This document shows, piece by piece, positions 1 through 64,000 of a DNA stretch of 64,000 bases. The notes under the pieces were generated by a model, which ran no database searches, had not been told where the DNA came from, and saw only the letters and a list, made by a program, of their open reading frames with translations. The stretch's first letter is position 1, and each line of letters begins with the position of its first letter. The translations under genes were made by a program, and so were the position numbers. Source of the stretch: Methylocella silvestris (GTDB lineage: Bacteria; Pseudomonadota; Alphaproteobacteria; Rhizobiales; Beijerinckiaceae); NCBI RefSeq assembly GCF_002891535.1, contig NZ_PDZR01000001.1, positions 1 through 64,000 of the forward strand. The letters are read 5' to 3'.

Positions 1-331
1 CCGCAACTTCGAGAAGCTGCTTCGCGCTGAAGGCGATGCCCCGCTTCCAACGCGCGCCCGGCTCCCAAACCGTGCGGATCGCCATGCCGAGCAGGATCGC
101 GATGACCAGCGCCTCGACATAGGGGTGAGAAAAGACGCGCTCCTCGACGCTTTGAACGCCTATCGACAGCAAAGTGACGGCGACGCACAGCGCCACGCCC
201 GGCGCAAGACCGCCAAAACCACCGAACAGCGTCTTTTTGCCGGTCAATATCTTCGCCGGATCGATATGCCGCAACGCAGATGTTCCTCTTTCCCACTCCG
301 TCCAACCAAAACTATCCGCCGGACGAAGCAT
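1..331 (-). CDS. YeiH-family (UPF0324) putative sulfite/sulfate exporter, 5' part only
   Basis: The gene starts at an ATG on the complement of 329-331 and runs off the left edge, leaving the first 110 residues. The protein begins MLRPADSFGWTEWERGTS, has a hydrophobic segment (GVALCVAVTLLSIGVQ), then ALVIAILLGMAIRTVW and GIAFSAKQLLEVA. That pattern of Pro-Gly-x-Ala-Leu helix, AILLGM helix and FAKQ-LL motif matches the N-terminus of YeiH-type ten-helix membrane proteins, annotated as putative sulfate exporters. Family function is weakly established. Its place beside xsc suggests export of sulfite or sulfate released from sulfonates; this is inference. No alternative family fits as well, but the truncated gene limits certainty. 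Confidence 0.75.
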   Translation of the reverse strand, partial: MLRPADSFGWTEWERGTSALRHIDPAKILTGKKTLFGGFGGLAPGVALCVAVTLLSIGVQSVEERVFSHPYVEALVIAILLGMAIRTVWEPGARWKRGIAFSAKQLLEVA

Positions 332-1070
332 TCGACTAATCTATTTTTCGAATAAGGTTATAAGATCAAGGAATGCTTTCCTGACGGAGAGAGGCCGCCG
401 TGGCCGCAGGCCTCGCCACGCAGGACCGTTGCAGGCGGACTTGCCGCTGTGTCGCGGCGAAGGCTCGGAGCGTCATGCACCGCGCGCCAAACCTTCCGCG
501 GTTTTGCCCCGCCTTCACCGAATTTTCTGCATAGGCGCAGCTTAAAGCAATCGGCGGCAATGCGTCGGCGTCAAGCAGGGTGATAGGATATATTTCAAAA
601 TCGAGATTCTCCCGTAAAATCCGCCCGTTTAGGAGAGACGACCCAGCCCCGGATCTATTCCGGCCGTGAACCACTCACGGATCGCCGCGGCGAGAGGTCG
701 GAGCGCCAAACATAAGTCGCGGCTATCAACATAAGCAAAGAATCAATTAGCGTGGAATGGCGCAGGCGCGCAGAACTCTGCCATCCAAATGTAAAATGAT
801 CTCTTCACCGGCTGCAATATCCGAGGTTCCGCTCAAGTTGGTCTCGATTCTTATCTCGACGCTCGACGGAGCCAAAGCAATCCATCGACAAGACAAATCT
901 TCTGTTCTGACGCGCAAAACCAGTCCTCGGAAAAGGCGACCTATGCCGCGTCGACAAAGTCGACCGATCGAAAAATCAGCTCTAAATGGCTCACGAAGCA
1001 CGAAGACTTCCGTCGCTGCAGGCTTGCCTGCGGACGCATAGGGAGCGGACGATCATCGAAGGGGGAAACT
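332..1070. other. Long intergenic region between the exporter and the first MFS gene
   Basis: About 740 bases without a convincing gene. A minus-strand open frame of 84 codons (747-1001) has no good ribosome binding site and no clear family, although part of it faintly resembles a PilZ-like strand pattern. The region must contain the divergent promoters for the exporter and the MFS gene. An inverted repeat ATTCGA/TCGAAT (330-335 and 348-353) overlaps the exporter start codon. Confidence 0.5.
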
Positions 1071-2474
1071 ATGGGCGTCGTATCAGATCCTAACGCCTTT
1101 GGAGCCGCTGCAGTCCCAGGCCCCTCGAATATCGTGGGCCGGCTGGAACGGCTGCCGATGACGGCATATCAACGCAAGATCTTTGCGATTATCGCCTCGG
1201 CCTGGCTCGTCGATCAAGTCGATGTCGCCCTGCTCACCTTTCTTTTGGGCTCAATCGTCGTCGCTTTCAATCTGACGCCGACCCAGGCGGGGCAACTCGC
1301 CGCGATGACCTTCGCAGGCCAGCTCGTTGGAAATGTGCTCGCCGGGACGGCGTCCGATCGGTTCGGACGGCGCATGGTTTTTCAGGTCACGATGGTGGTG
1401 TGGGGGCTGGCCAGCCTCGCCGCGGCGGCGGCCTGGAGCCTTGCGGCTCTTATGGTCTTCCGTTTTCTCATTGGCGTTGGCGTCGGCGGCGAAGCGCCGG
1501 TGGCTCAGGCGATGGTCTCGGAAATCGTGCCCGCCAATGTGCGCGGCAAATATATAGCTTTCATGGAAGGCTTTTGGGCCATCGGCTACGTTCTATCTGG
1601 AGCGATCAGCTTCTTTATCCTGCCTTATCTTGGGTGGCGCTGGGCCTTTGCATTCGTCGGCATGCTGTCTCTTGTCGTGTTCCTGGTCCGCCGTTCGATG
1701 CCTGAATCGCCGCGCTGGCTCGTGGAGCATGGACGCTATGAAGAAGCCGAAGCCGTGATGTCCCACATGGAGGCGGAGGTCATGAAACACACCGGGAAGC
1801 CGCTTCCCGTGACGCCCCCTCTCGCCGCCGATCAAGCGCCGGCGCGCGCCGAGGCCTCTCGCGTCCAAGGCTCCATTGCGACGCTGTTTTCTCCCGAATA
1901 TCGTCTGCGTACGCTGATGGCTTTTGGGATGTGGTTCTTCGCCCTCATTGGATTTTTTGGCCTCAACTCTTGGATAGCCGTGCTGCTCAAAGAGCGAGGC
2001 TTTTCGATCATCGGATCGGTCGGTTTCGTGACGCTGATCACGATCGGCGGCATCCCGGGCTTCTTCACCGCGGCGATTCTTCTGGAGAAAATAGGCCGCA
2101 AACCGACGACGGCCGGCTTCCTTTTATTCGCGGCCGCGGCGGCTTACCTTTATGGCAATGCGGCGGACCTGACGACGCTCTTTCTCACCGGCTTTGTGAT
2201 GCAATTTTTCATGTTCGGCATGTGGAGCTGCCTCTACGCCTATACGCCGGAACTTTACCCGACGCGCGCGCGCTCGACGGGAGCAGGCTTCGCTTCGGCG
2301 TTCGGACGGATCGGCGCCATTCTGGGTCCAATGATCGTCCCCGTTCTCGTCAAGAATTACGGCCCGGCAGCCGCTTTCGAGGTCGGCGCCGGCGGCTTCG
2401 TCATAGCCGCGCTGATGGTGCTCGTTCTGGGCGTCGAGACAAAGGGAAAAATCCTCGAGGCGGTCTCACACTAA
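1071..2474 (+). CDS. MFS transporter, sugar-porter/AAHS-like, candidate sulfonate uptake carrier
   Basis: A 467-residue inner-membrane carrier with about twelve hydrophobic segments. It shows the MFS loop 2-3 signature (GTASDRFGRRMVF, near residue 97), the sugar-porter-like PESPRWLVEHGR motif after helix 6 and the LYPTRARSTGAGFASAFGR stretch in the second half. The ATG follows GAAGGGGG at a suitable distance. This subfamily (SV2/aromatic-acid or sugar porter-like) moves small organic acids or sugars with protons. It lies next to the isethionate/sulfoacetaldehyde genes and converges on the aldehyde dehydrogenase, so uptake of a sulfonate such as isethionate is plausible. The substrate cannot be read from sequence. 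Confidence 0.85.
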   Translation: MGVVSDPNAFGAAAVPGPSNIVGRLERLPMTAYQRKIFAIIASAWLVDQVDVALLTFLLGSIVVAFNLTPTQAGQLAAMTFAGQLVGNVLAGTASDRFGRRMVFQVTMVVWGLASLAAAAAWSLAALMVFRFLIGVGVGGEAPVAQAMVSEIVPANVRGKYIAFMEGFWAIGYVLSGAISFFILPYLGWRWAFAFVGMLSLVVFLVRRSMPESPRWLVEHGRYEEAEAVMSHMEAEVMKHTGKPLPVTPPLAADQAPARAEASRVQGSIATLFSPEYRLRTLMAFGMWFFALIGFFGLNSWIAVLLKERGFSIIGSVGFVTLITIGGIPGFFTAAILLEKIGRKPTTAGFLLFAAAAAYLYGNAADLTTLFLTGFVMQFFMFGMWSCLYAYTPELYPTRARSTGAGFASAFGRIGAILGPMIVPVLVKNYGPAAAFEVGAGGFVIAALMVLVLGVETKGKILEAVSH

Positions 2475-2663
2475 GGCGACGCCCCGCCATTGTAGATCCA
2501 ATCACAGTGAGCGTTGCATCTCTATTCCACTGGCTGAACCGCGACGATCGCCGTGCACAGGGCCAATGCCCCGATGATCGTGCGGTTCGGTTTCTGGCGT
2601 GTCGGTCGTTTCAATGAAGATGCTTTGTTCGCCAAAGAAGATCGAGTCGCTTGACCAAACCGC

Positions 2664-4097
2664 TCAAATGCCCGCCTGCGACACGAATTTCGGCGTAAGA
2701 TACGCATCCAAGCCTTCGACCCCGCCTTCCGAGCCATATCCGCTATCCTTGACGCCTCCAAAAGGCGCCTCGGGCAAAGCAAGGCCAAGATGATTGATGG
2801 TTATCATGCCGGTCTCGACGCATGCGGCGACAGCGTTGGCGGTCTTTGCCGACCGTGTGTAGGCATAAGCAGCAAGGCCGTATTCCAATCGGTTGGCCTC
2901 TGCGATCGCTTCATCGAAATCGCCGAACGGGAGGACCATCGCCAACGGACCAAAGGGCTCCTCCATCATCATCCGCATCGTGCGATCCACGCTGGTGATT
3001 ACGGTCGGCTGAAAGAAATTACCCTTGTTGCCGATCCGGACTCCGCCCGTCCGAATTTTTGCGCCCTTTTGGACCGCATCGGCGACCAGCGATTCCATCG
3101 CTGTCACACGGCGTTCGTTGGCTAACGGTCCCATGTTGACCCCATCGTCAAGGCCATTGCCGACGCGGATTTCCTTCACGGCATGCACAAATCGTTCGAC
3201 GAAACGCTCATAGACATTTTTCTGCACGAGGAAGCGGGTCGGCGCGACGCAGACCTGCCCGGCGTTCCTGAATTTTGCGCCGGAGATCTGCTTGGCCGCA
3301 ACCTCAACGTCGGCGTCGTCGAACACGATCACCGGCGCATGGCCGCCGAGCTCCATTGTCACGCGCTTCATATGGGCCCCCGCCAACGCGGCGAGCTTCT
3401 TGCCCACGAGCGTCGATCCGGTAAATGTCACCTTGCGGATGATGGGATGGGGAATGAGATATTCGCTTATTTGGGACGGGACGCCAAAGACCAGGCCGAC
3501 TACGCCGCAGGGAAGGCCAGCGTCAACGAAAGCGCGGATCAACTCTGCGGGCGATGCCGGAGTCTCTTCCGGCGCTTTTACGATAATCGAACATCCCGCC
3601 GCCAACGCGGCGGATAGTTTGCGGACAATCTGGTTTATCGGGAAATTCCAGGGGGTGAAGGCGGCGACTGGGCCGACCGGCTCCTTGATGACGAGTTGAT
3701 AGACGCCTGCTGAACGAGCCGGAATCACACGGCCATAGGCCCGCCGGCCCTCTTCCGCAAACCAGTCGACGATATCAGCAGCGGCTAGCGTTTCAATCCG
3801 CGACTCCGCGAGCGGCTTTCCTTCTTCGAGCGTCATGAGCCTGGCGATGTCTTCTACCCGGCTCCGAAGGATATCGGCCGCCTTGCGCATGATTTTGGCG
3901 CGATCAAATGCCGATGTCGCGCGCCATATGGCGAAACCGCGCGCGCTGGCGGCGAGCGCCTCGTCGAGATCGTTTTGAGAAGCGCAGGCGACGGCGCCGA
4001 TCTTCTCTGCTGTCGCGGGGTTCGTCACCGGCAGGCAGCGCTGATTCTCGGCAGGTCGCCATTTGCCTGCAATGTGCAGGAGAACATCGGAGTACAT
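2664..4097 (-). CDS. NAD(P)-dependent aldehyde dehydrogenase, candidate sulfoacetaldehyde dehydrogenase (SafD-like)
   Basis: The 477-residue protein is a classical ALDH. Catalytic residues are visible: Asn151 in FTPWNFP, Glu249 in TMELGG and Cys283 in [12 protein letters not shown], with the EEPFGPLA and [11 protein letters not shown] motifs at the C-terminus. It resembles succinate-semialdehyde dehydrogenases (GabD/SSADH). The ATG at 4097 is preferred over an upstream in-frame start because GAGG precedes it. It is the last gene of the minus-strand run GMC-iclR-xsc-pta-aldh. Known sulfoacetaldehyde dehydrogenases (SafD) belong to this family and oxidise sulfoacetaldehyde to sulfoacetate, so that role is inferred from context. 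Succinate semialdehyde or another short aldehyde is the alternative substrate. Confidence 0.85.
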
Positions 4098-4352
4098 GTG
4101 ATCCTCGGGCCTCTCAAGCCGGCTGCCTGGCGGCGGACATCGCTCGTTTAACATTTTCGGTACGAAAACCGACGCTCGACGCGGTGAAAGCTCTCGTCAA
4201 TTCCCTGTTATCACCCGACGCATGCCGATGGCCGATTGAGCGCGCCGTTCCAGCGTCACGGTTCGCCTGCGCGCCCGCTTTGCAGAATTTTCAAATTTCG
4301 TCCTCGCGACCCCTTTGCTTCGGAAGATATTACGCAGTTGGAGCGACCGAGA

Positions 4353-5288
4353 CTAATGGAACATCGTTCCCTTTTCACGCTCTCGATGGGCGTGAATGAC
4401 CGCGAGCGCACAGGAGGCCACTCGGGTCAGCGCCGAGTCGGCGCGGCTCGTCAGGATGATCGGAGCCCGTGTGCCGATCACGATGCCGGCGCATTGCGCG
4501 CTGGTCAGGTAAATGAGTTGTTTATAGAGCATGTTCCCTGCTTCCAGATTCGGCATAAGCAGAATGTCCGCGTTGCCGGATACGGGCGAGGAAACGCCCT
4601 TGGTCTCGGCCGCGTCGCTGGAGATTGCAACGTCGAAGGCGAGCGGTCCGTCGACCACAGCGCCGGTGATCTGGCCACGGTCGGACATTTTGCTTAACGC
4701 CGCGGCGTCGAGCGTGCTTTGAATGGCCATGTTGACGGTCTCGACGGCAGACAGAACGCCGACATGTGGGCGGTGAACGCCGAGATTAAATGCAAGATCG
4801 ATTGTATTTTGAATGATGTCGCGTTTGTCAGATAGCGTCGGATTGATGTTGACGACGCAATCGGCAATCAGGAGCGGCTTCGGATAGCTCGGCATGTCGA
4901 ATAGAAATGTATGGCTGATGCGACGGCTTGTGCGCAGTCCGCCTGATTTATTCACGACGGCGGAAAGCAGCTCATCTGTGTGTAGACTGCCCTTCATGAT
5001 CAGAGTGACGGCTTTCTCATGACAAAGCAAGACGGCGGCGCTCGCCGCCTCAAGCGGATCATCCCCGCTTTCCATCAATTTCACGTTCGTTAGATCAATG
5101 CGATTTGCGTCGGCTATGGCCCTTATCCGATGGAGCGGTCCGATAAGAACTGGTTCGATCAATCCGCGGGCTTTTGCCGTAATCGCTGATTCAAGGGCTA
5201 TCACGCTGCAAGGGAAGGCGACTGCGACCTGCGCGGGTCCGATATCCTCCGCCGTCTTGATGAGTTGATCGAGATGAGGATATTTCAT
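4353..5288 (-). CDS. pta: Phosphate acetyltransferase (PTA/PTB family)
   Basis: A 311-residue single-domain enzyme of the phosphate acetyl/butyryltransferase family. Recognisable stretches include LIMKGSLHTDELLSAV, the LLIADCVVNINP segment, the HRPHVGVLSAVETVN block and GNADILLMPNLEAGNML, which form the CoA/phosphate-binding core. It converts acetyl phosphate plus CoA to acetyl-CoA. It directly follows xsc, whose product is acetyl phosphate, the arrangement known from sulfonate degraders. The length matches the short form without the N-terminal DRTGG regulatory domain. A strong hairpin terminator lies between xsc and this gene, so its expression may depend on read-through or a separate promoter. 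Confidence 0.92.
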   Translation of the reverse strand: MKYPHLDQLIKTAEDIGPAQVAVAFPCSVIALESAITAKARGLIEPVLIGPLHRIRAIADANRIDLTNVKLMESGDDPLEAASAAVLLCHEKAVTLIMKGSLHTDELLSAVVNKSGGLRTSRRISHTFLFDMPSYPKPLLIADCVVNINPTLSDKRDIIQNTIDLAFNLGVHRPHVGVLSAVETVNMAIQSTLDAAALSKMSDRGQITGAVVDGPLAFDVAISSDAAETKGVSSPVSGNADILLMPNLEAGNMLYKQLIYLTSAQCAGIVIGTRAPIILTSRADSALTRVASCALAVIHAHREREKGTMFH

Positions 5289-5355
5289 CGATTGTCCTTC
5301 GATCGCGCATAACGCGCGGCGCCTTGAAGACGAACGCGCCAGCCCGCGGCGCAGG

Positions 5356-5391
5356 AAAAAGACGCGGTCGGCGACAAAGCCGCCGACCGCG
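5356..5391 (-). terminator. Intrinsic terminator between xsc and pta
   Basis: Read on the minus strand, a perfect 11-bp stem (CGCGGTCGGCG / CGCCGACCGCG, at 5381-5391 and 5363-5373) with a 7-base loop is followed by TCTTTTTCC. It starts about 40 bases after the xsc stop codon. It has the shape of a Rho-independent terminator inside a run of same-strand genes, so it may lower pta and aldh expression relative to xsc. Confidence 0.75.
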
Positions 5392-5430
5392 CAGGCGGGA
5401 GACTACAGCGACGCCAGACGCTCGTGCCGC

Positions 5431-7206
5431 CTAAGCAACGGCTTGCGGGCGCATATCCGCACGATCGACGCCAGCCACGACGACCGGCTTCTTCATCGCA
5501 TCGCGCCTGAACGGCTCGCCAAGTTCCTGGTTCAGAATGACTTCGATGAAGGTGGTGACGCCTTTTTCCTGCGCGGCGCATGCATCGGTCAGCGCCGTTG
5601 TCAGCTCCGATTGCGTGCGCACGGCGACGCCCTTCAGCCCGCAGGCCTCCGCGACGCGCGCGTAACTCAAATGCGGATCGAGTTCGGTTCCAACAAAATT
5701 GTCGTCATACCATAGCGTTGTGTTGCGCTTTTCTGCGCCCCACTGATAGTTTCGGAAGATGACCATGGTGATCGCTGGCCATTCTTCGCGTCCGATCGAA
5801 CTCATTTCGCTCATCGAGATGCCGAAGGCGCCATCGCCGGCGAAACCCACCACAGGAACATCCGGGCAGCCGATCTTGGCGCCGATGATTGCGGGAAACC
5901 CGTAGCCGCACGGGCCAAAGAGTCCGGGCGCGAGATATTTCCGGCTCTTCTCGAAGGTCGGATAGGCATTGCCGATGGCGCAATTATTTCCAATGTCGCT
6001 GGAAATGATTGCATCCTTCGGCAGAGCCGCCTGGATCGCCCGCCAGGCCTGCCGCGGCGACATGCGATCAGGCTCCCGGCTACGCGCCCGCTCGTTCCAG
6101 CTTGTGCCCTGATCGTCGTCTTCATGATCCATGCTGGACAGCTCTTGCAGCCACGCGGATTTCGTCTTGTGGATGAGCGCTTTGCGCTCCTCATTTCCGA
6201 TGCTTCCTGCGTCGGGAGAAAGCTGCTCCAGAATTTGGCGCGCAACCAGCTTGGCGTCGCCGCAGATGCCGACAGTGACGGGTTTTGCGAGGCCGATACG
6301 ATCCGGGTTTATGTCGACCTGGATGATTTTTGCGTTCTTTGGCCAGTAATCCACGCCATAGCCGGGCAGCGTCGAGAACGGGTTTAACCGCGTGCCGAGC
6401 GCTAGCACGACGTCGGCCCTGGAAATCAGCTCCATGGCCGCCTTCGATCCGTTATATCCAAGCGGGCCGCAAGCCAGGCGGTGGCTTCCGGGAAAACTGT
6501 CATTGTGTTGATATCCACAGCACACCGGAGCGTCGAGCCTTTCCGCCAAGGCGACGCAATCGGCGACCGCGTTGCCGATCACCACGCCGGCCCCGGACAA
6601 AATGACTGGAAAGGCCGCACTTGAAAGCAGCTTGGCGGCTTCGGCGATGGCCTGGGCGCCTCCGGAAGCGCGCTCCAGCTCGACAATTGAAGGCATATTG
6701 ACGTCAATGTGTTGCGTCCAATAGTCACGCGGAATGTTGATCTGAGCGGGCGCCGAAAGCCGCTTGGCTTTAAGGATGACGCGGTTCAACACTTCAACAA
6801 CGCGCGACGCGTCGCGGACCTCTTCCTGGTAGCAAACCATGTCGCGGAACAGCGCCATTTGTTCGACTTCCTGAAAGCCGCCCTGACCGATCGTCTTGTT
6901 CGCGGCCTGAGGCGTCACCAACAGCATCGGCGTATGGTTCCAGTAGGCGGTCTTGATCGCAGTCACAAAGCCGGTGACGCCCGGGCCATTCTGCGCGATG
7001 GCCATGCCGATCTTGCCGGTCGCGCGGGTATAGCCGTCGCAGATGAGGCCGCCGTTGGTCTCATGTGCGACGTCCCAGAAGGTAATGCCAGCCTGAGGAA
7101 ACAGATTCGAAATCGGCATGAAAGCCGAACCTATGATGCCGAATGCGTGCTCGATTCCGTGCAGTTGCAACACTTTGATGAATGCTTCTTCCGTCGTCAT
7201 TTTCAT
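5431..7206 (-). CDS. xsc: Sulfoacetaldehyde acetyltransferase (thiamine-diphosphate enzyme)
   Basis: The 591-residue enzyme has the three-domain layout of ThDP enzymes: the Pyr domain with catalytic Glu49 (AHETNGG), a central domain, and the PP domain with GDG at about 457-459 followed by the metal-binding Asn (IFRN). Diagnostic Xsc stretches are IGQGGFQEVEQMALFRDMV and RNYQWGAEKRNTTLWYDDN. It desulfonates sulfoacetaldehyde with phosphate, giving acetyl phosphate and sulfite in the cytoplasm. The ATG at 7206 is chosen because AGGGAG lies 9 bases upstream; a longer frame starts at 7251. It sits between iclR and pta, the central step of the island. Confidence 0.97.
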   Translation of the reverse strand: MKMTTEEAFIKVLQLHGIEHAFGIIGSAFMPISNLFPQAGITFWDVAHETNGGLICDGYTRATGKIGMAIAQNGPGVTGFVTAIKTAYWNHTPMLLVTPQAANKTIGQGGFQEVEQMALFRDMVCYQEEVRDASRVVEVLNRVILKAKRLSAPAQINIPRDYWTQHIDVNMPSIVELERASGGAQAIAEAAKLLSSAAFPVILSGAGVVIGNAVADCVALAERLDAPVCCGYQHNDSFPGSHRLACGPLGYNGSKAAMELISRADVVLALGTRLNPFSTLPGYGVDYWPKNAKIIQVDINPDRIGLAKPVTVGICGDAKLVARQILEQLSPDAGSIGNEERKALIHKTKSAWLQELSSMDHEDDDQGTSWNERARSREPDRMSPRQAWRAIQAALPKDAIISSDIGNNCAIGNAYPTFEKSRKYLAPGLFGPCGYGFPAIIGAKIGCPDVPVVGFAGDGAFGISMSEMSSIGREEWPAITMVIFRNYQWGAEKRNTTLWYDDNFVGTELDPHLSYARVAEACGLKGVAVRTQSELTTALTDACAAQEKGVTTFIEVILNQELGEPFRRDAMKKPVVVAGVDRADMRPQAVA

Positions 7207-7223
7207 GTTTTTTCGCTCCCTAG

Positions 7224-7239
7224 TTTTTTGAATGAGCCA
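7224..7239 (-). promoter_or_regulatory. 16-base element upstream of xsc, shared with lysR
   Basis: On the minus strand TGGCTCATTCAAAAAA ends 17 bases before the xsc ATG. The identical 16-mer lies just upstream of the lysR start at 11340-11355, in the same orientation to its gene. It may be a shared regulatory or leader element; function unknown. Confidence 0.4.
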
Positions 7240-7293
7240 ACCATTGCGCAATCGCCGCTTTTAAGCTGGCGCAGCGGCTGATCGGCGATTTTG

Positions 7294-8055
7294 TCAGGCC
7301 ATGGTTGCGGCGAGCGCCGCGGCGGCGGCTTGTAAGGCAGGCAAACGCTCCATCGCATTCTCTCGCGACAGGCGCACGATCGGCGCCTGGAGCGCGAGGC
7401 CCGCGAGGCATTCGCGCTTGCCGGCGCCGAAAATCGGCACGGCGATGCAGAACAGGCCGGGAAGGAACTCCTCGTCGTCGAAGGCAAAACCCTGGCGGCG
7501 GACGGCGGCGAACTCGACGTCGAGCGCCGCGCGGGTCGTCAAAGTGTTCGGCGTGAAGCGGCGCAACGATAACGTGTCGAGGAGCCGCTCCCGCCTTGCC
7601 GGCGGCATCATCGCGAGGAACATCTTGCCGCTCGCCGAGCAGTGGACCGGAACGTGCGAACCTTTCTGGAAGGCGACGCGAAGCGGCAGCATCGCCTCGA
7701 CGCGATCGAGATACATAACTTCGCTACCCTGCAGAACAGTCAGATTGCAGGATTCGCCGAGGTCGCGCGCGACGCGCTCGAGGATCTGGTGGCGTTGCAT
7801 CGAGCCGGGATTATTCGACAGGATAGACAACGCCAATGCGCTGGCCTGCGCCGCCAGCTCATAGCGCCGGCCGTCCGGCAGTCGTTGCAGGAGTTCTGCT
7901 CCTTCGAGCATTGTCAGCCACCTGTGAAGCGTGGGCTTCGGGAGATCGACGATCTCCGTCAGCTCGGCGAGCGTTGGCGCGTGATCCATCTCTGCGATCG
8001 TCTTGAGCAGACTGAAAGCCTTGAGGGCAGGCGAGGAGTCCGGTGCATCATCCAT
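7294..8055 (-). CDS. IclR-family transcriptional regulator
   Basis: The 253-residue protein has an N-terminal winged helix (PALKAFSLLKTIAEMDHAPTLAELTEIVDLPKPTLHRWLTML, quoted in pieces: PALKAFSLLKTI then PKPTLHRWL) and a C-terminal IclR effector-binding domain with VHCSASGKMFLA and the GFAFDDEEFLPGLFCIAVPIF core. The start is uncertain: ATG at 8055 or at 8070, five codons upstream; neither has a strong ribosome binding site. It lies inside the operon between the GMC enzyme and xsc, which suggests control of isethionate/sulfoacetaldehyde genes. IclR regulators are known in isethionate loci, but the effector here is inferred. Confidence 0.9.
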   Translation of the reverse strand: MDDAPDSSPALKAFSLLKTIAEMDHAPTLAELTEIVDLPKPTLHRWLTMLEGAELLQRLPDGRRYELAAQASALALSILSNNPGSMQRHQILERVARDLGESCNLTVLQGSEVMYLDRVEAMLPLRVAFQKGSHVPVHCSASGKMFLAMMPPARRERLLDTLSLRRFTPNTLTTRAALDVEFAAVRRQGFAFDDEEFLPGLFCIAVPIFGAGKRECLAGLALQAPIVRLSRENAMERLPALQAAAAALAATMA

Positions 8056-8228
8056 CAGCGTGATCCACATATATTCCGTTTTTTGTTTCAATAAAAGCAA
8101 AAAAACGAGATTTTTGTTTGATTCTCTCGGCCAGGGCGCGAGAGACGGCGACATAAGGCGCCGAAGGTCGAAGGCGCCCCAAGGACGATATCCTTACGCG
8201 CCTCGCCCGGAACCGGCTGAAGATTTTC

Positions 8229-9893
8229 TCAGATGCTCGCCGTGGCCGCCTTCCGTGGCGCAGGCGCAGCGCCGCGTTCATCCTGGAGAATCATGTCGGA
8301 GGCTTTTTCGGCGATCATGACGACAGGCGCGTTGGTGTTGCCAGAAATGAGCGTCGGCATGATCGAGCAATCGACAACGCGAAGCCCGGCGATCCCATGA
8401 ACGCGCAGGCGCGCGTCGGTTACGGCGCTTGGGTCGGATCCCATTTTGCAGGTTCCGGAGGGGTGAAAGATCGTCGCGCCGGCCCCCCGCGCGAATTCGA
8501 GCAGCGCTTCGTCGCCTTCGACGCCGCGGCCCGGGCGGTATTCCTCCGTGAGAAGCGGCGCGAGACTGCGCGTGGCGGCGAGGCGGCGGGCGAATTTAAT
8601 GCCTTCGACCGTGCAGCGGCGGTCGGTTTCGCTAGCGAGATAATTCGCGCGTATGACGGGCGGCTCGAACGGGTCGCGGCCGCGGATCATCACCGAGCCG
8701 CGCGACTCCGGGCGCAACTGGCACACCGAAAAGGTGCAGCCGGACCAGTCGTGCGGCTTCGCGCCGGCCATGTCCGCCGACAGCGTCGCGAAATGAAACT
8801 GAACGTCGGGCGTCGCAGAATCTGGAAGTACGCGGGTAAAAAGGCCGCCCTGATTGATGCCGACCGCAAGAGGCCCGCGTCGCCGCAACAGCCATTGCAG
8901 GCCGATGCGCGCCTTGCCTCCAAGCGAGGCGAGATCATCGTTGGTCGTGATCGGCTTGGCGACCTTGTACATCAGGCGGACTTGCAAATGATCCTGCAAA
9001 TTCGCGCCGACGCCCGGAAGATGATGTACGACATTGACGCCATGCGCCTTGAGGACGTCGCCTGGCCCGATGCCCGACAACTGCAGCAGTTGCGGGCTTT
9101 GCAGCGCGCCTGTGGCGAGTACAATCTCGCGACCGGCGTAGGCCTCGCGCATTTTTCCGTACTGACGGTAGCGCACGCCGACCGCGCGCGCGCCGTCGAG
9201 AATAAGCCCCGTAGCCTGCGCCTCGACCTCGACGCGGAGATTTTCGCGGGATTCTGCCGGGCGTAGATAGGCGACCGCGGCGCTGCAGCGCCAGCCATGG
9301 CGCGTGAACAGCTGATAATAGCCGACGCCCTCCGAGCCGCCCGCATTGAAATCGTAAATTCGCGGCACGCCAAGCTCCTGCGCGCCCTCGAAAATGGCCT
9401 CGAGAAGCTCGTGCTTATCCTCGATGTCGGAGCACCAGAGCGGCCCGTCGGCGCCGTGAACGGAACTCGCCCCCTTTGTGTTGTGCTCCGACCGGATAAA
9501 GTAGGGGAGCACGTCCTTCCACGACCAGCCGTCATTTCCAGCCTGCGCCCAGCGGTCGTAGTCAGCAGCCTGACCGCGGATGAAGATCAGGCCGTTGATG
9601 GAGCTCGAGCCACCGAGCGTGCGTCCGCGCGGCCAGTAAATGCGCCGGCCGTTCATCGCCGGCTCGGGCTCGGTGTAGAAGCCCCAGTTCAGGGTTTTGT
9701 GGAACATCGTCTTCCCGTAGCCGATGGGAAGATGGATCCAGATCGAGCGATCTCTGGGGCCGGCTTCGAGCAGCAGGATCTTGCGCTGGCCGCTCGTGGA
9801 AAGCCGATTGGCGAGGACGCATCCAGCCGTCCCGCCGCCGACGATGATATAGTCAAAGTCAGCGCGTTCCAGCCCTTTGCCGGTCCCGCCCAT
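8229..9893 (-). CDS. GMC-family FAD oxidoreductase, candidate isethionate dehydrogenase (IseJ-like)
   Basis: The 554-residue flavoprotein has the ADP-binding motif IIVGGGTAGCVLANRL near residue 16, the GMC signature 1 region (PRGRTLGGSSSINGLIFIRG), signature 2 (ATGALQSPQLLQLSGIG), and the catalytic His/Asn pair in HPSGTCKMG and SGNTNAPVVMIAEKAS. The ATG follows GGGGAGAGG. No signal peptide is seen, so it is cytoplasmic or peripheral to the membrane. The family includes choline dehydrogenase and the reported isethionate dehydrogenase IseJ, which makes sulfoacetaldehyde. As first gene of the xsc operon it would supply the Xsc substrate. A general alcohol or choline dehydrogenase is the alternative. 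Confidence 0.88.
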   Translation of the reverse strand: MGGTGKGLERADFDYIIVGGGTAGCVLANRLSTSGQRKILLLEAGPRDRSIWIHLPIGYGKTMFHKTLNWGFYTEPEPAMNGRRIYWPRGRTLGGSSSINGLIFIRGQAADYDRWAQAGNDGWSWKDVLPYFIRSEHNTKGASSVHGADGPLWCSDIEDKHELLEAIFEGAQELGVPRIYDFNAGGSEGVGYYQLFTRHGWRCSAAVAYLRPAESRENLRVEVEAQATGLILDGARAVGVRYRQYGKMREAYAGREIVLATGALQSPQLLQLSGIGPGDVLKAHGVNVVHHLPGVGANLQDHLQVRLMYKVAKPITTNDDLASLGGKARIGLQWLLRRRGPLAVGINQGGLFTRVLPDSATPDVQFHFATLSADMAGAKPHDWSGCTFSVCQLRPESRGSVMIRGRDPFEPPVIRANYLASETDRRCTVEGIKFARRLAATRSLAPLLTEEYRPGRGVEGDEALLEFARGAGATIFHPSGTCKMGSDPSAVTDARLRVHGIAGLRVVDCSIMPTLISGNTNAPVVMIAEKASDMILQDERGAAPAPRKAATASI

Positions 9894-10148
9894 CGTCCTC
9901 TCCCCTTCGCCGGCTTTTTGAGACGGCGTATTTTAACTTATTGTCTCGAAATCCGGCACAATTTGTTCCATTAAATTAAATGGCCGATCCATTGTCAACG
10001 CCGCTCGTCATCAATTTCCTGAATGCCCGCTTCGCAGGGCGGGGCTTGCTCAAGCGTGCGTAGGGCAGCGATCAGGAGGGAACAGGCGGAGAAATCTTGA
10101 AGCAAGCGCGCCGATTTAACGGAGCTCGACGGAGCGGACGCCCGGAGC
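9894..10148. other. Upstream region of the GMC-xsc operon
   Basis: AT-rich stretch just upstream of the GMC start (9930-10000) within GC-rich surroundings, likely holding the operon promoter. A GAGAC/GTCTC inverted repeat and the CCATT/AATGG palindrome lie here. No gene is seen. Confidence 0.4.
9968..9983. promoter_or_regulatory. Palindrome-like site, candidate regulator operator for the GMC-xsc operon
   Basis: CCATTAAATTAAATGG has CCATT/AATGG arms around an AT core, about 75 bases upstream of the GMC start codon. The position suits an operator for the IclR regulator encoded in the operon, but no second copy was found to support it. Confidence 0.3.
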
Positions 10149-10397
10149 CTACGGATTGCCGCTTTGGAAGCTGAAGCTTTCGGCGCGTTCGTTCGAAGCC
10201 ACCTGCAACATATGCCATTTGACTGCGCGCGCCAGCCTCTCCATCGGGATGTGGCTGCTCGTGAGCGCGAAATTCTGCGTGGCGTGAAGCTGAACGGTGC
10301 TCGCCGTCATCGACATCGCAAAGGCGCCAAAAAGCATCACGCGGAAAAGATTGGCTTCGTACATGGGTTCGACCAGCATCGAGACGCCCAACGCCAT
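10149..10397 (-). CDS. Hypothetical small protein after lysR
   Basis: A possible 82-residue product starting MALGVSMLVEPMYEANLF, with one moderately hydrophobic segment (FRVMLFGAFAMSMTAS). It follows lysR on the same strand by about 30 bases. No clear ribosome binding site precedes the ATG and no family is recognised. An imperfect hairpin (TTTGTTG / CAACAAA) separates it from lysR. It may be real, a gene remnant, or non-coding. Confidence 0.3.
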   Translation of the reverse strand: MALGVSMLVEPMYEANLFRVMLFGAFAMSMTASTVQLHATQNFALTSSHIPMERLARAVKWHMLQVASNERAESFSFQSGNP

Positions 10398-10427
10398 ATC
10401 AGTCTTTGTTGTGCACTGCAACAAAAC

Positions 10428-11330
10428 CTATTGATCGTGCTGCAAAGCAACATCGTAGTCGGGCAAATTATTCAATTCCTTGCAAATATATTGAGCCAGA
10501 TGTTCGGCCGCCGACTCGACTCCGCTCGGCTTGCGCTTGAGCACGATCTCCATTCCCGGCAGCGCGGGCAGACCCTCCTTGCTGCCAAGCTGGCGTACAT
10601 CGGGGGTCAGCGCGCAAAGCGGAAAGATCGATACGGCGAATCCCGCGTAAACGGCGGCTTGCAATCCGGCTATGCTATCACAAACCGCAGCGATCCTCCA
10701 TGGACGGCCGGTTTGGCCAAGGGCGTCGAGGGCGCGCTGGCGGTAAATGCTGCCGGTCGGCAGAAGCGCGAGGGGCAGCGGCTCGTCAATGCCGGCGACG
10801 TAGTCGCGGGCCGCGACCCAGATCAGCGGCTCTTCCCGAATCGTCACCCCGCCGCCGAAATCCGGCTGGCGCGTCATGATGGCGATATCGATTTCCTCTC
10901 GCATGAGGGCGGCGTGCAGATGAACGCTGCGGGAGCAGCGCAATTCGATCTCGACCTGGGGATAAGCCCGTGCAAAGCCGCTGAGCACGAGAGGCAAAAG
11001 ATACGCCGCATAGAGGTCCGGCACGCCGAGGCGGACGTGACCAGCTATGTTGAACGCTTGGAAACGGTCGCGGATTTCGTCATTGAGCTGAAGCAGTGAG
11101 CGCGCGTAGGAGAGCAGCATTTCGCCATCGCGAGTCAGCGCGACATGCCCATTGCGTTGCCGACGATCCCTCTCGAAAAGGCGCTTGCCGACCGCCTTTT
11201 CGAGACGCTGCATCTGGTGGGTGATTGCCGGCTGGGTCCGTCCGACCTGACGGCCCGCCAGCGTCACGCTCCCCGTTTCATTCACGGCCACGAACGTTCG
11301 AAGCAGCGGTATCTCAAGATCCGGAATCAT
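10428..11330 (-). CDS. LysR-family transcriptional regulator
   Basis: The 300-residue protein has the LysR N-terminal helix-turn-helix (LRTFVAVNETGSVTLAGRQV, then RTQPAITHQMQRLE) and the periplasmic-binding-like effector domain beginning near GHVRLGVPDLYAAYLLP. The ATG at 11330 gives the usual LysR length; an upstream in-frame start would add 20 unrelated residues. It is divergent from the MFS-SauS-ligase operon, the usual layout for a LysR activator, so it probably senses sulfoacetate or a derived CoA ester. That effector is inferred. Confidence 0.92.
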   Translation of the reverse strand: MIPDLEIPLLRTFVAVNETGSVTLAGRQVGRTQPAITHQMQRLEKAVGKRLFERDRRQRNGHVALTRDGEMLLSYARSLLQLNDEIRDRFQAFNIAGHVRLGVPDLYAAYLLPLVLSGFARAYPQVEIELRCSRSVHLHAALMREEIDIAIMTRQPDFGGGVTIREEPLIWVAARDYVAGIDEPLPLALLPTGSIYRQRALDALGQTGRPWRIAAVCDSIAGLQAAVYAGFAVSIFPLCALTPDVRQLGSKEGLPALPGMEIVLKRKPSGVESAAEHLAQYICKELNNLPDYDVALQHDQ

Positions 11331-11339
11331 GTTTATCAA

Positions 11340-11355
11340 TTTTTTGAATGAGCCA
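11340..11355 (-). promoter_or_regulatory. 16-base element upstream of lysR, shared with xsc
   Basis: Second copy of TGGCTCATTCAAAAAA on the minus strand, ending 9 bases before the lysR ATG. See the copy at 7224-7239. Confidence 0.4.
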
Positions 11356-11558
11356 GATGCAAACAATAGATTTTTCGTGAGCGCTGGCAATCATTAGATT
11401 AATTCGACCTTGGACAAGCCGAACATCGCAGGCGGAAGACCTGTCGGCCCCAAAGGACGAGGAACGCTCAATAGACGTCGGGGACCTTCTTTCCTGCGCG
11501 CGGACTTTCGCGCGCCGGATTCGAGAAGCAGCCGGCGACTCTTCAAGTGAGGGGCAGA

Positions 11559-12872
11559 ATGTTTCGCTTCAGCCGCACCCGCATCAAAAGCACAGATATC
11601 GTCCTGATCGTCATTTGCCTGATGTATCTCGTCACTTACATCGATCGGGTAAACATCGCGACCGCCGCTCCCGCAATGCAAAAGGAGCTGGGTCTTACGA
11701 ATATACAGCTTGGTCTTGCGTTCTCCGCTTTCGCCTATCCATACGCGTTTTTTCAGATCGCCGGCGGGTGGCTTGGAGATCGCTTGGGGCCGCGCCTCAC
11801 GCTGTTGATCTGCGGCACAATATGGTCCGCGGCGACGCTCGCGATGGGCTTCGTGGAAGGAGCCATATCCCTTGTGGCGGCGCGCTTCATACTGGGAATT
11901 GGCGAAGGTTCGGCGTTCCCGACCGCCACACGCGCCTTGTCAAATTGGTTGCCCGCGGATCGGCGCGCCTTCGCCCAGGGCGTCACTCATGCGTCAGCAC
12001 GTTTTGGCAACGCGCTGACGCCGCCGCTGATCGCCTTTCTCATCGTGGCTCTGTCGTGGCGCGCATCCTTCTTCATCGTAGGCGCGATCAGCTTCGCATG
12101 GGTCGCGCTGTGGTGGTTCTATTTCCGTGACGATCCGCGCGACCACAAGGGCGTGACCGCGGAAGAACTCGCGGTCTTGCCTCCGCAGAAGCTTACTGCG
12201 GTGCGAAAGGTCGTCCCCTGGCGGCGCTTGTTCACGCGAATCCTGCCCGTCACTCTCACGGACTTCTGCTACGGTTGGACCCTCTGGTTGTTTCTCAACT
12301 GGATCCCTTCCTTTTTCCTTCACCAGTTTCATCTCGACATTAAAAAGTCGGCGATTTTCGCGGCGGGGGTTTTCCTGGCCGGCGTCCTCGGCGACACGGT
12401 CGGCGGCATTGTGAGCGACGGAATTTTGCGCCGAACCGGCAGCGTGTCGAAAGCGCGCGTGTCGGTCATTGTGGTGGGCTTTCTTGGCGCCTTCGTGTTC
12501 ATGTTGCCTGTCGTTTTCTCCAGTGATCTCATGATTGTGACGCTTTGCCTAAGCGGCGCTTTCTTCTTCGCCGAATTGATTGTCGCGCCGATCTGGGCTG
12601 TGCCCATGGACATTGCGCCGCAATACGCGGGCACGGCGAGCGGCTTCATGAATTTTGGCTTCGGTCTCGCCGGCATGATCTCGCCCGTCGTGTTCGGCGC
12701 CGTGATCGACGCGACGGGAAGCTGGACTCTGCCGTTTGTCGCCTCGCTTGGGTTGCTGCTGCTTGGCGCCGTGCTTGCGCTGTTCATGCGGCCGGACCAG
12801 CCCTTTCTCGACGAGATCGAACCTACGCGCGATCGTGGCGCCAGGCCCATGCCCGTGCAATCCCCTTCCTGA
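11559..12872 (+). CDS. MFS transporter, anion:cation symporter (ACS) family, SauU-like
   Basis: The protein of about 437 residues has the ACS-family hallmarks: the first-helix YLVTYIDRVNIATAAPAM stretch, GGWLGDRLGPR in loop 2-3 and ARFILGIGEGSAFPTATRAL. ATG at 11559 is used because AGGGG lies just upstream; a GTG at 11547 would overlap that site. The ACS family carries organic anions such as phthalate, glucarate and, in sulfoacetate loci, sulfoacetate (SauU). It heads the operon with the SauS-like dehydrogenase and the CoA ligase, so sulfoacetate uptake is the best guess. Confidence 0.88.
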   Translation: MFRFSRTRIKSTDIVLIVICLMYLVTYIDRVNIATAAPAMQKELGLTNIQLGLAFSAFAYPYAFFQIAGGWLGDRLGPRLTLLICGTIWSAATLAMGFVEGAISLVAARFILGIGEGSAFPTATRALSNWLPADRRAFAQGVTHASARFGNALTPPLIAFLIVALSWRASFFIVGAISFAWVALWWFYFRDDPRDHKGVTAEELAVLPPQKLTAVRKVVPWRRLFTRILPVTLTDFCYGWTLWLFLNWIPSFFLHQFHLDIKKSAIFAAGVFLAGVLGDTVGGIVSDGILRRTGSVSKARVSVIVVGFLGAFVFMLPVVFSSDLMIVTLCLSGAFFFAELIVAPIWAVPMDIAPQYAGTASGFMNFGFGLAGMISPVVFGAVIDATGSWTLPFVASLGLLLLGAVLALFMRPDQPFLDEIEPTRDRGARPMPVQSPS

Positions 12873-12938
12873 ATTATGTTGCTTTTCCCTCGCCAGGCGG
12901 CGTCGCGTTCGTCTCGCGCTATCAATCGGAGATTATGG

Positions 12939-14414
12939 ATGACCACTTCCGTCGCCGAGCCGATCGGAAAACTTGATCGCTTCCACTCGAGCAGGCCAGC
13001 AGACAGTTTGGACTCAGATCCAGTCTACACGACGGCGCAGCGCGCGCGCGCTGCTCAAAGGCTTTTCGCCGACGTCAGTCAGGAGCGCGCCGACGACGCC
13101 GTCCGGGCGCTGGCTTGGTCGCTGTACAAGCCGGAAAACGCCAAGGCGCTCGCCGAGCTTGCGGTCGAGGATACAGGCCTCGGCAACGTCCCCGATAAAA
13201 TCCGCAAGAAGCAAAGGAAGACTTTCGGCACGTTGAGGGATCTCCTGCGTGGACGTTCGGTCGGAATCATTGAGCGCGATGAGTCGCGCGGCATTGTCAA
13301 ATACGCCAAGCCAATGGGCGTTATCTGTGCGGTGACGCCATCGACCAACCCTGGCGCGACGCCGGTCAACAAGGCCATGATGGCGATCAAGGGCCGCAAT
13401 GCGATCGTCATTGCGCCGTCGCCGCTCGGCTATCGAACCACGGCGCTTGTCGTCGAGCTGATGCGGCAGGAATTGGCGAAAATTAACCTGCCGATGGACC
13501 TCGTGCAGATCCTGCCACTCCCGATCACGAAGGAGTCGACGGAGGCGCTGATGAAGGCCTGTGATTTGGTGGTCGTGACCGGATCCCAGGACAATGTACG
13601 GCGCGCCTATTCGAGCGGCACGCCCGCGATCGGCGTCGGCGCGGGCAACGTGCCGGTGTTGATCGACGAGACCGCCGACCTTCGCGATGCGGCGCAAAAA
13701 ATCTGCGAATCAAAAATCTTCGACAACTCGACCTCCTGTTCCTCCGAGAACTCAGTCATCATTATCGATAGCGTGTATGATGCGGCGATCGCGGCGCTCC
13801 GGGTAGCCGGAGGCTATTTGTGCGACGAACGCCAAAAGCAGAAAATCGCCGACAAATTCTGGGTCAATGGCAAGCTGAACCGCGACCTGATCGCGCGGGA
13901 CGCCAAGGTGCTCGCCGAAGCGTTCGAACTTCCAAGCATCGCGCAAGACGCCAAGTTCTTTATGGTCGAAGAGACCGGCGCCGGACGAGCTTACCCGTTC
14001 TCGGGAGAAAAGCTCAGTCTCATCCTGACGGTTTATCGCGCATCTGACTTTGCAGCCGCAAAGAAGCGCCTTCGCGAGATACTGGACTTCCAGGGGAAGG
14101 GGCATTCGCTCGGAATCCACACCACCGACATGAGTCGCGCGCGGGAGCTGGCGGAAGACCTCGACGTCGTGCGCGTGCTTGTCAATTTTGCGCATACGTT
14201 CGGCAATGGCGGCGGCTTCAACTCCGGACTCGGATTCACGCTCAGCATGGGCTGCGGTTCATGGCAAAAGAACAGCATCTCGGAAAATCTCAGCTACAGG
14301 CACTTCATCAACGTGACGCATCTAGTCACCGTGATCCCTGAGGACAAGCCCAGCGAGCGCGAGCTCTTTGGACCGCATTGGGACAAGATTGGATATAGGG
14401 AGGCCGCGCAATGA
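12939..14414 (+). CDS. sauS: CoA-acylating aldehyde dehydrogenase, probable sulfoacetaldehyde dehydrogenase (acylating)
   Basis: The 491-residue enzyme belongs to the EutE/AdhE-like acylating ALDHs. It has CAVTPSTNP (Pro-Thr/Ser-Asn-Pro nucleotide motif), GVGAGNVPVLID, and the catalytic Cys267 in FDNSTSCSSE. The ATG at 12939 follows CGGAGA; a longer frame from 12876 overlaps the MFS end and is unlikely. In the known sulfoacetate pathway SauS reduces sulfoacetyl-CoA to sulfoacetaldehyde with NADPH. Here the adjacent two-subunit CoA ligase would make the CoA ester and Xsc would use the aldehyde. The symbol rests on this context; succinyl-CoA or malonyl-CoA reduction is the alternative. Confidence 0.82.
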   Translation: MTTSVAEPIGKLDRFHSSRPADSLDSDPVYTTAQRARAAQRLFADVSQERADDAVRALAWSLYKPENAKALAELAVEDTGLGNVPDKIRKKQRKTFGTLRDLLRGRSVGIIERDESRGIVKYAKPMGVICAVTPSTNPGATPVNKAMMAIKGRNAIVIAPSPLGYRTTALVVELMRQELAKINLPMDLVQILPLPITKESTEALMKACDLVVVTGSQDNVRRAYSSGTPAIGVGAGNVPVLIDETADLRDAAQKICESKIFDNSTSCSSENSVIIIDSVYDAAIAALRVAGGYLCDERQKQKIADKFWVNGKLNRDLIARDAKVLAEAFELPSIAQDAKFFMVEETGAGRAYPFSGEKLSLILTVYRASDFAAAKKRLREILDFQGKGHSLGIHTTDMSRARELAEDLDVVRVLVNFAHTFGNGGGFNSGLGFTLSMGCGSWQKNSISENLSYRHFINVTHLVTVIPEDKPSERELFGPHWDKIGYREAAQ

Positions 14415-15538
14415 ATTTCGTTGAGCATGTCGCAAAGGAGCGCGCCTTGGCGCCCGCAGGCGTCCCCGTTCCTCGCGGGATTCTCTGCAAGACGCCGGAA
14501 GCCGCTGCGGAAGCATTCGAAAAGCTCGGGCCATGCATGGTCAAAGCCCAGGCGCCAACCGGCAAGCGGGGCAAGGCTGGAGGCATCAAACCGGCCTTTT
14601 CGGCTAAAGAGGCTCATGACCTTGCCGCAGCCATCCTCGGAATGACGATTGACGGACATCTCGTCGGCTCAGTGCTGCTCGAAGAACGCGCCGGGATCGC
14701 CCGGGAGTTTTACGCCGTTGTCCTGAACGATGCAAAAAGCAAAAGTCCTCTTGTGTTGTTTTCGACCGAGGGAGGAATGGACATCGAAGAAGCGGCGGCG
14801 ACGCGGCCCGACGCGCTAAAGCATTGGTCTGTCGATCTCGCCCAGGGTTTTGGCGTCGCAGAAGCGCGCGCGATGACCGAGGGTCTCGATCTTTCCGGCG
14901 CAGATGACCAAATCGCGCAGATTCTGGCGGCGCTTTATCAGATCAGCAGCGCCCTCGACGCCGAGCTGATTGAAATCAATCCCCTGGCCCTGTTGACCGA
15001 CGGACGCGTCGTGGCGCTCGATTGCAAGCTGACGCTCGATGATTCGGCCGCCTTCCGCCAGGGCGATCTATCGGCTGCGGCGGCGCCCGAAACAATGTCG
15101 GTCCTTGAGCAGGACGGCTACGATAGCGGATTGAAATTCATTCAGCTCGACGGCAATGTCGGCGTTTTGGCCAATGGCGCCGGCCTCACCATGACGACGA
15201 TGGACGTCATCAGCCACTTTGGCGGCCGTCCGGCGAACTTCCTCGAGATTGGCGGCGAAGCCTACACAAAGTCGGAGACGGCGTTGCGCCTCGTGCTCGC
15301 CAACCCCGGCGTGAAGAGTCTTGTTGTTAACTTCTGCGGCGCGTTCGCGCGCACGGATGTAATGGCGGAGGGCGTGGTTGCGGCCTGGCGAAAACTTAAG
15401 CCCTCGGTGCCGGTCTTCTTTTCGATTCATGGAACCGGGGAGGATGACGCCGTCCGTATCGTTCGCGAAGGTTTGGGCATCGAACCTTTCGATTTCATGG
15501 AAGACGCGGTGAAGGCCGCGGTGGGAGCGGCGCAATGA
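14411..15538 (+). CDS. ADP-forming acyl-CoA ligase, beta (ATP-grasp, SucC-like) subunit, candidate sulfoacetate-CoA ligase
   Basis: The 375-residue protein aligns by eye with the succinyl-CoA synthetase beta subunit: ATP-grasp N-domain with GPCMVKAQAPTGKRGKAGGI, the IEINPLALLTDGRVVALDCKL metal/ATP site, and the C-terminal ligase domain with LDGNVGVLANGAGLTMTTMD and FLEIGG. It overlaps sauS by ATGA and the alpha subunit by ATGATT, so the three are translationally coupled. It would phosphorylate the alpha-subunit His using ATP. Because it is separated from TCA genes and sits behind a SauS-like gene, a sulfoacetate substrate is inferred rather than succinate. Confidence 0.85.
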   Translation: MNFVEHVAKERALAPAGVPVPRGILCKTPEAAAEAFEKLGPCMVKAQAPTGKRGKAGGIKPAFSAKEAHDLAAAILGMTIDGHLVGSVLLEERAGIAREFYAVVLNDAKSKSPLVLFSTEGGMDIEEAAATRPDALKHWSVDLAQGFGVAEARAMTEGLDLSGADDQIAQILAALYQISSALDAELIEINPLALLTDGRVVALDCKLTLDDSAAFRQGDLSAAAAPETMSVLEQDGYDSGLKFIQLDGNVGVLANGAGLTMTTMDVISHFGGRPANFLEIGGEAYTKSETALRLVLANPGVKSLVVNFCGAFARTDVMAEGVVAAWRKLKPSVPVFFSIHGTGEDDAVRIVREGLGIEPFDFMEDAVKAAVGAAQ

Positions 15539-16452
15539 TTATTTATCGGCGGCACGGCCGGGTCCTGGTCCAAGGGATCACCGGCAAACAAGGCACATTC
15601 TGGACTGAGAAAATGATATCCTGCGGAACGCAGGTGGTCGCCGGCGTCAACCCGAAGCGCGCGGGTCAAACACACATCGGCGTTCCCGTATACGCCACCG
15701 CCAAAGAGGCAATGGCTGAAACGCCCTTCGATATCGCTGTGATGTTTATTCCGCCGTCGGCCGCCAGGGACGCGGCGCTCGACGCGATCGAAGCTGGCGC
15801 GAAGACGGTCGTCATACTTACCGAGCACATTCCGGCTCGCGACGTCATGGCGATTCATCATGCGGCGCGCGAGAATTCGGTGCAGATCATTGGCCCGAAT
15901 ACCGCGGGCGTCGTGACGCCCGGCGAAGGTTTCGTCGGCATCATGCCCGGGCATAACCAGAATATTTTTCAGCCCGGAACAGTCGGGGTCATTTCGCGCA
16001 GCGGCAGTCTCGGGACCTTGGTCTGCCTCAATCTGACGCGAGCCGGCATCGGACAGTCGGCGTTTCTTGGCATCGGCGGCGATCCGATGATCGGCACGAC
16101 GACACGCGATGCGCTCATCGCACTTGACAAAGATGCGGGAACGGACGCGGTCGTCTTGGTCGGCGAGATCGGGGGAGCCATGGAAGAAGCGGCGGCGGAA
16201 TATGCGGCGAGCATGGCGAAGCCTGTCGTTTCCTTTATTGCGGGGCGAGCCTCGCCGCCTGGCAAGAAAATGGGGCACGCGGGCGCTATCGTCCTTGGCG
16301 ACGCCGGGAGTTATCCCTCGAAGCGAAAAGCGCTTGAAGCAGCAGGCGTCATTGTCGCGGACACGCCGTCTGAAATTTCCGACTTGCTGCTCCAGCAAAT
16401 CGAGGCCCGCTTTCCTAGCGCCGATCTCGCAAATGCTGAAGGTTGGAATTGA
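15535..16452 (+). CDS. ADP-forming acyl-CoA ligase, alpha (SucD-like) subunit, candidate sulfoacetate-CoA ligase
   Basis: The 305-residue protein has the CoA-binding Rossmann start [15 protein letters not shown], the [15 protein letters not shown] stretch and the phospho-histidine motif [11 protein letters not shown] with His248. It is the partner of the preceding beta subunit and closes the plus-strand operon. In SucD the His is phosphorylated and passes phosphate to the acid before CoA attack. The canonical sulfoacetate ligase SauT of Cupriavidus is, to my knowledge, a single-chain acyl-CoA synthetase, so this is a replacement by an unrelated enzyme type. Malate- or succinate-CoA ligase remains possible. 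Confidence 0.85.
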
Positions 16453-16525
16453 CAATGGAACCGACCTTGTCCGCTGAGGCGTCTCCAGTTTGAAGTCAGC
16501 TCTGGCCCCGATTGAGGACCAGAGA

Positions 16526-16621
16526 GTGAAGCGCAACCGAATCAGCAAAGTGTGGGTCATTGCGATCCTGCAGGAATACGAGGTCGGGATCGCCGTAGCC
16601 GGGCTGTACTGTTATCAAGAA
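16526..16621 (+). pseudogene. Remnant of IS3-type transposase OrfA, N-terminal part
   Basis: The reading frame from GTG 16526 gives VKRNRISKVWVIAILQEYE then VGIAVAGLYC, closely resembling the start of IS3-family OrfA (KRxRFTEEQIIxILxExEAGxxVADLCRKHG). The match breaks off after about 32 codons and the helix-turn-helix is incomplete. It lies about 75 bases after the ligase alpha gene. Confidence 0.65.
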
Positions 16622-16703
16622 AGCCGAGATGAGACAGGTTCGCCTGAGACTGCCTCCTCGGCCAGCGTACAACCTGTCAGTATAGAAAATATGTTTGTCT
16701 TTA

Positions 16704-16975
16704 TGGCAGCGTTTCGGCGGTCTTCTTGATTGGCTGCGTCAGGTCGGCGTGGCCGCCCCACTTCGCATTTAGACGTAAAGCGCCTGATCAAACGCGTAGC
16801 GCCGAACGGGCCCGCCTGATCGGCGCCTTCCAATCCGATCGAACTGCGTCGACGAGCTCCCGCTTGCGAGCAGGCTTAGCGGCTTTTTGAGAGAGGATCC
16901 GCTTCAGCTAGGCGTTCTCTTCCTCGAGTTGCCGCAGTCACCGCGCCGGCAAACCCCTGCCATACAAATAGCCTG
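16704..16975 (-). pseudogene. Decayed IS3-type transposase fragment, opposite orientation
   Basis: On the minus strand a frame broken by several stops reads LRQLEEENA*LKRILSQKAA, then KPARKRELVDAVRSDWKAPI, RRARSALRV* and DLTQPIKKTAET. These match, in order, the leucine-zipper end of OrfA and the start of OrfB in IS3/IS407-group elements. At least four stop codons show that it is inactive. With the plus-strand OrfA fragment it marks old insertion and rearrangement at the end of the sulfonate island. Confidence 0.65.
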
Positions 16976-17331
16976 CCGCCTTGCGGGCTTTTCTGCGGAA
17001 GCGCTCCTTCGCGCTCCGCGATCTTATCGGCGGCGCATGGATTTTCCTATCAGCGCGATACCCTCCCCCTTCGCCTGGAAGCCTTTGGGAATCGGATTTA
17101 GTACTGCTCCAATAGCGGCGCGGCAGCTAAAACTGAGACGCCGGCCGCGCGATCAGCCCGTTGAAACAATTGAAACGAATCTCGTGCGGCGCCGACATCG
17201 CCTTGAAACAACTTGCCACCACATTGCGCATGCTCGCCGTCGGGGAGTTCGGCAGGGCGCGCGCAATAAAAGTTTGCGCGGAAGCTAAGCCGACGATTGA
17301 TCAGTTATATGCAAAAGGGGGGAACCACCCA
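16976..17331. other. Intergenic region, no gene seen
   Basis: About 355 bases between the transposase remnants and the first secreted protein. Nothing coding is convincing. An AAGGGGGGAA ribosome binding site sits at its right end for the next gene. Confidence 0.4.
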
Positions 17332-17742
17332 ATGAGAAATGCCATCGCTCTTGCCTTCGCTTCGGCAATCGCTCTCGTTTCAGTCAATGCATCGGCGGCG
17401 ACCTGGCCGACGTCTGTCGTCGGCGTGTGGCACGGCTACGCCAATACAAGCGACGTTGTATTCACGCTCATTACCCAGAAGCCGACTGGCAAATGCCCTA
17501 TCGTCTTTGGCGCGTTGACCGACAATACCTACAAGACAACCGGAACGCTCACTGGATTCTATTGCCCCGGAAGCGGACGGATTGTCCTTCTTCGCAAGGA
17601 TGGCGCGGGACATGTTTTCCAGTCATTCCGGGGAAATCTTGGCCAGAGTTCGGGGAATATGACCACGCTTCTTACAGGGCGTTTCGTGAACTATGGACAG
17701 CAGGCCGCATTTGTCGAATGGCCCTTCTCGGTCGAAAAATAG
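17332..17742 (+). CDS. Small secreted protein, tandem paralogue 1
   Basis: The 136-residue product starts at an ATG preceded by AGGGGGGAA. It has a Sec signal peptide (MRNAIALAFASAIALVSVNASA) with likely cleavage near residue 22-23. The mature part carries two cysteines (GKCPIVFG and GFYCPGSG) and the pattern YCP-x-IVLLRKDG and LLTGRF. The next gene encodes a protein with the same signal-peptide/two-Cys/FLR-x-D/F-x-G-x-F layout, so the two are diverged tandem duplicates. No named domain is recognised; a small beta-sandwich or lipocalin-like periplasmic protein is a guess from the alternating hydrophobic pattern. Confidence 0.72.
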   Translation: MRNAIALAFASAIALVSVNASAATWPTSVVGVWHGYANTSDVVFTLITQKPTGKCPIVFGALTDNTYKTTGTLTGFYCPGSGRIVLLRKDGAGHVFQSFRGNLGQSSGNMTTLLTGRFVNYGQQAAFVEWPFSVEK

Positions 17743-17819
17743 ACTTGGACATTTTTTCGCACGACGCAAATTAACACCAAAACGTCATTTCACCCTTCAC
17801 AAGCAGCAAGGCCTTTCTC

Positions 17820-18257
17820 ATGAATAAAATCGCACGTTATCTCGTCTCCGCGGTCGGACTGATCTCCATCGCGTCGTTCAACATTGGGCCGGCTGCAGCC
17901 GACGTATGGCCCGTTTCCACCAAATATTGGACCTATGTAAAGATTCGCGCCAATAATTCGTCGTTGATTCTTCAAATTCATGCGCTGGACGACGCCACCG
18001 GCTGCGTTCGCATCGCCGGGTTTTTGTATCCGACCGTGGGCGCCAATCAATATAATGATGACAAGGTGACGGGATCCTATTGCCCTTTCAACGCGCAACT
18101 CAGCTTTCTTCGCAACGATCCGAAGAACACCGTCACAAATCAAGTATTCGATGGCGTCTTCACCGGCACCGGCCTTTTCACCGGCACGTTCGCAACTTTC
18201 GGGGGCGGCGACGACTCCGGCGAATTCCCGGTCTCCGGCAAGATCGACCATTATTGA
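17820..18257 (+). CDS. Small secreted protein, tandem paralogue 2
   Basis: The 145-residue product has an N-terminal signal peptide (MNKIARYLVSAVGLISIASF, cleavage near PAAA-DVWP). Mature features shared with the preceding protein are WP-x-S near the start, TGCVRIAGFL, TGSYCPFNAQLSFLRND and GLFTGTFATF. The two Cys residues occupy equivalent places, suggesting a conserved disulfide. The genes are 77 bases apart and probably co-transcribed. Function unknown. Confidence 0.72.
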   Translation: MNKIARYLVSAVGLISIASFNIGPAAADVWPVSTKYWTYVKIRANNSSLILQIHALDDATGCVRIAGFLYPTVGANQYNDDKVTGSYCPFNAQLSFLRNDPKNTVTNQVFDGVFTGTGLFTGTFATFGGGDDSGEFPVSGKIDHY

Positions 18258-18511
18258 GAGGGAGCAGATTGCATATGAGATCGCGGCGCTCCCGGATCAT
18301 CCGCCCATCCTGGAGCGTCGCCGACAGACAAGCCCTGAGCAATGGACCGAATATGTCGGAACATTTGGGGCGTAAATCCGGTCAGCTCCGCCTAAGCTTG
18401 GCGTTTCCAACCTTTCGCTTTTGCTTTATAGGTATTTTCCGTTCTCGAACTTGGTGATTGCCGCATCGGTCCGCGCGATGACGTAAGGCGACGTGCGGGT
18501 GATGTGAAGAC

Positions 18512-19456
18512 ATGAGCGACAAGTCTAGGGCGCATATTCTCATCGTCGATGACGAGGCAGGGGTCCGCGATATGATTGCGGAATATCTTGCGCGGCATGG
18601 GTTCAGCGTGGCTTTGGCCGAGGGCGGCGACGCCATGCGTCGCGGCATTTCTGCGCGGGCCGTCGACCTTGTCATTCTCGATCTGAACATGCCCGGCGAA
18701 GACGGATTGACCCTCATGCGCCAGTTGCGCGCCACAAGCGATGTCGGAATCATCATGCTGACCGGGATCGCCGACCCGGTAGACAGGATCGTCGGACTGG
18801 AAGTCGGCGCCGACGACTATATGTCGAAGCCTTTCAACCTGCGCGAACTTGTAGCGCGTATCCACACAGTGTTGCGGCGCAAGAACAACAGCGGCGCGCA
18901 GCCGGACGATCCGGGCGGCCGCTCCCGGCAACGTCCGATGACGCGAAAGATCGCGGCGATCATGGCTGCCGACGTCTTTGCCTACTCGCGGCACATCGCC
19001 GAAAACGAAGAGGAAACACTGAGCATCCTGGCGACGAGCCGCAAGATTTTTGACGAACTGATCGATCGTCACGGCGGGCGGATCTTCAATACTGCGGGGG
19101 ATTCCGTTATGACGGAGTTCGGTTCCGCCGTTGACGCCATGCGCGCCGCAGTCGACATTCAGGAGGCGCTGCGCTCACGCAATCTTGCTCATCTACCAGG
19201 GCGTTGTTTACAATTTCGCATTGGCATCACTGTCGCTGACGTTGTCGAGCATGAGGGGGATCTTCTTGGCGACGGCGTCAATCTGGCCGCGAGACTGGAA
19301 GGTTTGGCGGACCCCGGCGGCATCTGCATTTCGCGATGGGTGCATGACGCGGTCGTCAACAAAGTATCGGTGGCGTTTCGCGACATCGGCGAACGGGAGG
19401 TGAAGAATATCCCGACGCCGGTCCATGCCTACATTGTTGACTGGTCAGATCTCTGA
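18512..19456 (+). CDS. Response-regulator receiver fused to a class III adenylate/guanylate cyclase
   Basis: The 314-residue protein has a receiver domain (residues 6-122; acidic pair in VDDEAG, phospho-acceptor Asp57 in VILDLNMPGEDG, Lys in MSKPFNL) followed by a class III nucleotide cyclase domain from about residue 144. The cyclase has two candidate metal Asps, Asp154 (MAADVFAYSR) and Asp197 (NTAGDSVMTEF), and LLGDGVNLAARLEG. It should make a cyclic nucleotide in response to phosphorylation, without a DNA-binding output. The receiver is very like that of the OmpR-type regulator 120 bases downstream, suggesting a shared or duplicated kinase partner. A Crp-family protein is encoded at 30187. 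Confidence 0.88.
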   Translation: MSDKSRAHILIVDDEAGVRDMIAEYLARHGFSVALAEGGDAMRRGISARAVDLVILDLNMPGEDGLTLMRQLRATSDVGIIMLTGIADPVDRIVGLEVGADDYMSKPFNLRELVARIHTVLRRKNNSGAQPDDPGGRSRQRPMTRKIAAIMAADVFAYSRHIAENEEETLSILATSRKIFDELIDRHGGRIFNTAGDSVMTEFGSAVDAMRAAVDIQEALRSRNLAHLPGRCLQFRIGITVADVVEHEGDLLGDGVNLAARLEGLADPGGICISRWVHDAVVNKVSVAFRDIGEREVKNIPTPVHAYIVDWSDL

Positions 19457-19580
19457 TCGTAGGTTAAAATTGCCGTTGTCTATGACAAATTGCGCGCCTA
19501 CAAAATGTTTTGCGATCCGCCGGGAGCCTGCCGGTTTCGTGAATTGAGCGATAAACGAGTTTTCAGGAGTTCCGACAAGC

Positions 19581-20294
19581 ATGGACCGGCTCCCCGCCAT
19601 CATAATAGTGGACGACGAGCAGGAAATTCGGGACATGATCGCTGAGTATCTTGGACGACACGGGTTTGCCCCTCGCACGGCGGCAGGCGGCGCTGATCTT
19701 GACGCCCTGCTGGCGGAAGGACCGTGCGATCTCATTGCGCTCGACGTCAATATGCCCGGCGAAGACGGTTTCTCCATCGCCCGCCGGGTCCGCGCCGCCG
19801 GCGACACGCCGATTTTGATGGTCACCGCCGCAAGTGAGGTGATTGACCGCGTCGTAGGACTTGAGATCGGCGCGGACGACTACATTACAAAACCCTTTGA
19901 CCTGCGCGAGCTGCGCGCGCGAATAAGAAGCATCCTGCGCCGCGCCGCTTCGTCTGCCCCGGAGCCTTCGCCCGAGCCAGACAGATTTGTGCAATTTGGC
20001 GTGTGGACGCTCGATCTTCTGGCCCGTAAGCTTACTCATGAGGATGGAACGCCTGCAGGCCTGACTGCGATGGAGTTTGATCTGCTGCGCGCGTTCGCCA
20101 CAAATCCCAACCGCGTGTTGTCGCGTGACCGGTTGCTCGATCTGGCGCATAATCGCAACTATGAGGCATTCGACCGCAGCATCGATATCCGCGTCACGCG
20201 GTTGCGGCGCAAGATTGAAGTCGACCCGGCAAAGCCCTCGATCATCAAGACTGTTCACGGGGTTGGCTATATTTTTGTTCGCGGGCGCACATGA
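19581..20294 (+). CDS. OmpR-family response regulator
   Basis: The 237-residue protein has a receiver domain (acidic pair in VDDEQE, Asp55 in LIALDVNMPGEDG, Lys in YITKPFDL) and a C-terminal winged helix (LTAMEFDLLRAFATNPNRVLS, DIRVTRLRRKIE, IKTVHGVGYIF). It overlaps the following hybrid kinase by four bases (ATGA), so the two are a coupled cognate pair. Its receiver shares IRDMIAEYLGRHGF with the upstream cyclase-fused receiver. Target genes are unknown. Confidence 0.93.
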   Translation: MDRLPAIIIVDDEQEIRDMIAEYLGRHGFAPRTAAGGADLDALLAEGPCDLIALDVNMPGEDGFSIARRVRAAGDTPILMVTAASEVIDRVVGLEIGADDYITKPFDLRELRARIRSILRRAASSAPEPSPEPDRFVQFGVWTLDLLARKLTHEDGTPAGLTAMEFDLLRAFATNPNRVLSRDRLLDLAHNRNYEAFDRSIDIRVTRLRRKIEVDPAKPSIIKTVHGVGYIFVRGRT

Positions 20295-22258
20295 CGACAC
20301 CAGTCGAGCCGGATCGACGATTGATCGAGGCGCAGCTCTGGCAGGCGCTCGATAGCATCCCCGCGCGGATTGCGCTGATCGACCTTGGCGGCCGCTACCG
20401 TTTTGCCAATCAAGCCTACTGCGCCTTTGTTGGCCGGCCTCTCGCCGATATCGTCGGACGCCTGGCAAGCTCGGTGGCCGGCGTCGCTGCTAAGGACGAT
20501 GAGTCCGCCGATGGCGTCGATCAATCTATTGTGGAGCGGATATTGGCAGGCGCCAGCGTAAATACGACATGCTGGCGGACATATGCGGATGGACAGCGCT
20601 ACGAACAGAGGATCTATTCCCCCTGCCGCGACGCCCATGGATCAATCGAGGGATATTTTGATTTCGCGCGCGACCTGACCCATCTGAAACAGAGTGAGGC
20701 GCGGTTGGCGGAGCAGCTTGAGGCCCTGCAGGCAAGCGAGGCGCGCAACGCCGCCATCACTGCATCTGCTCTCGACTGCATTGTGGCGATCAACGAAGTG
20801 GGTCTGGTCGTGGAATTCAATCCCGCCGCGGAGCGGACCTTTGGCTATCGCCGGGAAGACGCCATCGGCCGATCGATCGGCGAACTGATCGTACCGCACG
20901 CCTTGCGCAAACGGCATAGCGACGGGCTCGCTCGCTATCTGCAGACGGGCGCCACGACAATGCTGGGTCAGCGACTCGAGATCGAGGCCATGCGGGCCGA
21001 CGGCTCGACCTTCCCCATCGAGCTTGCCATCTGCGAAGTGCGGCTTCCCGGCCGGCGTCTGTTCACAGCCTATCTGCGGGACCTCTCTGCTGCGCGCGAA
21101 GCCCAACAGCAGATCGCGGCGCAGCGCGAAGCTCTCTATCAAAGCGAGAAGATGGCGGCCTTTGGTTCACTGCTCGCCGGCGTTGCGCATGAGCTCAACA
21201 ATCCGTTGTCGATCGTCATTGGCAATGCTCTGATGTTGGCCGAGGAGGCGGAGGAATGCTCGCCCGAGCTGGCCGTGCGCGCGAATCTGATCCAGGCTGC
21301 GGCCGATCGATGTGGGCGCATCACGCACAGTTTTCTGGCGATGGCGCGTCAGCACAAGACGCTTCCCTCATTGACCAGCGTCGAAACCATCGTCGACGAC
21401 GCATTGCAGCTCTTGAGCTATGGTCTTCATTCCAGCGGCGTCAAGATCGAACGTGCTATTCCGGACGGGCTGCCGTCTACATTGTGCGACGCCAGCCAGA
21501 TCAGTCAGGTCCTGACCAACCTCTTGGTCAACGCGCGCCAGGCGCTCGAGGGACAGGCCCCCCCACGTCTGGTGCGCATTGAGGCCGTCGCAGCCGCCGA
21601 CGCAATCGAGATAAGTATTTCCGACAACGGACCTGGCATACCGCAGGCGCTCCGCTCACGCATCTTCGATCCTTTCTTTACGACCAAGCCCGTGGGCGCG
21701 GGCACGGGCATCGGGCTGTCAGTGTCTCGAGGCATCGTGGAGGCGCATGGCGGCTCCTTGAGCCTCGCCGAGTCGGATCCGGAAAACCACGGAGCACGGT
21801 TCCTCGTTCGGCTTCCGATCGCATTGGATGTCGGCTCGAAGGCTGCCACCGGGGCTCGGCCAGCGACGCAAAAAGGTCTGAAGCGGCCGATGCGCAGCGC
21901 GCTGATCGTAGACGATGAGCCCGAGATCGGATCGCTTCTTTCGCAGATTTTGGCCGCTGAAGGATTTGAGTGCGATATCGCGCTTAACGGCGTGGAAGCT
22001 CAGGATCGGCTACGCGTTGGCGATTATGACCTGATCGTTTGTGATATCCGCATGCCCGGCATCGACGGGCCGGGATTCTTTGCCTGGATGAAGGAACACA
22101 AACAACATCTTTGCGCGCGGACGGCATTCGTCACAGGTGACACTTTGGGTGAGGCCGCAGGGCGGTTTCTGGCCGATTGCGGACGTCCGGTGATCGAGAA
22201 GCCCTTCAGCCCATTCGAAATAAGACAGCTGATCGCCGAACTCGGCTGCGTTCCCTAG
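20291..22258 (+). CDS. Hybrid sensor histidine kinase (PAS-PAS-HisKA-HATPase-REC)
   Basis: The 655-residue protein has no clear membrane segment and so looks cytoplasmic. Two PAS domains (about 12-125 and 145-270), then a dimerisation domain with His300 in LLAGVAHELNNPLS, an ATPase domain with the N-box near TNLLVNARQAL and G-boxes DNGPGIP and GAGTGIGLSVSRG, and a C-terminal receiver with Asp585 (LIVCDIRMPG) and Lys in IEKPFSP. The start overlaps the OmpR gene. The internal receiver may act as a phosphate sink or relay; it could also modulate the cyclase-fused receiver upstream. The signal is unknown. Confidence 0.93.
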   Translation: MTTPVEPDRRLIEAQLWQALDSIPARIALIDLGGRYRFANQAYCAFVGRPLADIVGRLASSVAGVAAKDDESADGVDQSIVERILAGASVNTTCWRTYADGQRYEQRIYSPCRDAHGSIEGYFDFARDLTHLKQSEARLAEQLEALQASEARNAAITASALDCIVAINEVGLVVEFNPAAERTFGYRREDAIGRSIGELIVPHALRKRHSDGLARYLQTGATTMLGQRLEIEAMRADGSTFPIELAICEVRLPGRRLFTAYLRDLSAAREAQQQIAAQREALYQSEKMAAFGSLLAGVAHELNNPLSIVIGNALMLAEEAEECSPELAVRANLIQAAADRCGRITHSFLAMARQHKTLPSLTSVETIVDDALQLLSYGLHSSGVKIERAIPDGLPSTLCDASQISQVLTNLLVNARQALEGQAPPRLVRIEAVAAADAIEISISDNGPGIPQALRSRIFDPFFTTKPVGAGTGIGLSVSRGIVEAHGGSLSLAESDPENHGARFLVRLPIALDVGSKAATGARPATQKGLKRPMRSALIVDDEPEIGSLLSQILAAEGFECDIALNGVEAQDRLRVGDYDLIVCDIRMPGIDGPGFFAWMKEHKQHLCARTAFVTGDTLGEAAGRFLADCGRPVIEKPFSPFEIRQLIAELGCVP

Positions 22259-22347
22259 ATCGAAGGCGCCGCCCAGGGATCAACAAGTTCGCCTGCGCGC
22301 AATTGATGGCGCGCCACGCTTCGACCTGCGGGGGCGGCGTTGAATAG

Positions 22348-22533
22348 GCCGTCAGCGACAATTGGTCCGTGAAGGCAGAGTACCGCTACACGAAATTCGG
22401 CTTCTTCAGGAATGGGCCGATTACCTATCCGACGATATTCCACAGTCATAGCTTGGCGTAGAACCAGCTTCAGGTCGGCTTCAGCTACAAATGGCCATCG
22501 CTCCCGCCCGCAGCCGTCGTGGCCAAATATTGA
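22348..22533 (+). pseudogene. C-terminal remnant of an outer-membrane beta-barrel protein
   Basis: One frame reads AVSDNWSVKAEYRYTKFGFF, an in-frame stop after SHSLA, then NQLQVGFSYKW. This is the typical end of opacity-type outer-membrane proteins of Rhizobiales (NWSVKAEYRYTDFG ... VQVGFSYKF). The rest of the gene is missing and stops interrupt it, so it is a relic. Confidence 0.6.
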
Positions 22534-22560
22534 ACGAAACTTCGGGACGAGCGCCGGAAC

Positions 22561-22914
22561 TCACTGATCGCTAAAAATCGTCAAAAGCACTTTGCCTTTG
22601 GCGCCGACGACGCACAAAAAATTCTGCGCCCGCCCGCCTGTCTTCTTCTCGATGCTGGCGTCGCCGATCACGATCGCCTTAACCTCAATATCTTCAATCT
22701 TGGAATTAACCTTGATCAACCTGATGCTGTCCAAATCGAGGCTTACGTCTTTCACCAGAGCCGACCTTTCCTTGAGGGCGATGAGGCCGCTCGCGCGGCA
22801 GGCGTCGATTTCTGGAGCTGGGGACGGCGCGGCGCCTGTCGCCGCCTCCTGAGCAAGGCTTGTTCCTCCTGCGACGAAAACGATAACCGCCGCCAGCGTT
22901 GAAATTGGTCTCAC
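22561..22914 (-). CDS. Small secreted protein of unknown function
   Basis: The 117-residue product has a signal peptide (MRPISTLAAVIVFVAGGTSLA, cleavage near AQEA). The mature part has two cysteines (DACRASGL and NFLCVVGAKG), alternating hydrophobic strands and no recognised domain. It is divergent from the marR gene by about 100 bases. Function unknown. Confidence 0.6.
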   Translation of the reverse strand: MRPISTLAAVIVFVAGGTSLAQEAATGAAPSPAPEIDACRASGLIALKERSALVKDVSLDLDSIRLIKVNSKIEDIEVKAIVIGDASIEKKTGGRAQNFLCVVGAKGKVLLTIFSDQ

Positions 22915-22998
22915 CTGGGTTCTCCCGATTTCTTCTCAAGGTTATGCTGCTCTAACGGGTCAGATCGAAATAGGTTCGACTTGCACAGGCGCTATAAA

Positions 22999-23013
22999 GG
23001 GTATATACCCGTA
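22999..23013. promoter_or_regulatory. Candidate MarR operator 1 (before marR)
   Basis: GGGTATATACCCGTA contains the perfect 12-base palindrome GGGTATATACCC and ends two bases before the marR ATG. Its reverse complement matches 13 of 15 positions of the site before the MFS gene. No separate ribosome binding site fits between it and the start, so the site may overlap the translation start region. Confidence 0.6.
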
Positions 23014-23015
23014 TC

Positions 23016-23414
23016 ATGGTTTCAGAATGTTATTGCACCTCTCTTCGCCGTGCTACCCGAAGGGTCGCCGCCCTTTATGATGCGGCGCTCGAGCCGGTCG
23101 GCGTGAACATCGCTCAATTCGCGCTTCTGCGCGCCGTCGCCCGCAGTGAGCCAGTCGATTTGACCGAGCTGGGGCGGCGCACGGAGCTCGACCGCTCGAC
23201 GATCGGTCGCAACGTGCGCGTGCTGGAGCGAATGGGGCTGATGACACTAGGGCGCGGCGAGGATCTGCGCGAGGCGAGCGTCTCGATAACGCAGCGTGGC
23301 CGCCAGGTGTTGGAGGAGGGCGCTCCGCTATGGGCCTGCGTGCAGCGGACACTCGAGGATCGTATCGGCGACGGCGCGGCGCGCGACCTGCGGTCTGTCC
23401 TGAACCATCTCTAA
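23016..23414 (+). CDS. MarR-family transcriptional regulator
   Basis: The 132-residue protein carries a MarR winged helix (LTELGRRTELDRSTIGRNVR, then VLERMGLMTLGRGED with a wing reaching SVSITQRGRQVLEEG). The N-terminus CYCTSLRRATRRVAALYD resembles a MarR subgroup with N-terminal cysteines, which might be redox-active. The palindrome immediately before its start suggests autorepression, and a second copy precedes the downstream MFS gene, so both are probably repressed together and released by the transporter substrate. Confidence 0.88.
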   Translation: MVSECYCTSLRRATRRVAALYDAALEPVGVNIAQFALLRAVARSEPVDLTELGRRTELDRSTIGRNVRVLERMGLMTLGRGEDLREASVSITQRGRQVLEEGAPLWACVQRTLEDRIGDGAARDLRSVLNHL

Positions 23415-23426
23415 TTTTTATCGTAT

Positions 23427-23441
23427 TACGGGTATCTGCCC
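23427..23441. promoter_or_regulatory. Candidate MarR operator 2 (before the MFS gene)
   Basis: TACGGGTATCTGCCC, with CGGG/CCCG arms at 23429-23442, lies 18 bases before the MFS start. It matches the reverse complement of operator 1 at 13 of 15 positions. Confidence 0.6.
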
Positions 23442-23459
23442 GCGGATGGAGGCTAAAGA

Positions 23460-24788
23460 ATGACGCTTGCAAATGAAACGCTTGCTCCGCCGCCCGCGCC
23501 AACATCGCCCCTGGCGGCGGCGCTCGCCCGGCGCGGCGTCCACTATGGCTGGGTCGTCGCCGCCGCGACCTTCCTGACGATGCTGGTGACCGCGGGCGCC
23601 GTCGGCGCGCCGGGCGTATTGATCGGACCGCTGCAAAAGGAGTTCGGCTGGGCGACCGCCGATATTTCCACGGCGCTCGCCGTCCGGCTCATGCTGTTCG
23701 GGCTTATGGGTCCCTTCGCCGCCGCCTTCATGAACCGTTTTGGGCTGCGCCGGGTCGCCGCGGCCGCGCTGACGCTGATTGCTCTTGGCGTTCTCGGCTC
23801 TTTCATGATGACGAAGCTTTGGCATCTTCTTTTGTTTTGGGGCGTGATGGTGGGCTTTGGCACAGGCCTCACCGCCATGGTGTTCGCCGCGACCGTGGCG
23901 ACCCGCTGGTTTTCGGCGCGCCGCGGGCTTGTGCTCGGATTGCTCACCGCCAGCGCCGCGACCGGGCAATTGGCGTTCCTGCCGCTGCTTGCCGAGCTCA
24001 CGGAAACGATCGGCTGGCGCGGCGCGCTCGTCTTCGTCCTTGCGGCGCTGCTGCTCGCGGCGCTCGCCGCGCTGACGCTGCTGCGCGACTGGCCGGCCGA
24101 CGTCGGCCTCGCTCCCTTCGGGGCGACCGCTATCGTCCCACCGCCCGCCGAGCCGGCAAGTCTTGGCGCCATGCTAGCCTCGCCCCTGCTCGTGCTCAGG
24201 GAAGCCGCGCGCTCGCACACATTCTGGGTGTTGTTCGGCGCTTTCTTCGTCTGCGGCGCCAGCACCAACGGCCTCGTCCAGACGCATTTTATCTCGCTCT
24301 GCGGCGACTATGGCATGGCGGCGGTGACGGCGGCGAGCGTGCTCGCGATGATCGGCGTATTCGATTTCGCCGGCACTGTCGGCTCGGGCTGGCTGTCCGA
24401 CCGCTACGACAGCCGCTGGCTGTTGTTCTGGTATTATGGGCTGCGCGGTCTTTCTCTGCTGTATCTGCCTTTTACCGATTTCACCTTTTACGGCCTCTCG
24501 CTGTTTGCCGTGTTCTATGGCCTTGACTGGGTCGCGACGGTGCCGCCGACGATCAAACTCGCGGCGGATCGCTTCGGCGACAAGGCCAACCTCGTCTTCG
24601 GCTGGATCTTCGCCGGCCATCAGCTCGGCGCGGCCTCCGCCGCCTATGGCGCGGGTTTCAGCCGCACCGCCTATGCGAGCTATCTGCCGGCGTTCTTTGT
24701 CGCCGGCGCGCTCTGCCTCATCGCCTCGGCTTTCGTGCTCACCCTGCGCGACGCCCGGCTGCCGATGCGCGCGCGAGCGGTAGCTTGA
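23460..24788 (+). CDS. MFS transporter, monocarboxylate/oxalate-formate-like
   Basis: The 442-residue carrier has two six-helix halves. The start HYGWVVAAATFLTMLVTAGA, then GVLIGPLQKEFGW, is typical of the MCT/OFA-like MFS group, as is WFSARRGLVLGLLTASAATGQL. The ATG follows GGAGG. It is 45 bases after marR and carries the second operator, so it is most likely controlled by that MarR. The substrate is probably a small carboxylate or drug-like acid; sequence does not decide. It ends at a strong hairpin shared with aceA. Confidence 0.88.
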   Translation: MTLANETLAPPPAPTSPLAAALARRGVHYGWVVAAATFLTMLVTAGAVGAPGVLIGPLQKEFGWATADISTALAVRLMLFGLMGPFAAAFMNRFGLRRVAAAALTLIALGVLGSFMMTKLWHLLLFWGVMVGFGTGLTAMVFAATVATRWFSARRGLVLGLLTASAATGQLAFLPLLAELTETIGWRGALVFVLAALLLAALAALTLLRDWPADVGLAPFGATAIVPPPAEPASLGAMLASPLLVLREAARSHTFWVLFGAFFVCGASTNGLVQTHFISLCGDYGMAAVTAASVLAMIGVFDFAGTVGSGWLSDRYDSRWLLFWYYGLRGLSLLYLPFTDFTFYGLSLFAVFYGLDWVATVPPTIKLAADRFGDKANLVFGWIFAGHQLGAASAAYGAGFSRTAYASYLPAFFVAGALCLIASAFVLTLRDARLPMRARAVA

Positions 24789-24806
24789 GGCGTTGGCCAC
24801 AGCAAT

Positions 24807-24835
24807 GCGGCCCGGAGTGTGAAACTCCGGGCCGC
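24807..24835. terminator. Bidirectional hairpin between the MFS gene and aceA
   Basis: A perfect 12-bp stem (GCGGCCCGGAGT / ACTCCGGGCCGC) with loop GTGAA lies between two convergent genes. On the plus strand it is followed by AAATCTTTCG, a weak T tract. It probably ends both transcripts. Confidence 0.7.
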
Positions 24836-24868
24836 AAATCTTTCGCCTAGATTTAAAAAGCCGGCTTG

Positions 24869-26497
24869 TTAGCCGAACTGGTTCATCGTGTTGTGGGCGC
24901 CGCCGGCCTTCAAAGCCGCCTCGCCGGCGAAATATTCCTTGTGATCGTCGCCGAGGTCCGAGCCCGCCATGTTCTGGTGCTTGACGCAGGCGATGCCCTG
25001 ACGGATCTCCTGACGCTGAACACCGAGGACATAGCCAAGCATGCCCTGCGCGCCAAAGTACTCCTTCGCCAGATTGTCGGTCGAGAGCGCGGCGGTGTGA
25101 TAGGTCGGCAGCGTGATGAGGTGGTGGAAAATGCCGGCCCGCTTCGCGCCGTCCGCCTGGAAGGTGCGGATGCGCTCATCGGCTTCGATCGCCAGGGGCG
25201 TGCCGTCGTAATCGACGCTCATCAGAGCGGCGCGATCGTAGGCGGACACGTCCTTGCCCTCGGCCTTCCATGCGTCATAGACCTGCCAGCGGAAATTCAG
25301 CGTCCAGTTGAAGGACGGCGAATTATTGTACACGAGCTTGGCGTTGGGGATGACCGCGCGGATGCGGTCGACCATGCTGGCGATCTGCTCGACATGGGGC
25401 TTTTCGGTCTCGATCCACAGAAGGTCGGCGCCGTTCTGCAGCGAGGTGATGCAGTCGAGCACGCAACGATCCGCGCCGGTGCCGGAACGGAACTGGTAGA
25501 GGTTGCTGGCGAGGCGCTTCGGCCGCAGCAGCTTGCCGTTGCGGTTGATGATGACGTCGCCATTATGGGCGTCGCCGGGCGCGACTTCCTCGCAGTCGAG
25601 GAAGGCATTGTACTGGTCGCCGAGATCGCCCGGCGCGTGGCTGACGGCGATCTGCTGGGTGAGGCCGGCGCCCAGCGAATCGGTGCGGGTGACGATGATG
25701 CCGTCTTCGACGCCGAGCTCGAGGAAAGCGTAGCGGCAGGCGCGCACCTTGGCGAGGAAGACCTCATGCGGCACGGTGACCTTGCCGTCCTGATGGCCGC
25801 ACTGCTTTTCGTCCGAGACCTGATTTTCGATCTGAAGCGCGCAGGCGCCCGCCTCGATCATCTTCTTGGCGAGCAGATAGGTCGCTTCCGCATTGCCGAA
25901 GCCGGCGTCGATGTCGGCGATGATCGGCACGACATGCGTCTGATGGTTTTCCGCAGCCGCCAACAGCTCCTGCGCCTTGGCGTTGTCGCCAGCCTTGCGG
26001 GCGGCGTCGAGGGCGCGGAAAATGCCGCCGAGTTCGCGGGCGTCGGCCTGACGCAGGAAGGTGTAAAGCTCTTCGATCAGGGCCGGAACCGAGGTCTTTT
26101 CATGCATCGACTGGTCGGGCAGGGGGCCGAATTCCGACCGCAGCGCGGCGACCATCCAGCCGGACAGATAGAGATAGCGGCGGTCCGTCGTGCCGAAGTG
26201 CTTCTTGATCGAAATCATCTTCTGCTGGGCGATAAACCCATGCCAGACGCCGAGCGACTGGGTGTAAAGGGCTGAATCGGCATCATAAGCGGCCATGTCT
26301 TTGCGCATGATCGCGGCCGTGTATCTGGCGATGTCGAGGCCGGTCTGGAATCTATTCTGCAGTCGCATGCGGGCCACAGCTTCGGGGTCGATGCCGTCCC
26401 AGGTTCCCTTATAGCTCTCGATGAGCTGCTTCACCTCTGTGATATTTTTTTGATAATCACCCGGTTGCGCCGTCTTGATCGGGCCTTGATAGGTCAT
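24869..26497 (-). CDS. aceA: Isocitrate lyase
   Basis: The 542-residue enzyme has the ICL catalytic loop with Cys233 in SDEKQCGHQDGKV, the PIIADIDAGFGN metal-binding stretch, VTRTDSLGA, and YNNSPSFNWT near the substrate site. The length and the KQCGH form of the motif match the longer ICL subfamily (about 530-540 residues, as in Pseudomonas), not the 430-residue E. coli type. It cleaves isocitrate to glyoxylate and succinate, allowing growth on acetyl-CoA-yielding substrates such as those from the sulfonate and malonate pathways here. It is divergent from a ScfR/RamB-like regulator. Confidence 0.96.
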   Translation of the reverse strand: MTYQGPIKTAQPGDYQKNITEVKQLIESYKGTWDGIDPEAVARMRLQNRFQTGLDIARYTAAIMRKDMAAYDADSALYTQSLGVWHGFIAQQKMISIKKHFGTTDRRYLYLSGWMVAALRSEFGPLPDQSMHEKTSVPALIEELYTFLRQADARELGGIFRALDAARKAGDNAKAQELLAAAENHQTHVVPIIADIDAGFGNAEATYLLAKKMIEAGACALQIENQVSDEKQCGHQDGKVTVPHEVFLAKVRACRYAFLELGVEDGIIVTRTDSLGAGLTQQIAVSHAPGDLGDQYNAFLDCEEVAPGDAHNGDVIINRNGKLLRPKRLASNLYQFRSGTGADRCVLDCITSLQNGADLLWIETEKPHVEQIASMVDRIRAVIPNAKLVYNNSPSFNWTLNFRWQVYDAWKAEGKDVSAYDRAALMSVDYDGTPLAIEADERIRTFQADGAKRAGIFHHLITLPTYHTAALSTDNLAKEYFGAQGMLGYVLGVQRQEIRQGIACVKHQNMAGSDLGDDHKEYFAGEAALKAGGAHNTMNQFG

Positions 26498-26591
26498 TTG
26501 CGTCTGCCTTGTTCAGTCGAAGACATTTGTGAGGCACCCCTACCACAGCAAATCCCTGTCTGTGCAGAGGGAGCGAAGCAAAGATGTCATA

Positions 26592-26622
26592 CTTTACAAA
26601 AAATGATTGTAATGCTGTAAAG
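26592..26622. promoter_or_regulatory. Inverted repeat in the aceA/regulator intergenic region, candidate operator
   Basis: CTTTACA (26592-26598) and TGTAAAG (26616-26622) are perfect inverted arms separated by 17 bases, in an AT-rich gap of about 190 bases between divergent aceA and the XRE regulator. RamB-type regulators bind A/T-rich sites before icl genes, so this is a reasonable operator candidate. Confidence 0.45.
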
Positions 26623-26685
26623 ATTGTACACACGGCGCCAGGCCCGCAAACGCGGAGCCTTCGAAATTGCGCGGAGCCTTCGAAA

Positions 26686-28104
26686 ATGTCCAATGTTCGC
26701 CCCGTCTTCATGGGCCCACGCCTGCGCCGGCTGCGCCGCGATCTTGGCCTCACCCAGGCCAATATGGCCACAGACCTCGATATTTCAGCCTCTTACGTGG
26801 CTCTGCTGGAGCGCAATCAGCGCCCCTTGACCGCCGACATGCTGCTGCGCCTCGCTCGCACCTACAAAATCGACATGAGTGACCTCGCCGGAGACAGCCC
26901 CGCCGAATATACGGGCCGCCTTCAAGCCGTCTTGAAAGATCCGATGTTCTCGGACATCGACATGCCGCCGCTCGAAACCGAGGACGTCGCCACCAGCTAT
27001 CCCGGCGTCACGGAAGCGCTGCTGCGGCTCTATCTTGCCTATAAGGAAGAACAGATGGCGCTGGCCGATCGCGGCGCGGAGGGGCGCAGCGGCGGCGACC
27101 GCGGCGCGGACGCGCCGGACCCTGTCGCTGAAGCCAGGCGCTTTCTCGCCGCCCGCCGCAACAGTTTTCCGGGCCTCGACAACGCCGCCGAGCGCCTCGC
27201 CCAAACGGTGAGCGGGCGCTCCGGCGTCATCGGCCATTTGCGCGCCCGGCACCATCTGGGCGTCCGGCGTCTGCCCTCCGAGGTCATGGTCGGTTCGACG
27301 CGGCGGCTCGACCGCCATCGCGACGAGATCCTCCTCGACGATTCGCTGGACGCGGCGAGCCAGACCTTCCAGCTGGCGCTTCAGCTGATCTATCTCGAAA
27401 TGGCGGATGAGATCGACGCCGTGCTGAGGGAAGGCAGCTTCGCCACGCAGAGCGGCGAGCGCCTGACGCGACGGGCGCTGGCAAGCTACGCCGCCGCCGC
27501 TTTGATCATGCCCTATTCTGCCTTCGCCAGGGCGGTCGAAGCGCGGCGCTATGACGTCGAGGCGCTGGCGCGCCAGTTCGGCGCCAGCTTCGAGCAGACG
27601 GCGCATCGGCTGACCACCTTGCAGAAGCCGGGGCAGGAGCGGGTGCCTTTCTTTTTCATTCGGGTCGATCCCGCCGGCAATGTGTCGAAGCGGCTGGACG
27701 GCGCCGGCTTTCCCTTTGCCCGTCACGGCGGCGCCTGCCCGCTCTGGTCGATCCACAATGTGTTCCGCACGCCGCGCCAGATTGTCACCCAATGGCTGGA
27801 ATTGCCCGACGGCCAGCGCTTCTTCTCGATCGCCCGCACGGTGACGGCCGGGGGCGGGGCCTATGGCGCGCAGCGCGTCGAGCGCGCCATCGCGCTCGGC
27901 TGCGCCGCCGAACACGCCGGCCAGCTGATCTATACGCAGGACCAGCCTGACTTCAGCGCGGTTGCGGCGACGCCGATCGGCGTCACCTGCCGCCTCTGCC
28001 ACCGCACCAATTGCACCGCGCGATCGGCGCCGCTGATCGGCCGTCAGGTGCTCCCCGACGATTACCGGCGCGCCAGCGCGCCCTTCGGCTTTTCCGATAG
28101 TTGA
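26686..28104 (+). CDS. XRE-family regulator of the ScfR/RamB type
   Basis: The 472-residue protein has an N-terminal Cro/CI helix-turn-helix (LRRLRRDLGLTQANMATDLD, ISASYVALLERNQRPLT), a middle ImmA/IrrE-like region around SQTFQLALQLIYLEM and RALASYAAAALIMPYSAF, and a C-terminal DUF2083-type domain with a Cys-rich patch (GVTCRLCHRTNCTARSAP). ATG 26686 follows GGAG and starts just before the HTH; upstream codons lack homology. RamB and ScfR proteins control acetate/short-chain fatty acid genes including icl, and this gene is divergent from aceA. Role in the glyoxylate shunt is inferred from family and location. Confidence 0.88.
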   Translation: MSNVRPVFMGPRLRRLRRDLGLTQANMATDLDISASYVALLERNQRPLTADMLLRLARTYKIDMSDLAGDSPAEYTGRLQAVLKDPMFSDIDMPPLETEDVATSYPGVTEALLRLYLAYKEEQMALADRGAEGRSGGDRGADAPDPVAEARRFLAARRNSFPGLDNAAERLAQTVSGRSGVIGHLRARHHLGVRRLPSEVMVGSTRRLDRHRDEILLDDSLDAASQTFQLALQLIYLEMADEIDAVLREGSFATQSGERLTRRALASYAAAALIMPYSAFARAVEARRYDVEALARQFGASFEQTAHRLTTLQKPGQERVPFFFIRVDPAGNVSKRLDGAGFPFARHGGACPLWSIHNVFRTPRQIVTQWLELPDGQRFFSIARTVTAGGGAYGAQRVERAIALGCAAEHAGQLIYTQDQPDFSAVAATPIGVTCRLCHRTNCTARSAPLIGRQVLPDDYRRASAPFGFSDS

Positions 28105-28203
28105 CGCGCCGCTCTTCGGCCCAAGCGGAACCGTGACGTGACAGCGGCGGATTTCGTCACTATCGGTGATCTCCCCACGCGAAAATTTTACAGGGAGGCG
28201 CGA

Positions 28204-28974
28204 ATGACGCTTTGGGCCCGGATAGACTATGGCGGACGAGCCCGAGTCGGCGTCGTCGAGGGGGACACGATCTTTCTCCATGAGGGTGGCGGCCTTTTCG
28301 ACAGCGGCGCAAGGACCGGCGAGATCGCCCCCGTGGCCGAGGCGCACTGGCTGACGCCGACGACGCCGACCAAAATGGTGGCGCTATGGAACAATTTTCA
28401 CGCCGCGGCGGAAAAGAACGGTTGGGCGATTCCGGCCGAACCGCTGTATTTCATCAAGACGCCCAACTCCTTCAACGCCCACGGCCAGCCGATCCGGGCG
28501 CCCGGCTCCTATGACGGCCGCGTCTTCTACGAGGGCGAACTCGGCGTTGTCATCGGCAAGACCTGCAAGGCTGTCCCTGTTGAGTCCGCCAGCGAGTATA
28601 TTTTTGGCTACACCGGCGTCAACGACGTCACTGCGCTGGAGCTGCTGCAGCGCGACCCCTCCTTTCCGCAATGGACCCGCGCCAAGAATTTCGACACGTT
28701 TGGGGTGTTTGGTCCCGTGGTGGCGACCGGGCTCGATCCGACGGCCTTGAGGGTCCGCACGCTGGTCAATGGACGCGAGCGGCAGAACTATGGATTGAAT
28801 GATGCGATCTTTGGGCCGGCGGAGCTGGTCAGCCGCATCTCGCACGATATGACGCTGGAGGCCGGAGACATCATCGCCTGCGGCACGTCGCTTGGCGTGT
28901 TGCCGATGAAATCCGGAACCATGATCGAGGTCGCGATCGACGGCGTCGGCGTGTTGCGCAATCAATATGTGTGA
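28204..28974 (+). CDS. Fumarylacetoacetate hydrolase (FAH)-family protein
   Basis: The 256-residue protein has the FAH C-terminal fold: FIKTPNSFNAHG, the metal-binding acidic set in FYEGELGVVIGK and GVNDVTALELLQRD, KNFDTFGVFGP, and GDIIACGTSLGV. The ATG at 28204 follows AGGGAGG. The family includes FAH, 2-hydroxyhepta-2,4-diene-1,7-dioate isomerases, acylpyruvases and oxaloacetate decarboxylases. No aromatic-degradation neighbours are present, so the substrate is open. Confidence 0.85.
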   Translation: MTLWARIDYGGRARVGVVEGDTIFLHEGGGLFDSGARTGEIAPVAEAHWLTPTTPTKMVALWNNFHAAAEKNGWAIPAEPLYFIKTPNSFNAHGQPIRAPGSYDGRVFYEGELGVVIGKTCKAVPVESASEYIFGYTGVNDVTALELLQRDPSFPQWTRAKNFDTFGVFGPVVATGLDPTALRVRTLVNGRERQNYGLNDAIFGPAELVSRISHDMTLEAGDIIACGTSLGVLPMKSGTMIEVAIDGVGVLRNQYV

Positions 28975-28999
28975 GCGCGACGCCGACCGATCGGGCCGC

Positions 29000-30079
29000 C
29001 TACAAGCCAAGACACAACTGGAGCGTCTCGCTCTCCTGTGCGAAATCCAGCGAGGACAATGACACGCCGAGAAGCCGGACGCCCTTGTCGCAGGGAAACA
29101 GCGGGGTGAGGAGGTCAAGGCTTTGGCGCATGAGCTCGGCGCGTGTTGCAAACGGCGTCATGCCGGTCCGGCTCCGGGTGATTTGCTGAAAATCGGCATA
29201 TTTGACTTTGAGGGTCAGAGTCCGGCCATGCGCGCCCGCGTTCTCGCTATGGCGCCAGACCTTGTCGACAATCGGCTCCATCGCTTCGCGCGCCGCTTCA
29301 AAGGTGAAAAGATCAACGAAGAATGTATTTTCGGCGCCCATGGATTTGCGAATGCGGTGGGCGCGAACCGGCCTTTCGTCGACGCCGCGCGCGACGCCAT
29401 AATAATAGGGTCCGGCTTTGCCAAATTGCTGTTGCATGAAGGCCATCGACTGCGCCTTCAGGTCGAGGCCCGTCTCAATGCCGAGCCGCTTCATCTTGGC
29501 TGCCGTCGCCGGGCCGACGCCATGAAATTTTTGTACCGGCAACGCCTCGACAAAGGCCGCTCCCATCTTCGGCGTGATCACAAATAATCCATCGGGTTTG
29601 CGATGGTCCGAGGCGAGCTTGGCCAGAAATTTGTTGTAGGAGACGCCGGCGGAAGCTGTGAGATTCGTCCGTTCGCGGATTTTCGCGCGGATCTGCTGCG
29701 CGATCTCGGTCGCCGAGACCGCCCCATGCAGAGTCTCGCTGACATCGAGATAGGCTTCGTCGAGCGATAGCGGTTCGATGATTGGCGTATATTCGGCGAA
29801 GATCGCGCGCATTTCTTCCGAGACCGCACGGTAGACGTCAAAACGCGGTTTGACGAAAATCAGCTCCGGACATTTCCGTCGCGCCGTGACCGAGGGCATC
29901 GCCGAACGCACGCCGAATGCGCGCGCCTCATAGCTCGCCGCGGCGACGACGCCGCGCTGGCTCGAACCGCCGACGGCGACCGGCTTGCCGCGAAGCTCCG
30001 GATTGTCGCGCTGTTCGACCGATGCGAAAAAGGCGTCCATGTCGATATGGATGATCTTGCGTCGCTGTGCGGGCTCCAT
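29000..30079 (-). CDS. dinB: DNA polymerase IV (Y-family)
   Basis: The 359-residue polymerase has the catalytic motifs IIHIDMDAFFASVEQ near the N-terminus and PLSLDEAYLDVSE, the ASAGVSYNKFLAKLAS segment and the little-finger region RTLTLKVKYADF. The start at 30079 places the first motif about ten residues in, as usual. Translesion synthesis is expected. The C-terminus (LGVSLSSLD) lacks an evident beta-clamp pentapeptide tail beyond SLDFAQESETLQLCLGL, though QLCLGL could serve. It converges on the FAH gene. Confidence 0.95.
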   Translation of the reverse strand: MEPAQRRKIIHIDMDAFFASVEQRDNPELRGKPVAVGGSSQRGVVAAASYEARAFGVRSAMPSVTARRKCPELIFVKPRFDVYRAVSEEMRAIFAEYTPIIEPLSLDEAYLDVSETLHGAVSATEIAQQIRAKIRERTNLTASAGVSYNKFLAKLASDHRKPDGLFVITPKMGAAFVEALPVQKFHGVGPATAAKMKRLGIETGLDLKAQSMAFMQQQFGKAGPYYYGVARGVDERPVRAHRIRKSMGAENTFFVDLFTFEAAREAMEPIVDKVWRHSENAGAHGRTLTLKVKYADFQQITRSRTGMTPFATRAELMRQSLDLLTPLFPCDKGVRLLGVSLSSLDFAQESETLQLCLGL

Positions 30080-30186
30080 GATCAGATCCAGAAATCGGCA
30101 GGCCGGCCTCCATTTTAGACCATGAGGCCGCCCGATCAACCGGGCCGGCCGCCGAGCCTTTGCGCGCGATCGGACGGCTCCGGGTT

Positions 30187-30879
30187 TCAGGCCTCGGCCG
30201 TCTCCGCGATTTTGCCTAAAATTGGAAGACGGCAGAGGAGTGTTTTGCCGCGCCGCCGGATCGCGCCATGCTCCTCGAGAACGCTGAAGGCGACGTTGAC
30301 TTTAGGCCGGCTCGCGCCAATCAATCCGCCGATCTCGGACTGCGTGATCTGCAGCGTCAGCTGCATTTCGGCGCAAACCGGTCCGCCGGCGCTGAGGAGG
30401 CGCAAGAGGAGCCGCGCCAGCCGCGCCTCGATCCGCTGCAAGGCCAGCGTCTCCAATTGCTCGCTTGTGTCGCGCAGGCGCCCGCACAGAAACTGGATAA
30501 CGCCCATCGCCATCTGGGGCCGGCTTATCAACAATCGGTTCAAGTCGGCGCGGCCAAGCGCGAACGCTTCCGAGATGCAAAGAGCGGTGACGTCGGCGCT
30601 GCGGCGGCGATTGTCGAGGACGCCGATCTCGCCGATCGTGTCGCCGGGGACGGCGATCCGGAAAGCAAGTTCGCGCCCTTCGACCGAACAAACCGAAATG
30701 CGCAGCTGGCCGGCGGTCACCAGCAGCACTTCGTCGGCGGGGTCGTTGCGTTGAAAAATGAGCCGTCCGGCGTCAAAGCGCCGTCGGCGCAGCAGGGGCG
30801 CGAGCGCGGCGCTGTCGGCGGCGTCGAGCAGACCGAACAAGGGAAAACGCACCGTGTCGGGGGAAAGCGGCGCAACCAT
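30187..30879 (-). CDS. Crp/Fnr-family transcriptional regulator
   Basis: The 230-residue protein has a cyclic-nucleotide-binding beta-roll (FDAGRLIFQRNDPADEVLLV, then PGDTIGEIGVLDNRRRSADVTA) and a C-terminal HTH (LQITQSEIGGLIGASRPKVN). There is no Fnr-type Cys cluster. The phosphate-cassette-like GEIGVLDNRRRSADV resembles the cAMP-binding GEIALLDGGPRSADA motif, so cyclic nucleotide binding is plausible. ATG 30879 is used, preceded by TTGAGAG; a TTG twelve bases upstream is the alternative. Two cyclase genes are present in the window. Confidence 0.88.
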   Translation of the reverse strand: MVAPLSPDTVRFPLFGLLDAADSAALAPLLRRRRFDAGRLIFQRNDPADEVLLVTAGQLRISVCSVEGRELAFRIAVPGDTIGEIGVLDNRRRSADVTALCISEAFALGRADLNRLLISRPQMAMGVIQFLCGRLRDTSEQLETLALQRIEARLARLLLRLLSAGGPVCAEMQLTLQITQSEIGGLIGASRPKVNVAFSVLEEHGAIRRRGKTLLCRLPILGKIAETAEA

Positions 30880-31075
30880 GATGGCTCTCAAGCTGAGACA
30901 GCGCCTCGACCCTTGCCGTCGCGCGGAGGGCAGGACGGTGGAACGCGGAAATTATAGCAAAACCTTCATCACACGCCAGTGCTTCTGCATCATGCGGAAG
31001 CTCTGGGCGTCAACTGCGTGTTCGGACAATGGCGAGCGGCCGGACGCAAAGATCGCCCGGCCGCGGCCGCCGTGA

Positions 31076-31675
31076 TTATTTGAGTTGGAACAAGGGGCCC
31101 TTGGCCGCCGGGAAGGCGTCCGTGTTCAGAACCTGAATCCCGGCCTTGTGGACGCCGTTGAACGGAGTGATGGCGTCGGAACAATTGGCCTTTTTGGCGT
31201 CTTCCGGCGAATTGAACCACAGGCCGAGATGATAGGTGTGGATCGGCGCGGTCTTGACCCCCACCGTTGCGTCGGGGAAGGGAGGCGTCAAATGCACCTG
31301 CGGCGGCGGCGTGACGGCGCCGGGCGAGACAATGAAGGTCTCGACATTGAAGCGGCCGACGAAATTGCCGACGCCAATGCCCTTGTCGTCGGTGACGATG
31401 TCGCCGACATACCAGGCTAATCCGAAGGGCGCGTTCGGGACCTGAATCGTGAACAGGTCGAAATCCGTGTTCGGCGGCAGGCCGCGAACGAGAACTTCAA
31501 GATTTTCGAAATCGCCAAAGCTGTGGTCGATGACGGTGGCGCGCGCATTTTTCAGGCAGGTCGCGGCCCCCGGCGAGGGCGCCATCGTGAAGGTGATTGT
31601 CTGCGACGCCGGAGCGGCGACGGCAGGAGTTAGCAATGCAAGCGCCGCGGCGGCGGCAAATCCAAGGGTTTTCAT
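31076..31675 (-). CDS. Secreted protein of unknown function
   Basis: The 199-residue product starts MKTLGFAAAAALALLTPAVA (signal peptide, cleavage near AVAA-PAS). The mature part is rich in beta-strand-like stretches (EVLVRGLPPNTDFDLFTIQ, GIGVGNFVGRFNVETFIVS) and has two cysteines. GGAGA precedes the ATG at 31675. No specific domain is recognised. It is probably periplasmic and stands alone. Confidence 0.65.
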   Translation of the reverse strand: MKTLGFAAAAALALLTPAVAAPASQTITFTMAPSPGAATCLKNARATVIDHSFGDFENLEVLVRGLPPNTDFDLFTIQVPNAPFGLAWYVGDIVTDDKGIGVGNFVGRFNVETFIVSPGAVTPPPQVHLTPPFPDATVGVKTAPIHTYHLGLWFNSPEDAKKANCSDAITPFNGVHKAGIQVLNTDAFPAAKGPLFQLK

Positions 31676-31896
31676 CTCAGGTCTCCACTGTTGGGGTATC
31701 GAGGCCCTGATCATCCGGCGCCCTTGCCCGCGCCGCTGTTACCCGGGGAACAGTTGTGCAAATCCGTGATTCTGACTTGCTCGCGCGGCTGAAATCGAGC
31801 CGATCGCCGCGCGTTGCCTGTTTGCTTTGAGTTCGCTTGCCGGCCGCGCCTCATAAATTTCCCGCCGACGCCGATCGGCAATGCTATTTAGCTGAC

Positions 31897-33837
31897 ATGA
31901 CGCGCATCTCGTTCGCCTCTGCCGCGCAGATTGTCGGCGCCATCTTCCTTCTCGCCGTTGGGACGCTGTGGTCGATTGACGCCGGCGGCGTCCGCGGCGT
32001 CCTGCGCGAAAACGCGCTCGACCTGGAGCTGCCCTATTCGGATGCGGCGGCGGCTCAGCCTCTTGTGGTCGTCGACATTGACAGCGACGCGCTGCGCCGC
32101 CACGGCCCCTGGCCATGGAGCCGCGCGCTGCTGGCTCGCCTTGTCGACGCACTGTCCGGCGCCGGCCCGATCGTCATCGGCCTCGACATGCTGCTCGATG
32201 GAGACGACAGGCTGTCGCCGGCGTCTGTCGCCCGGCGCCTCGCTGCCGAGACCGGCCGCGCCGATCTTGCCGCCATCGCGCGCGAGCTTGCCGACGGCGA
32301 CGCCGAACTCGAGCGGGCGCTTGCGCTTACGCCCTCCGTGCTGGGCGCCGTCTTATCGCAGGAGCCGACGTCGCCCTACCGAAACGCTGCGCCCATTCTT
32401 GCGCGCGGCGCGCTGCGCCTGCCTGATATCTGGCGCGCCGCGGCGGTGATCGGCCCGTTCCCGGCGCTGGCGGGCGCCGCCGCCGGCATCGGGCTCATCG
32501 TCTTCGAAAATGATCCGGACGGCGTCGCGCGCCGCACGCCATTGCTCGCGTTCGCCGGCGGCGTCCTTGCGCCCGGCTTCGCCGTCGAGGCGCTGCGCGT
32601 CGCGCGCGAGGCTTCGACATTGATCATCGAAGATGCGCCGATGCGCCTGCAGATCGGCGATCGCGCCGTCGCGCTGGGGCCGAACGCCAGCTTGCGTTTT
32701 CGCGCGTCGCCGCCGGACGCCTGGAACCGACGCACGCTGTCGGCCGCGGACATTCTGGACGGGGGCTTTGATGCGGGCCGGATCAGAAATGCGATCGTTC
32801 TTGTCGGCAGCAGCGCCCCGGAAGTCGGCATTCTTCGGCGCACCGCCGCGGCCGAAGCCGCGCCCGCCGTGCAGATCGAGGCCGACGCAATCACAACCCT
32901 GATGTCGGGAGCAATTGCGACGCGACCCGCCATTCTCGCGCCGATCGAGACAGCAGGCGCGGCGCTGCTCGGCCTGTTTGCCATCGCCGCCGGATCCTGG
33001 CTTCGGCCGATGCGCGGCCTCCTCGTCGTCGCCGGCTTGCTCGCATGCTGGATCGGCCTCGCGGCAGCGTTCCTGCGCTGGGGCAATCTGTCGCTGGATC
33101 CGGCGGGTCCGCCGGCCCTGGCGGCGCTCCTCTTTACAGTCTCCGCACTGGCTGGGGCCATCCGAACGGAGCGCCGCGAGCGTCGCCTGCGCGGCCGCTT
33201 CGAGCAGCATCTCGCTCCCGCCATCGTCGCGCGCATCCTCGCCAGCCCCGACGCCTTGCGCCTTGAGGGCGAAACGCGCGAAGTGACGGCGATATTCACC
33301 GACATCGAGGGCTTTACCGCCATGTCGGAGCGGGCGGCGCCGCGCGATCTGATCGCCCTTCTCGACGCCTATTTCCAGATGCTCGCCGACATCATCGTCG
33401 AACATGGCGGCATGGTCGACAAAATCGTCGGCGATGCGATTCACGCGCTTTTCAACGCCCCGCTCGATCTGCCCGATCATCCGCAGCGGGCCGTCGCATG
33501 CGCGGTCGCGCTCAGCAAAGCCTGCGCGGCGTTTCGGAGCCGCCCGGAGGCGCGAGCGCTCGGTCTTGGCCGCACGCGGATCGGACTTGAGACCGGCCCG
33601 GTGATCATCGGCGACGTCGGCGGCAAGCGCAAACTCGACTATACGGCGCATGGAATGGCGATCAACACGGCGGCCCGGCTCGAAGCGGCGAATAAGGAGC
33701 TCGGGACGACGATCTGCATCGGTCCGATCGCCGCCGCGCGGCTTGCGCCCGGAACCGCGCGCTCGGTCGGGCGTCTGAAGATTCGCGGCCGCAGCGAGGA
33801 GATCGAGGTGTTTGAGCCTGAGCCTAATAAGTGCTGA
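31897..33837 (+). CDS. CHASE2 sensor class III adenylate/guanylate cyclase
   Basis: The 646-residue membrane protein has one N-terminal helix, a periplasmic CHASE2 domain (VVVDIDSDALRRHGPWPWSR ... VLVGSSAPEVG), three clustered helices at about 345-435, and a C-terminal cyclase with metal Asps in IFTDIEGFTAMSER (near 467) and VGDAIHALFNAP (near 512), then LDYTAHGMAINTAARLE. It should make a cyclic nucleotide in response to a periplasmic signal. ATG 31897 gives the usual CHASE2 start although the ribosome binding site is weak. Its end overlaps the convergent FecR gene by 14 bases; CHASE2 cyclases and FecR proteins often co-occur. Confidence 0.92.
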   Translation: MTRISFASAAQIVGAIFLLAVGTLWSIDAGGVRGVLRENALDLELPYSDAAAAQPLVVVDIDSDALRRHGPWPWSRALLARLVDALSGAGPIVIGLDMLLDGDDRLSPASVARRLAAETGRADLAAIARELADGDAELERALALTPSVLGAVLSQEPTSPYRNAAPILARGALRLPDIWRAAAVIGPFPALAGAAAGIGLIVFENDPDGVARRTPLLAFAGGVLAPGFAVEALRVAREASTLIIEDAPMRLQIGDRAVALGPNASLRFRASPPDAWNRRTLSAADILDGGFDAGRIRNAIVLVGSSAPEVGILRRTAAAEAAPAVQIEADAITTLMSGAIATRPAILAPIETAGAALLGLFAIAAGSWLRPMRGLLVVAGLLACWIGLAAAFLRWGNLSLDPAGPPALAALLFTVSALAGAIRTERRERRLRGRFEQHLAPAIVARILASPDALRLEGETREVTAIFTDIEGFTAMSERAAPRDLIALLDAYFQMLADIIVEHGGMVDKIVGDAIHALFNAPLDLPDHPQRAVACAVALSKACAAFRSRPEARALGLGRTRIGLETGPVIIGDVGGKRKLDYTAHGMAINTAARLEAANKELGTTICIGPIAAARLAPGTARSVGRLKIRGRSEEIEVFEPEPNKC

Positions 33838-34468
33838 GCATGGCGTCGTTGGCGCGTTCGAAAGGCCAGCGCCGCACCGCTGTCGGCTTGTCGCCCGGCC
33901 GTTTGACCTCGGTTCCTTCGCCGGCGGTCAGCCGCAGCGTCACGCCGCCCGCGGTAAAATCGACGATCCCGCGTTCGACGAAGACGCCGAACGTTCCGTT
34001 GCTCGGCCCCGCGAAAAACCGGGTGCCGCGCACGGCGATGAGGCCGAACGGCGAGCGCAGGCGCAAGTCGATAGGCCCCGCTTTTTCCTCGTGATCGACG
34101 ACCACCGCCCCGGAATCAAAGGTCAGTTCGCCGCCTGCGCTGGAAAGAAATTTATCGACGCGCAGCCGCGTATTCGCGCCAAGCCGCACGCGCGTCGCGC
34201 CGCCAAGAAGCATGACGAGGCGCGCCGTCGCGCTGGTGCTGACAAGGTCCCCGACGAAAATATCGGCGCCGGCGGCGAGCGGACGGGTCGCGCCGCGAAT
34301 CTGGGCATGGGCTTCGCCGATCGAGGTTTCAACGAGGCCGACGGAGCTGGCGGCCAGGGCCGCCGAGGCGCACGCGCTGACGCAGGCCAGCCCTCCCAAA
34401 AAGCTGCGGCGATCCGCTAAAAGCGAAGCGGGAGATCGTTGCGACGGGCGCGCTGACAGGATCTTCAC
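33824..34468 (-). CDS. FecR-domain periplasmic protein with Tat-like signal
   Basis: The 214-residue protein has a twin-arginine-like leader (LADRRSFLGGLACVSACASA) and a FecR domain: GAHAQIRGATRPLAAG-like segment, VFVGDLVSTSATARLVMLLG, LRVDKFLSSAGGELTFDSGA and FGLIAVRGTRFFAG. It converges on, and overlaps by 14 bases, the CHASE2 cyclase gene. FecR-domain proteins with CHASE2 cyclases are a recurrent pairing, suggesting that it modulates the sensor in the periplasm; this is inference. Confidence 0.88.
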   Translation of the reverse strand: MKILSARPSQRSPASLLADRRSFLGGLACVSACASAALAASSVGLVETSIGEAHAQIRGATRPLAAGADIFVGDLVSTSATARLVMLLGGATRVRLGANTRLRVDKFLSSAGGELTFDSGAVVVDHEEKAGPIDLRLRSPFGLIAVRGTRFFAGPSNGTFGVFVERGIVDFTAGGVTLRLTAGEGTEVKRPGDKPTAVRRWPFERANDAMLSTY

Positions 34469-34709
34469 CGAAAAAACCTATCGAACGCCCCATTATGCGT
34501 CAATAGATACGCTGGATCCTCCGGAGCATGAGGCGGCGCCTTCGCTCGGCGGTTTTCGCATAACATCGGTCGCAAATTTATCGATAGAGACGGATTTGAA
34601 TTTTCAGATGCAACGCCAAAATTTTCCGTCAAGAATCCTCCGGCCCGTGACTCGGCTGCTGCGTCGTTTCCGGAGCGGGTCGATCGTCATGAGATCGGAG
34701 CGTCAGGCC

Positions 34710-35342
34710 ATGGTTCAGGCGAGCGCCAGGGTTTTCGGCGCGGTATTGCTGGCCGGCGCCCTGACCTCCGGGCGATCGTCGTCGGCGGCCGATGCGATCA
34801 CAAGCGTCTATACCAATTTCGACGCCGACAAGTGCCGTCACAAGGCAGGCGTCGAACCGGAGGGTTACGGCGTCTGGCGCTGCCCCGGTTACAAGGGGTC
34901 GCCAGTGCTGTTGAGCGCGGGCGATCAGCGCATGTATGTCAGCTACGGCCAAGGGTCGGGCGGCGATTTCGCCGCGTCGCAAACATTTCCAGGTTTCAAC
35001 GATGTCTATAAAGGCGCTGTTGAATGGAGACTGGAGAAGATCGCAGCAGGCAAGCGCCGCCCGCTCGCAACCATTTTGCGATGGAATGTCATGACTGCGA
35101 GCGACGTCGAGGGCGCGACGGGACCGGCCAAGGCGACGGGCCGCGTCCTCGTCGTCACCCGTCTGGGACCAGGAGGGGTTTGTCACATTGGCTATGTCGA
35201 CGCGCGCGCCAATCCGGACGCGAATCAGCTGGCGCGCGAAATCGCCGACGAACACGCCCGTTCGTTCCGATGTGGCAAGGACAAGCGCATTGTGCGCGGA
35301 ATCGTCAGCCCGGGGCTCGCCATGCCGCGTGATCCGGAGTGA
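34710..35342 (+). CDS. Secreted protein of unknown function
   Basis: The product of about 210 residues begins MVQASARVFGAVLLAGALTS, a signal-peptide-like stretch with cleavage near SSAADAI. Mature Cys residues occur in DADKCRHKAG, GVWRCPGYKG, GGVCHIGYVD and RSFRCGKDK, which may pair. GGAG precedes ATG 34710; an upstream ATG at 34689 would add seven residues. No family is recognised. It stands between FecR and a cytochrome c gene. Confidence 0.65.
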   Translation: MVQASARVFGAVLLAGALTSGRSSSAADAITSVYTNFDADKCRHKAGVEPEGYGVWRCPGYKGSPVLLSAGDQRMYVSYGQGSGGDFAASQTFPGFNDVYKGAVEWRLEKIAAGKRRPLATILRWNVMTASDVEGATGPAKATGRVLVVTRLGPGGVCHIGYVDARANPDANQLAREIADEHARSFRCGKDKRIVRGIVSPGLAMPRDPE

Positions 35343-35575
35343 GCGAACGCTGACGCGACGCCGGGCCGCGCAATGGCCTCCTCGAAAAGTTAGGATATAA
35401 GCGGGGGCGTCGCGGCGTCCTTTGGCGTCGCGCGGCCGGAGGCGCGTTTTCACCCGGCGCAAGGCTGGCCACAGCTTGAACCGCGATTGCCTTGATCGCG
35501 CTCAAGCTTACGCCGATCCGGGCCGCCTATTGTCCTTTGCCGTGAATCTCAAAGCCTTTTGTGGAGGAAATCTCA

Positions 35576-35926
35576 ATGTTCGATACTCTGCCGCCCGGGC
35601 GCTCTGGGCGCGGCGCCGTCGCCGGCTTTGCCATTCTGATGGCGATTTGCGGCGCGCCGCTTCACCCGGCCTTTGCGGCCGCCGATGCGGCGAAGGGCGA
35701 GATCATCGCCAAGCGCTGGTGCGCGGCCTGCCATGTGACCGCGCCTGACCAGACGACGGCAAATACAGAGGCGCCAAGCTTCGCCTCGATCGCGGCGCGA
35801 ACGACTTCGGCGGCCTCGCTCAAGGCCTTCCTGACCGATCCGCATCCAAGGATGCCGAATATGAGCCTGACGACGGACGAAATCGCCGACATCGTCGCCT
35901 ATCTGCTGAGCCAGCGCCGGCCGTGA
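35576..35926 (+). CDS. Small soluble c-type cytochrome
   Basis: The 116-residue protein has a signal segment ending near AFAAADA and one haem site, CAACH at residues 49-53, with a probable Met ligand in PRMPNMSLT. The fold is class I cytochrome c. GGAGG precedes the ATG at 35576. It would be a periplasmic electron carrier; no partner oxidase or dehydrogenase is adjacent. Confidence 0.88.
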   Translation: MFDTLPPGRSGRGAVAGFAILMAICGAPLHPAFAAADAAKGEIIAKRWCAACHVTAPDQTTANTEAPSFASIAARTTSAASLKAFLTDPHPRMPNMSLTTDEIADIVAYLLSQRRP

Positions 35927-36069
35927 GGCCCGCCTCGCGCGCATCGGCGGTCTCAGGCTTCATCCTTTCCAAAAATTTTTGCATCGAAATACGACCGTAG
36001 GCGTTGCCATTTCGGTTTGGCGTTCGCGCCCGCGGCCCTGCGATTGCGAGCCGGGAAGGGGAGAGTGGA

Positions 36070-36930
36070 ATGAAGCTGAGGCTCGGATGCGAGCTGGCCT
36101 ACAAGGTCCTCGCGGAAACGGTGTTTATCTTCAACGTCGAGGTCGCTTTCCTGCAGCGGCATCTGAACCTCAAAGATCAGCTGCTGTTCAACCCGCCTCT
36201 GCCATACCGGACCTATCAAGTTCCAGATCTGAGGAACCGCTACACGCAGATCGTCGCCCCCGTCGGCGATCTTCACTTGTCCTATACCGCCGAGGTTGAG
36301 CTCGATATCTGCCGCGTCGATCCCGCGAGCGTGCATGAAATGCCGGTCAAGAATCTGCCTCTCGATATTCTGCCCTATCTGCTGCCAAGCCGCTTTGTGC
36401 CGTCCGATGAACTCGCGACTTTTGCGATGCGCGAGTTTGGCGCCTTTCCCCATGGCCACCTCCGCGTCGAGATGATCTGCGGCTGGATTTACAACAACAT
36501 CGAATATCGGCGCGGCAGCAGCGACGCCAAGACGACGGCGACCGAAGTGCTTATCCAGCGCGCTGGCGTCTGCCGGGATTTTGCCCATCTTGGCATCTCG
36601 TTTTGCCGCGCGCTCGGGATTCCCGCGCGCTACGTGACCTGTTACGCTTACGGTCTCTCCCCGTCTGATTTTCATGCCGTGTTCGAGGCCTATCTCGACG
36701 GCCACTGGTGGCTGTTCGACGGGACAAGGCAGGCGGCGCTAGACGGCCTCGTGCGGATCGGCGTCGGCCGCGACGCAGCCGAAGTCGCCTTCACGACACC
36801 GTTCGGGCTGATTGAGCCCGGCCCAATCAAAATCTGGATCGAGAGGACCGACGGAGTGATGGAAACCGGCCCGCGAACGACAGACGCCATCCGAACCGAA
36901 GAGGACGCGCCCCATGCCGGGGCGGGCTGA
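36070..36930 (+). CDS. Transglutaminase-like cysteine protease/peptidase family protein
   Basis: The 286-residue protein has a bacterial transglutaminase-like N-terminal region and a transglutaminase core with triad Cys168 (RAGVCRDFAHL), His202 (SDFHAVFEAYL) and Asp217 (WLFDGTRQ). The ATG at 36070 is preceded by GGGGAGA. No signal peptide is evident, so it is cytoplasmic. Family members are often found with alpha-E and circularly permuted ATP-grasp genes, which are not here. The substrate is unknown. Confidence 0.9.
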   Translation: MKLRLGCELAYKVLAETVFIFNVEVAFLQRHLNLKDQLLFNPPLPYRTYQVPDLRNRYTQIVAPVGDLHLSYTAEVELDICRVDPASVHEMPVKNLPLDILPYLLPSRFVPSDELATFAMREFGAFPHGHLRVEMICGWIYNNIEYRRGSSDAKTTATEVLIQRAGVCRDFAHLGISFCRALGIPARYVTCYAYGLSPSDFHAVFEAYLDGHWWLFDGTRQAALDGLVRIGVGRDAAEVAFTTPFGLIEPGPIKIWIERTDGVMETGPRTTDAIRTEEDAPHAGAG

Positions 36931-37119
36931 GACTCCAACCGCTAAAACCTAGGTCAACGCGGACGTGGCGGCGGCGCGCAATTTGCCGCTCCGACGCGGT
37001 TCGGCTGCTTGTCGGGGCGCACGGGTTCAAGCCGCCTCCGGCGACGCGATCCGGCTAGAACGCTTTCGATCACATGGAGACATGTGGGCGATAAAAAATC
37101 GCTCGACATCAATAAGTTG

Positions 37120-37161
37120 GAGCATGTCCCGTCCGATGATCCCATCTGAACGGACATGCTC
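37120..37161. repeat. Palindromic intergenic repeat
   Basis: GAGCATGTCC (37120-37129) and GGACATGCTC (37152-37161) form a perfect 10-bp inverted repeat with a 22-base spacer. Similar GAGCATGTCC palindromes are common dispersed intergenic elements in Rhizobiales as I recall. A nearby TAGAACGCTTTCGATCA segment has the same flavour. Confidence 0.55.
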
Positions 37162-37373
37162 TAATGCTGCGTTCCATTTGCCTGAAGAAACGTCCCGGAG
37201 TTCCATGACTTGACGAAGTCCGCAGTCTCCAGAAGCTGCGTTTGCAATTCCTTGAGAGCAAACAAGTCGAGACACTCGGCTGATCCTGGCGCGATCAGCC
37301 CTGCATCATAAAGAAACTGTAGTCGATCCATCTTTGTGAGAAGCTTCTTCAAGATAAATGACGGAACAGTCAT
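37161..37373 (-). CDS. Small hypothetical protein
   Basis: A possible 70-residue protein beginning MTVPSFILKKLLTKMDRLQF. AGAGG lies nine bases before the ATG, and the composition (KELQTQLLETADFVKSW) looks like a small helical soluble protein. It ends in the palindromic repeat. The region upstream is AT-rich. No family recognised. Confidence 0.4.
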   Translation of the reverse strand: MTVPSFILKKLLTKMDRLQFLYDAGLIAPGSAECLDLFALKELQTQLLETADFVKSWNSGTFLQANGTQH

Positions 37374-38102
37374 CGTCGCAAGCCTCTTCAATAATCATCC
37401 TCCGCGAGGAGGTTGAAAATCTCCCGCATTAATATATGTTCGTGTCTTGACTTTTCTATAGTTACTCAAACTTCTAAAATAAGCAACAGGAAAATATATA
37501 CACATTCGTCTGCTACGATATTGATGAATATGGACATTCAATAGTTAGAAGAAATCTTCACCTACTCGGTTGATGCAGCTGGAGTAGGGACTCACAGATG
37601 CTTCGCGCGTCTCGATCGGTGAGGGGCAGGTCCCTGCCGCGCGCAGACGGCTGAGCTTCGCCGCGCGGGCTTTCGTTCGATTCGATCTGGATCGGAAAAT
37701 GCATGGCGGAAAGGGCTTGTGCGCGAATTGGCGCGGGCGAAGCTTCCCTGCCAAATCAGAGCGCCGCGCAAAGAGTGCGTCCTGAATGTCTATGCTACAG
37801 GAGGTTGATATTTTCGCCTATGGCAGGAAATTATTGCCGATACCAGCTAAGCGTTATATATTAATTGCGCAAAAAACTACCGATCGGTCGTTATATCGAC
37901 TAGTCTGTGCGTGAAGCTGGATGGAGCTGGGAGCGTCGCTTGCGATTTGATTTGCAACTTAAGTCCGTTCCTATCGCTGAGCCGCGACACGCGGCGGCGT
38001 TTCGCTCGAAGGAAAGAACGCCGGTACGACCCAAAGCAATGCATTCACCCTTGCGCGCGTTACTCTAAGCGGCGCGCCAATCTTTACAGGGGGTCCATTG
38101 CC
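37374..38102. other. Long low-gene region with AT-rich segment
   Basis: About 730 bases without a convincing gene. Bases 37390-37560 are markedly AT-rich compared with the window. A minus-strand 69-codon frame at 37545-37754 is not supported. A TTGACT hexamer at 37448 has no well-spaced -10 partner. Confidence 0.4.
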
Positions 38103-38699
38103 GTGCAAATCTTGTTTTTATTATTCTCGGAAGATTGGCGCGGCTTGACTTATCTTGTGATTGCGGCCGGAGCGATCGGCTTCGGCGTGTGCTTATACTA
38201 CTGGCGAAGCGGTATGATCCGCGTAAGCGATGACAAATCGCTCACGCTTTTCCCCCACAAGCTGACCATGAATGCGGACGGCGGGGGGCGTGTGCGGACC
38301 TTGACATTCTATGGCGTCAACGCATCGGCAAAAAATGCGCAGATCAGAAGCGCGATCATCACATCGGCGATCACCGAAACCTCTCTCTCCGTCGACATTG
38401 AGGCGCGACGGGCCGGCGGCGGCCGTGCGGCGTCAGCCGCGTCGCGGCTGATTTCTGTTCCGCCAGGCGCGGCGGGCCTGTCCGTACCTCCCGGCGCCCG
38501 GATCATGTTGATTGCCAAGTTTAATTGGCCCCTGGGGCTGTCGCCGGACGACTTCATCACTGGCTGGGGCTCATTCAGCCTCGTTGTCGAGGACGAGGCG
38601 CATCGATATGAACTCGCTTTTACGGAGAAGCAGCTTAAAGTCTTCTTTCCGGGAGCGAGAAACATTCAAGCAACGACCAACATAGCGGCAAGTCAATAA
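38103..38699 (+). CDS. Hypothetical membrane-anchored protein
   Basis: The product of 198 residues is proposed to start at GTG 38103, preceded by GGGGG, because upstream codons in the same open frame look non-coding. It has one hydrophobic segment (LTYLVIAAGAIGFGVCLYYW) near the N-terminus and a soluble remainder with beta-rich stretches (TLTFYGVNASAKNAQIRSAI, FSLVVEDEAHRYELAF). No domain is recognised. The frame is open upstream to 37911, so the start is uncertain. Confidence 0.5.
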   Translation: MQILFLLFSEDWRGLTYLVIAAGAIGFGVCLYYWRSGMIRVSDDKSLTLFPHKLTMNADGGGRVRTLTFYGVNASAKNAQIRSAIITSAITETSLSVDIEARRAGGGRAASAASRLISVPPGAAGLSVPPGARIMLIAKFNWPLGLSPDDFITGWGSFSLVVEDEAHRYELAFTEKQLKVFFPGARNIQATTNIAASQ

Positions 38700-38793
38700 A
38701 ATAGATGCCGGAATTTAGCACGGAAAGACTGCTTTTCTTGCGCCGCGTTGATTAAGGCGAGGGAAACGGAGCGCCGCTTATTCTGTTCCCACT

Positions 38794-40038
38794 CTAAAAC
38801 CATGCATCAGGCAAAATTGGCATTGCTCCAGCGATGATGGTTTGCGGCGGCGTCGGCAGCGACAGCTTGTAGCAAAGAAGAATGGGCATCAACGTGACGG
38901 GCTCCGTCGTGCGGATGGCGATGACGCGTCCTGCCGAGAAAACGACGCGAGGCGCCGGCGGATTTGCCGGCTTTTGCGCGTCCGCCGCTTTTGACGCGTC
39001 GGGGCCGCGCAGCACGATATCCGGGCAGCCGCCCTTGCGGGCGCAAACGCCGCGCGCGGGCGTCAAAACCTCGTCGATTCCAGCATAGGCCAGCGTTTCC
39101 GGACGGCTGACCATGCCAAGATCGGCGCCCTTGCGCAGCAGGGCCGTGAAATAGGGATTCTGGCCGCCGTCCGAATAGACGGTGCGCACCGCCGCGCTGC
39201 CGAGGCCGATGAAGGAGGCGACCCGCTCCTGTTCGCGCGTGCGGCGGGCGACGGCGAGCGCCTCATTCGCCGGATCGCTCGAGGGCGCGAAGACATAGCG
39301 CCCGTTGACGACGCCGACGCCGAGCTCTTCGCCCGTCGCCTCGAAACGGTCAAAACCTTCCTTCAACTGCCGCCAGAAGCCGATGTTGGAATCGGCGCGG
39401 TAGCGCGCCATATTCTGCGCCGTCATCTTGAAGGGATAGGCTTGGAACTGGAAGGCGTTCTGGCCGCCGCGGAGCGCCTCGCGCGCGAGGGCGAAGATTT
39501 CGGCGACGCCCTTGTCGGTCATGGCGTAGCAGCCGGCCGAAGAGCAGGTGCCATGCACCATCAGCGCCGATCCCGAGGCGCCATGCGCCTTGTCATAGGC
39601 GTTGGGAAAGCCCGTGTCGAAGGACAGATAATAGGCGGAATTGGGATTCATTTGCCGTGGCCCGACCGAATAAAACCCTTCGGGCGACTGGCGGTCGCCC
39701 TGGGCGACCTTCGGGCCAAGCTTGCCGGACCAGCGGCAGATCGGAAAGCTCTTCAAAAGCACATAGCGCCCGCTGTGATTGCGCTTCCAGACCTCGATCT
39801 CCGATTCTTTCTTGAAGGCCCGCATCAGGATTGGCGCGTCCGGCGCCGTGTCGCGGGACTGCATCAGCGTCAGGGTCGCGGCCGGAATGGGCTGTTCGCT
39901 CTTTGGGGACGCGCCGGCGGGCGGGGCGGCCAAAAGCGACGCCACCAATAGGAGCAAGACCCAAATAGGGGTGGGCAGGGCGCCGAGCGCCGGCGCGCTC
40001 AAAGCCGCAAGGATCTTTACTCCGAGGCGCGATTGCAT
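38794..40038 (-). CDS. L,D-transpeptidase (YkuD) family protein
   Basis: The 414-residue exported protein has a signal/anchor segment (PTPIWVLLLLVASLLAA) and a YkuD domain: KSFPICRWSGKLGPK, GDRQSPEGFYSV, and the catalytic His162/Cys170 in VHGTCSSAGCYAMT. It probably forms or edits peptidoglycan cross-links, or attaches proteins to peptidoglycan. The region after the YkuD domain (residues 215-414) is an extension without a recognised domain. The start is uncertain, as the frame is open to 40434; ATG 40038 is chosen because a signal peptide follows. Confidence 0.85.
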   Translation of the reverse strand: MQSRLGVKILAALSAPALGALPTPIWVLLLLVASLLAAPPAGASPKSEQPIPAATLTLMQSRDTAPDAPILMRAFKKESEIEVWKRNHSGRYVLLKSFPICRWSGKLGPKVAQGDRQSPEGFYSVGPRQMNPNSAYYLSFDTGFPNAYDKAHGASGSALMVHGTCSSAGCYAMTDKGVAEIFALAREALRGGQNAFQFQAYPFKMTAQNMARYRADSNIGFWRQLKEGFDRFEATGEELGVGVVNGRYVFAPSSDPANEALAVARRTREQERVASFIGLGSAAVRTVYSDGGQNPYFTALLRKGADLGMVSRPETLAYAGIDEVLTPARGVCARKGGCPDIVLRGPDASKAADAQKPANPPAPRVVFSAGRVIAIRTTEPVTLMPILLCYKLSLPTPPQTIIAGAMPILPDAWF

Positions 40039-40369
40039 CCGATAACCCGCCGCTTTTCCATCCGCGCCGCTGCGCTGCCAACCGAAAACTTGGTTCATCT
40101 TTGCGGCGGCAATGCGGACAATCAGGGGCTGCAAACCCACGAAACCTAATCGCTCCGTGGTTAATCGTTCTATAACGGGCTGACCTGAGACGATCTCGCA
40201 GCGCCGACCGGCGACCGCGAAAAAACAGCGAATTCGCGCCCCGCGCCCTTCCGCGCGGACCTGAAACCATCGACAATCCGCACGCATCGCGAAGAGGCCG
40301 CGATCGGCGCCCTTGCGGGCCAGCGGGCGTCCGTGGTCAAAGGCGCAAAGTTCGGGTTTGGCGGGTCGC
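40039..40369. other. Divergent promoter region between the L,D-transpeptidase and cardiolipin-synthase-like genes
   Basis: About 330 bases. The minus-strand frame stays open here, so a longer transpeptidase N-terminus is possible. No other gene, repeat or hairpin is convincing. Confidence 0.35.
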
Positions 40370-41746
40370 ATGCTTGGTTCAGTAATCGCGTCGCATCTGG
40401 CGATGATCGTCGGGGTCGTCATGACCATCGTCATCGTGCCGAAGCTGGCGCGTCAGCGGCGCTCGGCGGCGAGCACCACCGCCTGGCTGATGGCCGTCCT
40501 GCTGATTCCCTGGGTCGGCATTCCGGCCTATCTGCTGTTCGGGGGCCGCAAACTCGGCGCCGATCTGATGCTGAAGCCGCCGCTCGCGAACGCCGCGCCG
40601 ACGGTCAAGCTTCCGCCGGGCGACGCCGGGGCGGACCTTCTGTTGCAGAGCTACGGACTGCCGCCGGCGCGGGGCGGCAACAAATTCGCGCTCTGCGCCG
40701 ACGGCGTCGAAATTTATCGTGATTTCATCGCCGTGATCGAGAGCGCCAACCGGCGCATCCATATGGCGAGTTTCATCCTCCACACCGATAAGGTCGGGAC
40801 ACCCATCATCGAGGCGCTGGCGCAGCGCGCGCGCTGCGGCGTCGAGGTGAAGCTGCTGCTCGACGGGTTCGGCTCCTTCTCGACCTCGAAGCGGGCGCTG
40901 GATCCGCTGCTGCGCGCTGGTGGCGAGGCGGCGTTTTTTCTTCCCGTCGGGCTGAAGACCTTCACCCGCACCAATCTGCGCAATCATCGCAAGATGCTCA
41001 TCGCCGACGATTCGCGGGCCATCGCGGGAGGCGCCAATGTGGCGACGGACTATATGGGGCCGGAGCCGGACCCGAAGCGCTGGCGCGATCTCTCCTTTCT
41101 GATCGAGGGGCCGGCCGTGCGCGACTATGCGTCGATTTTCGCCGCCGACTGGCGCTTCGTCACCGGCTGCGCCGTCGATCCGCCGCCCCATCCCGCCGCC
41201 GCCGCGGGCGAGGCGGTGGTGCAGATCGCGGCCTCGGGTCCCGACGTGCCGGGCGATCCCGTCTATGCGGCGATCGTCTCCGCCGCTTTCTCCGCGCGAT
41301 GGAGGCTGTGGATCGTCACGCCCTATTTCATCCCGCCGGACGGCCTTGCCGGGGCCCTCGCGCTCGCCGCCCATCGGGGCGTCGACGTGCGGATCTATGT
41401 GCCGGACCCGTCAAACCATTTCATCGCGGATCTCGCGCGCGGCCAGCCGCTGCGCGACGCGGCGGCGGCCGGCGTCAACGTCATCCGCTTTGTCGGCGGC
41501 ATGGTGCACGCCAAGATTCTGGTCGTCGACGACGGGCTCGCCATGGTCGGCTCGGTCAATATCGATCCGCGCAGCCTGTTTTTGAATTTCGAGGCGAACG
41601 CCGTCGTCTACAGCCAGGCGGAAGTGGCGGCGGTCGCGATCTGGATCGAAAGCTTGCGCGACGAGACGCAAAAAGGCGTCCCGCCGGTCTCGGCCTTTCG
41701 AGACGCGATCGAGGGATTCGCCCGCACGCTCGATCCGCTGCTGTAA
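40370..41746 (+). CDS. cls: Cardiolipin synthase-like phospholipase D family protein
   Basis: The 458-residue protein has two N-terminal membrane helices (IASHLAMIVGVVMTIVIVP and WLMAVLLIPWVGIPAYLLF) and two HKD motifs: NHRKMLIADD near residue 205 and HAKILVVDDGLAMVGSVNID near 380. This is the layout of bacterial ClsA, which condenses phosphatidylglycerol to cardiolipin. The gene ends 13 bases from the convergent lon stop. Confidence 0.87.
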   Translation: MLGSVIASHLAMIVGVVMTIVIVPKLARQRRSAASTTAWLMAVLLIPWVGIPAYLLFGGRKLGADLMLKPPLANAAPTVKLPPGDAGADLLLQSYGLPPARGGNKFALCADGVEIYRDFIAVIESANRRIHMASFILHTDKVGTPIIEALAQRARCGVEVKLLLDGFGSFSTSKRALDPLLRAGGEAAFFLPVGLKTFTRTNLRNHRKMLIADDSRAIAGGANVATDYMGPEPDPKRWRDLSFLIEGPAVRDYASIFAADWRFVTGCAVDPPPHPAAAAGEAVVQIAASGPDVPGDPVYAAIVSAAFSARWRLWIVTPYFIPPDGLAGALALAAHRGVDVRIYVPDPSNHFIADLARGQPLRDAAAAGVNVIRFVGGMVHAKILVVDDGLAMVGSVNIDPRSLFLNFEANAVVYSQAEVAAVAIWIESLRDETQKGVPPVSAFRDAIEGFARTLDPLL

Positions 41747-41759
41747 TGGAAGTCGGCGG

Positions 41760-44192
<2,433 letters not shown>

Positions 44193-44203
44193 CCAATCCT
44201 CTA

Positions 44204-44605
44204 TCAAATGATTTTGCGCAACACGATGGCGAGGCAGCCGTTCTGCATCGAGGGCTGCCTGACTTCATAGCGCCCGGGCGGCAGCGGCACCGTTCGTTCG
44301 AAACGCCCTTGCGGCAGTTCCAGCCGGTGAATTTCGGCCGTGCGAAATTCCGGCGGCAGCAGACGCTCGCCGGCGATCACCAACGCGCCATTCTCGATCG
44401 TCACCCTTATGTCCTTCGGATCGACGCCGGGGAGGGCCGCGAGCGCAAACACTTCGCGATCTGTCTCGACGAGATCGACCGGCGGCTCCCAATTCGGCCG
44501 GCGGCTTTGGCTGGAAGCCAGCTGAAACAGCTGGCGATGCAGGCGGTCGGCCCGGGTGAGAACATCGACCGCGTCGGACCACATCCATGCCCGCGCGTCT
44601 TTCAT
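44204..44605 (-). CDS. Small heat-shock protein, Hsp20/alpha-crystallin family
   Basis: The 133-residue protein has an alpha-crystallin domain: WEPPVDLVETDREVFALAAL, VDPKDIRVTIENGALVIAGE, and HRLELPQGRFERTVPLP. The ATG at 44605 follows GGAGG. It is translated just ahead of lon. The C-terminal LAIVLRKII carries an I-x-I/V-like tail used for oligomerisation. It acts as an ATP-independent holdase, likely handing substrates to Lon or other factors. Confidence 0.93.
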   Translation of the reverse strand: MKDARAWMWSDAVDVLTRADRLHRQLFQLASSQSRRPNWEPPVDLVETDREVFALAALPGVDPKDIRVTIENGALVIAGERLLPPEFRTAEIHRLELPQGRFERTVPLPPGRYEVRQPSMQNGCLAIVLRKII

Positions 44606-44848
44606 GCGAAATCCTCCATGGGCGCGGCCGAGGAGAGCGGCCCGTCTTCGCCTTGCGTGAGGACGTTTTACGCCGCACGCGCCTTTGGCGCAAACCAAGC
44701 GGCGGCGGGGCCATTGAGGACGCCGTTACGGCGCCCGGGCCGCGCTGGACAGAAATGGTTGTCGCGCTGCGTCATGCGCTTTCGGCGCGCGCGCATGTGT
44801 GGTCCAATGCGACAATCACGCTTGCCGTTAGGGGAGCCGCCGCACCTC

Positions 44849-46228
44849 ATGACGCTGCTTCGCTCCCTCATCTTGTTTTTTTTCATCGCGGCGGCGGCTT
44901 TCGCGGCCGCCGCAGCTTCCGCGCCGAGACCGTGGCGGGGCGCGCTCTATGGCGCGCCAGCCTATATTCCCGACCTCGACAAGCCCTTGCGCGCGGCTTT
45001 CATCATCAATACGACGCCGGCGGCGATGACGAACGAGGACTCCGACTGGCTCGCCCTCGCGGCGCAATTCAATGCCCTCGTCCTGTCGCTTCCGATCGAT
45101 TACACGAAGCCCGACGCCGGCGCGCAAAGAATCCTCGATACGCTCGCGGCCGGATCGCGTCTCTTCGTCGACCATCCCGAGATTAAGAATCTCGGCGTCG
45201 TGCTGTTTGGCTTTTCGGCGGGTTCGGCCGGCGCCGCGCGCGCGGCCTCAAGTCCGCTTTTGTCCAATCCGGATCCGGACAAACCACCGCAGCGCGTTCT
45301 GGCGGTGATCAATCTCAACGAGATCGACGGGGGGGCCTATGAGGCGCCGATGTCGACGCCGCAATTGCTTTTGTCCGATGCAGGCGATCAATTCGGCGGA
45401 CTCCTGACCCCGGTCGAATCGTCAAATCCGCCGATTTCGCACGACGCCTATGTGCGCAAACGCGCGGCCGGCGGGGCGCCGATCACCGTCGTCAATGAGC
45501 CCGGCCATTTTCATGGCGGCGCGCGCTATCGCTATCGCAACAGGGTCGACTACGGCTTCATGAGGGTCTGGCTCGAGGAGGTTTTGAAAGCGCGCCTGCC
45601 GTTGGAGCCGCCGCTCGCCGCGCCCGCGTTTGCGCCGAACTGGCGTGGCCATTCGGGCTGGCTCGGCGCCTATGACGTCGCAACCAACACGGCGAGCTTG
45701 CCATGGGGCGACGATGAGCGCATGGTCAATGTTGTGATAGCGCCGCGCGCGGATTACTCGGGCGATCGCCCCTTTATCTGGCTGCCTAGCGAGCGCGCTG
45801 CAAAAATCTGGCGAACCTATGCGGTTGAGGGCGTTTTGCCGCCGCGCGAGCCAGACCGGCCTATGATGGCGACCGACGCCTTTCTTCGCCCCGCCGATGA
45901 CGTCAAGGATGGCAAGCGCGACATGCGCCTTCCGCCCTTTGCGGAGCCTGCGCGAGGGACGGGCGCGCTCGCGCCGTTGCTGTGCGAGCTGGCGCCGACG
46001 GAGGCCGGGGCGGCGCTGATCGCTTTTGACCGCGCTATTGTCTCGGGCGAGGCCAGCATCGAAGGCTTCGCCAAAGCGGATGGGCCGCCGCAAGTTTGGT
46101 CGAATGTTATGATTGTCCCGCTCAAGGCCGGGGCCGGCGCGAGATCGCTTAAAATCGCCTTGAGCCACGTCACGCCAAAAGACGGCGGCCCGCCGATCGA
46201 TCTCACGCTTGCCGCGGCCTGTCGTTAA
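44849..46228 (+). CDS. Secreted alpha/beta-hydrolase-like protein
   Basis: The 459-residue protein has a signal peptide (MTLLRSLILFFFIAAAAFAA, cleavage near ASAP). A nucleophile-elbow-like VVLFGFSAGSAGAARAAS near residue 125, a later acidic stretch and VVNEPGHFHGG (candidate His) suggest a serine hydrolase-type fold. Downstream (residues 260-459) no domain is recognised. GGGGAG lies upstream of the ATG. Substrate unknown; esterase or peptidase activity is inferred. Confidence 0.65.
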   Translation: MTLLRSLILFFFIAAAAFAAAAASAPRPWRGALYGAPAYIPDLDKPLRAAFIINTTPAAMTNEDSDWLALAAQFNALVLSLPIDYTKPDAGAQRILDTLAAGSRLFVDHPEIKNLGVVLFGFSAGSAGAARAASSPLLSNPDPDKPPQRVLAVINLNEIDGGAYEAPMSTPQLLLSDAGDQFGGLLTPVESSNPPISHDAYVRKRAAGGAPITVVNEPGHFHGGARYRYRNRVDYGFMRVWLEEVLKARLPLEPPLAAPAFAPNWRGHSGWLGAYDVATNTASLPWGDDERMVNVVIAPRADYSGDRPFIWLPSERAAKIWRTYAVEGVLPPREPDRPMMATDAFLRPADDVKDGKRDMRLPPFAEPARGTGALAPLLCELAPTEAGAALIAFDRAIVSGEASIEGFAKADGPPQVWSNVMIVPLKAGAGARSLKIALSHVTPKDGGPPIDLTLAAACR

Positions 46229-46507
46229 GTTTTTGAATTTGAATAAATTTTTGTCGATCGAACGAGCATTCGGTCGAAAAGCGCTCCGGGGCGCGTCGCC
46301 CCTGCCTACCTGAACGCGTCCGCGCCGCGCAATCGCATCAAAATCGAGGGAAGTGGGAAAGCCGCGCTTAGCCGGGGTCGATCTATGCTTCGGCTGAAAT
46401 TAAGCATGAGCGCGTTTCGACCGACCAGGCGAGGCCGCCATTTCTGAGCGCGCAAATTGGGCGCGGGCGCGTTGGGCGCCGCCTGAACGGCGCCGCGGAG
46501 ATTTGGG

Positions 46508-47266
46508 ATGACTCATATCACTTTGATTCCGGCCGATCTGTTTGCCGCTCCGGCGCGAAGCCTTCCGGATATGCGCGGCGCGAAGGCGGAGCCGCAACCC
46601 TCGCTGTGGGACAGATTGCTGCGGCGGCCGGCGCCGGCTCCGCTCTCTTCCCCACGGGGGGCGGTCATCGAGACTTATGAGATCGCGCCGGGCGTCCTGT
46701 GGTTTCGCACCGCCGCGCGGAGCGGCTACAGGCTGTCGCCACGTCGCCAGAAGGCGCTGCCACGGTCGATGCGGACGGTAGACGGCTGGTACGAAGACAT
46801 CACCGAATGGGCCGCTGTCGCTGTCGTCTTCGCAAACGTCTTTGACCAGTTGCCCGCCGGCGCCGAGGCCGGCGGTCGTTCTCTCTATGAGCTGGGCAAG
46901 GAAACCCTCAAGAACTGGAGGCCGGAAGCCTATGAGCGCTGGTTCGAAACCAGTCTCGATATGGATGAGATCTGGTCCTTGCCCGTCATGCAGTTTCACC
47001 GCCTGCACGCCGACCGCTGGATCGCGCTGGCCGCCTTCGGGGCCTCAGACGGCCCCGCCGTCGACGCCAGGCATTCGCGCCAGCATGTGCGCGCCAAACG
47101 CGGCGGCGATCCGCCTTACGGGGCGGCGATGGGTGCGCAGCGCGCGGAACTCCGCCGTTTCTCTGTCGAGATCGGGGAGCTTCATTTGGAACGCGGCAAG
47201 CCCTTTCTGGTTGATCCCGGGCGTCATCCGGAAATCACCATCGAGGAGGATATGATTTTGGCGTGA
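46508..47266 (+). CDS. Conserved hypothetical protein
   Basis: The 252-residue soluble protein begins MTHITLIPADLFAAPARSLP, with no signal peptide or membrane helix. Aromatic- and acidic-rich stretches (TVDGWYEDITEWAAVAVVFA, YERWFETSLDMDEIW) give no recognised domain. CGGAGA precedes the ATG. It ends just before the sugar transferase and may be co-transcribed with it, hinting at an exopolysaccharide link. Confidence 0.6.
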   Translation: MTHITLIPADLFAAPARSLPDMRGAKAEPQPSLWDRLLRRPAPAPLSSPRGAVIETYEIAPGVLWFRTAARSGYRLSPRRQKALPRSMRTVDGWYEDITEWAAVAVVFANVFDQLPAGAEAGGRSLYELGKETLKNWRPEAYERWFETSLDMDEIWSLPVMQFHRLHADRWIALAAFGASDGPAVDARHSRQHVRAKRGGDPPYGAAMGAQRAELRRFSVEIGELHLERGKPFLVDPGRHPEITIEEDMILA

Positions 47267-47358
47267 TCCCTGCGCGCCGCCCGGCCCTTTGGCGGAAGCA
47301 GCCTCTCAATTTAAACCACGCGTCAAGCGTCAGCCTCACGTCTGGAACCGATCAATTC

Positions 47359-48810
47359 ATGGCCAGTCTCGCCTCGCATATCCCGCAGACACAGGACGCC
47401 CCGACAATTTCCACGCCGGTCTTCACCGGGCTTGTGCGGGCGTTTGACGTGTTGCTTTTCCTTGCCGCCGCGGCGATCGCCGGCGCCTGGCTTGGCGGCG
47501 TCTTCGAGACGCAATTGCAGGGGCCTCTGGCGCAGGCGGCCATCATCGGCGCCGGCGCAGGCTGCATGGTGCTCGCGTCCGGGGGCGGCTACGCGATCGA
47601 GCGCCTGCGCTCTCTCAGATCGCAGCTCTGGCCGATTGTAAAGGCGGCAACCCTGGCGGGTGCGGCGGCGATCATCGGCCTCTTTTTCGTCGGCGCCGGG
47701 ACGCAGGCGCCGCGCGCCTTCCCTTTTGTTTTCGCCTTCGCCGCGCTGCTGTTGCTCGCCGGGAGTCGCGTCGGTCTCGACATGCTGATGACGCGTTGGA
47801 CCCGCGCCGGCCGTTTCCGGCGGCGGATCGCCGTCGTCGCGGTCAGCGAGTTCAGCCGCGAGTTCATCGAGCGTCTGCGGGCGGAGCCCGATGATTTTGA
47901 AATTGTCGGCGTCTATGACGATCGTCTGCGCTCCGGCCGCGTGCCGGGCGTTCACGCCAATGTGGTCGTGCGCGGTTCGGTCGCTGATCTCGTCCGCGAC
48001 AGCCGGGCCGAGCGAATCGATGTGATCGCCGTAGCTTTGCCCCTTGGCGCCGCGGGGCGGATCGCCGATGTCCTGGAGCAGTTGAGCAGCACGGTCGCGG
48101 ATGTCTGTCTGACGGCTGATCTCGCCGGCCTTGCCTACCACGGACATCAATTCGGCGCGGTCGGCGCCAATCCGGTGATCGCCATCGGAGAAAATCCGAT
48201 GAAGGATTGGAGCGCCGCCAAGAAGATGTGCTTCGACTATGCGGCCGGGATTATTGCGCTCGTCATTTTATCGCCGCTGCTTGCCGTTCTTGCTCTTGCC
48301 GTCAAGCTGGACAGCCGCGGGCCGATCCTGTTTCGGCAGCCGCGTCTTGGCTTCAACAACCGCATGTTCGTCTGCTACAAATTCAGAACAATGTATGCGG
48401 ATATGACGGATGTCATGGCGGACAAGCAGACGACCCGCGACGATCCGCGCATCACCCGCGTCGGGCGATGGATGCGCAAGCTCAGTTTCGATGAGTTGCC
48501 GCAGCTGCTCAATGTGTTGAATGGCACCATGTCCCTTGTCGGACCTCGGCCCCATGCGCCGAACACCAAGGCGGCCGACCGGCTCTTCGCAGAAGTGGTG
48601 CAGAAATACGCCCTGCGGCATCGGGTCAAGCCGGGCATTACGGGCTGGGCGCAGGTCAATGGCTGGCGTGGCGAGACGACGACCGTGGAGCAGGTCGAAA
48701 ATCGCGTGCGATGCGATCTTTTCTATATCGACAATTGGTCGGTGTTGTTCGATCTCAAAATCGTCGTCATGACCGTCCTGCGGGAAATCCGCAGCCAGAA
48801 TGCATTTTGA
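47359..48810 (+). CDS. Undecaprenyl-phosphate glycosyl-1-phosphate transferase (WcaJ/ExoY-type)
   Basis: The 483-residue membrane protein has four to five N-terminal helices, a central Rossmann-like region ([20 protein letters not shown]) and the C-terminal bacterial sugar transferase domain: helix [60 protein letters not shown] and [14 protein letters not shown]. This enzyme class primes exopolysaccharide or capsule assembly by putting hexose-1-phosphate on undecaprenyl phosphate. The start is uncertain between ATG 47359 and GTG 47263. No other polysaccharide genes are in view. Confidence 0.92.
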
Positions 48811-49205
48811 CGAACCGCGCCGGACCGGAGCTACTTCCGCGCATCGGACGCGGAACGCGCCGGGGCCTTGACCAGCCAGCGGAGGGTGAGCGCGCCGGGG
48901 GACACCCCGCCTCGATCTGTTGGAATCGGGAGAAGCGGCGGGCGCTCGACGAAAGCAGCCGGAGGCTTTGCGCCCGTCAGGACGGCGCTGGTCGCTAAAT
49001 CCATCGAAAAGCTGCGGCGATTGGCGATCGCCGATGGATCAAAGCGAAAATTTGAGGATCCGGGGTTCAAGGAGCTTGCGCTCAGCGAGCGGGCGCTCGA
49101 AGCGAACTGCGCCTGCGCGCGGTTCCTTGTCTTGTCCAGCGGTTGGCGCTGTCGTTGGAAACGAATGGACGCTTTCATCGGAATTTGCTCCGGTATCGTT
49201 CCCGG
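48811..49205. other. Intergenic region without a convincing gene
   Basis: About 395 bases. A minus-strand 115-codon frame (48831-49178) lacks a good ribosome binding site and family signal, and is not called as a gene. Confidence 0.35.
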
Positions 49206-49397
49206 TTAGCGTGGCAGAGAAATGTCTGCCCTGGCGCTTTCCCCAAATTTCCTGTGTTGAATGCCTGCGCCGGCGTAAAGAAGGCCGCTCATGATGACGA
49301 CGACGGCCCCGAAGGCGGCCAGCCAGCCGCATGCTTCGCGCCAGCACAGAATGCTGGCAAATGAAGGCCCTCCGATCATTTGTGCGCGCTGGTTCAT
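49206..49397 (-). CDS. Small single-pass membrane protein
   Basis: A possible 63-residue protein with one transmembrane helix (CGWLAAFGAVVVIMSGLLYA). GGAGTGCAAAGC precedes the ATG, a good ribosome binding site at a normal distance. Upstream sequence on the minus strand is AT-rich. No family recognised. Confidence 0.42.
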   Translation of the reverse strand: MNQRAQMIGGPSFASILCWREACGWLAAFGAVVVIMSGLLYAGAGIQHRKFGESARADISLPR

Positions 49398-49499
49398 GCT
49401 TTGCACTCCACAAGCCGTCTTAACCAACCATAGGAGTCGGCTATTTTTAGGTCACCCGAATAAATTCAAAACAAGCATGGGCTTATTCAATAAAACGAT

Positions 49500-49537
49500 A
49501 AAAAATTCCTGCGCATCTGCTGGGAAATGCGCAGGAA
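49500..49537 (-). terminator. Orphan intrinsic terminator on the minus strand
   Basis: A perfect 11-bp stem (TTCCTGCGCAT / ATGCGCAGGAA) with a 10-base loop is followed on the minus strand by six T residues (complement of 49500-49505). No minus-strand gene is annotated just upstream of it (49540-50009). Confidence 0.6.
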
Positions 49538-50009
49538 CGAGAACATAAGGACGTATTAAAAGAGATTTGCGAGCATTTTTGTTCCAGCACTCGCGATCAA
49601 AAAGGCCAGTAATAGCCTGCGCCGACGCCAATCAGCATTTAAGATCAAGAGAACCGACAGACGACTTGGGCGGCGTCACGACCTTGAAGCAGCCTGGCGA
49701 TCTTCTCTCACTCTTATGACCCCTCGACGTCGAAGCCTTTGTGCTAAATCTCACCTCGCGAGACCGGGCGCTCTCGCGGGACAAGGCTATCGGAGATCAA
49801 CAGAACCCCAGCGAGCGCAACCCTTGCTGTTCACGCCTCGCTTGCGTATGCAGAGAGGCGTGTCATTGTTTCTGTTAATCGGGGACCAGCAGGCCATTCG
49901 CCGCCCCGCAAGCCTCGCTTGGCGGCGACAAATCAGATCATTATCCGACGGCCGCCATTGCGTCCTTAGGACGTCCTTACGTTATTCTTAAGTTGGAGGC
50001 GGGACGTAG
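49538..50009. other. Intergenic region, possible short minus-strand transcript
   Basis: No protein gene is clear. A very short minus-strand frame near 49600-49640 (MLIGVGAGYYWPF) is not enough to call. The orphan terminator at 49500-49537 hints at a small RNA or tiny gene on the minus strand. GGAGG at the right end serves the next gene. Confidence 0.3.
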
Positions 50010-53000
50010 GTGCGCATCGAAAGGCGTCAGAAAGGGGAGAAGGTGGCGCGGCTGTCCTTCGATGGGTTTGTTCTCGACGCCGCCAACGCACTTTTATGGC
50101 GCGGGCAGGAGCGTGTCGCCCTGGCTCCGAAGCCTTTCGGCGTGCTTTGCTATCTGGTTGAACACGCGGGCGAACTCGTCACCAAGGACGAGCTTCTGGA
50201 CGCCGTCTGGAACAATCTTCACGTCACTGAATCAAGTTTGAGCGTATCTATCAACGCCTTGCGCCTCGCTCTTGGCGACGACAGCAAGGCGCCGCGCTAT
50301 GTCGAGACGGTGACGCGGCGGGGCTATCGCTTCATCGCGCCAGTTTCCATCGAGACCTCGGCCGAGCCGCAGGAGGCGCCGCGCGTAAGAGCCGCCGCCC
50401 CGATAAGGCCGCCGCGCCCGCATTGGTGGGTGGGCCGCGAAAGCGCGCTCGCAACCATGGAGCAATGGTTCGAACAGGCCGTCTGGAGCCGGCGCCAGAC
50501 CGTTTTTATTACCGGCGAAGCCGGAATCGGCAAGACGACTTTCGCCGAAATGCTGGTCGACCGGCTCGCCAATCGGGATGTCGGCGTTCTCATTGGCCGC
50601 TGCATCGAGCATTTCGGCACGGATGAAGCGTTTCTGCCGCTAAACGAGGCGCTTTCCGACGGCTGCGCCGGACCGGACGGCGGTTTATTGCTGCAAACGC
50701 TGCGCGATCATGCGCCGACCTGGCTCGCCCAATTGCCCGGGCAGATCGAAGGCCGCGATCCCGCCGCCTTGAAAAGCGAGACCTTCGGCGCCTCGCGCGA
50801 GCGCATGCTGCGCGAATTCTGCGAACTGATGGAAGAGCTGAGCAAGGATCGGCCCTGGCTCATCATTCTTGAGGATCTGCACTGGAGCGACTACGCGACG
50901 CTCGACGTGCTGTCGCGCTTTGCCCAGCGCGATCAGGAGGCGGCGGTCATGGTCGTCGCCACCTATAGGCCGATCGACGTCGCCGTCGGCGGTCATCCGA
51001 TGCGCGCCGTCCATCAGGAATTGCAGATCCACGGCCGCTGCTCGGAGATCGCCCTCAACAAATTGTCGCACGCCGAGGTCGAGCGTTATCTTGCCCTGCG
51101 GCTTGGCGACGCCGAGCTCGCGCTTTCGCTGGCGCCGATGGTCCTGCGGCGCACCGGCGGCCATCCGCTGTTCGTCGTGTCGCTTGTCGATTATTTCATC
51201 GATCAGGGCGAACTCATCACGGCGGAGGGGGGCTGGCGGCTTGCGCCGGGCAAGACCGTCTCGCAGGAGGGCATGCCGCGCGACCTGCATGAAATGATCG
51301 CGCGACAGATCGACCGTCTGCCCGCCGACGAGCAGCGACTGCTCGAGGCGGCGAGCGCGATCGGCGCGGAGTTTTCCGCCGCCGCAGTCGCCGGCGGCAT
51401 GGGCAAGGCGCCCGAAGAGGTCGAACTCGCCTTCGAGGAGCTCGCGCGCAAGGGGCAGGTGCTGAGCGCGGACGGGATCTCCGAATGGCCTGATGGCACG
51501 GTCGCCGGCCGCTACGCCTTTTTGCACGCCCTTTACCAGGAGGTTCTTTACGACCGGCTTTCGCCGGCGCGCCGCGTCATGCTGCACCGGCAATTGGGGG
51601 CGACTCTCGAACGCGGATATGGCGCGCGGACATCGGAAATCGCCGCCGTGCTCGCCCTGCATTTCGAGGAAGGCCGCGATTTCGCGCGTACGGTGCGCTA
51701 TCTCGCCGAAGCCGCCGACGGCTCGACCCGGCGCTTCAGCAATCAGGAGGCGGCGACCTATTTGACGCGCGCGCTGGGTCTTGTCGAGCGTCTGCCCGCC
51801 GGCGAGAACCGGCTTTCGGCCCGCCTCGAGCTTCTTAACAAGCGCGGCTGGGCGCGTCGTTCGGCGGGAGATCTGCCGGGCTCGCTCGCCGATATTTCGG
51901 TCATGGTCGTCTGCGCCGCGGAAGCGGGCCAGCCCGCCATCGAGGTCGCCGGACTGATGGATCTCAGCCGGTTTGGCCTTTATGTCGAACGCAGCCGCTG
52001 CCTCGAACTGGCGCGACAGGCGGTCGTCAAGAGCGAGTTGCTGGACGACGAGGTCCTGAAGGCGCTGATCCGCGGCAACAGCTCCAACCTCAATCTCCTG
52101 CTGGAGGGCTGGAGCGCCGAGCAGGCCGAGATCTGCTTTGAGGCGATGCGGATCACGGCAGACTCAAGGGATCCGCGCATCGTCCTGCGGCGCTGCTCGA
52201 TTGATATGGTGCTTCAATACCTTACCTCGCAATACCGGGCCTGCTGCGAGAGGACCGGAGTCGCGCAGGCGATGGCCCAGGCGATCGGCGACGTCTATCT
52301 CTTCGCCATTTACAATATGCTCGAGGCTTTCGCCTATTTGCACCTTGGCGAATGGCGCCAGCTGCTGCAGAGCGCCAGCGCGGCGGTGGCGATGAGCCAG
52401 AGGAACGCCAATAGACAGGCGGCGGCGCTGGGCGAATTTTCGATCGCCTGGCTGCACGCGGAGGCGCTTGACTTTGCTGGCGCAAGGCGGCGTGGCGAGG
52501 CGATCATCGACGCCGATATTGAAAAGAACCCCTTCAATTTCTTTCTCGGCCGCAATCTGTTGTTCAAGGCTGCCATTGGCCTGCGCGATTATGACGAGGC
52601 GAAGGCCCAGCTCGATGCGATCCGGCGCAAGATCGACATCGAGGGCGTCTCGATGGATACCTCGTTCTATCCACATCATTATTTCTGCGTCTGCCGATAC
52701 TGGCTGGAAATTGGCGATCTTCCGCGCGCAAGGGAAGAGGCGCTAAGGCTCAACGCCTATGCCACGCCGCAGCGGGAGCAGACCTATCTGGCGCTGTCGC
52801 ACAGCATTCTCGGCGAAATCGCCGCGCTCGAAAACGCGCCGGAGGAGGCGGCCGCGCATTTCGCCAAGGGCGTCGAGATCGTCGAAGCCGGGGAGGCGCC
52901 GCTCGCCGCCTGGCGTCTCTTTCTGGCGTTCGCCGCCTTTCATCAGACGACCGGGAACGCCAGCGCGGCGGCGGCGCTGAAGGCGAGGGGCGAGACGATC

Positions 53001-53183
53001 GTCAATCGCCTTGCCGGCATGTTCGACGAACGCCATCCGCTGCGCGCCAGCCTGCTTGAAAACTACGAGGCGGAAACGCGGCGCGGGCCGCCTAATCCGG
53101 CAATTCCGCCAAATCTGCCGGTTCGACACGCGGACGCGCATTCTTCTCGTGTCGGAAACGGCTCGAGTCCTCATAAACCTTGA
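50010..53183 (+). CDS. Winged-helix / AAA-type ATPase / TPR-like regulator
   Basis: The 1057-residue protein starts at GTG 50010 with GGAGG nine bases upstream. An OmpR-like DNA-binding winged helix (about 15-115: LVTKDELLDAVWNNLHVTES, YVETVTRRGYRFIAPV) is followed by a STAND/AAA ATPase (Walker A GEAGIGKTT at 169-177; Walker B LIILEDLHWSD near 287) and a long helical repeat region (about 550-1030). It resembles CadC-fused predicted ATPases used as large signal-sensing transcription factors. Target genes unknown. The last 31 codons overlap the convergent catalase-like gene by 92 bases and look low-complexity. Confidence 0.88.
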   Translation: MRIERRQKGEKVARLSFDGFVLDAANALLWRGQERVALAPKPFGVLCYLVEHAGELVTKDELLDAVWNNLHVTESSLSVSINALRLALGDDSKAPRYVETVTRRGYRFIAPVSIETSAEPQEAPRVRAAAPIRPPRPHWWVGRESALATMEQWFEQAVWSRRQTVFITGEAGIGKTTFAEMLVDRLANRDVGVLIGRCIEHFGTDEAFLPLNEALSDGCAGPDGGLLLQTLRDHAPTWLAQLPGQIEGRDPAALKSETFGASRERMLREFCELMEELSKDRPWLIILEDLHWSDYATLDVLSRFAQRDQEAAVMVVATYRPIDVAVGGHPMRAVHQELQIHGRCSEIALNKLSHAEVERYLALRLGDAELALSLAPMVLRRTGGHPLFVVSLVDYFIDQGELITAEGGWRLAPGKTVSQEGMPRDLHEMIARQIDRLPADEQRLLEAASAIGAEFSAAAVAGGMGKAPEEVELAFEELARKGQVLSADGISEWPDGTVAGRYAFLHALYQEVLYDRLSPARRVMLHRQLGATLERGYGARTSEIAAVLALHFEEGRDFARTVRYLAEAADGSTRRFSNQEAATYLTRALGLVERLPAGENRLSARLELLNKRGWARRSAGDLPGSLADISVMVVCAAEAGQPAIEVAGLMDLSRFGLYVERSRCLELARQAVVKSELLDDEVLKALIRGNSSNLNLLLEGWSAEQAEICFEAMRITADSRDPRIVLRRCSIDMVLQYLTSQYRACCERTGVAQAMAQAIGDVYLFAIYNMLEAFAYLHLGEWRQLLQSASAAVAMSQRNANRQAAALGEFSIAWLHAEALDFAGARRRGEAIIDADIEKNPFNFFLGRNLLFKAAIGLRDYDEAKAQLDAIRRKIDIEGVSMDTSFYPHHYFCVCRYWLEIGDLPRAREEALRLNAYATPQREQTYLALSHSILGEIAALENAPEEAAAHFAKGVEIVEAGEAPLAAWRLFLAFAAFHQTTGNASAAAALKARGETIVNRLAGMFDERHPLRASLLENYEAETRRGPPNPAIPPNLPVRHADAHSSRVGNGSSPHKP

Positions 53184-54180
53184 GGCGAAGCCGCATGATG
53201 GCGCCGAGCGGCCGGTGCGCCGCAAGTCCGCGCCAGGGCGTGAAGGAGAGCGTATCGTCGGCGTAAACCTGGCGGTCGGCGCTATAGGCGTCCTGGGGTC
53301 CAAGCGTGATCTTTGCGACCCCCACGGGCGGCGAAAGCGCATCGGACCATTCGACCGAGGCGTCCTCGACCGGCATCTGCGCAAGGTCGACGCAAAGCTG
53401 CGCTTGCAGCTCATATTCGGCGGTTTGCGTCTTGAAGAACTCGACGACGCGGTCGCGAAGGGTTGTGTCGGCTTCATCGGCGCGAACGCCGGTCAGCGCG
53501 CGTACAGACTCCGACAAAGGGGCGGCTCTCAGCTTGGCGATATAGCCGCCGAAACGGAGCGCCGCCATAGAGTGGAAGGTTTCGCCCAGAATGTGGTTCG
53601 GCGGCGCCGCCATCGCCTTCAAAAGAGTTGGCGGCGGCCCGGCAATCGTCGTCCATGCGGCTTTCAGCATGCGTCCGATCTCATTGGAGACCCGCAAAAG
53701 CTCATCCGGGGAATTGTCCGCCTTCTCGATCAAGCCTTGCACGCTGCGATATTTCGCTGGCGTGCCGAAATAGGTCGTGCTGTTGACGAGCAGAATATCC
53801 TGATTGCGTGACACATCCGCCGCGTCGAGCTTCGGCCCCTCGACTCCCAAAATCTTGATCGCCATGCCGCAATTGGATGGCGCGCGATCGCTGTGAATTT
53901 TGCCGGGGGCGGTCGAAAAGCGCACGATGACCGGATAGGTTTTCGGTTCCGCGAAGAGTCCCTGCCGCAGATGTTGCGGCAGGCCGTCATAGATTTTCAG
54001 CTCGCCCTTCAGCACGCCATGGCTTTTGGCGTGCGCCTGCCGGACTGCGTGGCGATAGCTCTCGAAGGTCGCTTTGCCGGCAGCGGCCGCCTTCTCGAGA
54101 ATCTGCCGGATCACGGCGTCTTCGTCACCGGCGACAACCTCGACGCTGTCGCTGTAAGGAACATAGGGATGGTTCGGCAT
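53092..54180 (-). CDS. Catalase-fold haem protein (short catalase/allene-oxide-synthase-like)
   Basis: The 362-residue protein lacks most of a full catalase but keeps core features: candidate distal His50 in RQAHAKSHGVLKG, the CGMAIKILG then RNQDILLVNS segment (Asn of the distal pocket) and the proximal R-x-x-x-Y motif RLKVY with Tyr336. Such short catalase-family proteins include allene-oxide-synthase-like and peroxygenase-like enzymes acting on fatty-acid hydroperoxides. ATG 54180 is used; an in-frame TTG is upstream. It is divergent from the di-haem cytochrome gene and may share its promoter region. Confidence 0.82.
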   Translation of the reverse strand: MPNHPYVPYSDSVEVVAGDEDAVIRQILEKAAAAGKATFESYRHAVRQAHAKSHGVLKGELKIYDGLPQHLRQGLFAEPKTYPVIVRFSTAPGKIHSDRAPSNCGMAIKILGVEGPKLDAADVSRNQDILLVNSTTYFGTPAKYRSVQGLIEKADNSPDELLRVSNEIGRMLKAAWTTIAGPPPTLLKAMAAPPNHILGETFHSMAALRFGGYIAKLRAAPLSESVRALTGVRADEADTTLRDRVVEFFKTQTAEYELQAQLCVDLAQMPVEDASVEWSDALSPPVGVAKITLGPQDAYSADRQVYADDTLSFTPWRGLAAHRPLGAIMRLRLKVYEDSSRFRHEKNARPRVEPADLAELPD

Positions 54181-54388
54181 GGGCTTGCCAGTTGAAAAAA
54201 AGAGATCGACAATGGTTAGGTCATAGCAACGCAAAAGCGTAAAAACGCTGCATGTATTTCACCATCGAATCCATTTTGAATCAACCGGCGCTTTCACTGT
54301 CGCGTCTTCCGGGAAATCTGCCACCTGAGCGAGCGGGGCGATTAAACGGGAGCGACCGGGCAGGCGCGCAAATTTTCAAGGGATCGCC

Positions 54389-56131
54389 ATGAGCCTGTCA
54401 ACGCGCATTTCGGCGCCAATCCGCATCCTTCGCTTCGCTGCGGCGATTTCAGCCTGTCTTGGCGGCCCCTGTGCGGCGCAGGCGAAGGACCGCCCCCTCG
54501 TCTGGCTCGACCAGGGCAAGGATTGGGAGCAGGCCAGAACCGCTTTCTACAGCCAGGATCAGGGCTCGCGGATCATCGCGCTCGCCTGGCTCAAGGCGCT
54601 GAAGCGCGGCGACGGCAGCCTTTTTCTGGGGGATGGCCTGACGCGCTATGGTTATTTGCCCAATCCTGAAAACAGCAATGGTCTGCCGGTTGGATTCCAC
54701 ACCGCTTCTTTCGATCGCGTCGAATATGTCGGGATGACCTGCGCCGCGTGCCACACGCGGCAGATCTCCGTCGCGGAGAAGGATTACCGCATCGACGGCG
54801 GACCGGCGATCGTCGATTTTCAGAGTTTTCTGAGCGACCTTGACGCGGCGGTCGGCGCCGTCCTTGCGAGCGAACCGGCCTTCGCCGAGTTTGCCGCCGC
54901 GACGCTCGGCTCAGGCGCAAGGCCGGAGGCGATCACCGCCTTGCGCGCGCAAGTTGCCGATTGGTATTATCCATATCATACACTGATATCGATCGCGTTG
55001 AAGGATGTGAACTGGGGCTTCGGGCGGCTCGACGCTGTCTCGATGATCTTCAACCGCCTGACCGGCCTCGATCTCGGGGCTTCGCCACACTATGTGATCG
55101 AAGACAACATCAAGAAGGCCGATGCGCCGGTGCGCTATCCCTTCCTGTGGAACGCGGCGAAACAGGACAAGACGCAATGGCCGGGATTTTCCGACAATGG
55201 CAGCGATCTTCTTGGCCTGCCGCGCAATCTTGGCGAAGTGTTCGGCGTGTTCGCCATCTTTCATCCGCAGCCGAATGCGCCGCGATTCCTCAAATATGAT
55301 TATGTCGCGAATAACTCCGCGAATTTTGACGGCCTGACCGCGCTCGAAACTTATATGAAGACGATCGAGCCGCCGCGCTGGCCCTGGAAAGTTGATCAGG
55401 CTCTTGTCAGCCAGGGCGCAGTCCTGTTCGAAGCGAACTGCGCGAAGTGCCACGGCAAACGCGACGGGCAGGTGCAATTCCCGAACGAGCCCACCTGGCG
55501 CACGACACTGCAAGATGCTGGCTCCGATCGGCGCGAATGGGACATTTTGCGCCGCACGGTCGACCCCGGCGTGTTGACGGGAGCTGAGATTCCCGGGCTC
55601 GTGAAGCCGCTCAAATTGGACGCCTATGCGGTGGACGTTCTCGCCGTCGCAGTGCTTGGCTCGATCGCGCAAAATTACGTCAAATTCCCCGCCAATCCTG
55701 TGGCGGGCTTCGGCCAATGGGTGGAGCTTCTGAAGCTCCGGCCCTCGCTCGCGGGGCTCGACGGCTTGTTCCAGTCGCTTCAGAATATTCGCAATCTAAG
55801 CAAGAATCTGGCCGATGCGACGCCAGGATATGAGGCGCGCGTGCTACAGGGAATCTGGGCCGCCGCGCCCTATCTGCACAATGGCTCGGTCGCGACGCTG
55901 AAGGATTTGCTCGAAACGCCGGACAAGCGCAAGGCGAGCTTCAAGGTCGGCCCGGCCTATGATGTTGAGGCGGTCGGCCTTGCCGCCGAGCAGCCGGCGG
56001 GCGCCTCGACATTGCAGACGACGGATTGCAGCGATCTCCACTCGGGCGAAAGCCGCTGCGGTCATGTCTATGGCGTCAATCTGGACGAGAACGACAAAAA
56101 GGCGTTGCTGGAATATCTCAAGACGCTGTGA
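54389..56131 (+). CDS. Di-haem c-type cytochrome, cytochrome c peroxidase/RoxA-like
   Basis: The 580-residue exported protein has a signal peptide (FAAAISACLGGPCAAQA), and haem motifs CAACH at 118-122 and CAKCH at 351-355. Early FYSQDQGSRIIALAWLKALK and later WGFGRLDAV and PYLHNGSVATLKDLLE resemble the di-haem cytochrome family that includes the rubber oxygenase RoxA and MauG/CcpA-type proteins. It would act in the periplasm, as a peroxidase or dioxygenase. Divergence from the catalase-like gene suggests a joint role in peroxide or oxidised-lipid chemistry, which is inferred. Confidence 0.85.
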   Translation: MSLSTRISAPIRILRFAAAISACLGGPCAAQAKDRPLVWLDQGKDWEQARTAFYSQDQGSRIIALAWLKALKRGDGSLFLGDGLTRYGYLPNPENSNGLPVGFHTASFDRVEYVGMTCAACHTRQISVAEKDYRIDGGPAIVDFQSFLSDLDAAVGAVLASEPAFAEFAAATLGSGARPEAITALRAQVADWYYPYHTLISIALKDVNWGFGRLDAVSMIFNRLTGLDLGASPHYVIEDNIKKADAPVRYPFLWNAAKQDKTQWPGFSDNGSDLLGLPRNLGEVFGVFAIFHPQPNAPRFLKYDYVANNSANFDGLTALETYMKTIEPPRWPWKVDQALVSQGAVLFEANCAKCHGKRDGQVQFPNEPTWRTTLQDAGSDRREWDILRRTVDPGVLTGAEIPGLVKPLKLDAYAVDVLAVAVLGSIAQNYVKFPANPVAGFGQWVELLKLRPSLAGLDGLFQSLQNIRNLSKNLADATPGYEARVLQGIWAAAPYLHNGSVATLKDLLETPDKRKASFKVGPAYDVEAVGLAAEQPAGASTLQTTDCSDLHSGESRCGHVYGVNLDENDKKALLEYLKTL

Positions 56132-56196
56132 CGCTTGCGCGGCCGCCCTGCGGGCGCCACTTAGGGCGTCACACGTTGAGACGGGGGAGGTTTGAA

Positions 56197-56478
56197 ATGC
56201 CGCAAGCGATCTGGAACGGCGTGACGATCGCCAAATCCGATGATGTCGTCATCGTCGAAGGCAATCATTATTTCCCCAAAGAGGATGTCCCGGCGCAATT
56301 TTTGAAGCCGAGCGCGACCACGACCATGTGCCCCTGGAAAGGCGTCGCGCATTACTACACGATCGTCGCCGGCGGCGCCGAAAATGCCGACGCCGCCTGG
56401 TATTATCCGGATCCGAAGCCGGCCGCGGCCGAGATCAAGGACAGGATCGCCTTCTGGAAAGGCGTCAAGATCAGCTGA
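56197..56478 (+). CDS. DUF427 family protein
   Basis: The 93-residue protein matches DUF427: MPQAIWNGVTIAKSDDVVIV, NHYFPKEDVPAQFLKPSATT, and CPWKGVAHYY. A GGGGGAGG site precedes the ATG. The family is widespread and of unknown function. It follows the di-haem cytochrome gene on the same strand and may be co-transcribed. Confidence 0.88.
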   Translation: MPQAIWNGVTIAKSDDVVIVEGNHYFPKEDVPAQFLKPSATTTMCPWKGVAHYYTIVAGGAENADAAWYYPDPKPAAAEIKDRIAFWKGVKIS

Positions 56479-56495
56479 TCGAGGCGCCAAGAAAA

Positions 56496-56912
56496 TCAGA
56501 GCGTCTTGTCGAGCAAGGATTCGATCCATTCGCTCTGTGTTTCTCCGATCGAGCGCCCGATCTCCTGCGGACCCTTGAAGCCGATGAGCGTGCTCTGCAA
56601 GGTGGCGCCAAAACGGCGCATAAGCTCTTTTTGCGTATCGAAATCGATGGTGAAAATTTGCAGTTCGTCGAAGCGCGGCAGGGCGCGCAGCCGTTCGATG
56701 ATCGGCCTTTGCGCGGCGCAGGCGGGACACCAGGGCGCCGTGATCTCAACGAGAATCGGCTTGTCGGCTTTCTGCGCGGCTTCGAAGCTCTGCGCGTCGA
56801 ACGGCGCCGGCGGTCCTCCAGCGCGCGCTGAGCCCGTGAGCGCGACCCCGGCATAGAACGCGCCGGCCAAGGCGAGGGCGCCTCCCAGCAGGGATCGTCG
56901 GGCGATCATCAT
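56496..56912 (-). CDS. Exported thioredoxin-like protein
   Basis: The 138-residue protein has an export signal (ARRSLLGGALALAGAFYAGV, with an RR that could suit Tat) and a thioredoxin fold with WCPAC (Cys62, Cys65) in VEITAPWCPACAAQRP. It is the last gene of a minus-strand run after the SoxYZ-like carrier and rhodanese-like protein, a set that often accompanies PQQ-dependent dehydrogenases. It may keep carrier cysteines reduced in the periplasm. Confidence 0.88.
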   Translation of the reverse strand: MMIARRSLLGGALALAGAFYAGVALTGSARAGGPPAPFDAQSFEAAQKADKPILVEITAPWCPACAAQRPIIERLRALPRFDELQIFTIDFDTQKELMRRFGATLQSTLIGFKGPQEIGRSIGETQSEWIESLLDKTL

Positions 56913-56952
56913 ATCATTCCTTCGACGACATCGGCGCCGGCCCGAACCTGGG

Positions 56953-57582
56953 TCATTTCGGCTGGTCGGCCGGGGCCGCCAACGCCCACACCGGATCCGG
57001 CGTAACGGTCACGGGTTCGCGTTCTGTCTGCCACCCCTCCAGCCCGTCGGGGTACCAATAGACCTCTTTGTAGCCGAACCCGACAAGACGCTTGGCGGCG
57101 TTCCAGCTGCCCCAGCATTCCGGGTGACAAAAGGTGATGATCGGCCGCTCGACGTCGCCGCCCGTCAGGGCCGCGACGCGGCTGCGGAACGATTCGGAAA
57201 ATTGCGCGTCCGGCGTGCCGCTGCCGCCGCCCGGCATCCACACCGCTCCCGGAATCGATCGATGCGCCGGCATCCAGGGCGTCGTCTGCGACATCGAGGC
57301 CGGCCTTTTATCGGCGGGGCCGACATCCAGCAACACCGGGGTTTTCTCCTCGATCAGCCTGACGGCCTCAGCGGTGTCGAGAACGCGCGCGCCCTTGACG
57401 CTGTTTGGCGTATAGCCGCGCATAACGCCCTGCCAAAGACCGTCAGGCTCCGGCACATGACCGGGGCTGTCGGCGGCTCCGGTCAGCAACAGTGCGAGCG
57501 CGACCGTCGCAACGCAGCGCGCCGCCGATTCAGTTGCTGAGATGGGACGCCGCAAAACTCTTTTCCCAATGATCTTTTTCAC
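56953..57582 (-). CDS. Rhodanese-like PQQ-catabolism-associated CXXCW-motif protein
   Basis: The 209-residue protein has an N-terminal signal segment (CVATVALALLLTGAA), a rhodanese-like fold (VLLDVGPADKRP) and the hallmark TFCHPECWGSWNAAKRLVG. This matches the PQQ-dependent catabolism-associated CXXCW family. It overlaps the SoxYZ-like gene upstream by 53 bases if the start at 57582 is right; a later start would remove the signal peptide. Confidence 0.85.
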   Translation of the reverse strand: MKKIIGKRVLRRPISATESAARCVATVALALLLTGAADSPGHVPEPDGLWQGVMRGYTPNSVKGARVLDTAEAVRLIEEKTPVLLDVGPADKRPASMSQTTPWMPAHRSIPGAVWMPGGGSGTPDAQFSESFRSRVAALTGGDVERPIITFCHPECWGSWNAAKRLVGFGYKEVYWYPDGLEGWQTEREPVTVTPDPVWALAAPADQPK

Positions 57583-58360
57583 TATCCGTGACAGCGACCT
57601 TGATCTCTCCCTGCGGCTTCAGGCCAAAGCCGATCACGGGATTACTCGCAAGCGAAATATCCGTTTCGAGGTCGAAGACCTTGTTGTCGCCGCTTGTGAC
57701 GCTGATGGTCTGGATATAGCGCGCCGGCGTGTAGCCGCGCGTCTCCTGGTTGATCTGCATGCCGTTGAAATTGGGATGGCGCACCATCAAAGTCGCCCGC
57801 GCCGGCTTGTCAGAGGACTCATCGGCAAGCTTCAGCCTGATCTCGCCCATTCCCTTCATCGCCTCCTCATCCGACATGCCCATCGGCGCGGAGCAGCCGC
57901 CCGCCGCTTTGACGAATTGCACCGTCTCGTAAAGCGTCCCGTCCGCCGCCTCGGCGATGGCGTGCACATTGGTGTAGGAGTTAATGCGCACCCTGAGATT
58001 GATCTGACGCGGATCGGCGGCGGGACCAAAAGTGAAATGCGCGGCGACCGGCGACGGATTGTCGTCAATGATGAGATAAATGCCCTTAATCGGGATCTTG
58101 TCGGAGAGCGTCACGGTCATCGGCACTAGCGACGCATCAAGCGCGCGCTGCGGCGCGTCGAGCGAAATGACCGCTTCGCCATTCTGGCGGGCGCGATCCT
58201 GGAACATCGTCTTGGCGATATCCAGCCAGCGCGCATCGCGCTGAGCCGGATCGTCGCCGGCCGCCGCGCGGGCCGATGGCGCAGTAAAAGGCGCCGCCGC
58301 GAGAGCCGCGAAAGCGACGCCTAGCGAAAGCGCCAGTTTGAGCGCGAAAGTTGCCCGCAT
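57530..58360 (-). CDS. Quinoprotein dehydrogenase-associated SoxYZ-like carrier
   Basis: The 276-residue protein has a signal peptide (LALSLGVAFAALAAAPF) and SoxY-like then SoxZ-like parts fused in one chain. The SoxY-type swinging-arm equivalent is AAGGCSAPMGMSDE, and the SoxZ-like part begins near ATLMVRHPNFNGMQINQ. ATG 58360 follows GGAGGAG. The family is found with PQQ alcohol dehydrogenases, though the substrate carried is unknown. It leads the cassette carrier-CXXCW protein-thioredoxin. Confidence 0.88.
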   Translation of the reverse strand: MRATFALKLALSLGVAFAALAAAPFTAPSARAAAGDDPAQRDARWLDIAKTMFQDRARQNGEAVISLDAPQRALDASLVPMTVTLSDKIPIKGIYLIIDDNPSPVAAHFTFGPAADPRQINLRVRINSYTNVHAIAEAADGTLYETVQFVKAAGGCSAPMGMSDEEAMKGMGEIRLKLADESSDKPARATLMVRHPNFNGMQINQETRGYTPARYIQTISVTSGDNKVFDLETDISLASNPVIGFGLKPQGEIKVAVTDSEKDHWEKSFAASHLSN

Positions 58361-58506
58361 CGTCGTCTCCTCCATGGCAGTTTTTTGCAGCGCCGGATTC
58401 TTGCAGTCTGTTCCGCGCCGGTCTCCCGTTCATTCACCCTATCAGATGTGGCGCGGCGCTCCAAAAGGCAAGCCGCGGCGCGCCAGTCCGGCGGCGTCCT
58501 GCTCCT

Positions 58507-59445
58507 TCACGACGCCGCGTTGGCGAGCCAGGCCTTCGCTCCCGCCAGCGTGCGGAAATCATCGAGGCTGCGCGCCGGGGCGCCAAACGCGTCTCCCGCC
58601 ATGGCGGCGAGCGCGCGTCCCGGCCCCAATTCGATAAACGCCGACGCGCCCGCTTCGAGGCAGGCTTCAAGACATCCGGCCCAGTCGATCGTCTGGGAGA
58701 TCTGCGCCGAGAGCTTTTCGAGCGCGACCGGGACGCTCACCACGGGCGCGGCGTCGATCCCACTGACGAGGCGCAGAGCGGCGGACGGCCGGTTGGCGGG
58801 CGTCGCGGCGAGCGCTTCGGCGAAACGGGCGCTCGCCTGTTTGAGGCGCGGCGTGTGGGAGGCGACATTGACCTTGATCGCGCCAGCCTTCGCCGCGCCG
58901 AGATTTAAGGCCTCGGCGCAGAGCCCGCGCAGCGCCTCCTTCGTCCCGCCGAGCACGAACATCGCGCCGGGATTGACGATGGCGACGCTGGCCTCGAAGC
59001 GAAGGCACAGCGCGTCGATTGGCTCGCGCGCCAGACCGCGCACGAAAGCAAGGCCATCGTCGGGCCCGCTCGCCTCATTCATGAACAGCGCGCGGCGGCG
59101 GGCGAGATCGATCGTCGTTGTTTCCGAAAACAGACCGGCGCAACCCGCGGCGGCCAGCTCGCCGATGCTGTACCCGGCCAGCAACTGTCGCGCGCCGGCG
59201 ACAATAAGCTCGTCCTTCAAAATCGCGAAGGCCGCGAGCGCCTGCGTCACGCAAAGAATCTGTCCCGCCACATTGGCGTGCAATTCGGCCTCGCTCGCCT
59301 CTTTGACAAAGCGGCGTGGATCGCGGCCATCCAGCGCCTGCGTCGCGGCTGCGAAAATATCCGCCGCTTCTGGCGCGTCGCCGGTCAAAGCGAACATGTC
59401 CGGGTGCTGCGTTCCCTGACCCGAGCAGAGGATAGCGAGCGTCAT
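58507..59445 (-). CDS. mdcH: Malonate decarboxylase-specific malonyl-CoA:ACP transacylase
   Basis: The 312-residue acyltransferase has GQGTQ at the N-terminus, the nucleophile Ser93 in LAGYSIGELAAAG and a SHTPRLKQASARF segment with the His of the dyad. It charges the MdcC carrier with malonate. It overlaps mdcB by four bases (ATGA) and is the last gene of the operon. Confidence 0.93.
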   Translation of the reverse strand: MTLAILCSGQGTQHPDMFALTGDAPEAADIFAAATQALDGRDPRRFVKEASEAELHANVAGQILCVTQALAAFAILKDELIVAGARQLLAGYSIGELAAAGCAGLFSETTTIDLARRRALFMNEASGPDDGLAFVRGLAREPIDALCLRFEASVAIVNPGAMFVLGGTKEALRGLCAEALNLGAAKAGAIKVNVASHTPRLKQASARFAEALAATPANRPSAALRLVSGIDAAPVVSVPVALEKLSAQISQTIDWAGCLEACLEAGASAFIELGPGRALAAMAGDAFGAPARSLDDFRTLAGAKAWLANAAS

Positions 59446-60398
59446 CGCCCGCTTTCCGGTGGAATGAAATCATTCGACTGGGAGGAAATCGGGCCGGATT
59501 CGAAAGGTCGAACGGATGGGTTCAATCTGGTCGGAAGCTGCTCGACCGCATGAACGAACAGGCTGAAGGCGAGAAGGTCGGCCGAGCCGCCGGGGCTGAG
59601 CCGTCTTGCGACAAAGGCCGCATGAATGCGCGCGGCTTCATCGCGCCAGTCCGCGGCGCCGACGCCGCCGCGCCGAAGAAAGCCGCGCGCCTCGCTTTGC
59701 GCAAAGGCGAGTCCGGCGGCGGCGGCCCTGTGCAGCAGATTCGTGTCTGTCACGCCGGCGATAAGCGCGAAGACGGCCTGAACCCGCGCGGCCTCGAAAT
59801 CGCCGCCCGATCGTTTCAGGCCGTCGACCAGAGCCGGCGCGCCAGTTCGATAAACAGCCGGAAAGCCCGCCGCCGCCTCGCCGCGCGCGCCGCTCGCGCC
59901 AAATCTGCGGCGCGCCTCGGCTCCATGGCTGCGCAGCGGAACGGGACCCTCGGCAATCGCGCGTCCATAGCGGGCGCGCACGGTCAGGCCAAGCGGCGCC
60001 GCCGCGCCGGCGCCCGCTGCGGCGCAAAGCAGGCCGAGGCCGAAAATTGCGCCGCGATGCGTGTTGACGCCCGAGGTCGCCTTCAGCATGACGGCTTCGG
60101 CCGCGACGCCAATGGCGCGCAAACTGCCCATGTCCGCGCCCGCGGCGCCCGCCTCGGCGAGGGTGACGAAAAAGGGCTCGAGCGCGCGCGCGCTACGATG
60201 GAGCAAAGCGGCGTCCATGTCGCTATGGCTGCCATTGTCGATCTGGCTGACGAGGCCCGGCTTCGGATAGGTTTCGACCTCAAGATGCAGACAGGCGGCG
60301 GCGAGGGCGCCGAGTTCGCGCGGCGAGGGTTTTGCGCCCCTGTCAAGCGAAGGAGCAAGTCGAGGCGCATCCGCGCGAACAGCCAGCGCCCCGGTCAC
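59442..60398 (-). CDS. mdcB: Triphosphoribosyl-dephospho-CoA synthase
   Basis: The 318-residue protein belongs to the CitG/MdcB family: EVETYPKPGLVSQIDNGSHS, SGVNTHRGAIFGLGLLCAA, and GFPAVYRTGAPALVDGLKRS. It makes the 2'-(5''-triphosphoribosyl)-3'-dephospho-CoA precursor of the MdcC prosthetic group from ATP and dephospho-CoA. It overlaps mdcG and mdcH, indicating coupled translation. Confidence 0.94.
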   Translation of the reverse strand: MTGALAVRADAPRLAPSLDRGAKPSPRELGALAAACLHLEVETYPKPGLVSQIDNGSHSDMDAALLHRSARALEPFFVTLAEAGAAGADMGSLRAIGVAAEAVMLKATSGVNTHRGAIFGLGLLCAAAGAGAAAPLGLTVRARYGRAIAEGPVPLRSHGAEARRRFGASGARGEAAAGFPAVYRTGAPALVDGLKRSGGDFEAARVQAVFALIAGVTDTNLLHRAAAAGLAFAQSEARGFLRRGGVGAADWRDEAARIHAAFVARRLSPGGSADLLAFSLFVHAVEQLPTRLNPSVRPFESGPISSQSNDFIPPESGR

Positions 60399-61132
60399 GA
60401 GACACGCCGCCTGAGCGAGGCCGCATCATCGCGACAGAGGAACGTCTCGCGCCGGCGCAGCGCGAGGCCGTCGTCCGCCTTGACCAGAACCTCCGCCGCT
60501 CCACCCGCCAGCTCGCGCCAATTGACGGCCTGACCGCTCCCGAGTCGCAGAAATTCGCCGTCGAGGCGGGTTGCCGAGTCGCTGTCGATCTGTTCGAGGC
60601 CATGAAGAAGGGCTTCAACGTCCGTCTCCGGCTGCAGGATGAAAAGCAGATCGAGGTCGGAGGCCAAGCCGAGATAGGTGAGGCCGGTGAGCTGCGACCA
60701 GGCGAGCGAGCCGAAGGTTCTGGCCTCGACGCCGAGGCGGCCGGAAAGCTGCAAGATCGCAGCGATTGGCTCGCGCCAGTCTTCCGGCGCAAAGTCGACG
60801 CAGTCAGCAAGAGATGGCGGCGGTTCAATGCGGCGAATCGACGAGGGCGCCAGAGCCAGCGCCAGGCGCAGCTTGCCGAAGGCGGGCGGCAGCGGCAGGC
60901 CGGCGGGAACTGCGCCCGCCGGATCGCCAGCGCCGCGCCGCCGCGCGATCAGCGGGCGTCCGCGGCTCGCCCATTCGGCGACGATCGGCGGGATTTCGCC
61001 CGGCGCGCCGGCCCGGCGCTCCGCCTGCGCAAATGCTGCGAGCGCGGCGGCAAAACCCTCCGGGCAGATCCGCAGCAGGGCGTGACGCCGGGGCGCGGAC
61101 GGCGTTCCCCACGCGCAAACCGGCTCAGGCAT
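60395..61132 (-). CDS. mdcG: Malonate decarboxylase holo-ACP synthase (phosphoribosyl-dephospho-CoA transferase)
   Basis: The 245-residue nucleotidyltransferase has the Asp pair in LASDLDLLFILQ and an RPLIARRR motif. It attaches the prosthetic group to MdcC Ser. The start is taken at ATG 61132, which overlaps the mdcE stop by eight bases and begins MPEPVCAWGTPSAPRRH; a longer frame from 61267 would run through mdcE and is unlikely. Confidence 0.9.
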   Translation of the reverse strand: MPEPVCAWGTPSAPRRHALLRICPEGFAAALAAFAQAERRAGAPGEIPPIVAEWASRGRPLIARRRGAGDPAGAVPAGLPLPPAFGKLRLALALAPSSIRRIEPPPSLADCVDFAPEDWREPIAAILQLSGRLGVEARTFGSLAWSQLTGLTYLGLASDLDLLFILQPETDVEALLHGLEQIDSDSATRLDGEFLRLGSGQAVNWRELAGGAAEVLVKADDGLALRRRETFLCRDDAASLRRRVS

Positions 61133-61853
61133 CAGCTGCGGCCAGGCGTTCGATCTCGCGCGTGATGTCATAGGCCTTCGGCCGTCCGCCGCGCTCCTTG
61201 CCGATGAGGTCGCGGTCGTCTCCGGCCGCGGTTTTGCGTTGGAGAAGTTCGGACAATTGCGCGGCAAGCGATCTGGCCGGATCGAAGGTTTCCAGCACCG
61301 CCCCGGTTTTTGCCAGATTCTCGAGGCCGGGCGCGAACACAGGCGTCGATTTCGCCTTTTCCCGCAGCACGTCGATCGACAGTTTCGTCACGCGCGACAT
61401 GGACGGCAAATCCATGACCTCGGGGTGGGCGCCGGGCAGGGCGACGAGCGTGCGCGTCGCCAGCGCCGTCGCGATGAAGGCGCCCGCCGCCGTGTGGCCG
61501 TAGAGCAGACCGATGGTGTGGATCCCGCTCATGTCGGCGAGGATGAGGCTTTTTGCGAGATGGGCGAGATATTCGGAGAGGCCGAGCAATTCGTCGCGCC
61601 GGCTCATGCGCTGGCTGTCGCTGTCGACGAGAACGACCAGCGGACCCTTATGGCCGGAGGCGATGGCGGCGAGCGCCGCGCCTGCCAGTTTTGCCGCGCC
61701 TTCAATGCCGAGGGGCGCCCCGTTGGCGACGCCAGTGACCAGGGCCTTGCCGCCGTCCGGCAGCGGCCCTTCGCCGGAAATCAACCCGTCGGCGTCGACT
61801 GCGACTTGATGGCCCGCTGGAAACAGCGAGGCGAGAATTTCATCGAGCGTCAT
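61125..61853 (-). CDS. mdcE: Malonate decarboxylase gamma subunit
   Basis: The 242-residue protein has the carboxyltransferase-like crotonase fold of MdcE: GPLVVLVDSDSQRMSRRDEL, SGIHTIGLLYGHTAAGAFIA and ALPGAHPEVMDLPSMSRVTK. With MdcD it catalyses decarboxylation of malonyl-S-ACP. ATG 61853 follows CGGAGA and overlaps the mdcD end by 14 bases. Confidence 0.94.
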   Translation of the reverse strand: MTLDEILASLFPAGHQVAVDADGLISGEGPLPDGGKALVTGVANGAPLGIEGAAKLAGAALAAIASGHKGPLVVLVDSDSQRMSRRDELLGLSEYLAHLAKSLILADMSGIHTIGLLYGHTAAGAFIATALATRTLVALPGAHPEVMDLPSMSRVTKLSIDVLREKAKSTPVFAPGLENLAKTGAVLETFDPARSLAAQLSELLQRKTAAGDDRDLIGKERGGRPKAYDITREIERLAAADA

Positions 61854-62769
61854 CTGAATTCTCCGCAATCTGGTCGGCGAGCGCGATGAAATCATCTGCG
61901 TTCATCTCGGGGATGGCTTTCGGATCATTGGCGCCGAGGGCGGCCCAGATTTCGGTGGCGTCCTTGCAAGCGCCAAAGCGCTGCAACCTGCGTTCGAGCC
62001 GCGCCTGTTCCTTGTCCATCGCTGCGAGGTTGAACAAAGGCGCTTTCGCGACGAGGCTCAAGGCGGCGGCGCGAAAGCTTGCGACCGTATCATCCGCGAA
62101 TTGCTGCGCGACGCCGATCAGCCTTCGGTGCTTGCCGCCCATGGTGCGCCAGACCAGCGCGCGGTCTTTCGAATCGAATTCCTCGACGCCCTTGTTGGTC
62201 TCGATCACTTCGGGGCCGGAGACGCTGATGCGGCCTTCTTCGGAGACCGCGAGGCCGCTGCAACAACCGGAGATCAGTCCGCCGCCGCCATAGCAGCCGG
62301 CGCGCCCGCCAATGAGGCCGATCACTTTGCCGCCGCCGGCGCGAAATTCGAGCATGGCGCGCATGATCTCGGCGATGGCGAGTTCGCCGGCGTTTGCCTC
62401 CTGCAGCCGGACGCCGCCGGTGTCGAAGGCGATCAGCACGGTGTTGATCCTCCCGCCCGAGGCATGGGCCGCGCGCAGCAGGCCGGTAAGCTTTGCGCCA
62501 TGGACCTCGCCAAAGGCGCCGCCCATGAAGCGGCCTTCTTGAGCGGCGATCAAAACCGGCTCTCCCGCAAGCGTCCCGCGCCCGGCGACAAGCCCGTCGT
62601 CGAATTGCTTCGGCAAGTCGAAAATATCGAGATGCGGGCTCGACTCGCGCGCGGCGGGTCCGATGAATTCGGCGAAGGAGTGGGGGTCGAGCAATCCGGC
62701 GATGCGGGCTCTGGCGCTCGCCTCATACCAGCTGACGTCCGCCGGATGTTCGTTCAAGAGCGCGCTCAA
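61840..62769 (-). CDS. mdcD: Malonate decarboxylase beta subunit
   Basis: The 309-residue protein is the biotin-independent carboxyltransferase-like MdcD: SWYEASARARIAGLLDPHSF, TVLIAFDTGGVRLQEANAGE, GGRAGCYGGGGLISG and ETNKGVEEFDSKDRALVWRT. It forms the decarboxylase catalytic pair with MdcE. It overlaps mdcC by ATGA. Confidence 0.95.
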   Translation of the reverse strand: MSALLNEHPADVSWYEASARARIAGLLDPHSFAEFIGPAARESSPHLDIFDLPKQFDDGLVAGRGTLAGEPVLIAAQEGRFMGGAFGEVHGAKLTGLLRAAHASGGRINTVLIAFDTGGVRLQEANAGELAIAEIMRAMLEFRAGGGKVIGLIGGRAGCYGGGGLISGCCSGLAVSEEGRISVSGPEVIETNKGVEEFDSKDRALVWRTMGGKHRRLIGVAQQFADDTVASFRAAALSLVAKAPLFNLAAMDKEQARLERRLQRFGACKDATEIWAALGANDPKAIPEMNADDFIALADQIAENSDDAR

Positions 62770-63083
62770 GATTCGACCTCCTCGATGGTTCTGACCCCTT
62801 GCGCCAGCCGTAGCGCGACCGTGTCCGGCCGCGCGCCGCCGTCATTGATGGAGAGGCGCAACCCGCCCGGCGAATAGCGTTCGACGAAGTCACGGACCAC
62901 AGCCGACCAGACCTCGCCAAAGCCATGCGCGGCGGTTGCGATGTCGATGCGGCACTCAAGCTCCGGCAACACGCGCTCGACCAGCACTTCGAGATTGCCG
63001 GAGGCGACGACGCCAACGAGAGCCTCATGCTTGGCGCCGCCGGCGGCTTGGCGCGCCTTGAGTTCAAAAGAGAGATTTTCCAA
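62766..63083 (-). CDS. mdcC: Malonate decarboxylase acyl-carrier protein (delta subunit)
   Basis: The 105-residue carrier has prosthetic-group Ser28 in VGVVASGNLEVLVER and the RLSINDGGARPDTVALRL end. A TTG at 63083 is proposed as start because GAGGAG precedes it and the product begins MENLSFELKA like other MdcC proteins; a GTG at 63098 is the alternative. The prosthetic group is added by MdcB and MdcG encoded downstream. Confidence 0.9.
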   Translation of the reverse strand: MENLSFELKARQAAGGAKHEALVGVVASGNLEVLVERVLPELECRIDIATAAHGFGEVWSAVVRDFVERYSPGGLRLSINDGGARPDTVALRLAQGVRTIEEVES

Positions 63084-63094
63084 GGCCGGACTCC

Positions 63095-64000
63095 TCACCA
63101 GTTGCGGAATTTCGAGGGCGGCCGGTAGAGGCCGCCGGACCAGCGCGCGAGGTCCTTGATCGAGCGCGCGGCGAGCAGGCTGCGGTCGACGTCGAGCACA
63201 TTAATGCCAAGATCCTCGGGGCGTTTGATGATGCCGCGCTCGCGCAGGCGCTGGACCATTTTGGCGTCGCGGCCACGTCCGACCTCCGTATAGCCGGCGA
63301 CGCCGCGCACGGCCTGCTCGCGCTCGTCCTTGTCGCGGCAAAGCAGCAGATTGGCGATCCCTTCCTCGGTCACAATGTGGGTGATGTCGTCGGCGTAGAT
63401 CATGACCGGGGCAAGCTCCAGTCCGAGCTTTTCAGCGAGGATCAGCGCATCGAGACTTTCCACGAAAGTAGGGGCATTGCCTTCGCCAAAGGTCTCGCCG
63501 ATCTGCACGACGAGTTTGCGGCCGCGCCGCAGCGCCGGCAGGCCGTCGGGGTCAGCCTCGCGGCCGGCCTTTAGCCAGGGTTCGGCCGGATGACGGCGCC
63601 CGCGCGCGTCGGAGCCCATGTTGGGCGCGCCGCCAAAGCCGGCGATGCGCGAGGCGGTGATTGTGGAGCTGTTGCCGGAAAGGTCGATCTGCAGCGTCGC
63701 GCCGATGAACATGTCGCAGGCGTATAGGCCGGCGGTCTGGCAGAAGGCCCGGTTCGAGCGCAGCGATCCGTCCGGGCCGGTGAAGAAGATGTCGGGGCGC
63801 GCTTCGATATAGTCGTCCATGCCGACTTCGGAGCCGAAGCAGTGGATCTGCTCAACCCAGCCCGATTCGATCGCAGGAATGAGCGTCGGATGCGGGTTCA
63901 GCGCGAAACGGGTGCAGATCTTGCCTTTGAGGCCAAGACGCTCGGCGAAGGTCGGCAGCAAGAGCTCGATCGCCGCCGTGTTGAAGCCGATGCCATGGTT
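63095..64000 (-). CDS. mdcA: Malonate decarboxylase alpha subunit (acetyl-S-ACP:malonate ACP transferase), 3' part
   Basis: The frame is open to the right edge, reading NHGIGFNTAAIELLLPTFAE and onward, so only the C-terminal 301 residues of an approximately 550-residue protein are seen. Diagnostic stretches are FALNPHPTLIPAIESGWVEQ, FIGATLQIDLSGNSSTITAS, GFGGAPNMGSDARGRRHPAE and APVMIYADDITHIVTEEGIA. It transfers the ACP thiol between acetyl and malonyl forms. It would be the first mdc gene; any transporter or regulator lies beyond the edge. Confidence 0.95.
   Translation of the reverse strand, partial: NHGIGFNTAAIELLLPTFAERLGLKGKICTRFALNPHPTLIPAIESGWVEQIHCFGSEVGMDDYIEARPDIFFTGPDGSLRSNRAFCQTAGLYACDMFIGATLQIDLSGNSSTITASRIAGFGGAPNMGSDARGRRHPAEPWLKAGREADPDGLPALRRGRKLVVQIGETFGEGNAPTFVESLDALILAEKLGLELAPVMIYADDITHIVTEEGIANLLLCRDKDEREQAVRGVAGYTEVGRGRDAKMVQRLRERGIIKRPEDLGINVLDVDRSLLAARSIKDLARWSGGLYRPPSKFRNW

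Follow-up and report, generated by a model that had tools for sequence, protein, structure and literature searches.

A probable C2-sulfonate island joining sulfoacetate and isethionate arms at Xsc, at a contig end in Methylocella silvestris

Introduction

Sulfoacetate and isethionate are both products of bacterial sulfoquinovose breakdown, according to PMC12890257. The left end of contig C11 (NZ_PDZR01000001.1) in the draft genome of Methylocella silvestris (RefSeq assembly GCF_002891535.1) raises the question of whether one gene cluster could bring both compounds to a common cleavage step, and what would become of the sulfite. The window is the whole stretch of 64,000 nucleotides analysed here, and the genes in question occupy its positions 1-16452. 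A sequence-only reading had proposed that two arms meet there at sulfoacetaldehyde acetyltransferase (Xsc). This is still the best reading, and the region is probably a horizontally acquired set for growth on C2 sulfonates, with two arms joining at Xsc. It is very likely that the host could feed on sulfoacetate by way of the island; feeding on isethionate is less certain. The island would be a compact, recurrent funnel from two environmental C2 sulfonates to one C-S cleavage step.

Gene content and proposed pathway

All of the gene families named in the sequence-only reading are present in 1-16452. Family membership, gene order, the synteny of relatives and the presence of sorAB are established from the sequence; the functions listed here are predicted from sequence and gene context.

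1-331, minus strand: yeiH-type exporter gene, 5' portion only, truncated where the contig ends (PF03601 positions 1-64 at C11:2-202)
1071-2474, plus strand: MFS1, aromatic-acid/H+ symporter-like MFS carrier (PF07690; TIGR00895 256.9 bits, below the cut-off of 418.55)
2664-4154, minus strand: aldehyde dehydrogenase of the SSADH/alpha-ketoglutaric-semialdehyde group (PF00171), final gene in the strand run with xsc and pta
4353-5288, minus strand: Pta, phosphate acetyltransferase of the short PTA_PTB type (PRK11890 418.4 bits, cut-off 413)
5431-7251, minus strand: Xsc, sulfoacetaldehyde acetyltransferase (TIGR03457 957.8 bits, cut-off 676.4)
7294-8154, minus strand: IclR-family regulator (PF01614, PF09339)
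8229-9893, minus strand: GMC-family flavin dehydrogenase, probable isethionate dehydrogenase, IseJ-like (PF00732, PF05199)
10428-11390, minus strand: LysR regulator in a SauR-like position, divergent from the sau operon
11547-12872, plus strand: MFS2 carrier, probable sulfoacetate importer in a SauU-like position (PF07690)
12876-14414, plus strand: SauS, CoA-acylating sulfoacetaldehyde dehydrogenase (NF047625 786.3 bits, cut-off 600)
14411-15538, plus strand: ligase beta subunit, SauC/SucC-like, ADP-forming acyl-CoA type (PF08442, PF00549)
15535-16452, plus strand: ligase alpha subunit, SauD/SucD-like (PF02629, PF00549)

In the pathway that we infer for this island, with its substrates, direction, regulation, YeiH cargo and a C14-yeiH-C11 join, sulfoacetate would be imported by MFS2 and converted with ATP and CoA to sulfoacetyl-CoA by the two-subunit ligase, and SauS would reduce this to sulfoacetaldehyde. 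The GMC dehydrogenase would oxidise isethionate to the same sulfoacetaldehyde; the isethionate carrier is uncertain, perhaps MFS1. Phosphate-dependent cleavage of sulfoacetaldehyde by Xsc would then yield sulfite together with acetyl phosphate, from which Pta would make acetyl-CoA. Finally, YeiH would export sulfite, which SorAB would oxidise to sulfate. The sorAB genes lie elsewhere in the draft and possibly adjoin the left edge of the window across the contig break.

The identities of xsc and pta, which had been called clear, are borne out by the scores above. Xsc is the sole over-cut-off copy in the genome, and its start is likely the ATG near 7206. Pta also exceeds the cut-off of PRK08190 (440.1 bits against 282) and carries the PF01515 domain.

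The aldehyde dehydrogenase at 2664-4154 was missed by the earlier reading, and both it and MFS1 are unexplained by the sulfonate island. It reached no cut-off among the 25 NCBIfam models listed out of 42. Among solved chains it is closest to the aldehyde dehydrogenase 9zh8 and the alpha-ketoglutaric semialdehyde dehydrogenase 5x5t. An identity as SafD, the oxidative sulfoacetaldehyde dehydrogenase, was rejected (NF047626 268 bits, cut-off 700). None of 80 xsc loci has a homologue, and around the close homologues (67-75% identity) in five relatives, no homologues of other island genes occur within the 14-17 kb read.

The sulfoacetate arm

The sulfoacetate arm is strong and well supported, because SauS exceeds its cut-off and because related loci keep SauS and both parts of the ligase in synteny with xsc. 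The MFS2, SauS and ligase genes lie 3 bp apart or overlap by 4 bp, forming a tight operon beside the divergent LysR gene. A homologue of MFS2 adjoins SauS in the same-family genome G062 (81%), in loci L023 and L024 (65%) and in G056 (46%), and lies one gene from SauS in Paraburkholderia phymatum (48%).

The two ligase subunits are probably a sulfoacetate-CoA ligase. A pair with the succinyl-CoA-ligase fold (ATP-grasp_2, Ligase_CoA, CoA_binding) is encoded with sauS, as in SauCD-type systems, and in relatives the beta subunit adjoins SauS (49-75% identity) and the alpha subunit is 63-86% identical. The beta subunit falls below both SucC cut-offs (341 against 370 and 310 against 376); the alpha subunit falls below that of TIGR01019 (337 bits against 353) and reaches the SucD model PRK05678 by 0.1 bit. 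The fold itself does not reveal the substrate, since sulfoacetate is not a substrate of the related HpfYZ, according to PMC11489063.

The sequence-only reading had given each arm a regulator of its own. This holds for the LysR, which belongs to the sau operon and occupies the same divergent position in L023, L024 and G062; its best NCBIfam model is LrhA, at 191 bits and below the cut-off of 530. It does not hold for the IclR, which matches the regulator found beside xsc in relatives (68% identity in G062, 56% in L023-L025) and not the one beside GMC (39-41% in L023-L025). Given this closer match, the IclR probably controls xsc-pta or the entire lower pathway.

Occurrence in relatives and origin

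Gene neighbourhoods across the order agree with the proposed co-occurrence. Over-cut-off SauS is found in 40 of 297 genomes. Xsc accompanies it in 34 of these 40 and occurs in 74 of all 297, so that the clustering is beyond chance (Fisher 3.6e-18, kinship ignored). SauS and xsc are no more than 20 kb apart in 12 of the 40, ours among them. A closely similar joined set is found in G062, a Hyphomicrobiales MAG, Afipia sp. 64-13 and Hansschlegelia. About 17 kb of G062 hold both ligase subunits, SauS, MFS2, LysR, GMC, a carrier, YeiH, SorA, SorB, Xsc and IclR. Joint sets are also present in L023, L024 and L025, and in L011 with a more distant GMC.

None of 14 sampled congeners has Xsc, so that growth on sulfonates can be put to the test here as an acquired trait. 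In the best-aligning congener, the matching locus aligns solely from 22329 rightward, and the stretch 16709-16889 is found again in at least 4 of the 14. The sequence at about 16.5-17.0 kb may be an IS3-like insertion-sequence remnant flanking the island, which would hint at a mobile-element origin; a Pfam search with a fragment of it gave no match. Queries for methylotrophy and nitrogen fixation were run over 747,993 bases, about 17% of a genome of 4.28 Mb and too small a share to be informative about the host's lifestyle: a methanol-dehydrogenase fragment gave one weak match (36% over 77 residues), and methane-monooxygenase and nitrogenase gave none.

The probable isethionate arm and alternative readings

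Isethionate as a second substrate is probable, on the basis of gene context and the GMC protein tree. As would be expected of IseJ, the GMC gene is a flavoprotein dehydrogenase gene linked to xsc. Alternatively, sulfoacetate may be the sole growth substrate, with the GMC enzyme oxidising another alcohol. The specificity of a GMC protein is not readable from sequence, and this one scores barely over PRK02106, a model of the choline dehydrogenase subfamily (605.4 against 605), and under the betA equivalog cut-off (499 against 732). Homologues at 52-54% identity occur in seven genomes without Xsc, and around three plasmid-borne members of the GMC clade, the 17-26 kb read contain no xsc. One clade member, 59% identical and encoded on the NT-25 plasmid, has as neighbours TRAP genes and a TPP-type decarboxylase in two parts; these TPP-enzyme genes were considered as xsc fragments and rejected, and no Xsc was found there. 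Furthermore, the window lacks the IclR that is often next to GMC in relatives, and it has no dedicated carrier beside GMC of the kind found in ise clusters. Such a carrier stands beside GMC in G062, L023, L024, L011, L151 and L170, and nearby in L025. MFS1 is perhaps a candidate isethionate carrier, the only one seen in 1-16452; of 80 xsc loci, 2 contain a homologue of it, with 30% identity. Against a single arm stands the GMC tree, in which the window protein and its five nearest rows are all near xsc (SH-aLRT 99), as are 8 of the 11 rows of the next clade, window counted (SH-aLRT 100), while 8 of the 9 rows without a nearby xsc in one sampled subset form a separate clade. Homologues of at least 70% identity lie within 10 kb of xsc in all three other genomes that have them, and those of at least 55% in five of six. 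On balance, a single sulfoacetate arm appears rather unlikely.

Two further alternatives concern the direction and the main substrate of the pathway. Both directions of the SauS-ligase reaction are known, oxidative in SqwD/SqwKL and reductive in SauS/SauCD (PMC12890257), so the trio could in principle convert sulfoacetaldehyde to sulfoacetate with a gain of ATP, sulfoacetate being the product; the second aldehyde dehydrogenase of the island might also act on sulfoacetaldehyde. This is very improbable, because Xsc and Pta of the same island would lead straight to acetyl-CoA, the first gene of the sau operon encodes a carrier, and plasmids of Azospirillum and Indioceanicola join the same trio to a TTT carrier, Xsc and SoeABC-like genes. 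Taurine might instead be the main substrate, served by Xsc and Pta with the two arms as side branches. Xsc is shared with taurine pathways (PMC6453916), and contig C28 encodes an SsuA-type ABC binding protein, below its cut-off (86.5 against 163.5). However, no transaminase or taurine dehydrogenase family is present among the window ORFs scanned (a part of them, up to about 47 kb), and we regard this possibility as improbable. Two arms, for sulfoacetate and probably isethionate, are preferred.

Sulfite handling and the contig break

The absence of a visible sulfite dehydrogenase, pointed out in the sequence-only reading, is correct for 1-16452 and wrong for the genome. Searching beyond the left edge, as had been proposed, meets the contig end; sorA-sorB were found at the end of contig C14, where they immediately follow the final 42 codons of a yeiH, and they may adjoin the island. 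A genome devoid of sulfite dehydrogenase is thereby ruled out. C14 SorA is below the NF052245 cut-off (551.8 against 600), yet this is its best model, and its best solved match is 2blf_A (E 2.9e-123). SorB, encoded 22 bp behind sorA, is a small c-type cytochrome of 113 aa with a CLICH motif.

The YeiH-type exporter named earlier belongs to the expected family, but the gene is incomplete. Its product is 70% identical to residues 20-93 of G062 YeiH, and only a 5' stub lies in the window because the assembly broke there. The first 127 bases of C11 are identical to the start of contig C28, which carries a second yeiH stub, so the neighbour of C14 may be either C11 or C28; no second contig carries the C14 tail. 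In G062, yeiH-sorA-sorB lie inside the island. The apparent absence of sulfite detoxification may therefore be an artefact of the contig end, and more generally genes for the handling of sulfite can escape notice when a repeat ends a contig. Nevertheless, sorAB need not belong to the island: the congener G014, which lacks xsc, has a yeiH-sorAB set, and beside a different cluster L214 has a YeiH gene and, 3.6 kb from it, a sulfite-oxidase gene.

Beside its yeiH, C28 encodes succinate-dehydrogenase-like FrdAB, a two-subunit fumarase-like hydratase, SuyAB-like proteins and two sulfolactate-dehydrogenase-like proteins, a gene set for which no description was found in the literature searched. It is tempting to speculate that the island is half of a two-locus sulfonate-mineralising system with near-identical yeiH copies, in which the C28 set would take 3-sulfopropionate through sulfoacrylate and sulfolactate to pyruvate and sulfite, the exporter type and SorAB being shared. 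This is a tentative suggestion.

Comparison with known systems

The sauRSTU genes of Cupriavidus necator H16 are a sulfoacetate system. The window resembles it in having SauS with an MFS carrier and a regulator close by, as a route to sulfoacetaldehyde, and differs in having a two-subunit ADP-forming-type ligase in place of SauT and in joining the sau arm to xsc, pta and a GMC dehydrogenase. The names SauS, SauT and SauU appear in PMC12625764. The sauSCD genes of Bilophila wadsworthia combine SauS with an ADP-forming two-subunit sulfoacetate-CoA ligase, as here; there (PMC12890257, PMC12625764) the route continues to isethionate and the radical enzyme IseG and the carrier is of the TTT type, whereas the window would lead to Xsc and has an MFS carrier.

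For isethionate, PMC4334477 places the dehydrogenase gene of Ruegeria pomeroyi DSS-3 beside other ise genes (iseRMLKJ), a likeness to the window, and describes a TRAP carrier, iseKLM; no TRAP genes were seen in the island, whose carrier is uncertain and which has the sau arm joined. PMC6453916 describes an IseJ that depends on flavin and feeds Xsc. On pBPHY01 of Paraburkholderia phymatum (L151), GMC and a carrier adjoin SauS and MFS2, shared with the window, together with a SauT-like AMP-binding ligase and SoeA/SoeB-like genes, unlike the window; there is no xsc within the 25.6 kb read.

The plasmids p3 of Azospirillum argentinense (L155) and of Indioceanicola profundi (L154) unite IclR, Pta, SauS, the two-subunit ligase and Xsc in one locus, as here. 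Unlike the window, they carry a TTT carrier and molybdopterin, 4Fe-4S and DmsC-type genes, which we read as SoeABC; no GMC homologue occurs in the stretches read. A joined ise-sau-xsc island was not described in the literature searched by titles and abstract openings. The individual parts of this C2-sulfonate island are known from such systems, and it is mainly their arrangement that is new.

Island layout and gene identities

The window forms the left end of contig C11 (746,894 bases), part of a 4.28 Mb draft genome in 79 contigs. The island at 1-16452 is real and well formed, with known arms in a recurring arrangement.

Genes of the island (1-16452), left to right
yeiH 5' stub, minus strand
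MFS1 (carrier near the left edge), plus strand
aldehyde dehydrogenase (ALDH), minus strand
Pta, minus strand
Xsc, minus strand
IclR regulator, minus strand
GMC-family flavin dehydrogenase (GMC; probably IseJ-like), minus strand
LysR regulator, minus strand
MFS2 (probable sulfoacetate importer), SauS and two ligase subunits, in that order, plus strand

The sau genes are spaced by 3 bp or overlap by 4 bp (longest ORFs). GMC, IclR, Xsc, Pta and ALDH share a strand, with start-dependent gaps of about 40-260 bp, and may form one transcript.

The sequence-only reading had named Xsc and Pta, and both names hold, Xsc far above its cut-off (957.8 bits vs 676.4) and Pta just above that of PRK11890 (418.4 vs 413). 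The identities of Xsc and SauS (786.3 bits vs 600) are secure. The ligase pair has succinyl-CoA ligase domains; its scores fall short of the two SucC cut-offs and of one for SucD, and clear the SucD model PRK05678 by 0.1 bit. The GMC protein narrowly passes the choline dehydrogenase subfamily model (605.4 vs 605) and fails the betA equivalog (499 vs 732). Among solved chains it is closest to a chloramphenicol-inactivating oxidoreductase and a choline dehydrogenase. Neither these model scores nor the nearest structures single out a substrate.

In the proposed pathway, the ligase would convert sulfoacetate, CoA and ATP to sulfoacetyl-CoA, which SauS would reduce to sulfoacetaldehyde, the same aldehyde that GMC would form by oxidising isethionate. 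Xsc would then turn sulfoacetaldehyde and phosphate into sulfite and acetyl phosphate, the latter being passed to acetyl-CoA by Pta. Sulfite, the presumed cargo of YeiH, would leave through YeiH and then be oxidised by SorAB. We infer that the organism carries out this C2-sulfonate pathway. Excerpts of the literature (PMC6453916, PMC12890257, PMC12625764) describe the steps assigned here to Xsc, IseJ and SauS/SauCD for those enzymes.

Conservation of the joined gene set

A gene-neighbourhood search bore out the grouping of these families, with co-occurring sets in four fetched loci and in a genome of the same family, G062 (loci L150 and L124). Another locus, L168 (genome G258), is apparently the same as L025, as their contigs are equally long, and the pair is not independent.

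Joined sets in relatives
L023 (Hyphomicrobiales MAG) and L024 (Afipia sp. 64-13), each: GMC, carrier, Pta, IclR, Xsc, LysR, MFS2, SauS, both ligase subunits
L025 (Hansschlegelia beijingensis): GMC, carrier, IclR, Xsc, SauS, both ligase subunits
L011 (Acidocella MAG): Xsc, Pta, SauS, both ligase subunits, a more distant GMC (51%), carrier

Gene order in G062 (identity to the window's protein unless stated)
ligase alpha, 86%
ligase beta, 75%
SauS, 78%
MFS2, 81%
LysR, divergent, 73%
GMC, 77%
carrier, 74% to the carrier of L024
YeiH
SorA, 53% to the C14 protein
SorB, 49% to the C14 protein
other genes
Xsc, 80%
IclR, 68%
acetate kinase

Neither ALDH nor MFS1 had a homologue in the G062 island stretch. 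Of 595 xsc loci the 80 best were kept, many of them incomplete and many SAR11-type; 6 of the 80 have SauS near xsc, 30 a GMC protein and none an ALDH homologue. In 26 of these 80 a distant TRAP permease homologue (26-33% identity where printed) stands near xsc, and in 18 it does so together with GMC; this recurrence, seen at L037-L085, mostly SAR11-type loci, suggests isethionate use in SAR11-type bacteria.

Across 297 genomes of the order, only the first 4 or 5 candidates per genome were scored, so weaker second copies may escape. Xsc occurs in 74 and over-cut-off SauS in 40, of which 34 have Xsc and 6 lack it (Fisher 3.6e-18, uncorrected for kinship). GMC matches at 1e-190 or better occur in 15 genomes, 8 with Xsc and 7 without. 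At 70% identity or more, all three other genomes have the gene less than 10 kb from xsc; at 55% or more (rounded), all six have Xsc, five with the gene less than 10 kb away.

For the GMC tree (a quick IQ-TREE run with SH-aLRT support only), 49 sequences were collected and 16 dropped, mostly SAR11-type near-copies plus L025, leaving 33 rows; its root is unsure because of two long branches. The window GMC groups with five other proteins at support 99, all of them near xsc; this set is enclosed in an 11-row set with support 100, of which 8 rows, the window's included, are near xsc. Three plasmid rows of that set (L151, L152, L153) have no xsc in the stretch read, and Xsc was absent on checking at L153, the NT-25 plasmid locus. 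Of the nine rows picked for lacking a nearby xsc, eight group in a separate clade and the ninth falls inside another xsc-linked group. At L153 (4247-10850), the window-clade GMC adjoins TRAP genes, a GntR gene and two genes, one annotated as a decarboxylase and one as TPP-enzyme-like, which are perhaps a two-part sulfopyruvate decarboxylase; the clade may thus serve more than one sulfonate route.

L023, L024 and L025 each have two IclR genes, one beside GMC and one beside xsc. The window IclR, 56% identical to the xsc-side proteins and 39-41% to the GMC-side ones, is by this comparison of the xsc-side kind, and the idea of one regulator per arm needs amending on the IclR side. The GMC-side carrier of several relatives is absent from the island; MFS1, for which no tie to isethionate was found, could be its replacement. 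The extra ALDH resembles succinate-semialdehyde and alpha-ketoglutaric-semialdehyde dehydrogenases, and its close homologues (67-75%) in the five fetched family members stand without other island genes in the 14-17 kb read. It may be a passenger, or act on a by-product.

Sulfite disposal and the contig break

The sequence-only reading saw no sulfite dehydrogenase, which is right for 1-16452 and wrong for the genome, where SorA-SorB is encoded on contig C14. A genome search found two sulfite-oxidase-fold enzymes. One, on C22, exceeds the SoxC cut-off (534.4 vs 420). The C14 enzyme has SorA as its best model (551.8, under the cut-off of 600) and 2blf_A, a sulfite:cytochrome c oxidoreductase, as its best solved match; a 113-aa c-type cytochrome gene lies 22 bp behind it. 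Near sorAB (L147:3892-8745) are genes for an MFS carrier and a TauE/SafE-type exporter, plus a LysR gene; together they may form another sulfur-compound module.

The C14 end upstream of sorA consists of the final 42 codons of a yeiH, with 88% identity to the G062 yeiH. Both C11 and a further contig, C28, start inside the yeiH 5' part, with a prefix identical for exactly 127 bases and then mismatched, probably the mark of a k = 127 assembler at a two-copy repeat. Since both start in yeiH, as at such a repeat, C14 should continue into one of them. Continuation into C11 would match G062, where yeiH-sorAB sits inside the matching island; continuation into C28 would match a Pseudomonas plasmid (L214), which has a YeiH gene, with a sulfite-oxidase gene 3.6 kb off, beside a C28-like cluster. 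G014, a congener without xsc, also carries yeiH-sorAB, so the set looks like a general module.

A second sulfonate-type region

Outside the window, C28 (L089:1-13795) has a sulfonate-type region that starts in the near-identical yeiH stub. It encodes GntR, an ABC transporter with an SsuA-like binding protein, FrdB-like and FrdA-like proteins, TauE, a two-subunit fumarase/tartrate-dehydratase-like hydratase, SerA-like and Ldh/ComC-like dehydrogenases, and a small protein and a GD_AH protein, presumably SuyA/SuyB-like. Related FrdA-hydratase-TauE sets are carried by plasmids from Methylobacterium radiotolerans, Paracoccus versutus, Sulfitobacter and Pseudomonas. The C28 genes are candidates for turning 3-sulfopropionate into sulfolactate through sulfoacrylate; an excerpt of PMC11489063 mentions this route from a thesis.

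The C28-like cluster of L214 (Pseudomonas sp. MPC6 plasmid pMPC6-328K) shows no SuyA/SuyB-like gene over the 19.6 kb covered, and in it a CoA-acylating methylmalonate-semialdehyde dehydrogenase gene adjoins the hydratase. Both would fit a speculative, different C-S cleavage, in which sulfoacrylate is hydrated at the sulfonate carbon to give malonate semialdehyde and sulfite.

Probable acquisition and comparison with known clusters

Xsc was found in none of 14 congeners at 1e-150. For the best-aligning congener, G009, the matches to this region are confined to 22329-22534 and to the part from 22977 rightward. The 14 genes sampled up to 22.3 kb have a third-position GC of 0.65-0.78, against 0.80-0.83 for the three sampled farther right. 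These alignment limits and the low GC suggest a foreign block that may extend past the island, to about 22.3 kb. A response regulator-nucleotide-cyclase fusion, an OmpR-type regulator and a hybrid PAS histidine kinase (18512-22258), with island-like low third-position GC, are perhaps part of it. Downstream of the ligase genes (16500-17000) is a degenerate repeat, presumably IS3-like, of which 16709-16889 recurs in at least 4 of the 14 congeners; Pfam on a fragment gave no IS3 confirmation.

The titles and abstract openings listed for the literature searched, a scope short of the primary papers, describe no joined ise-sau-xsc island. Sau clusters of mixed type are described in an excerpt of PMC12625764.
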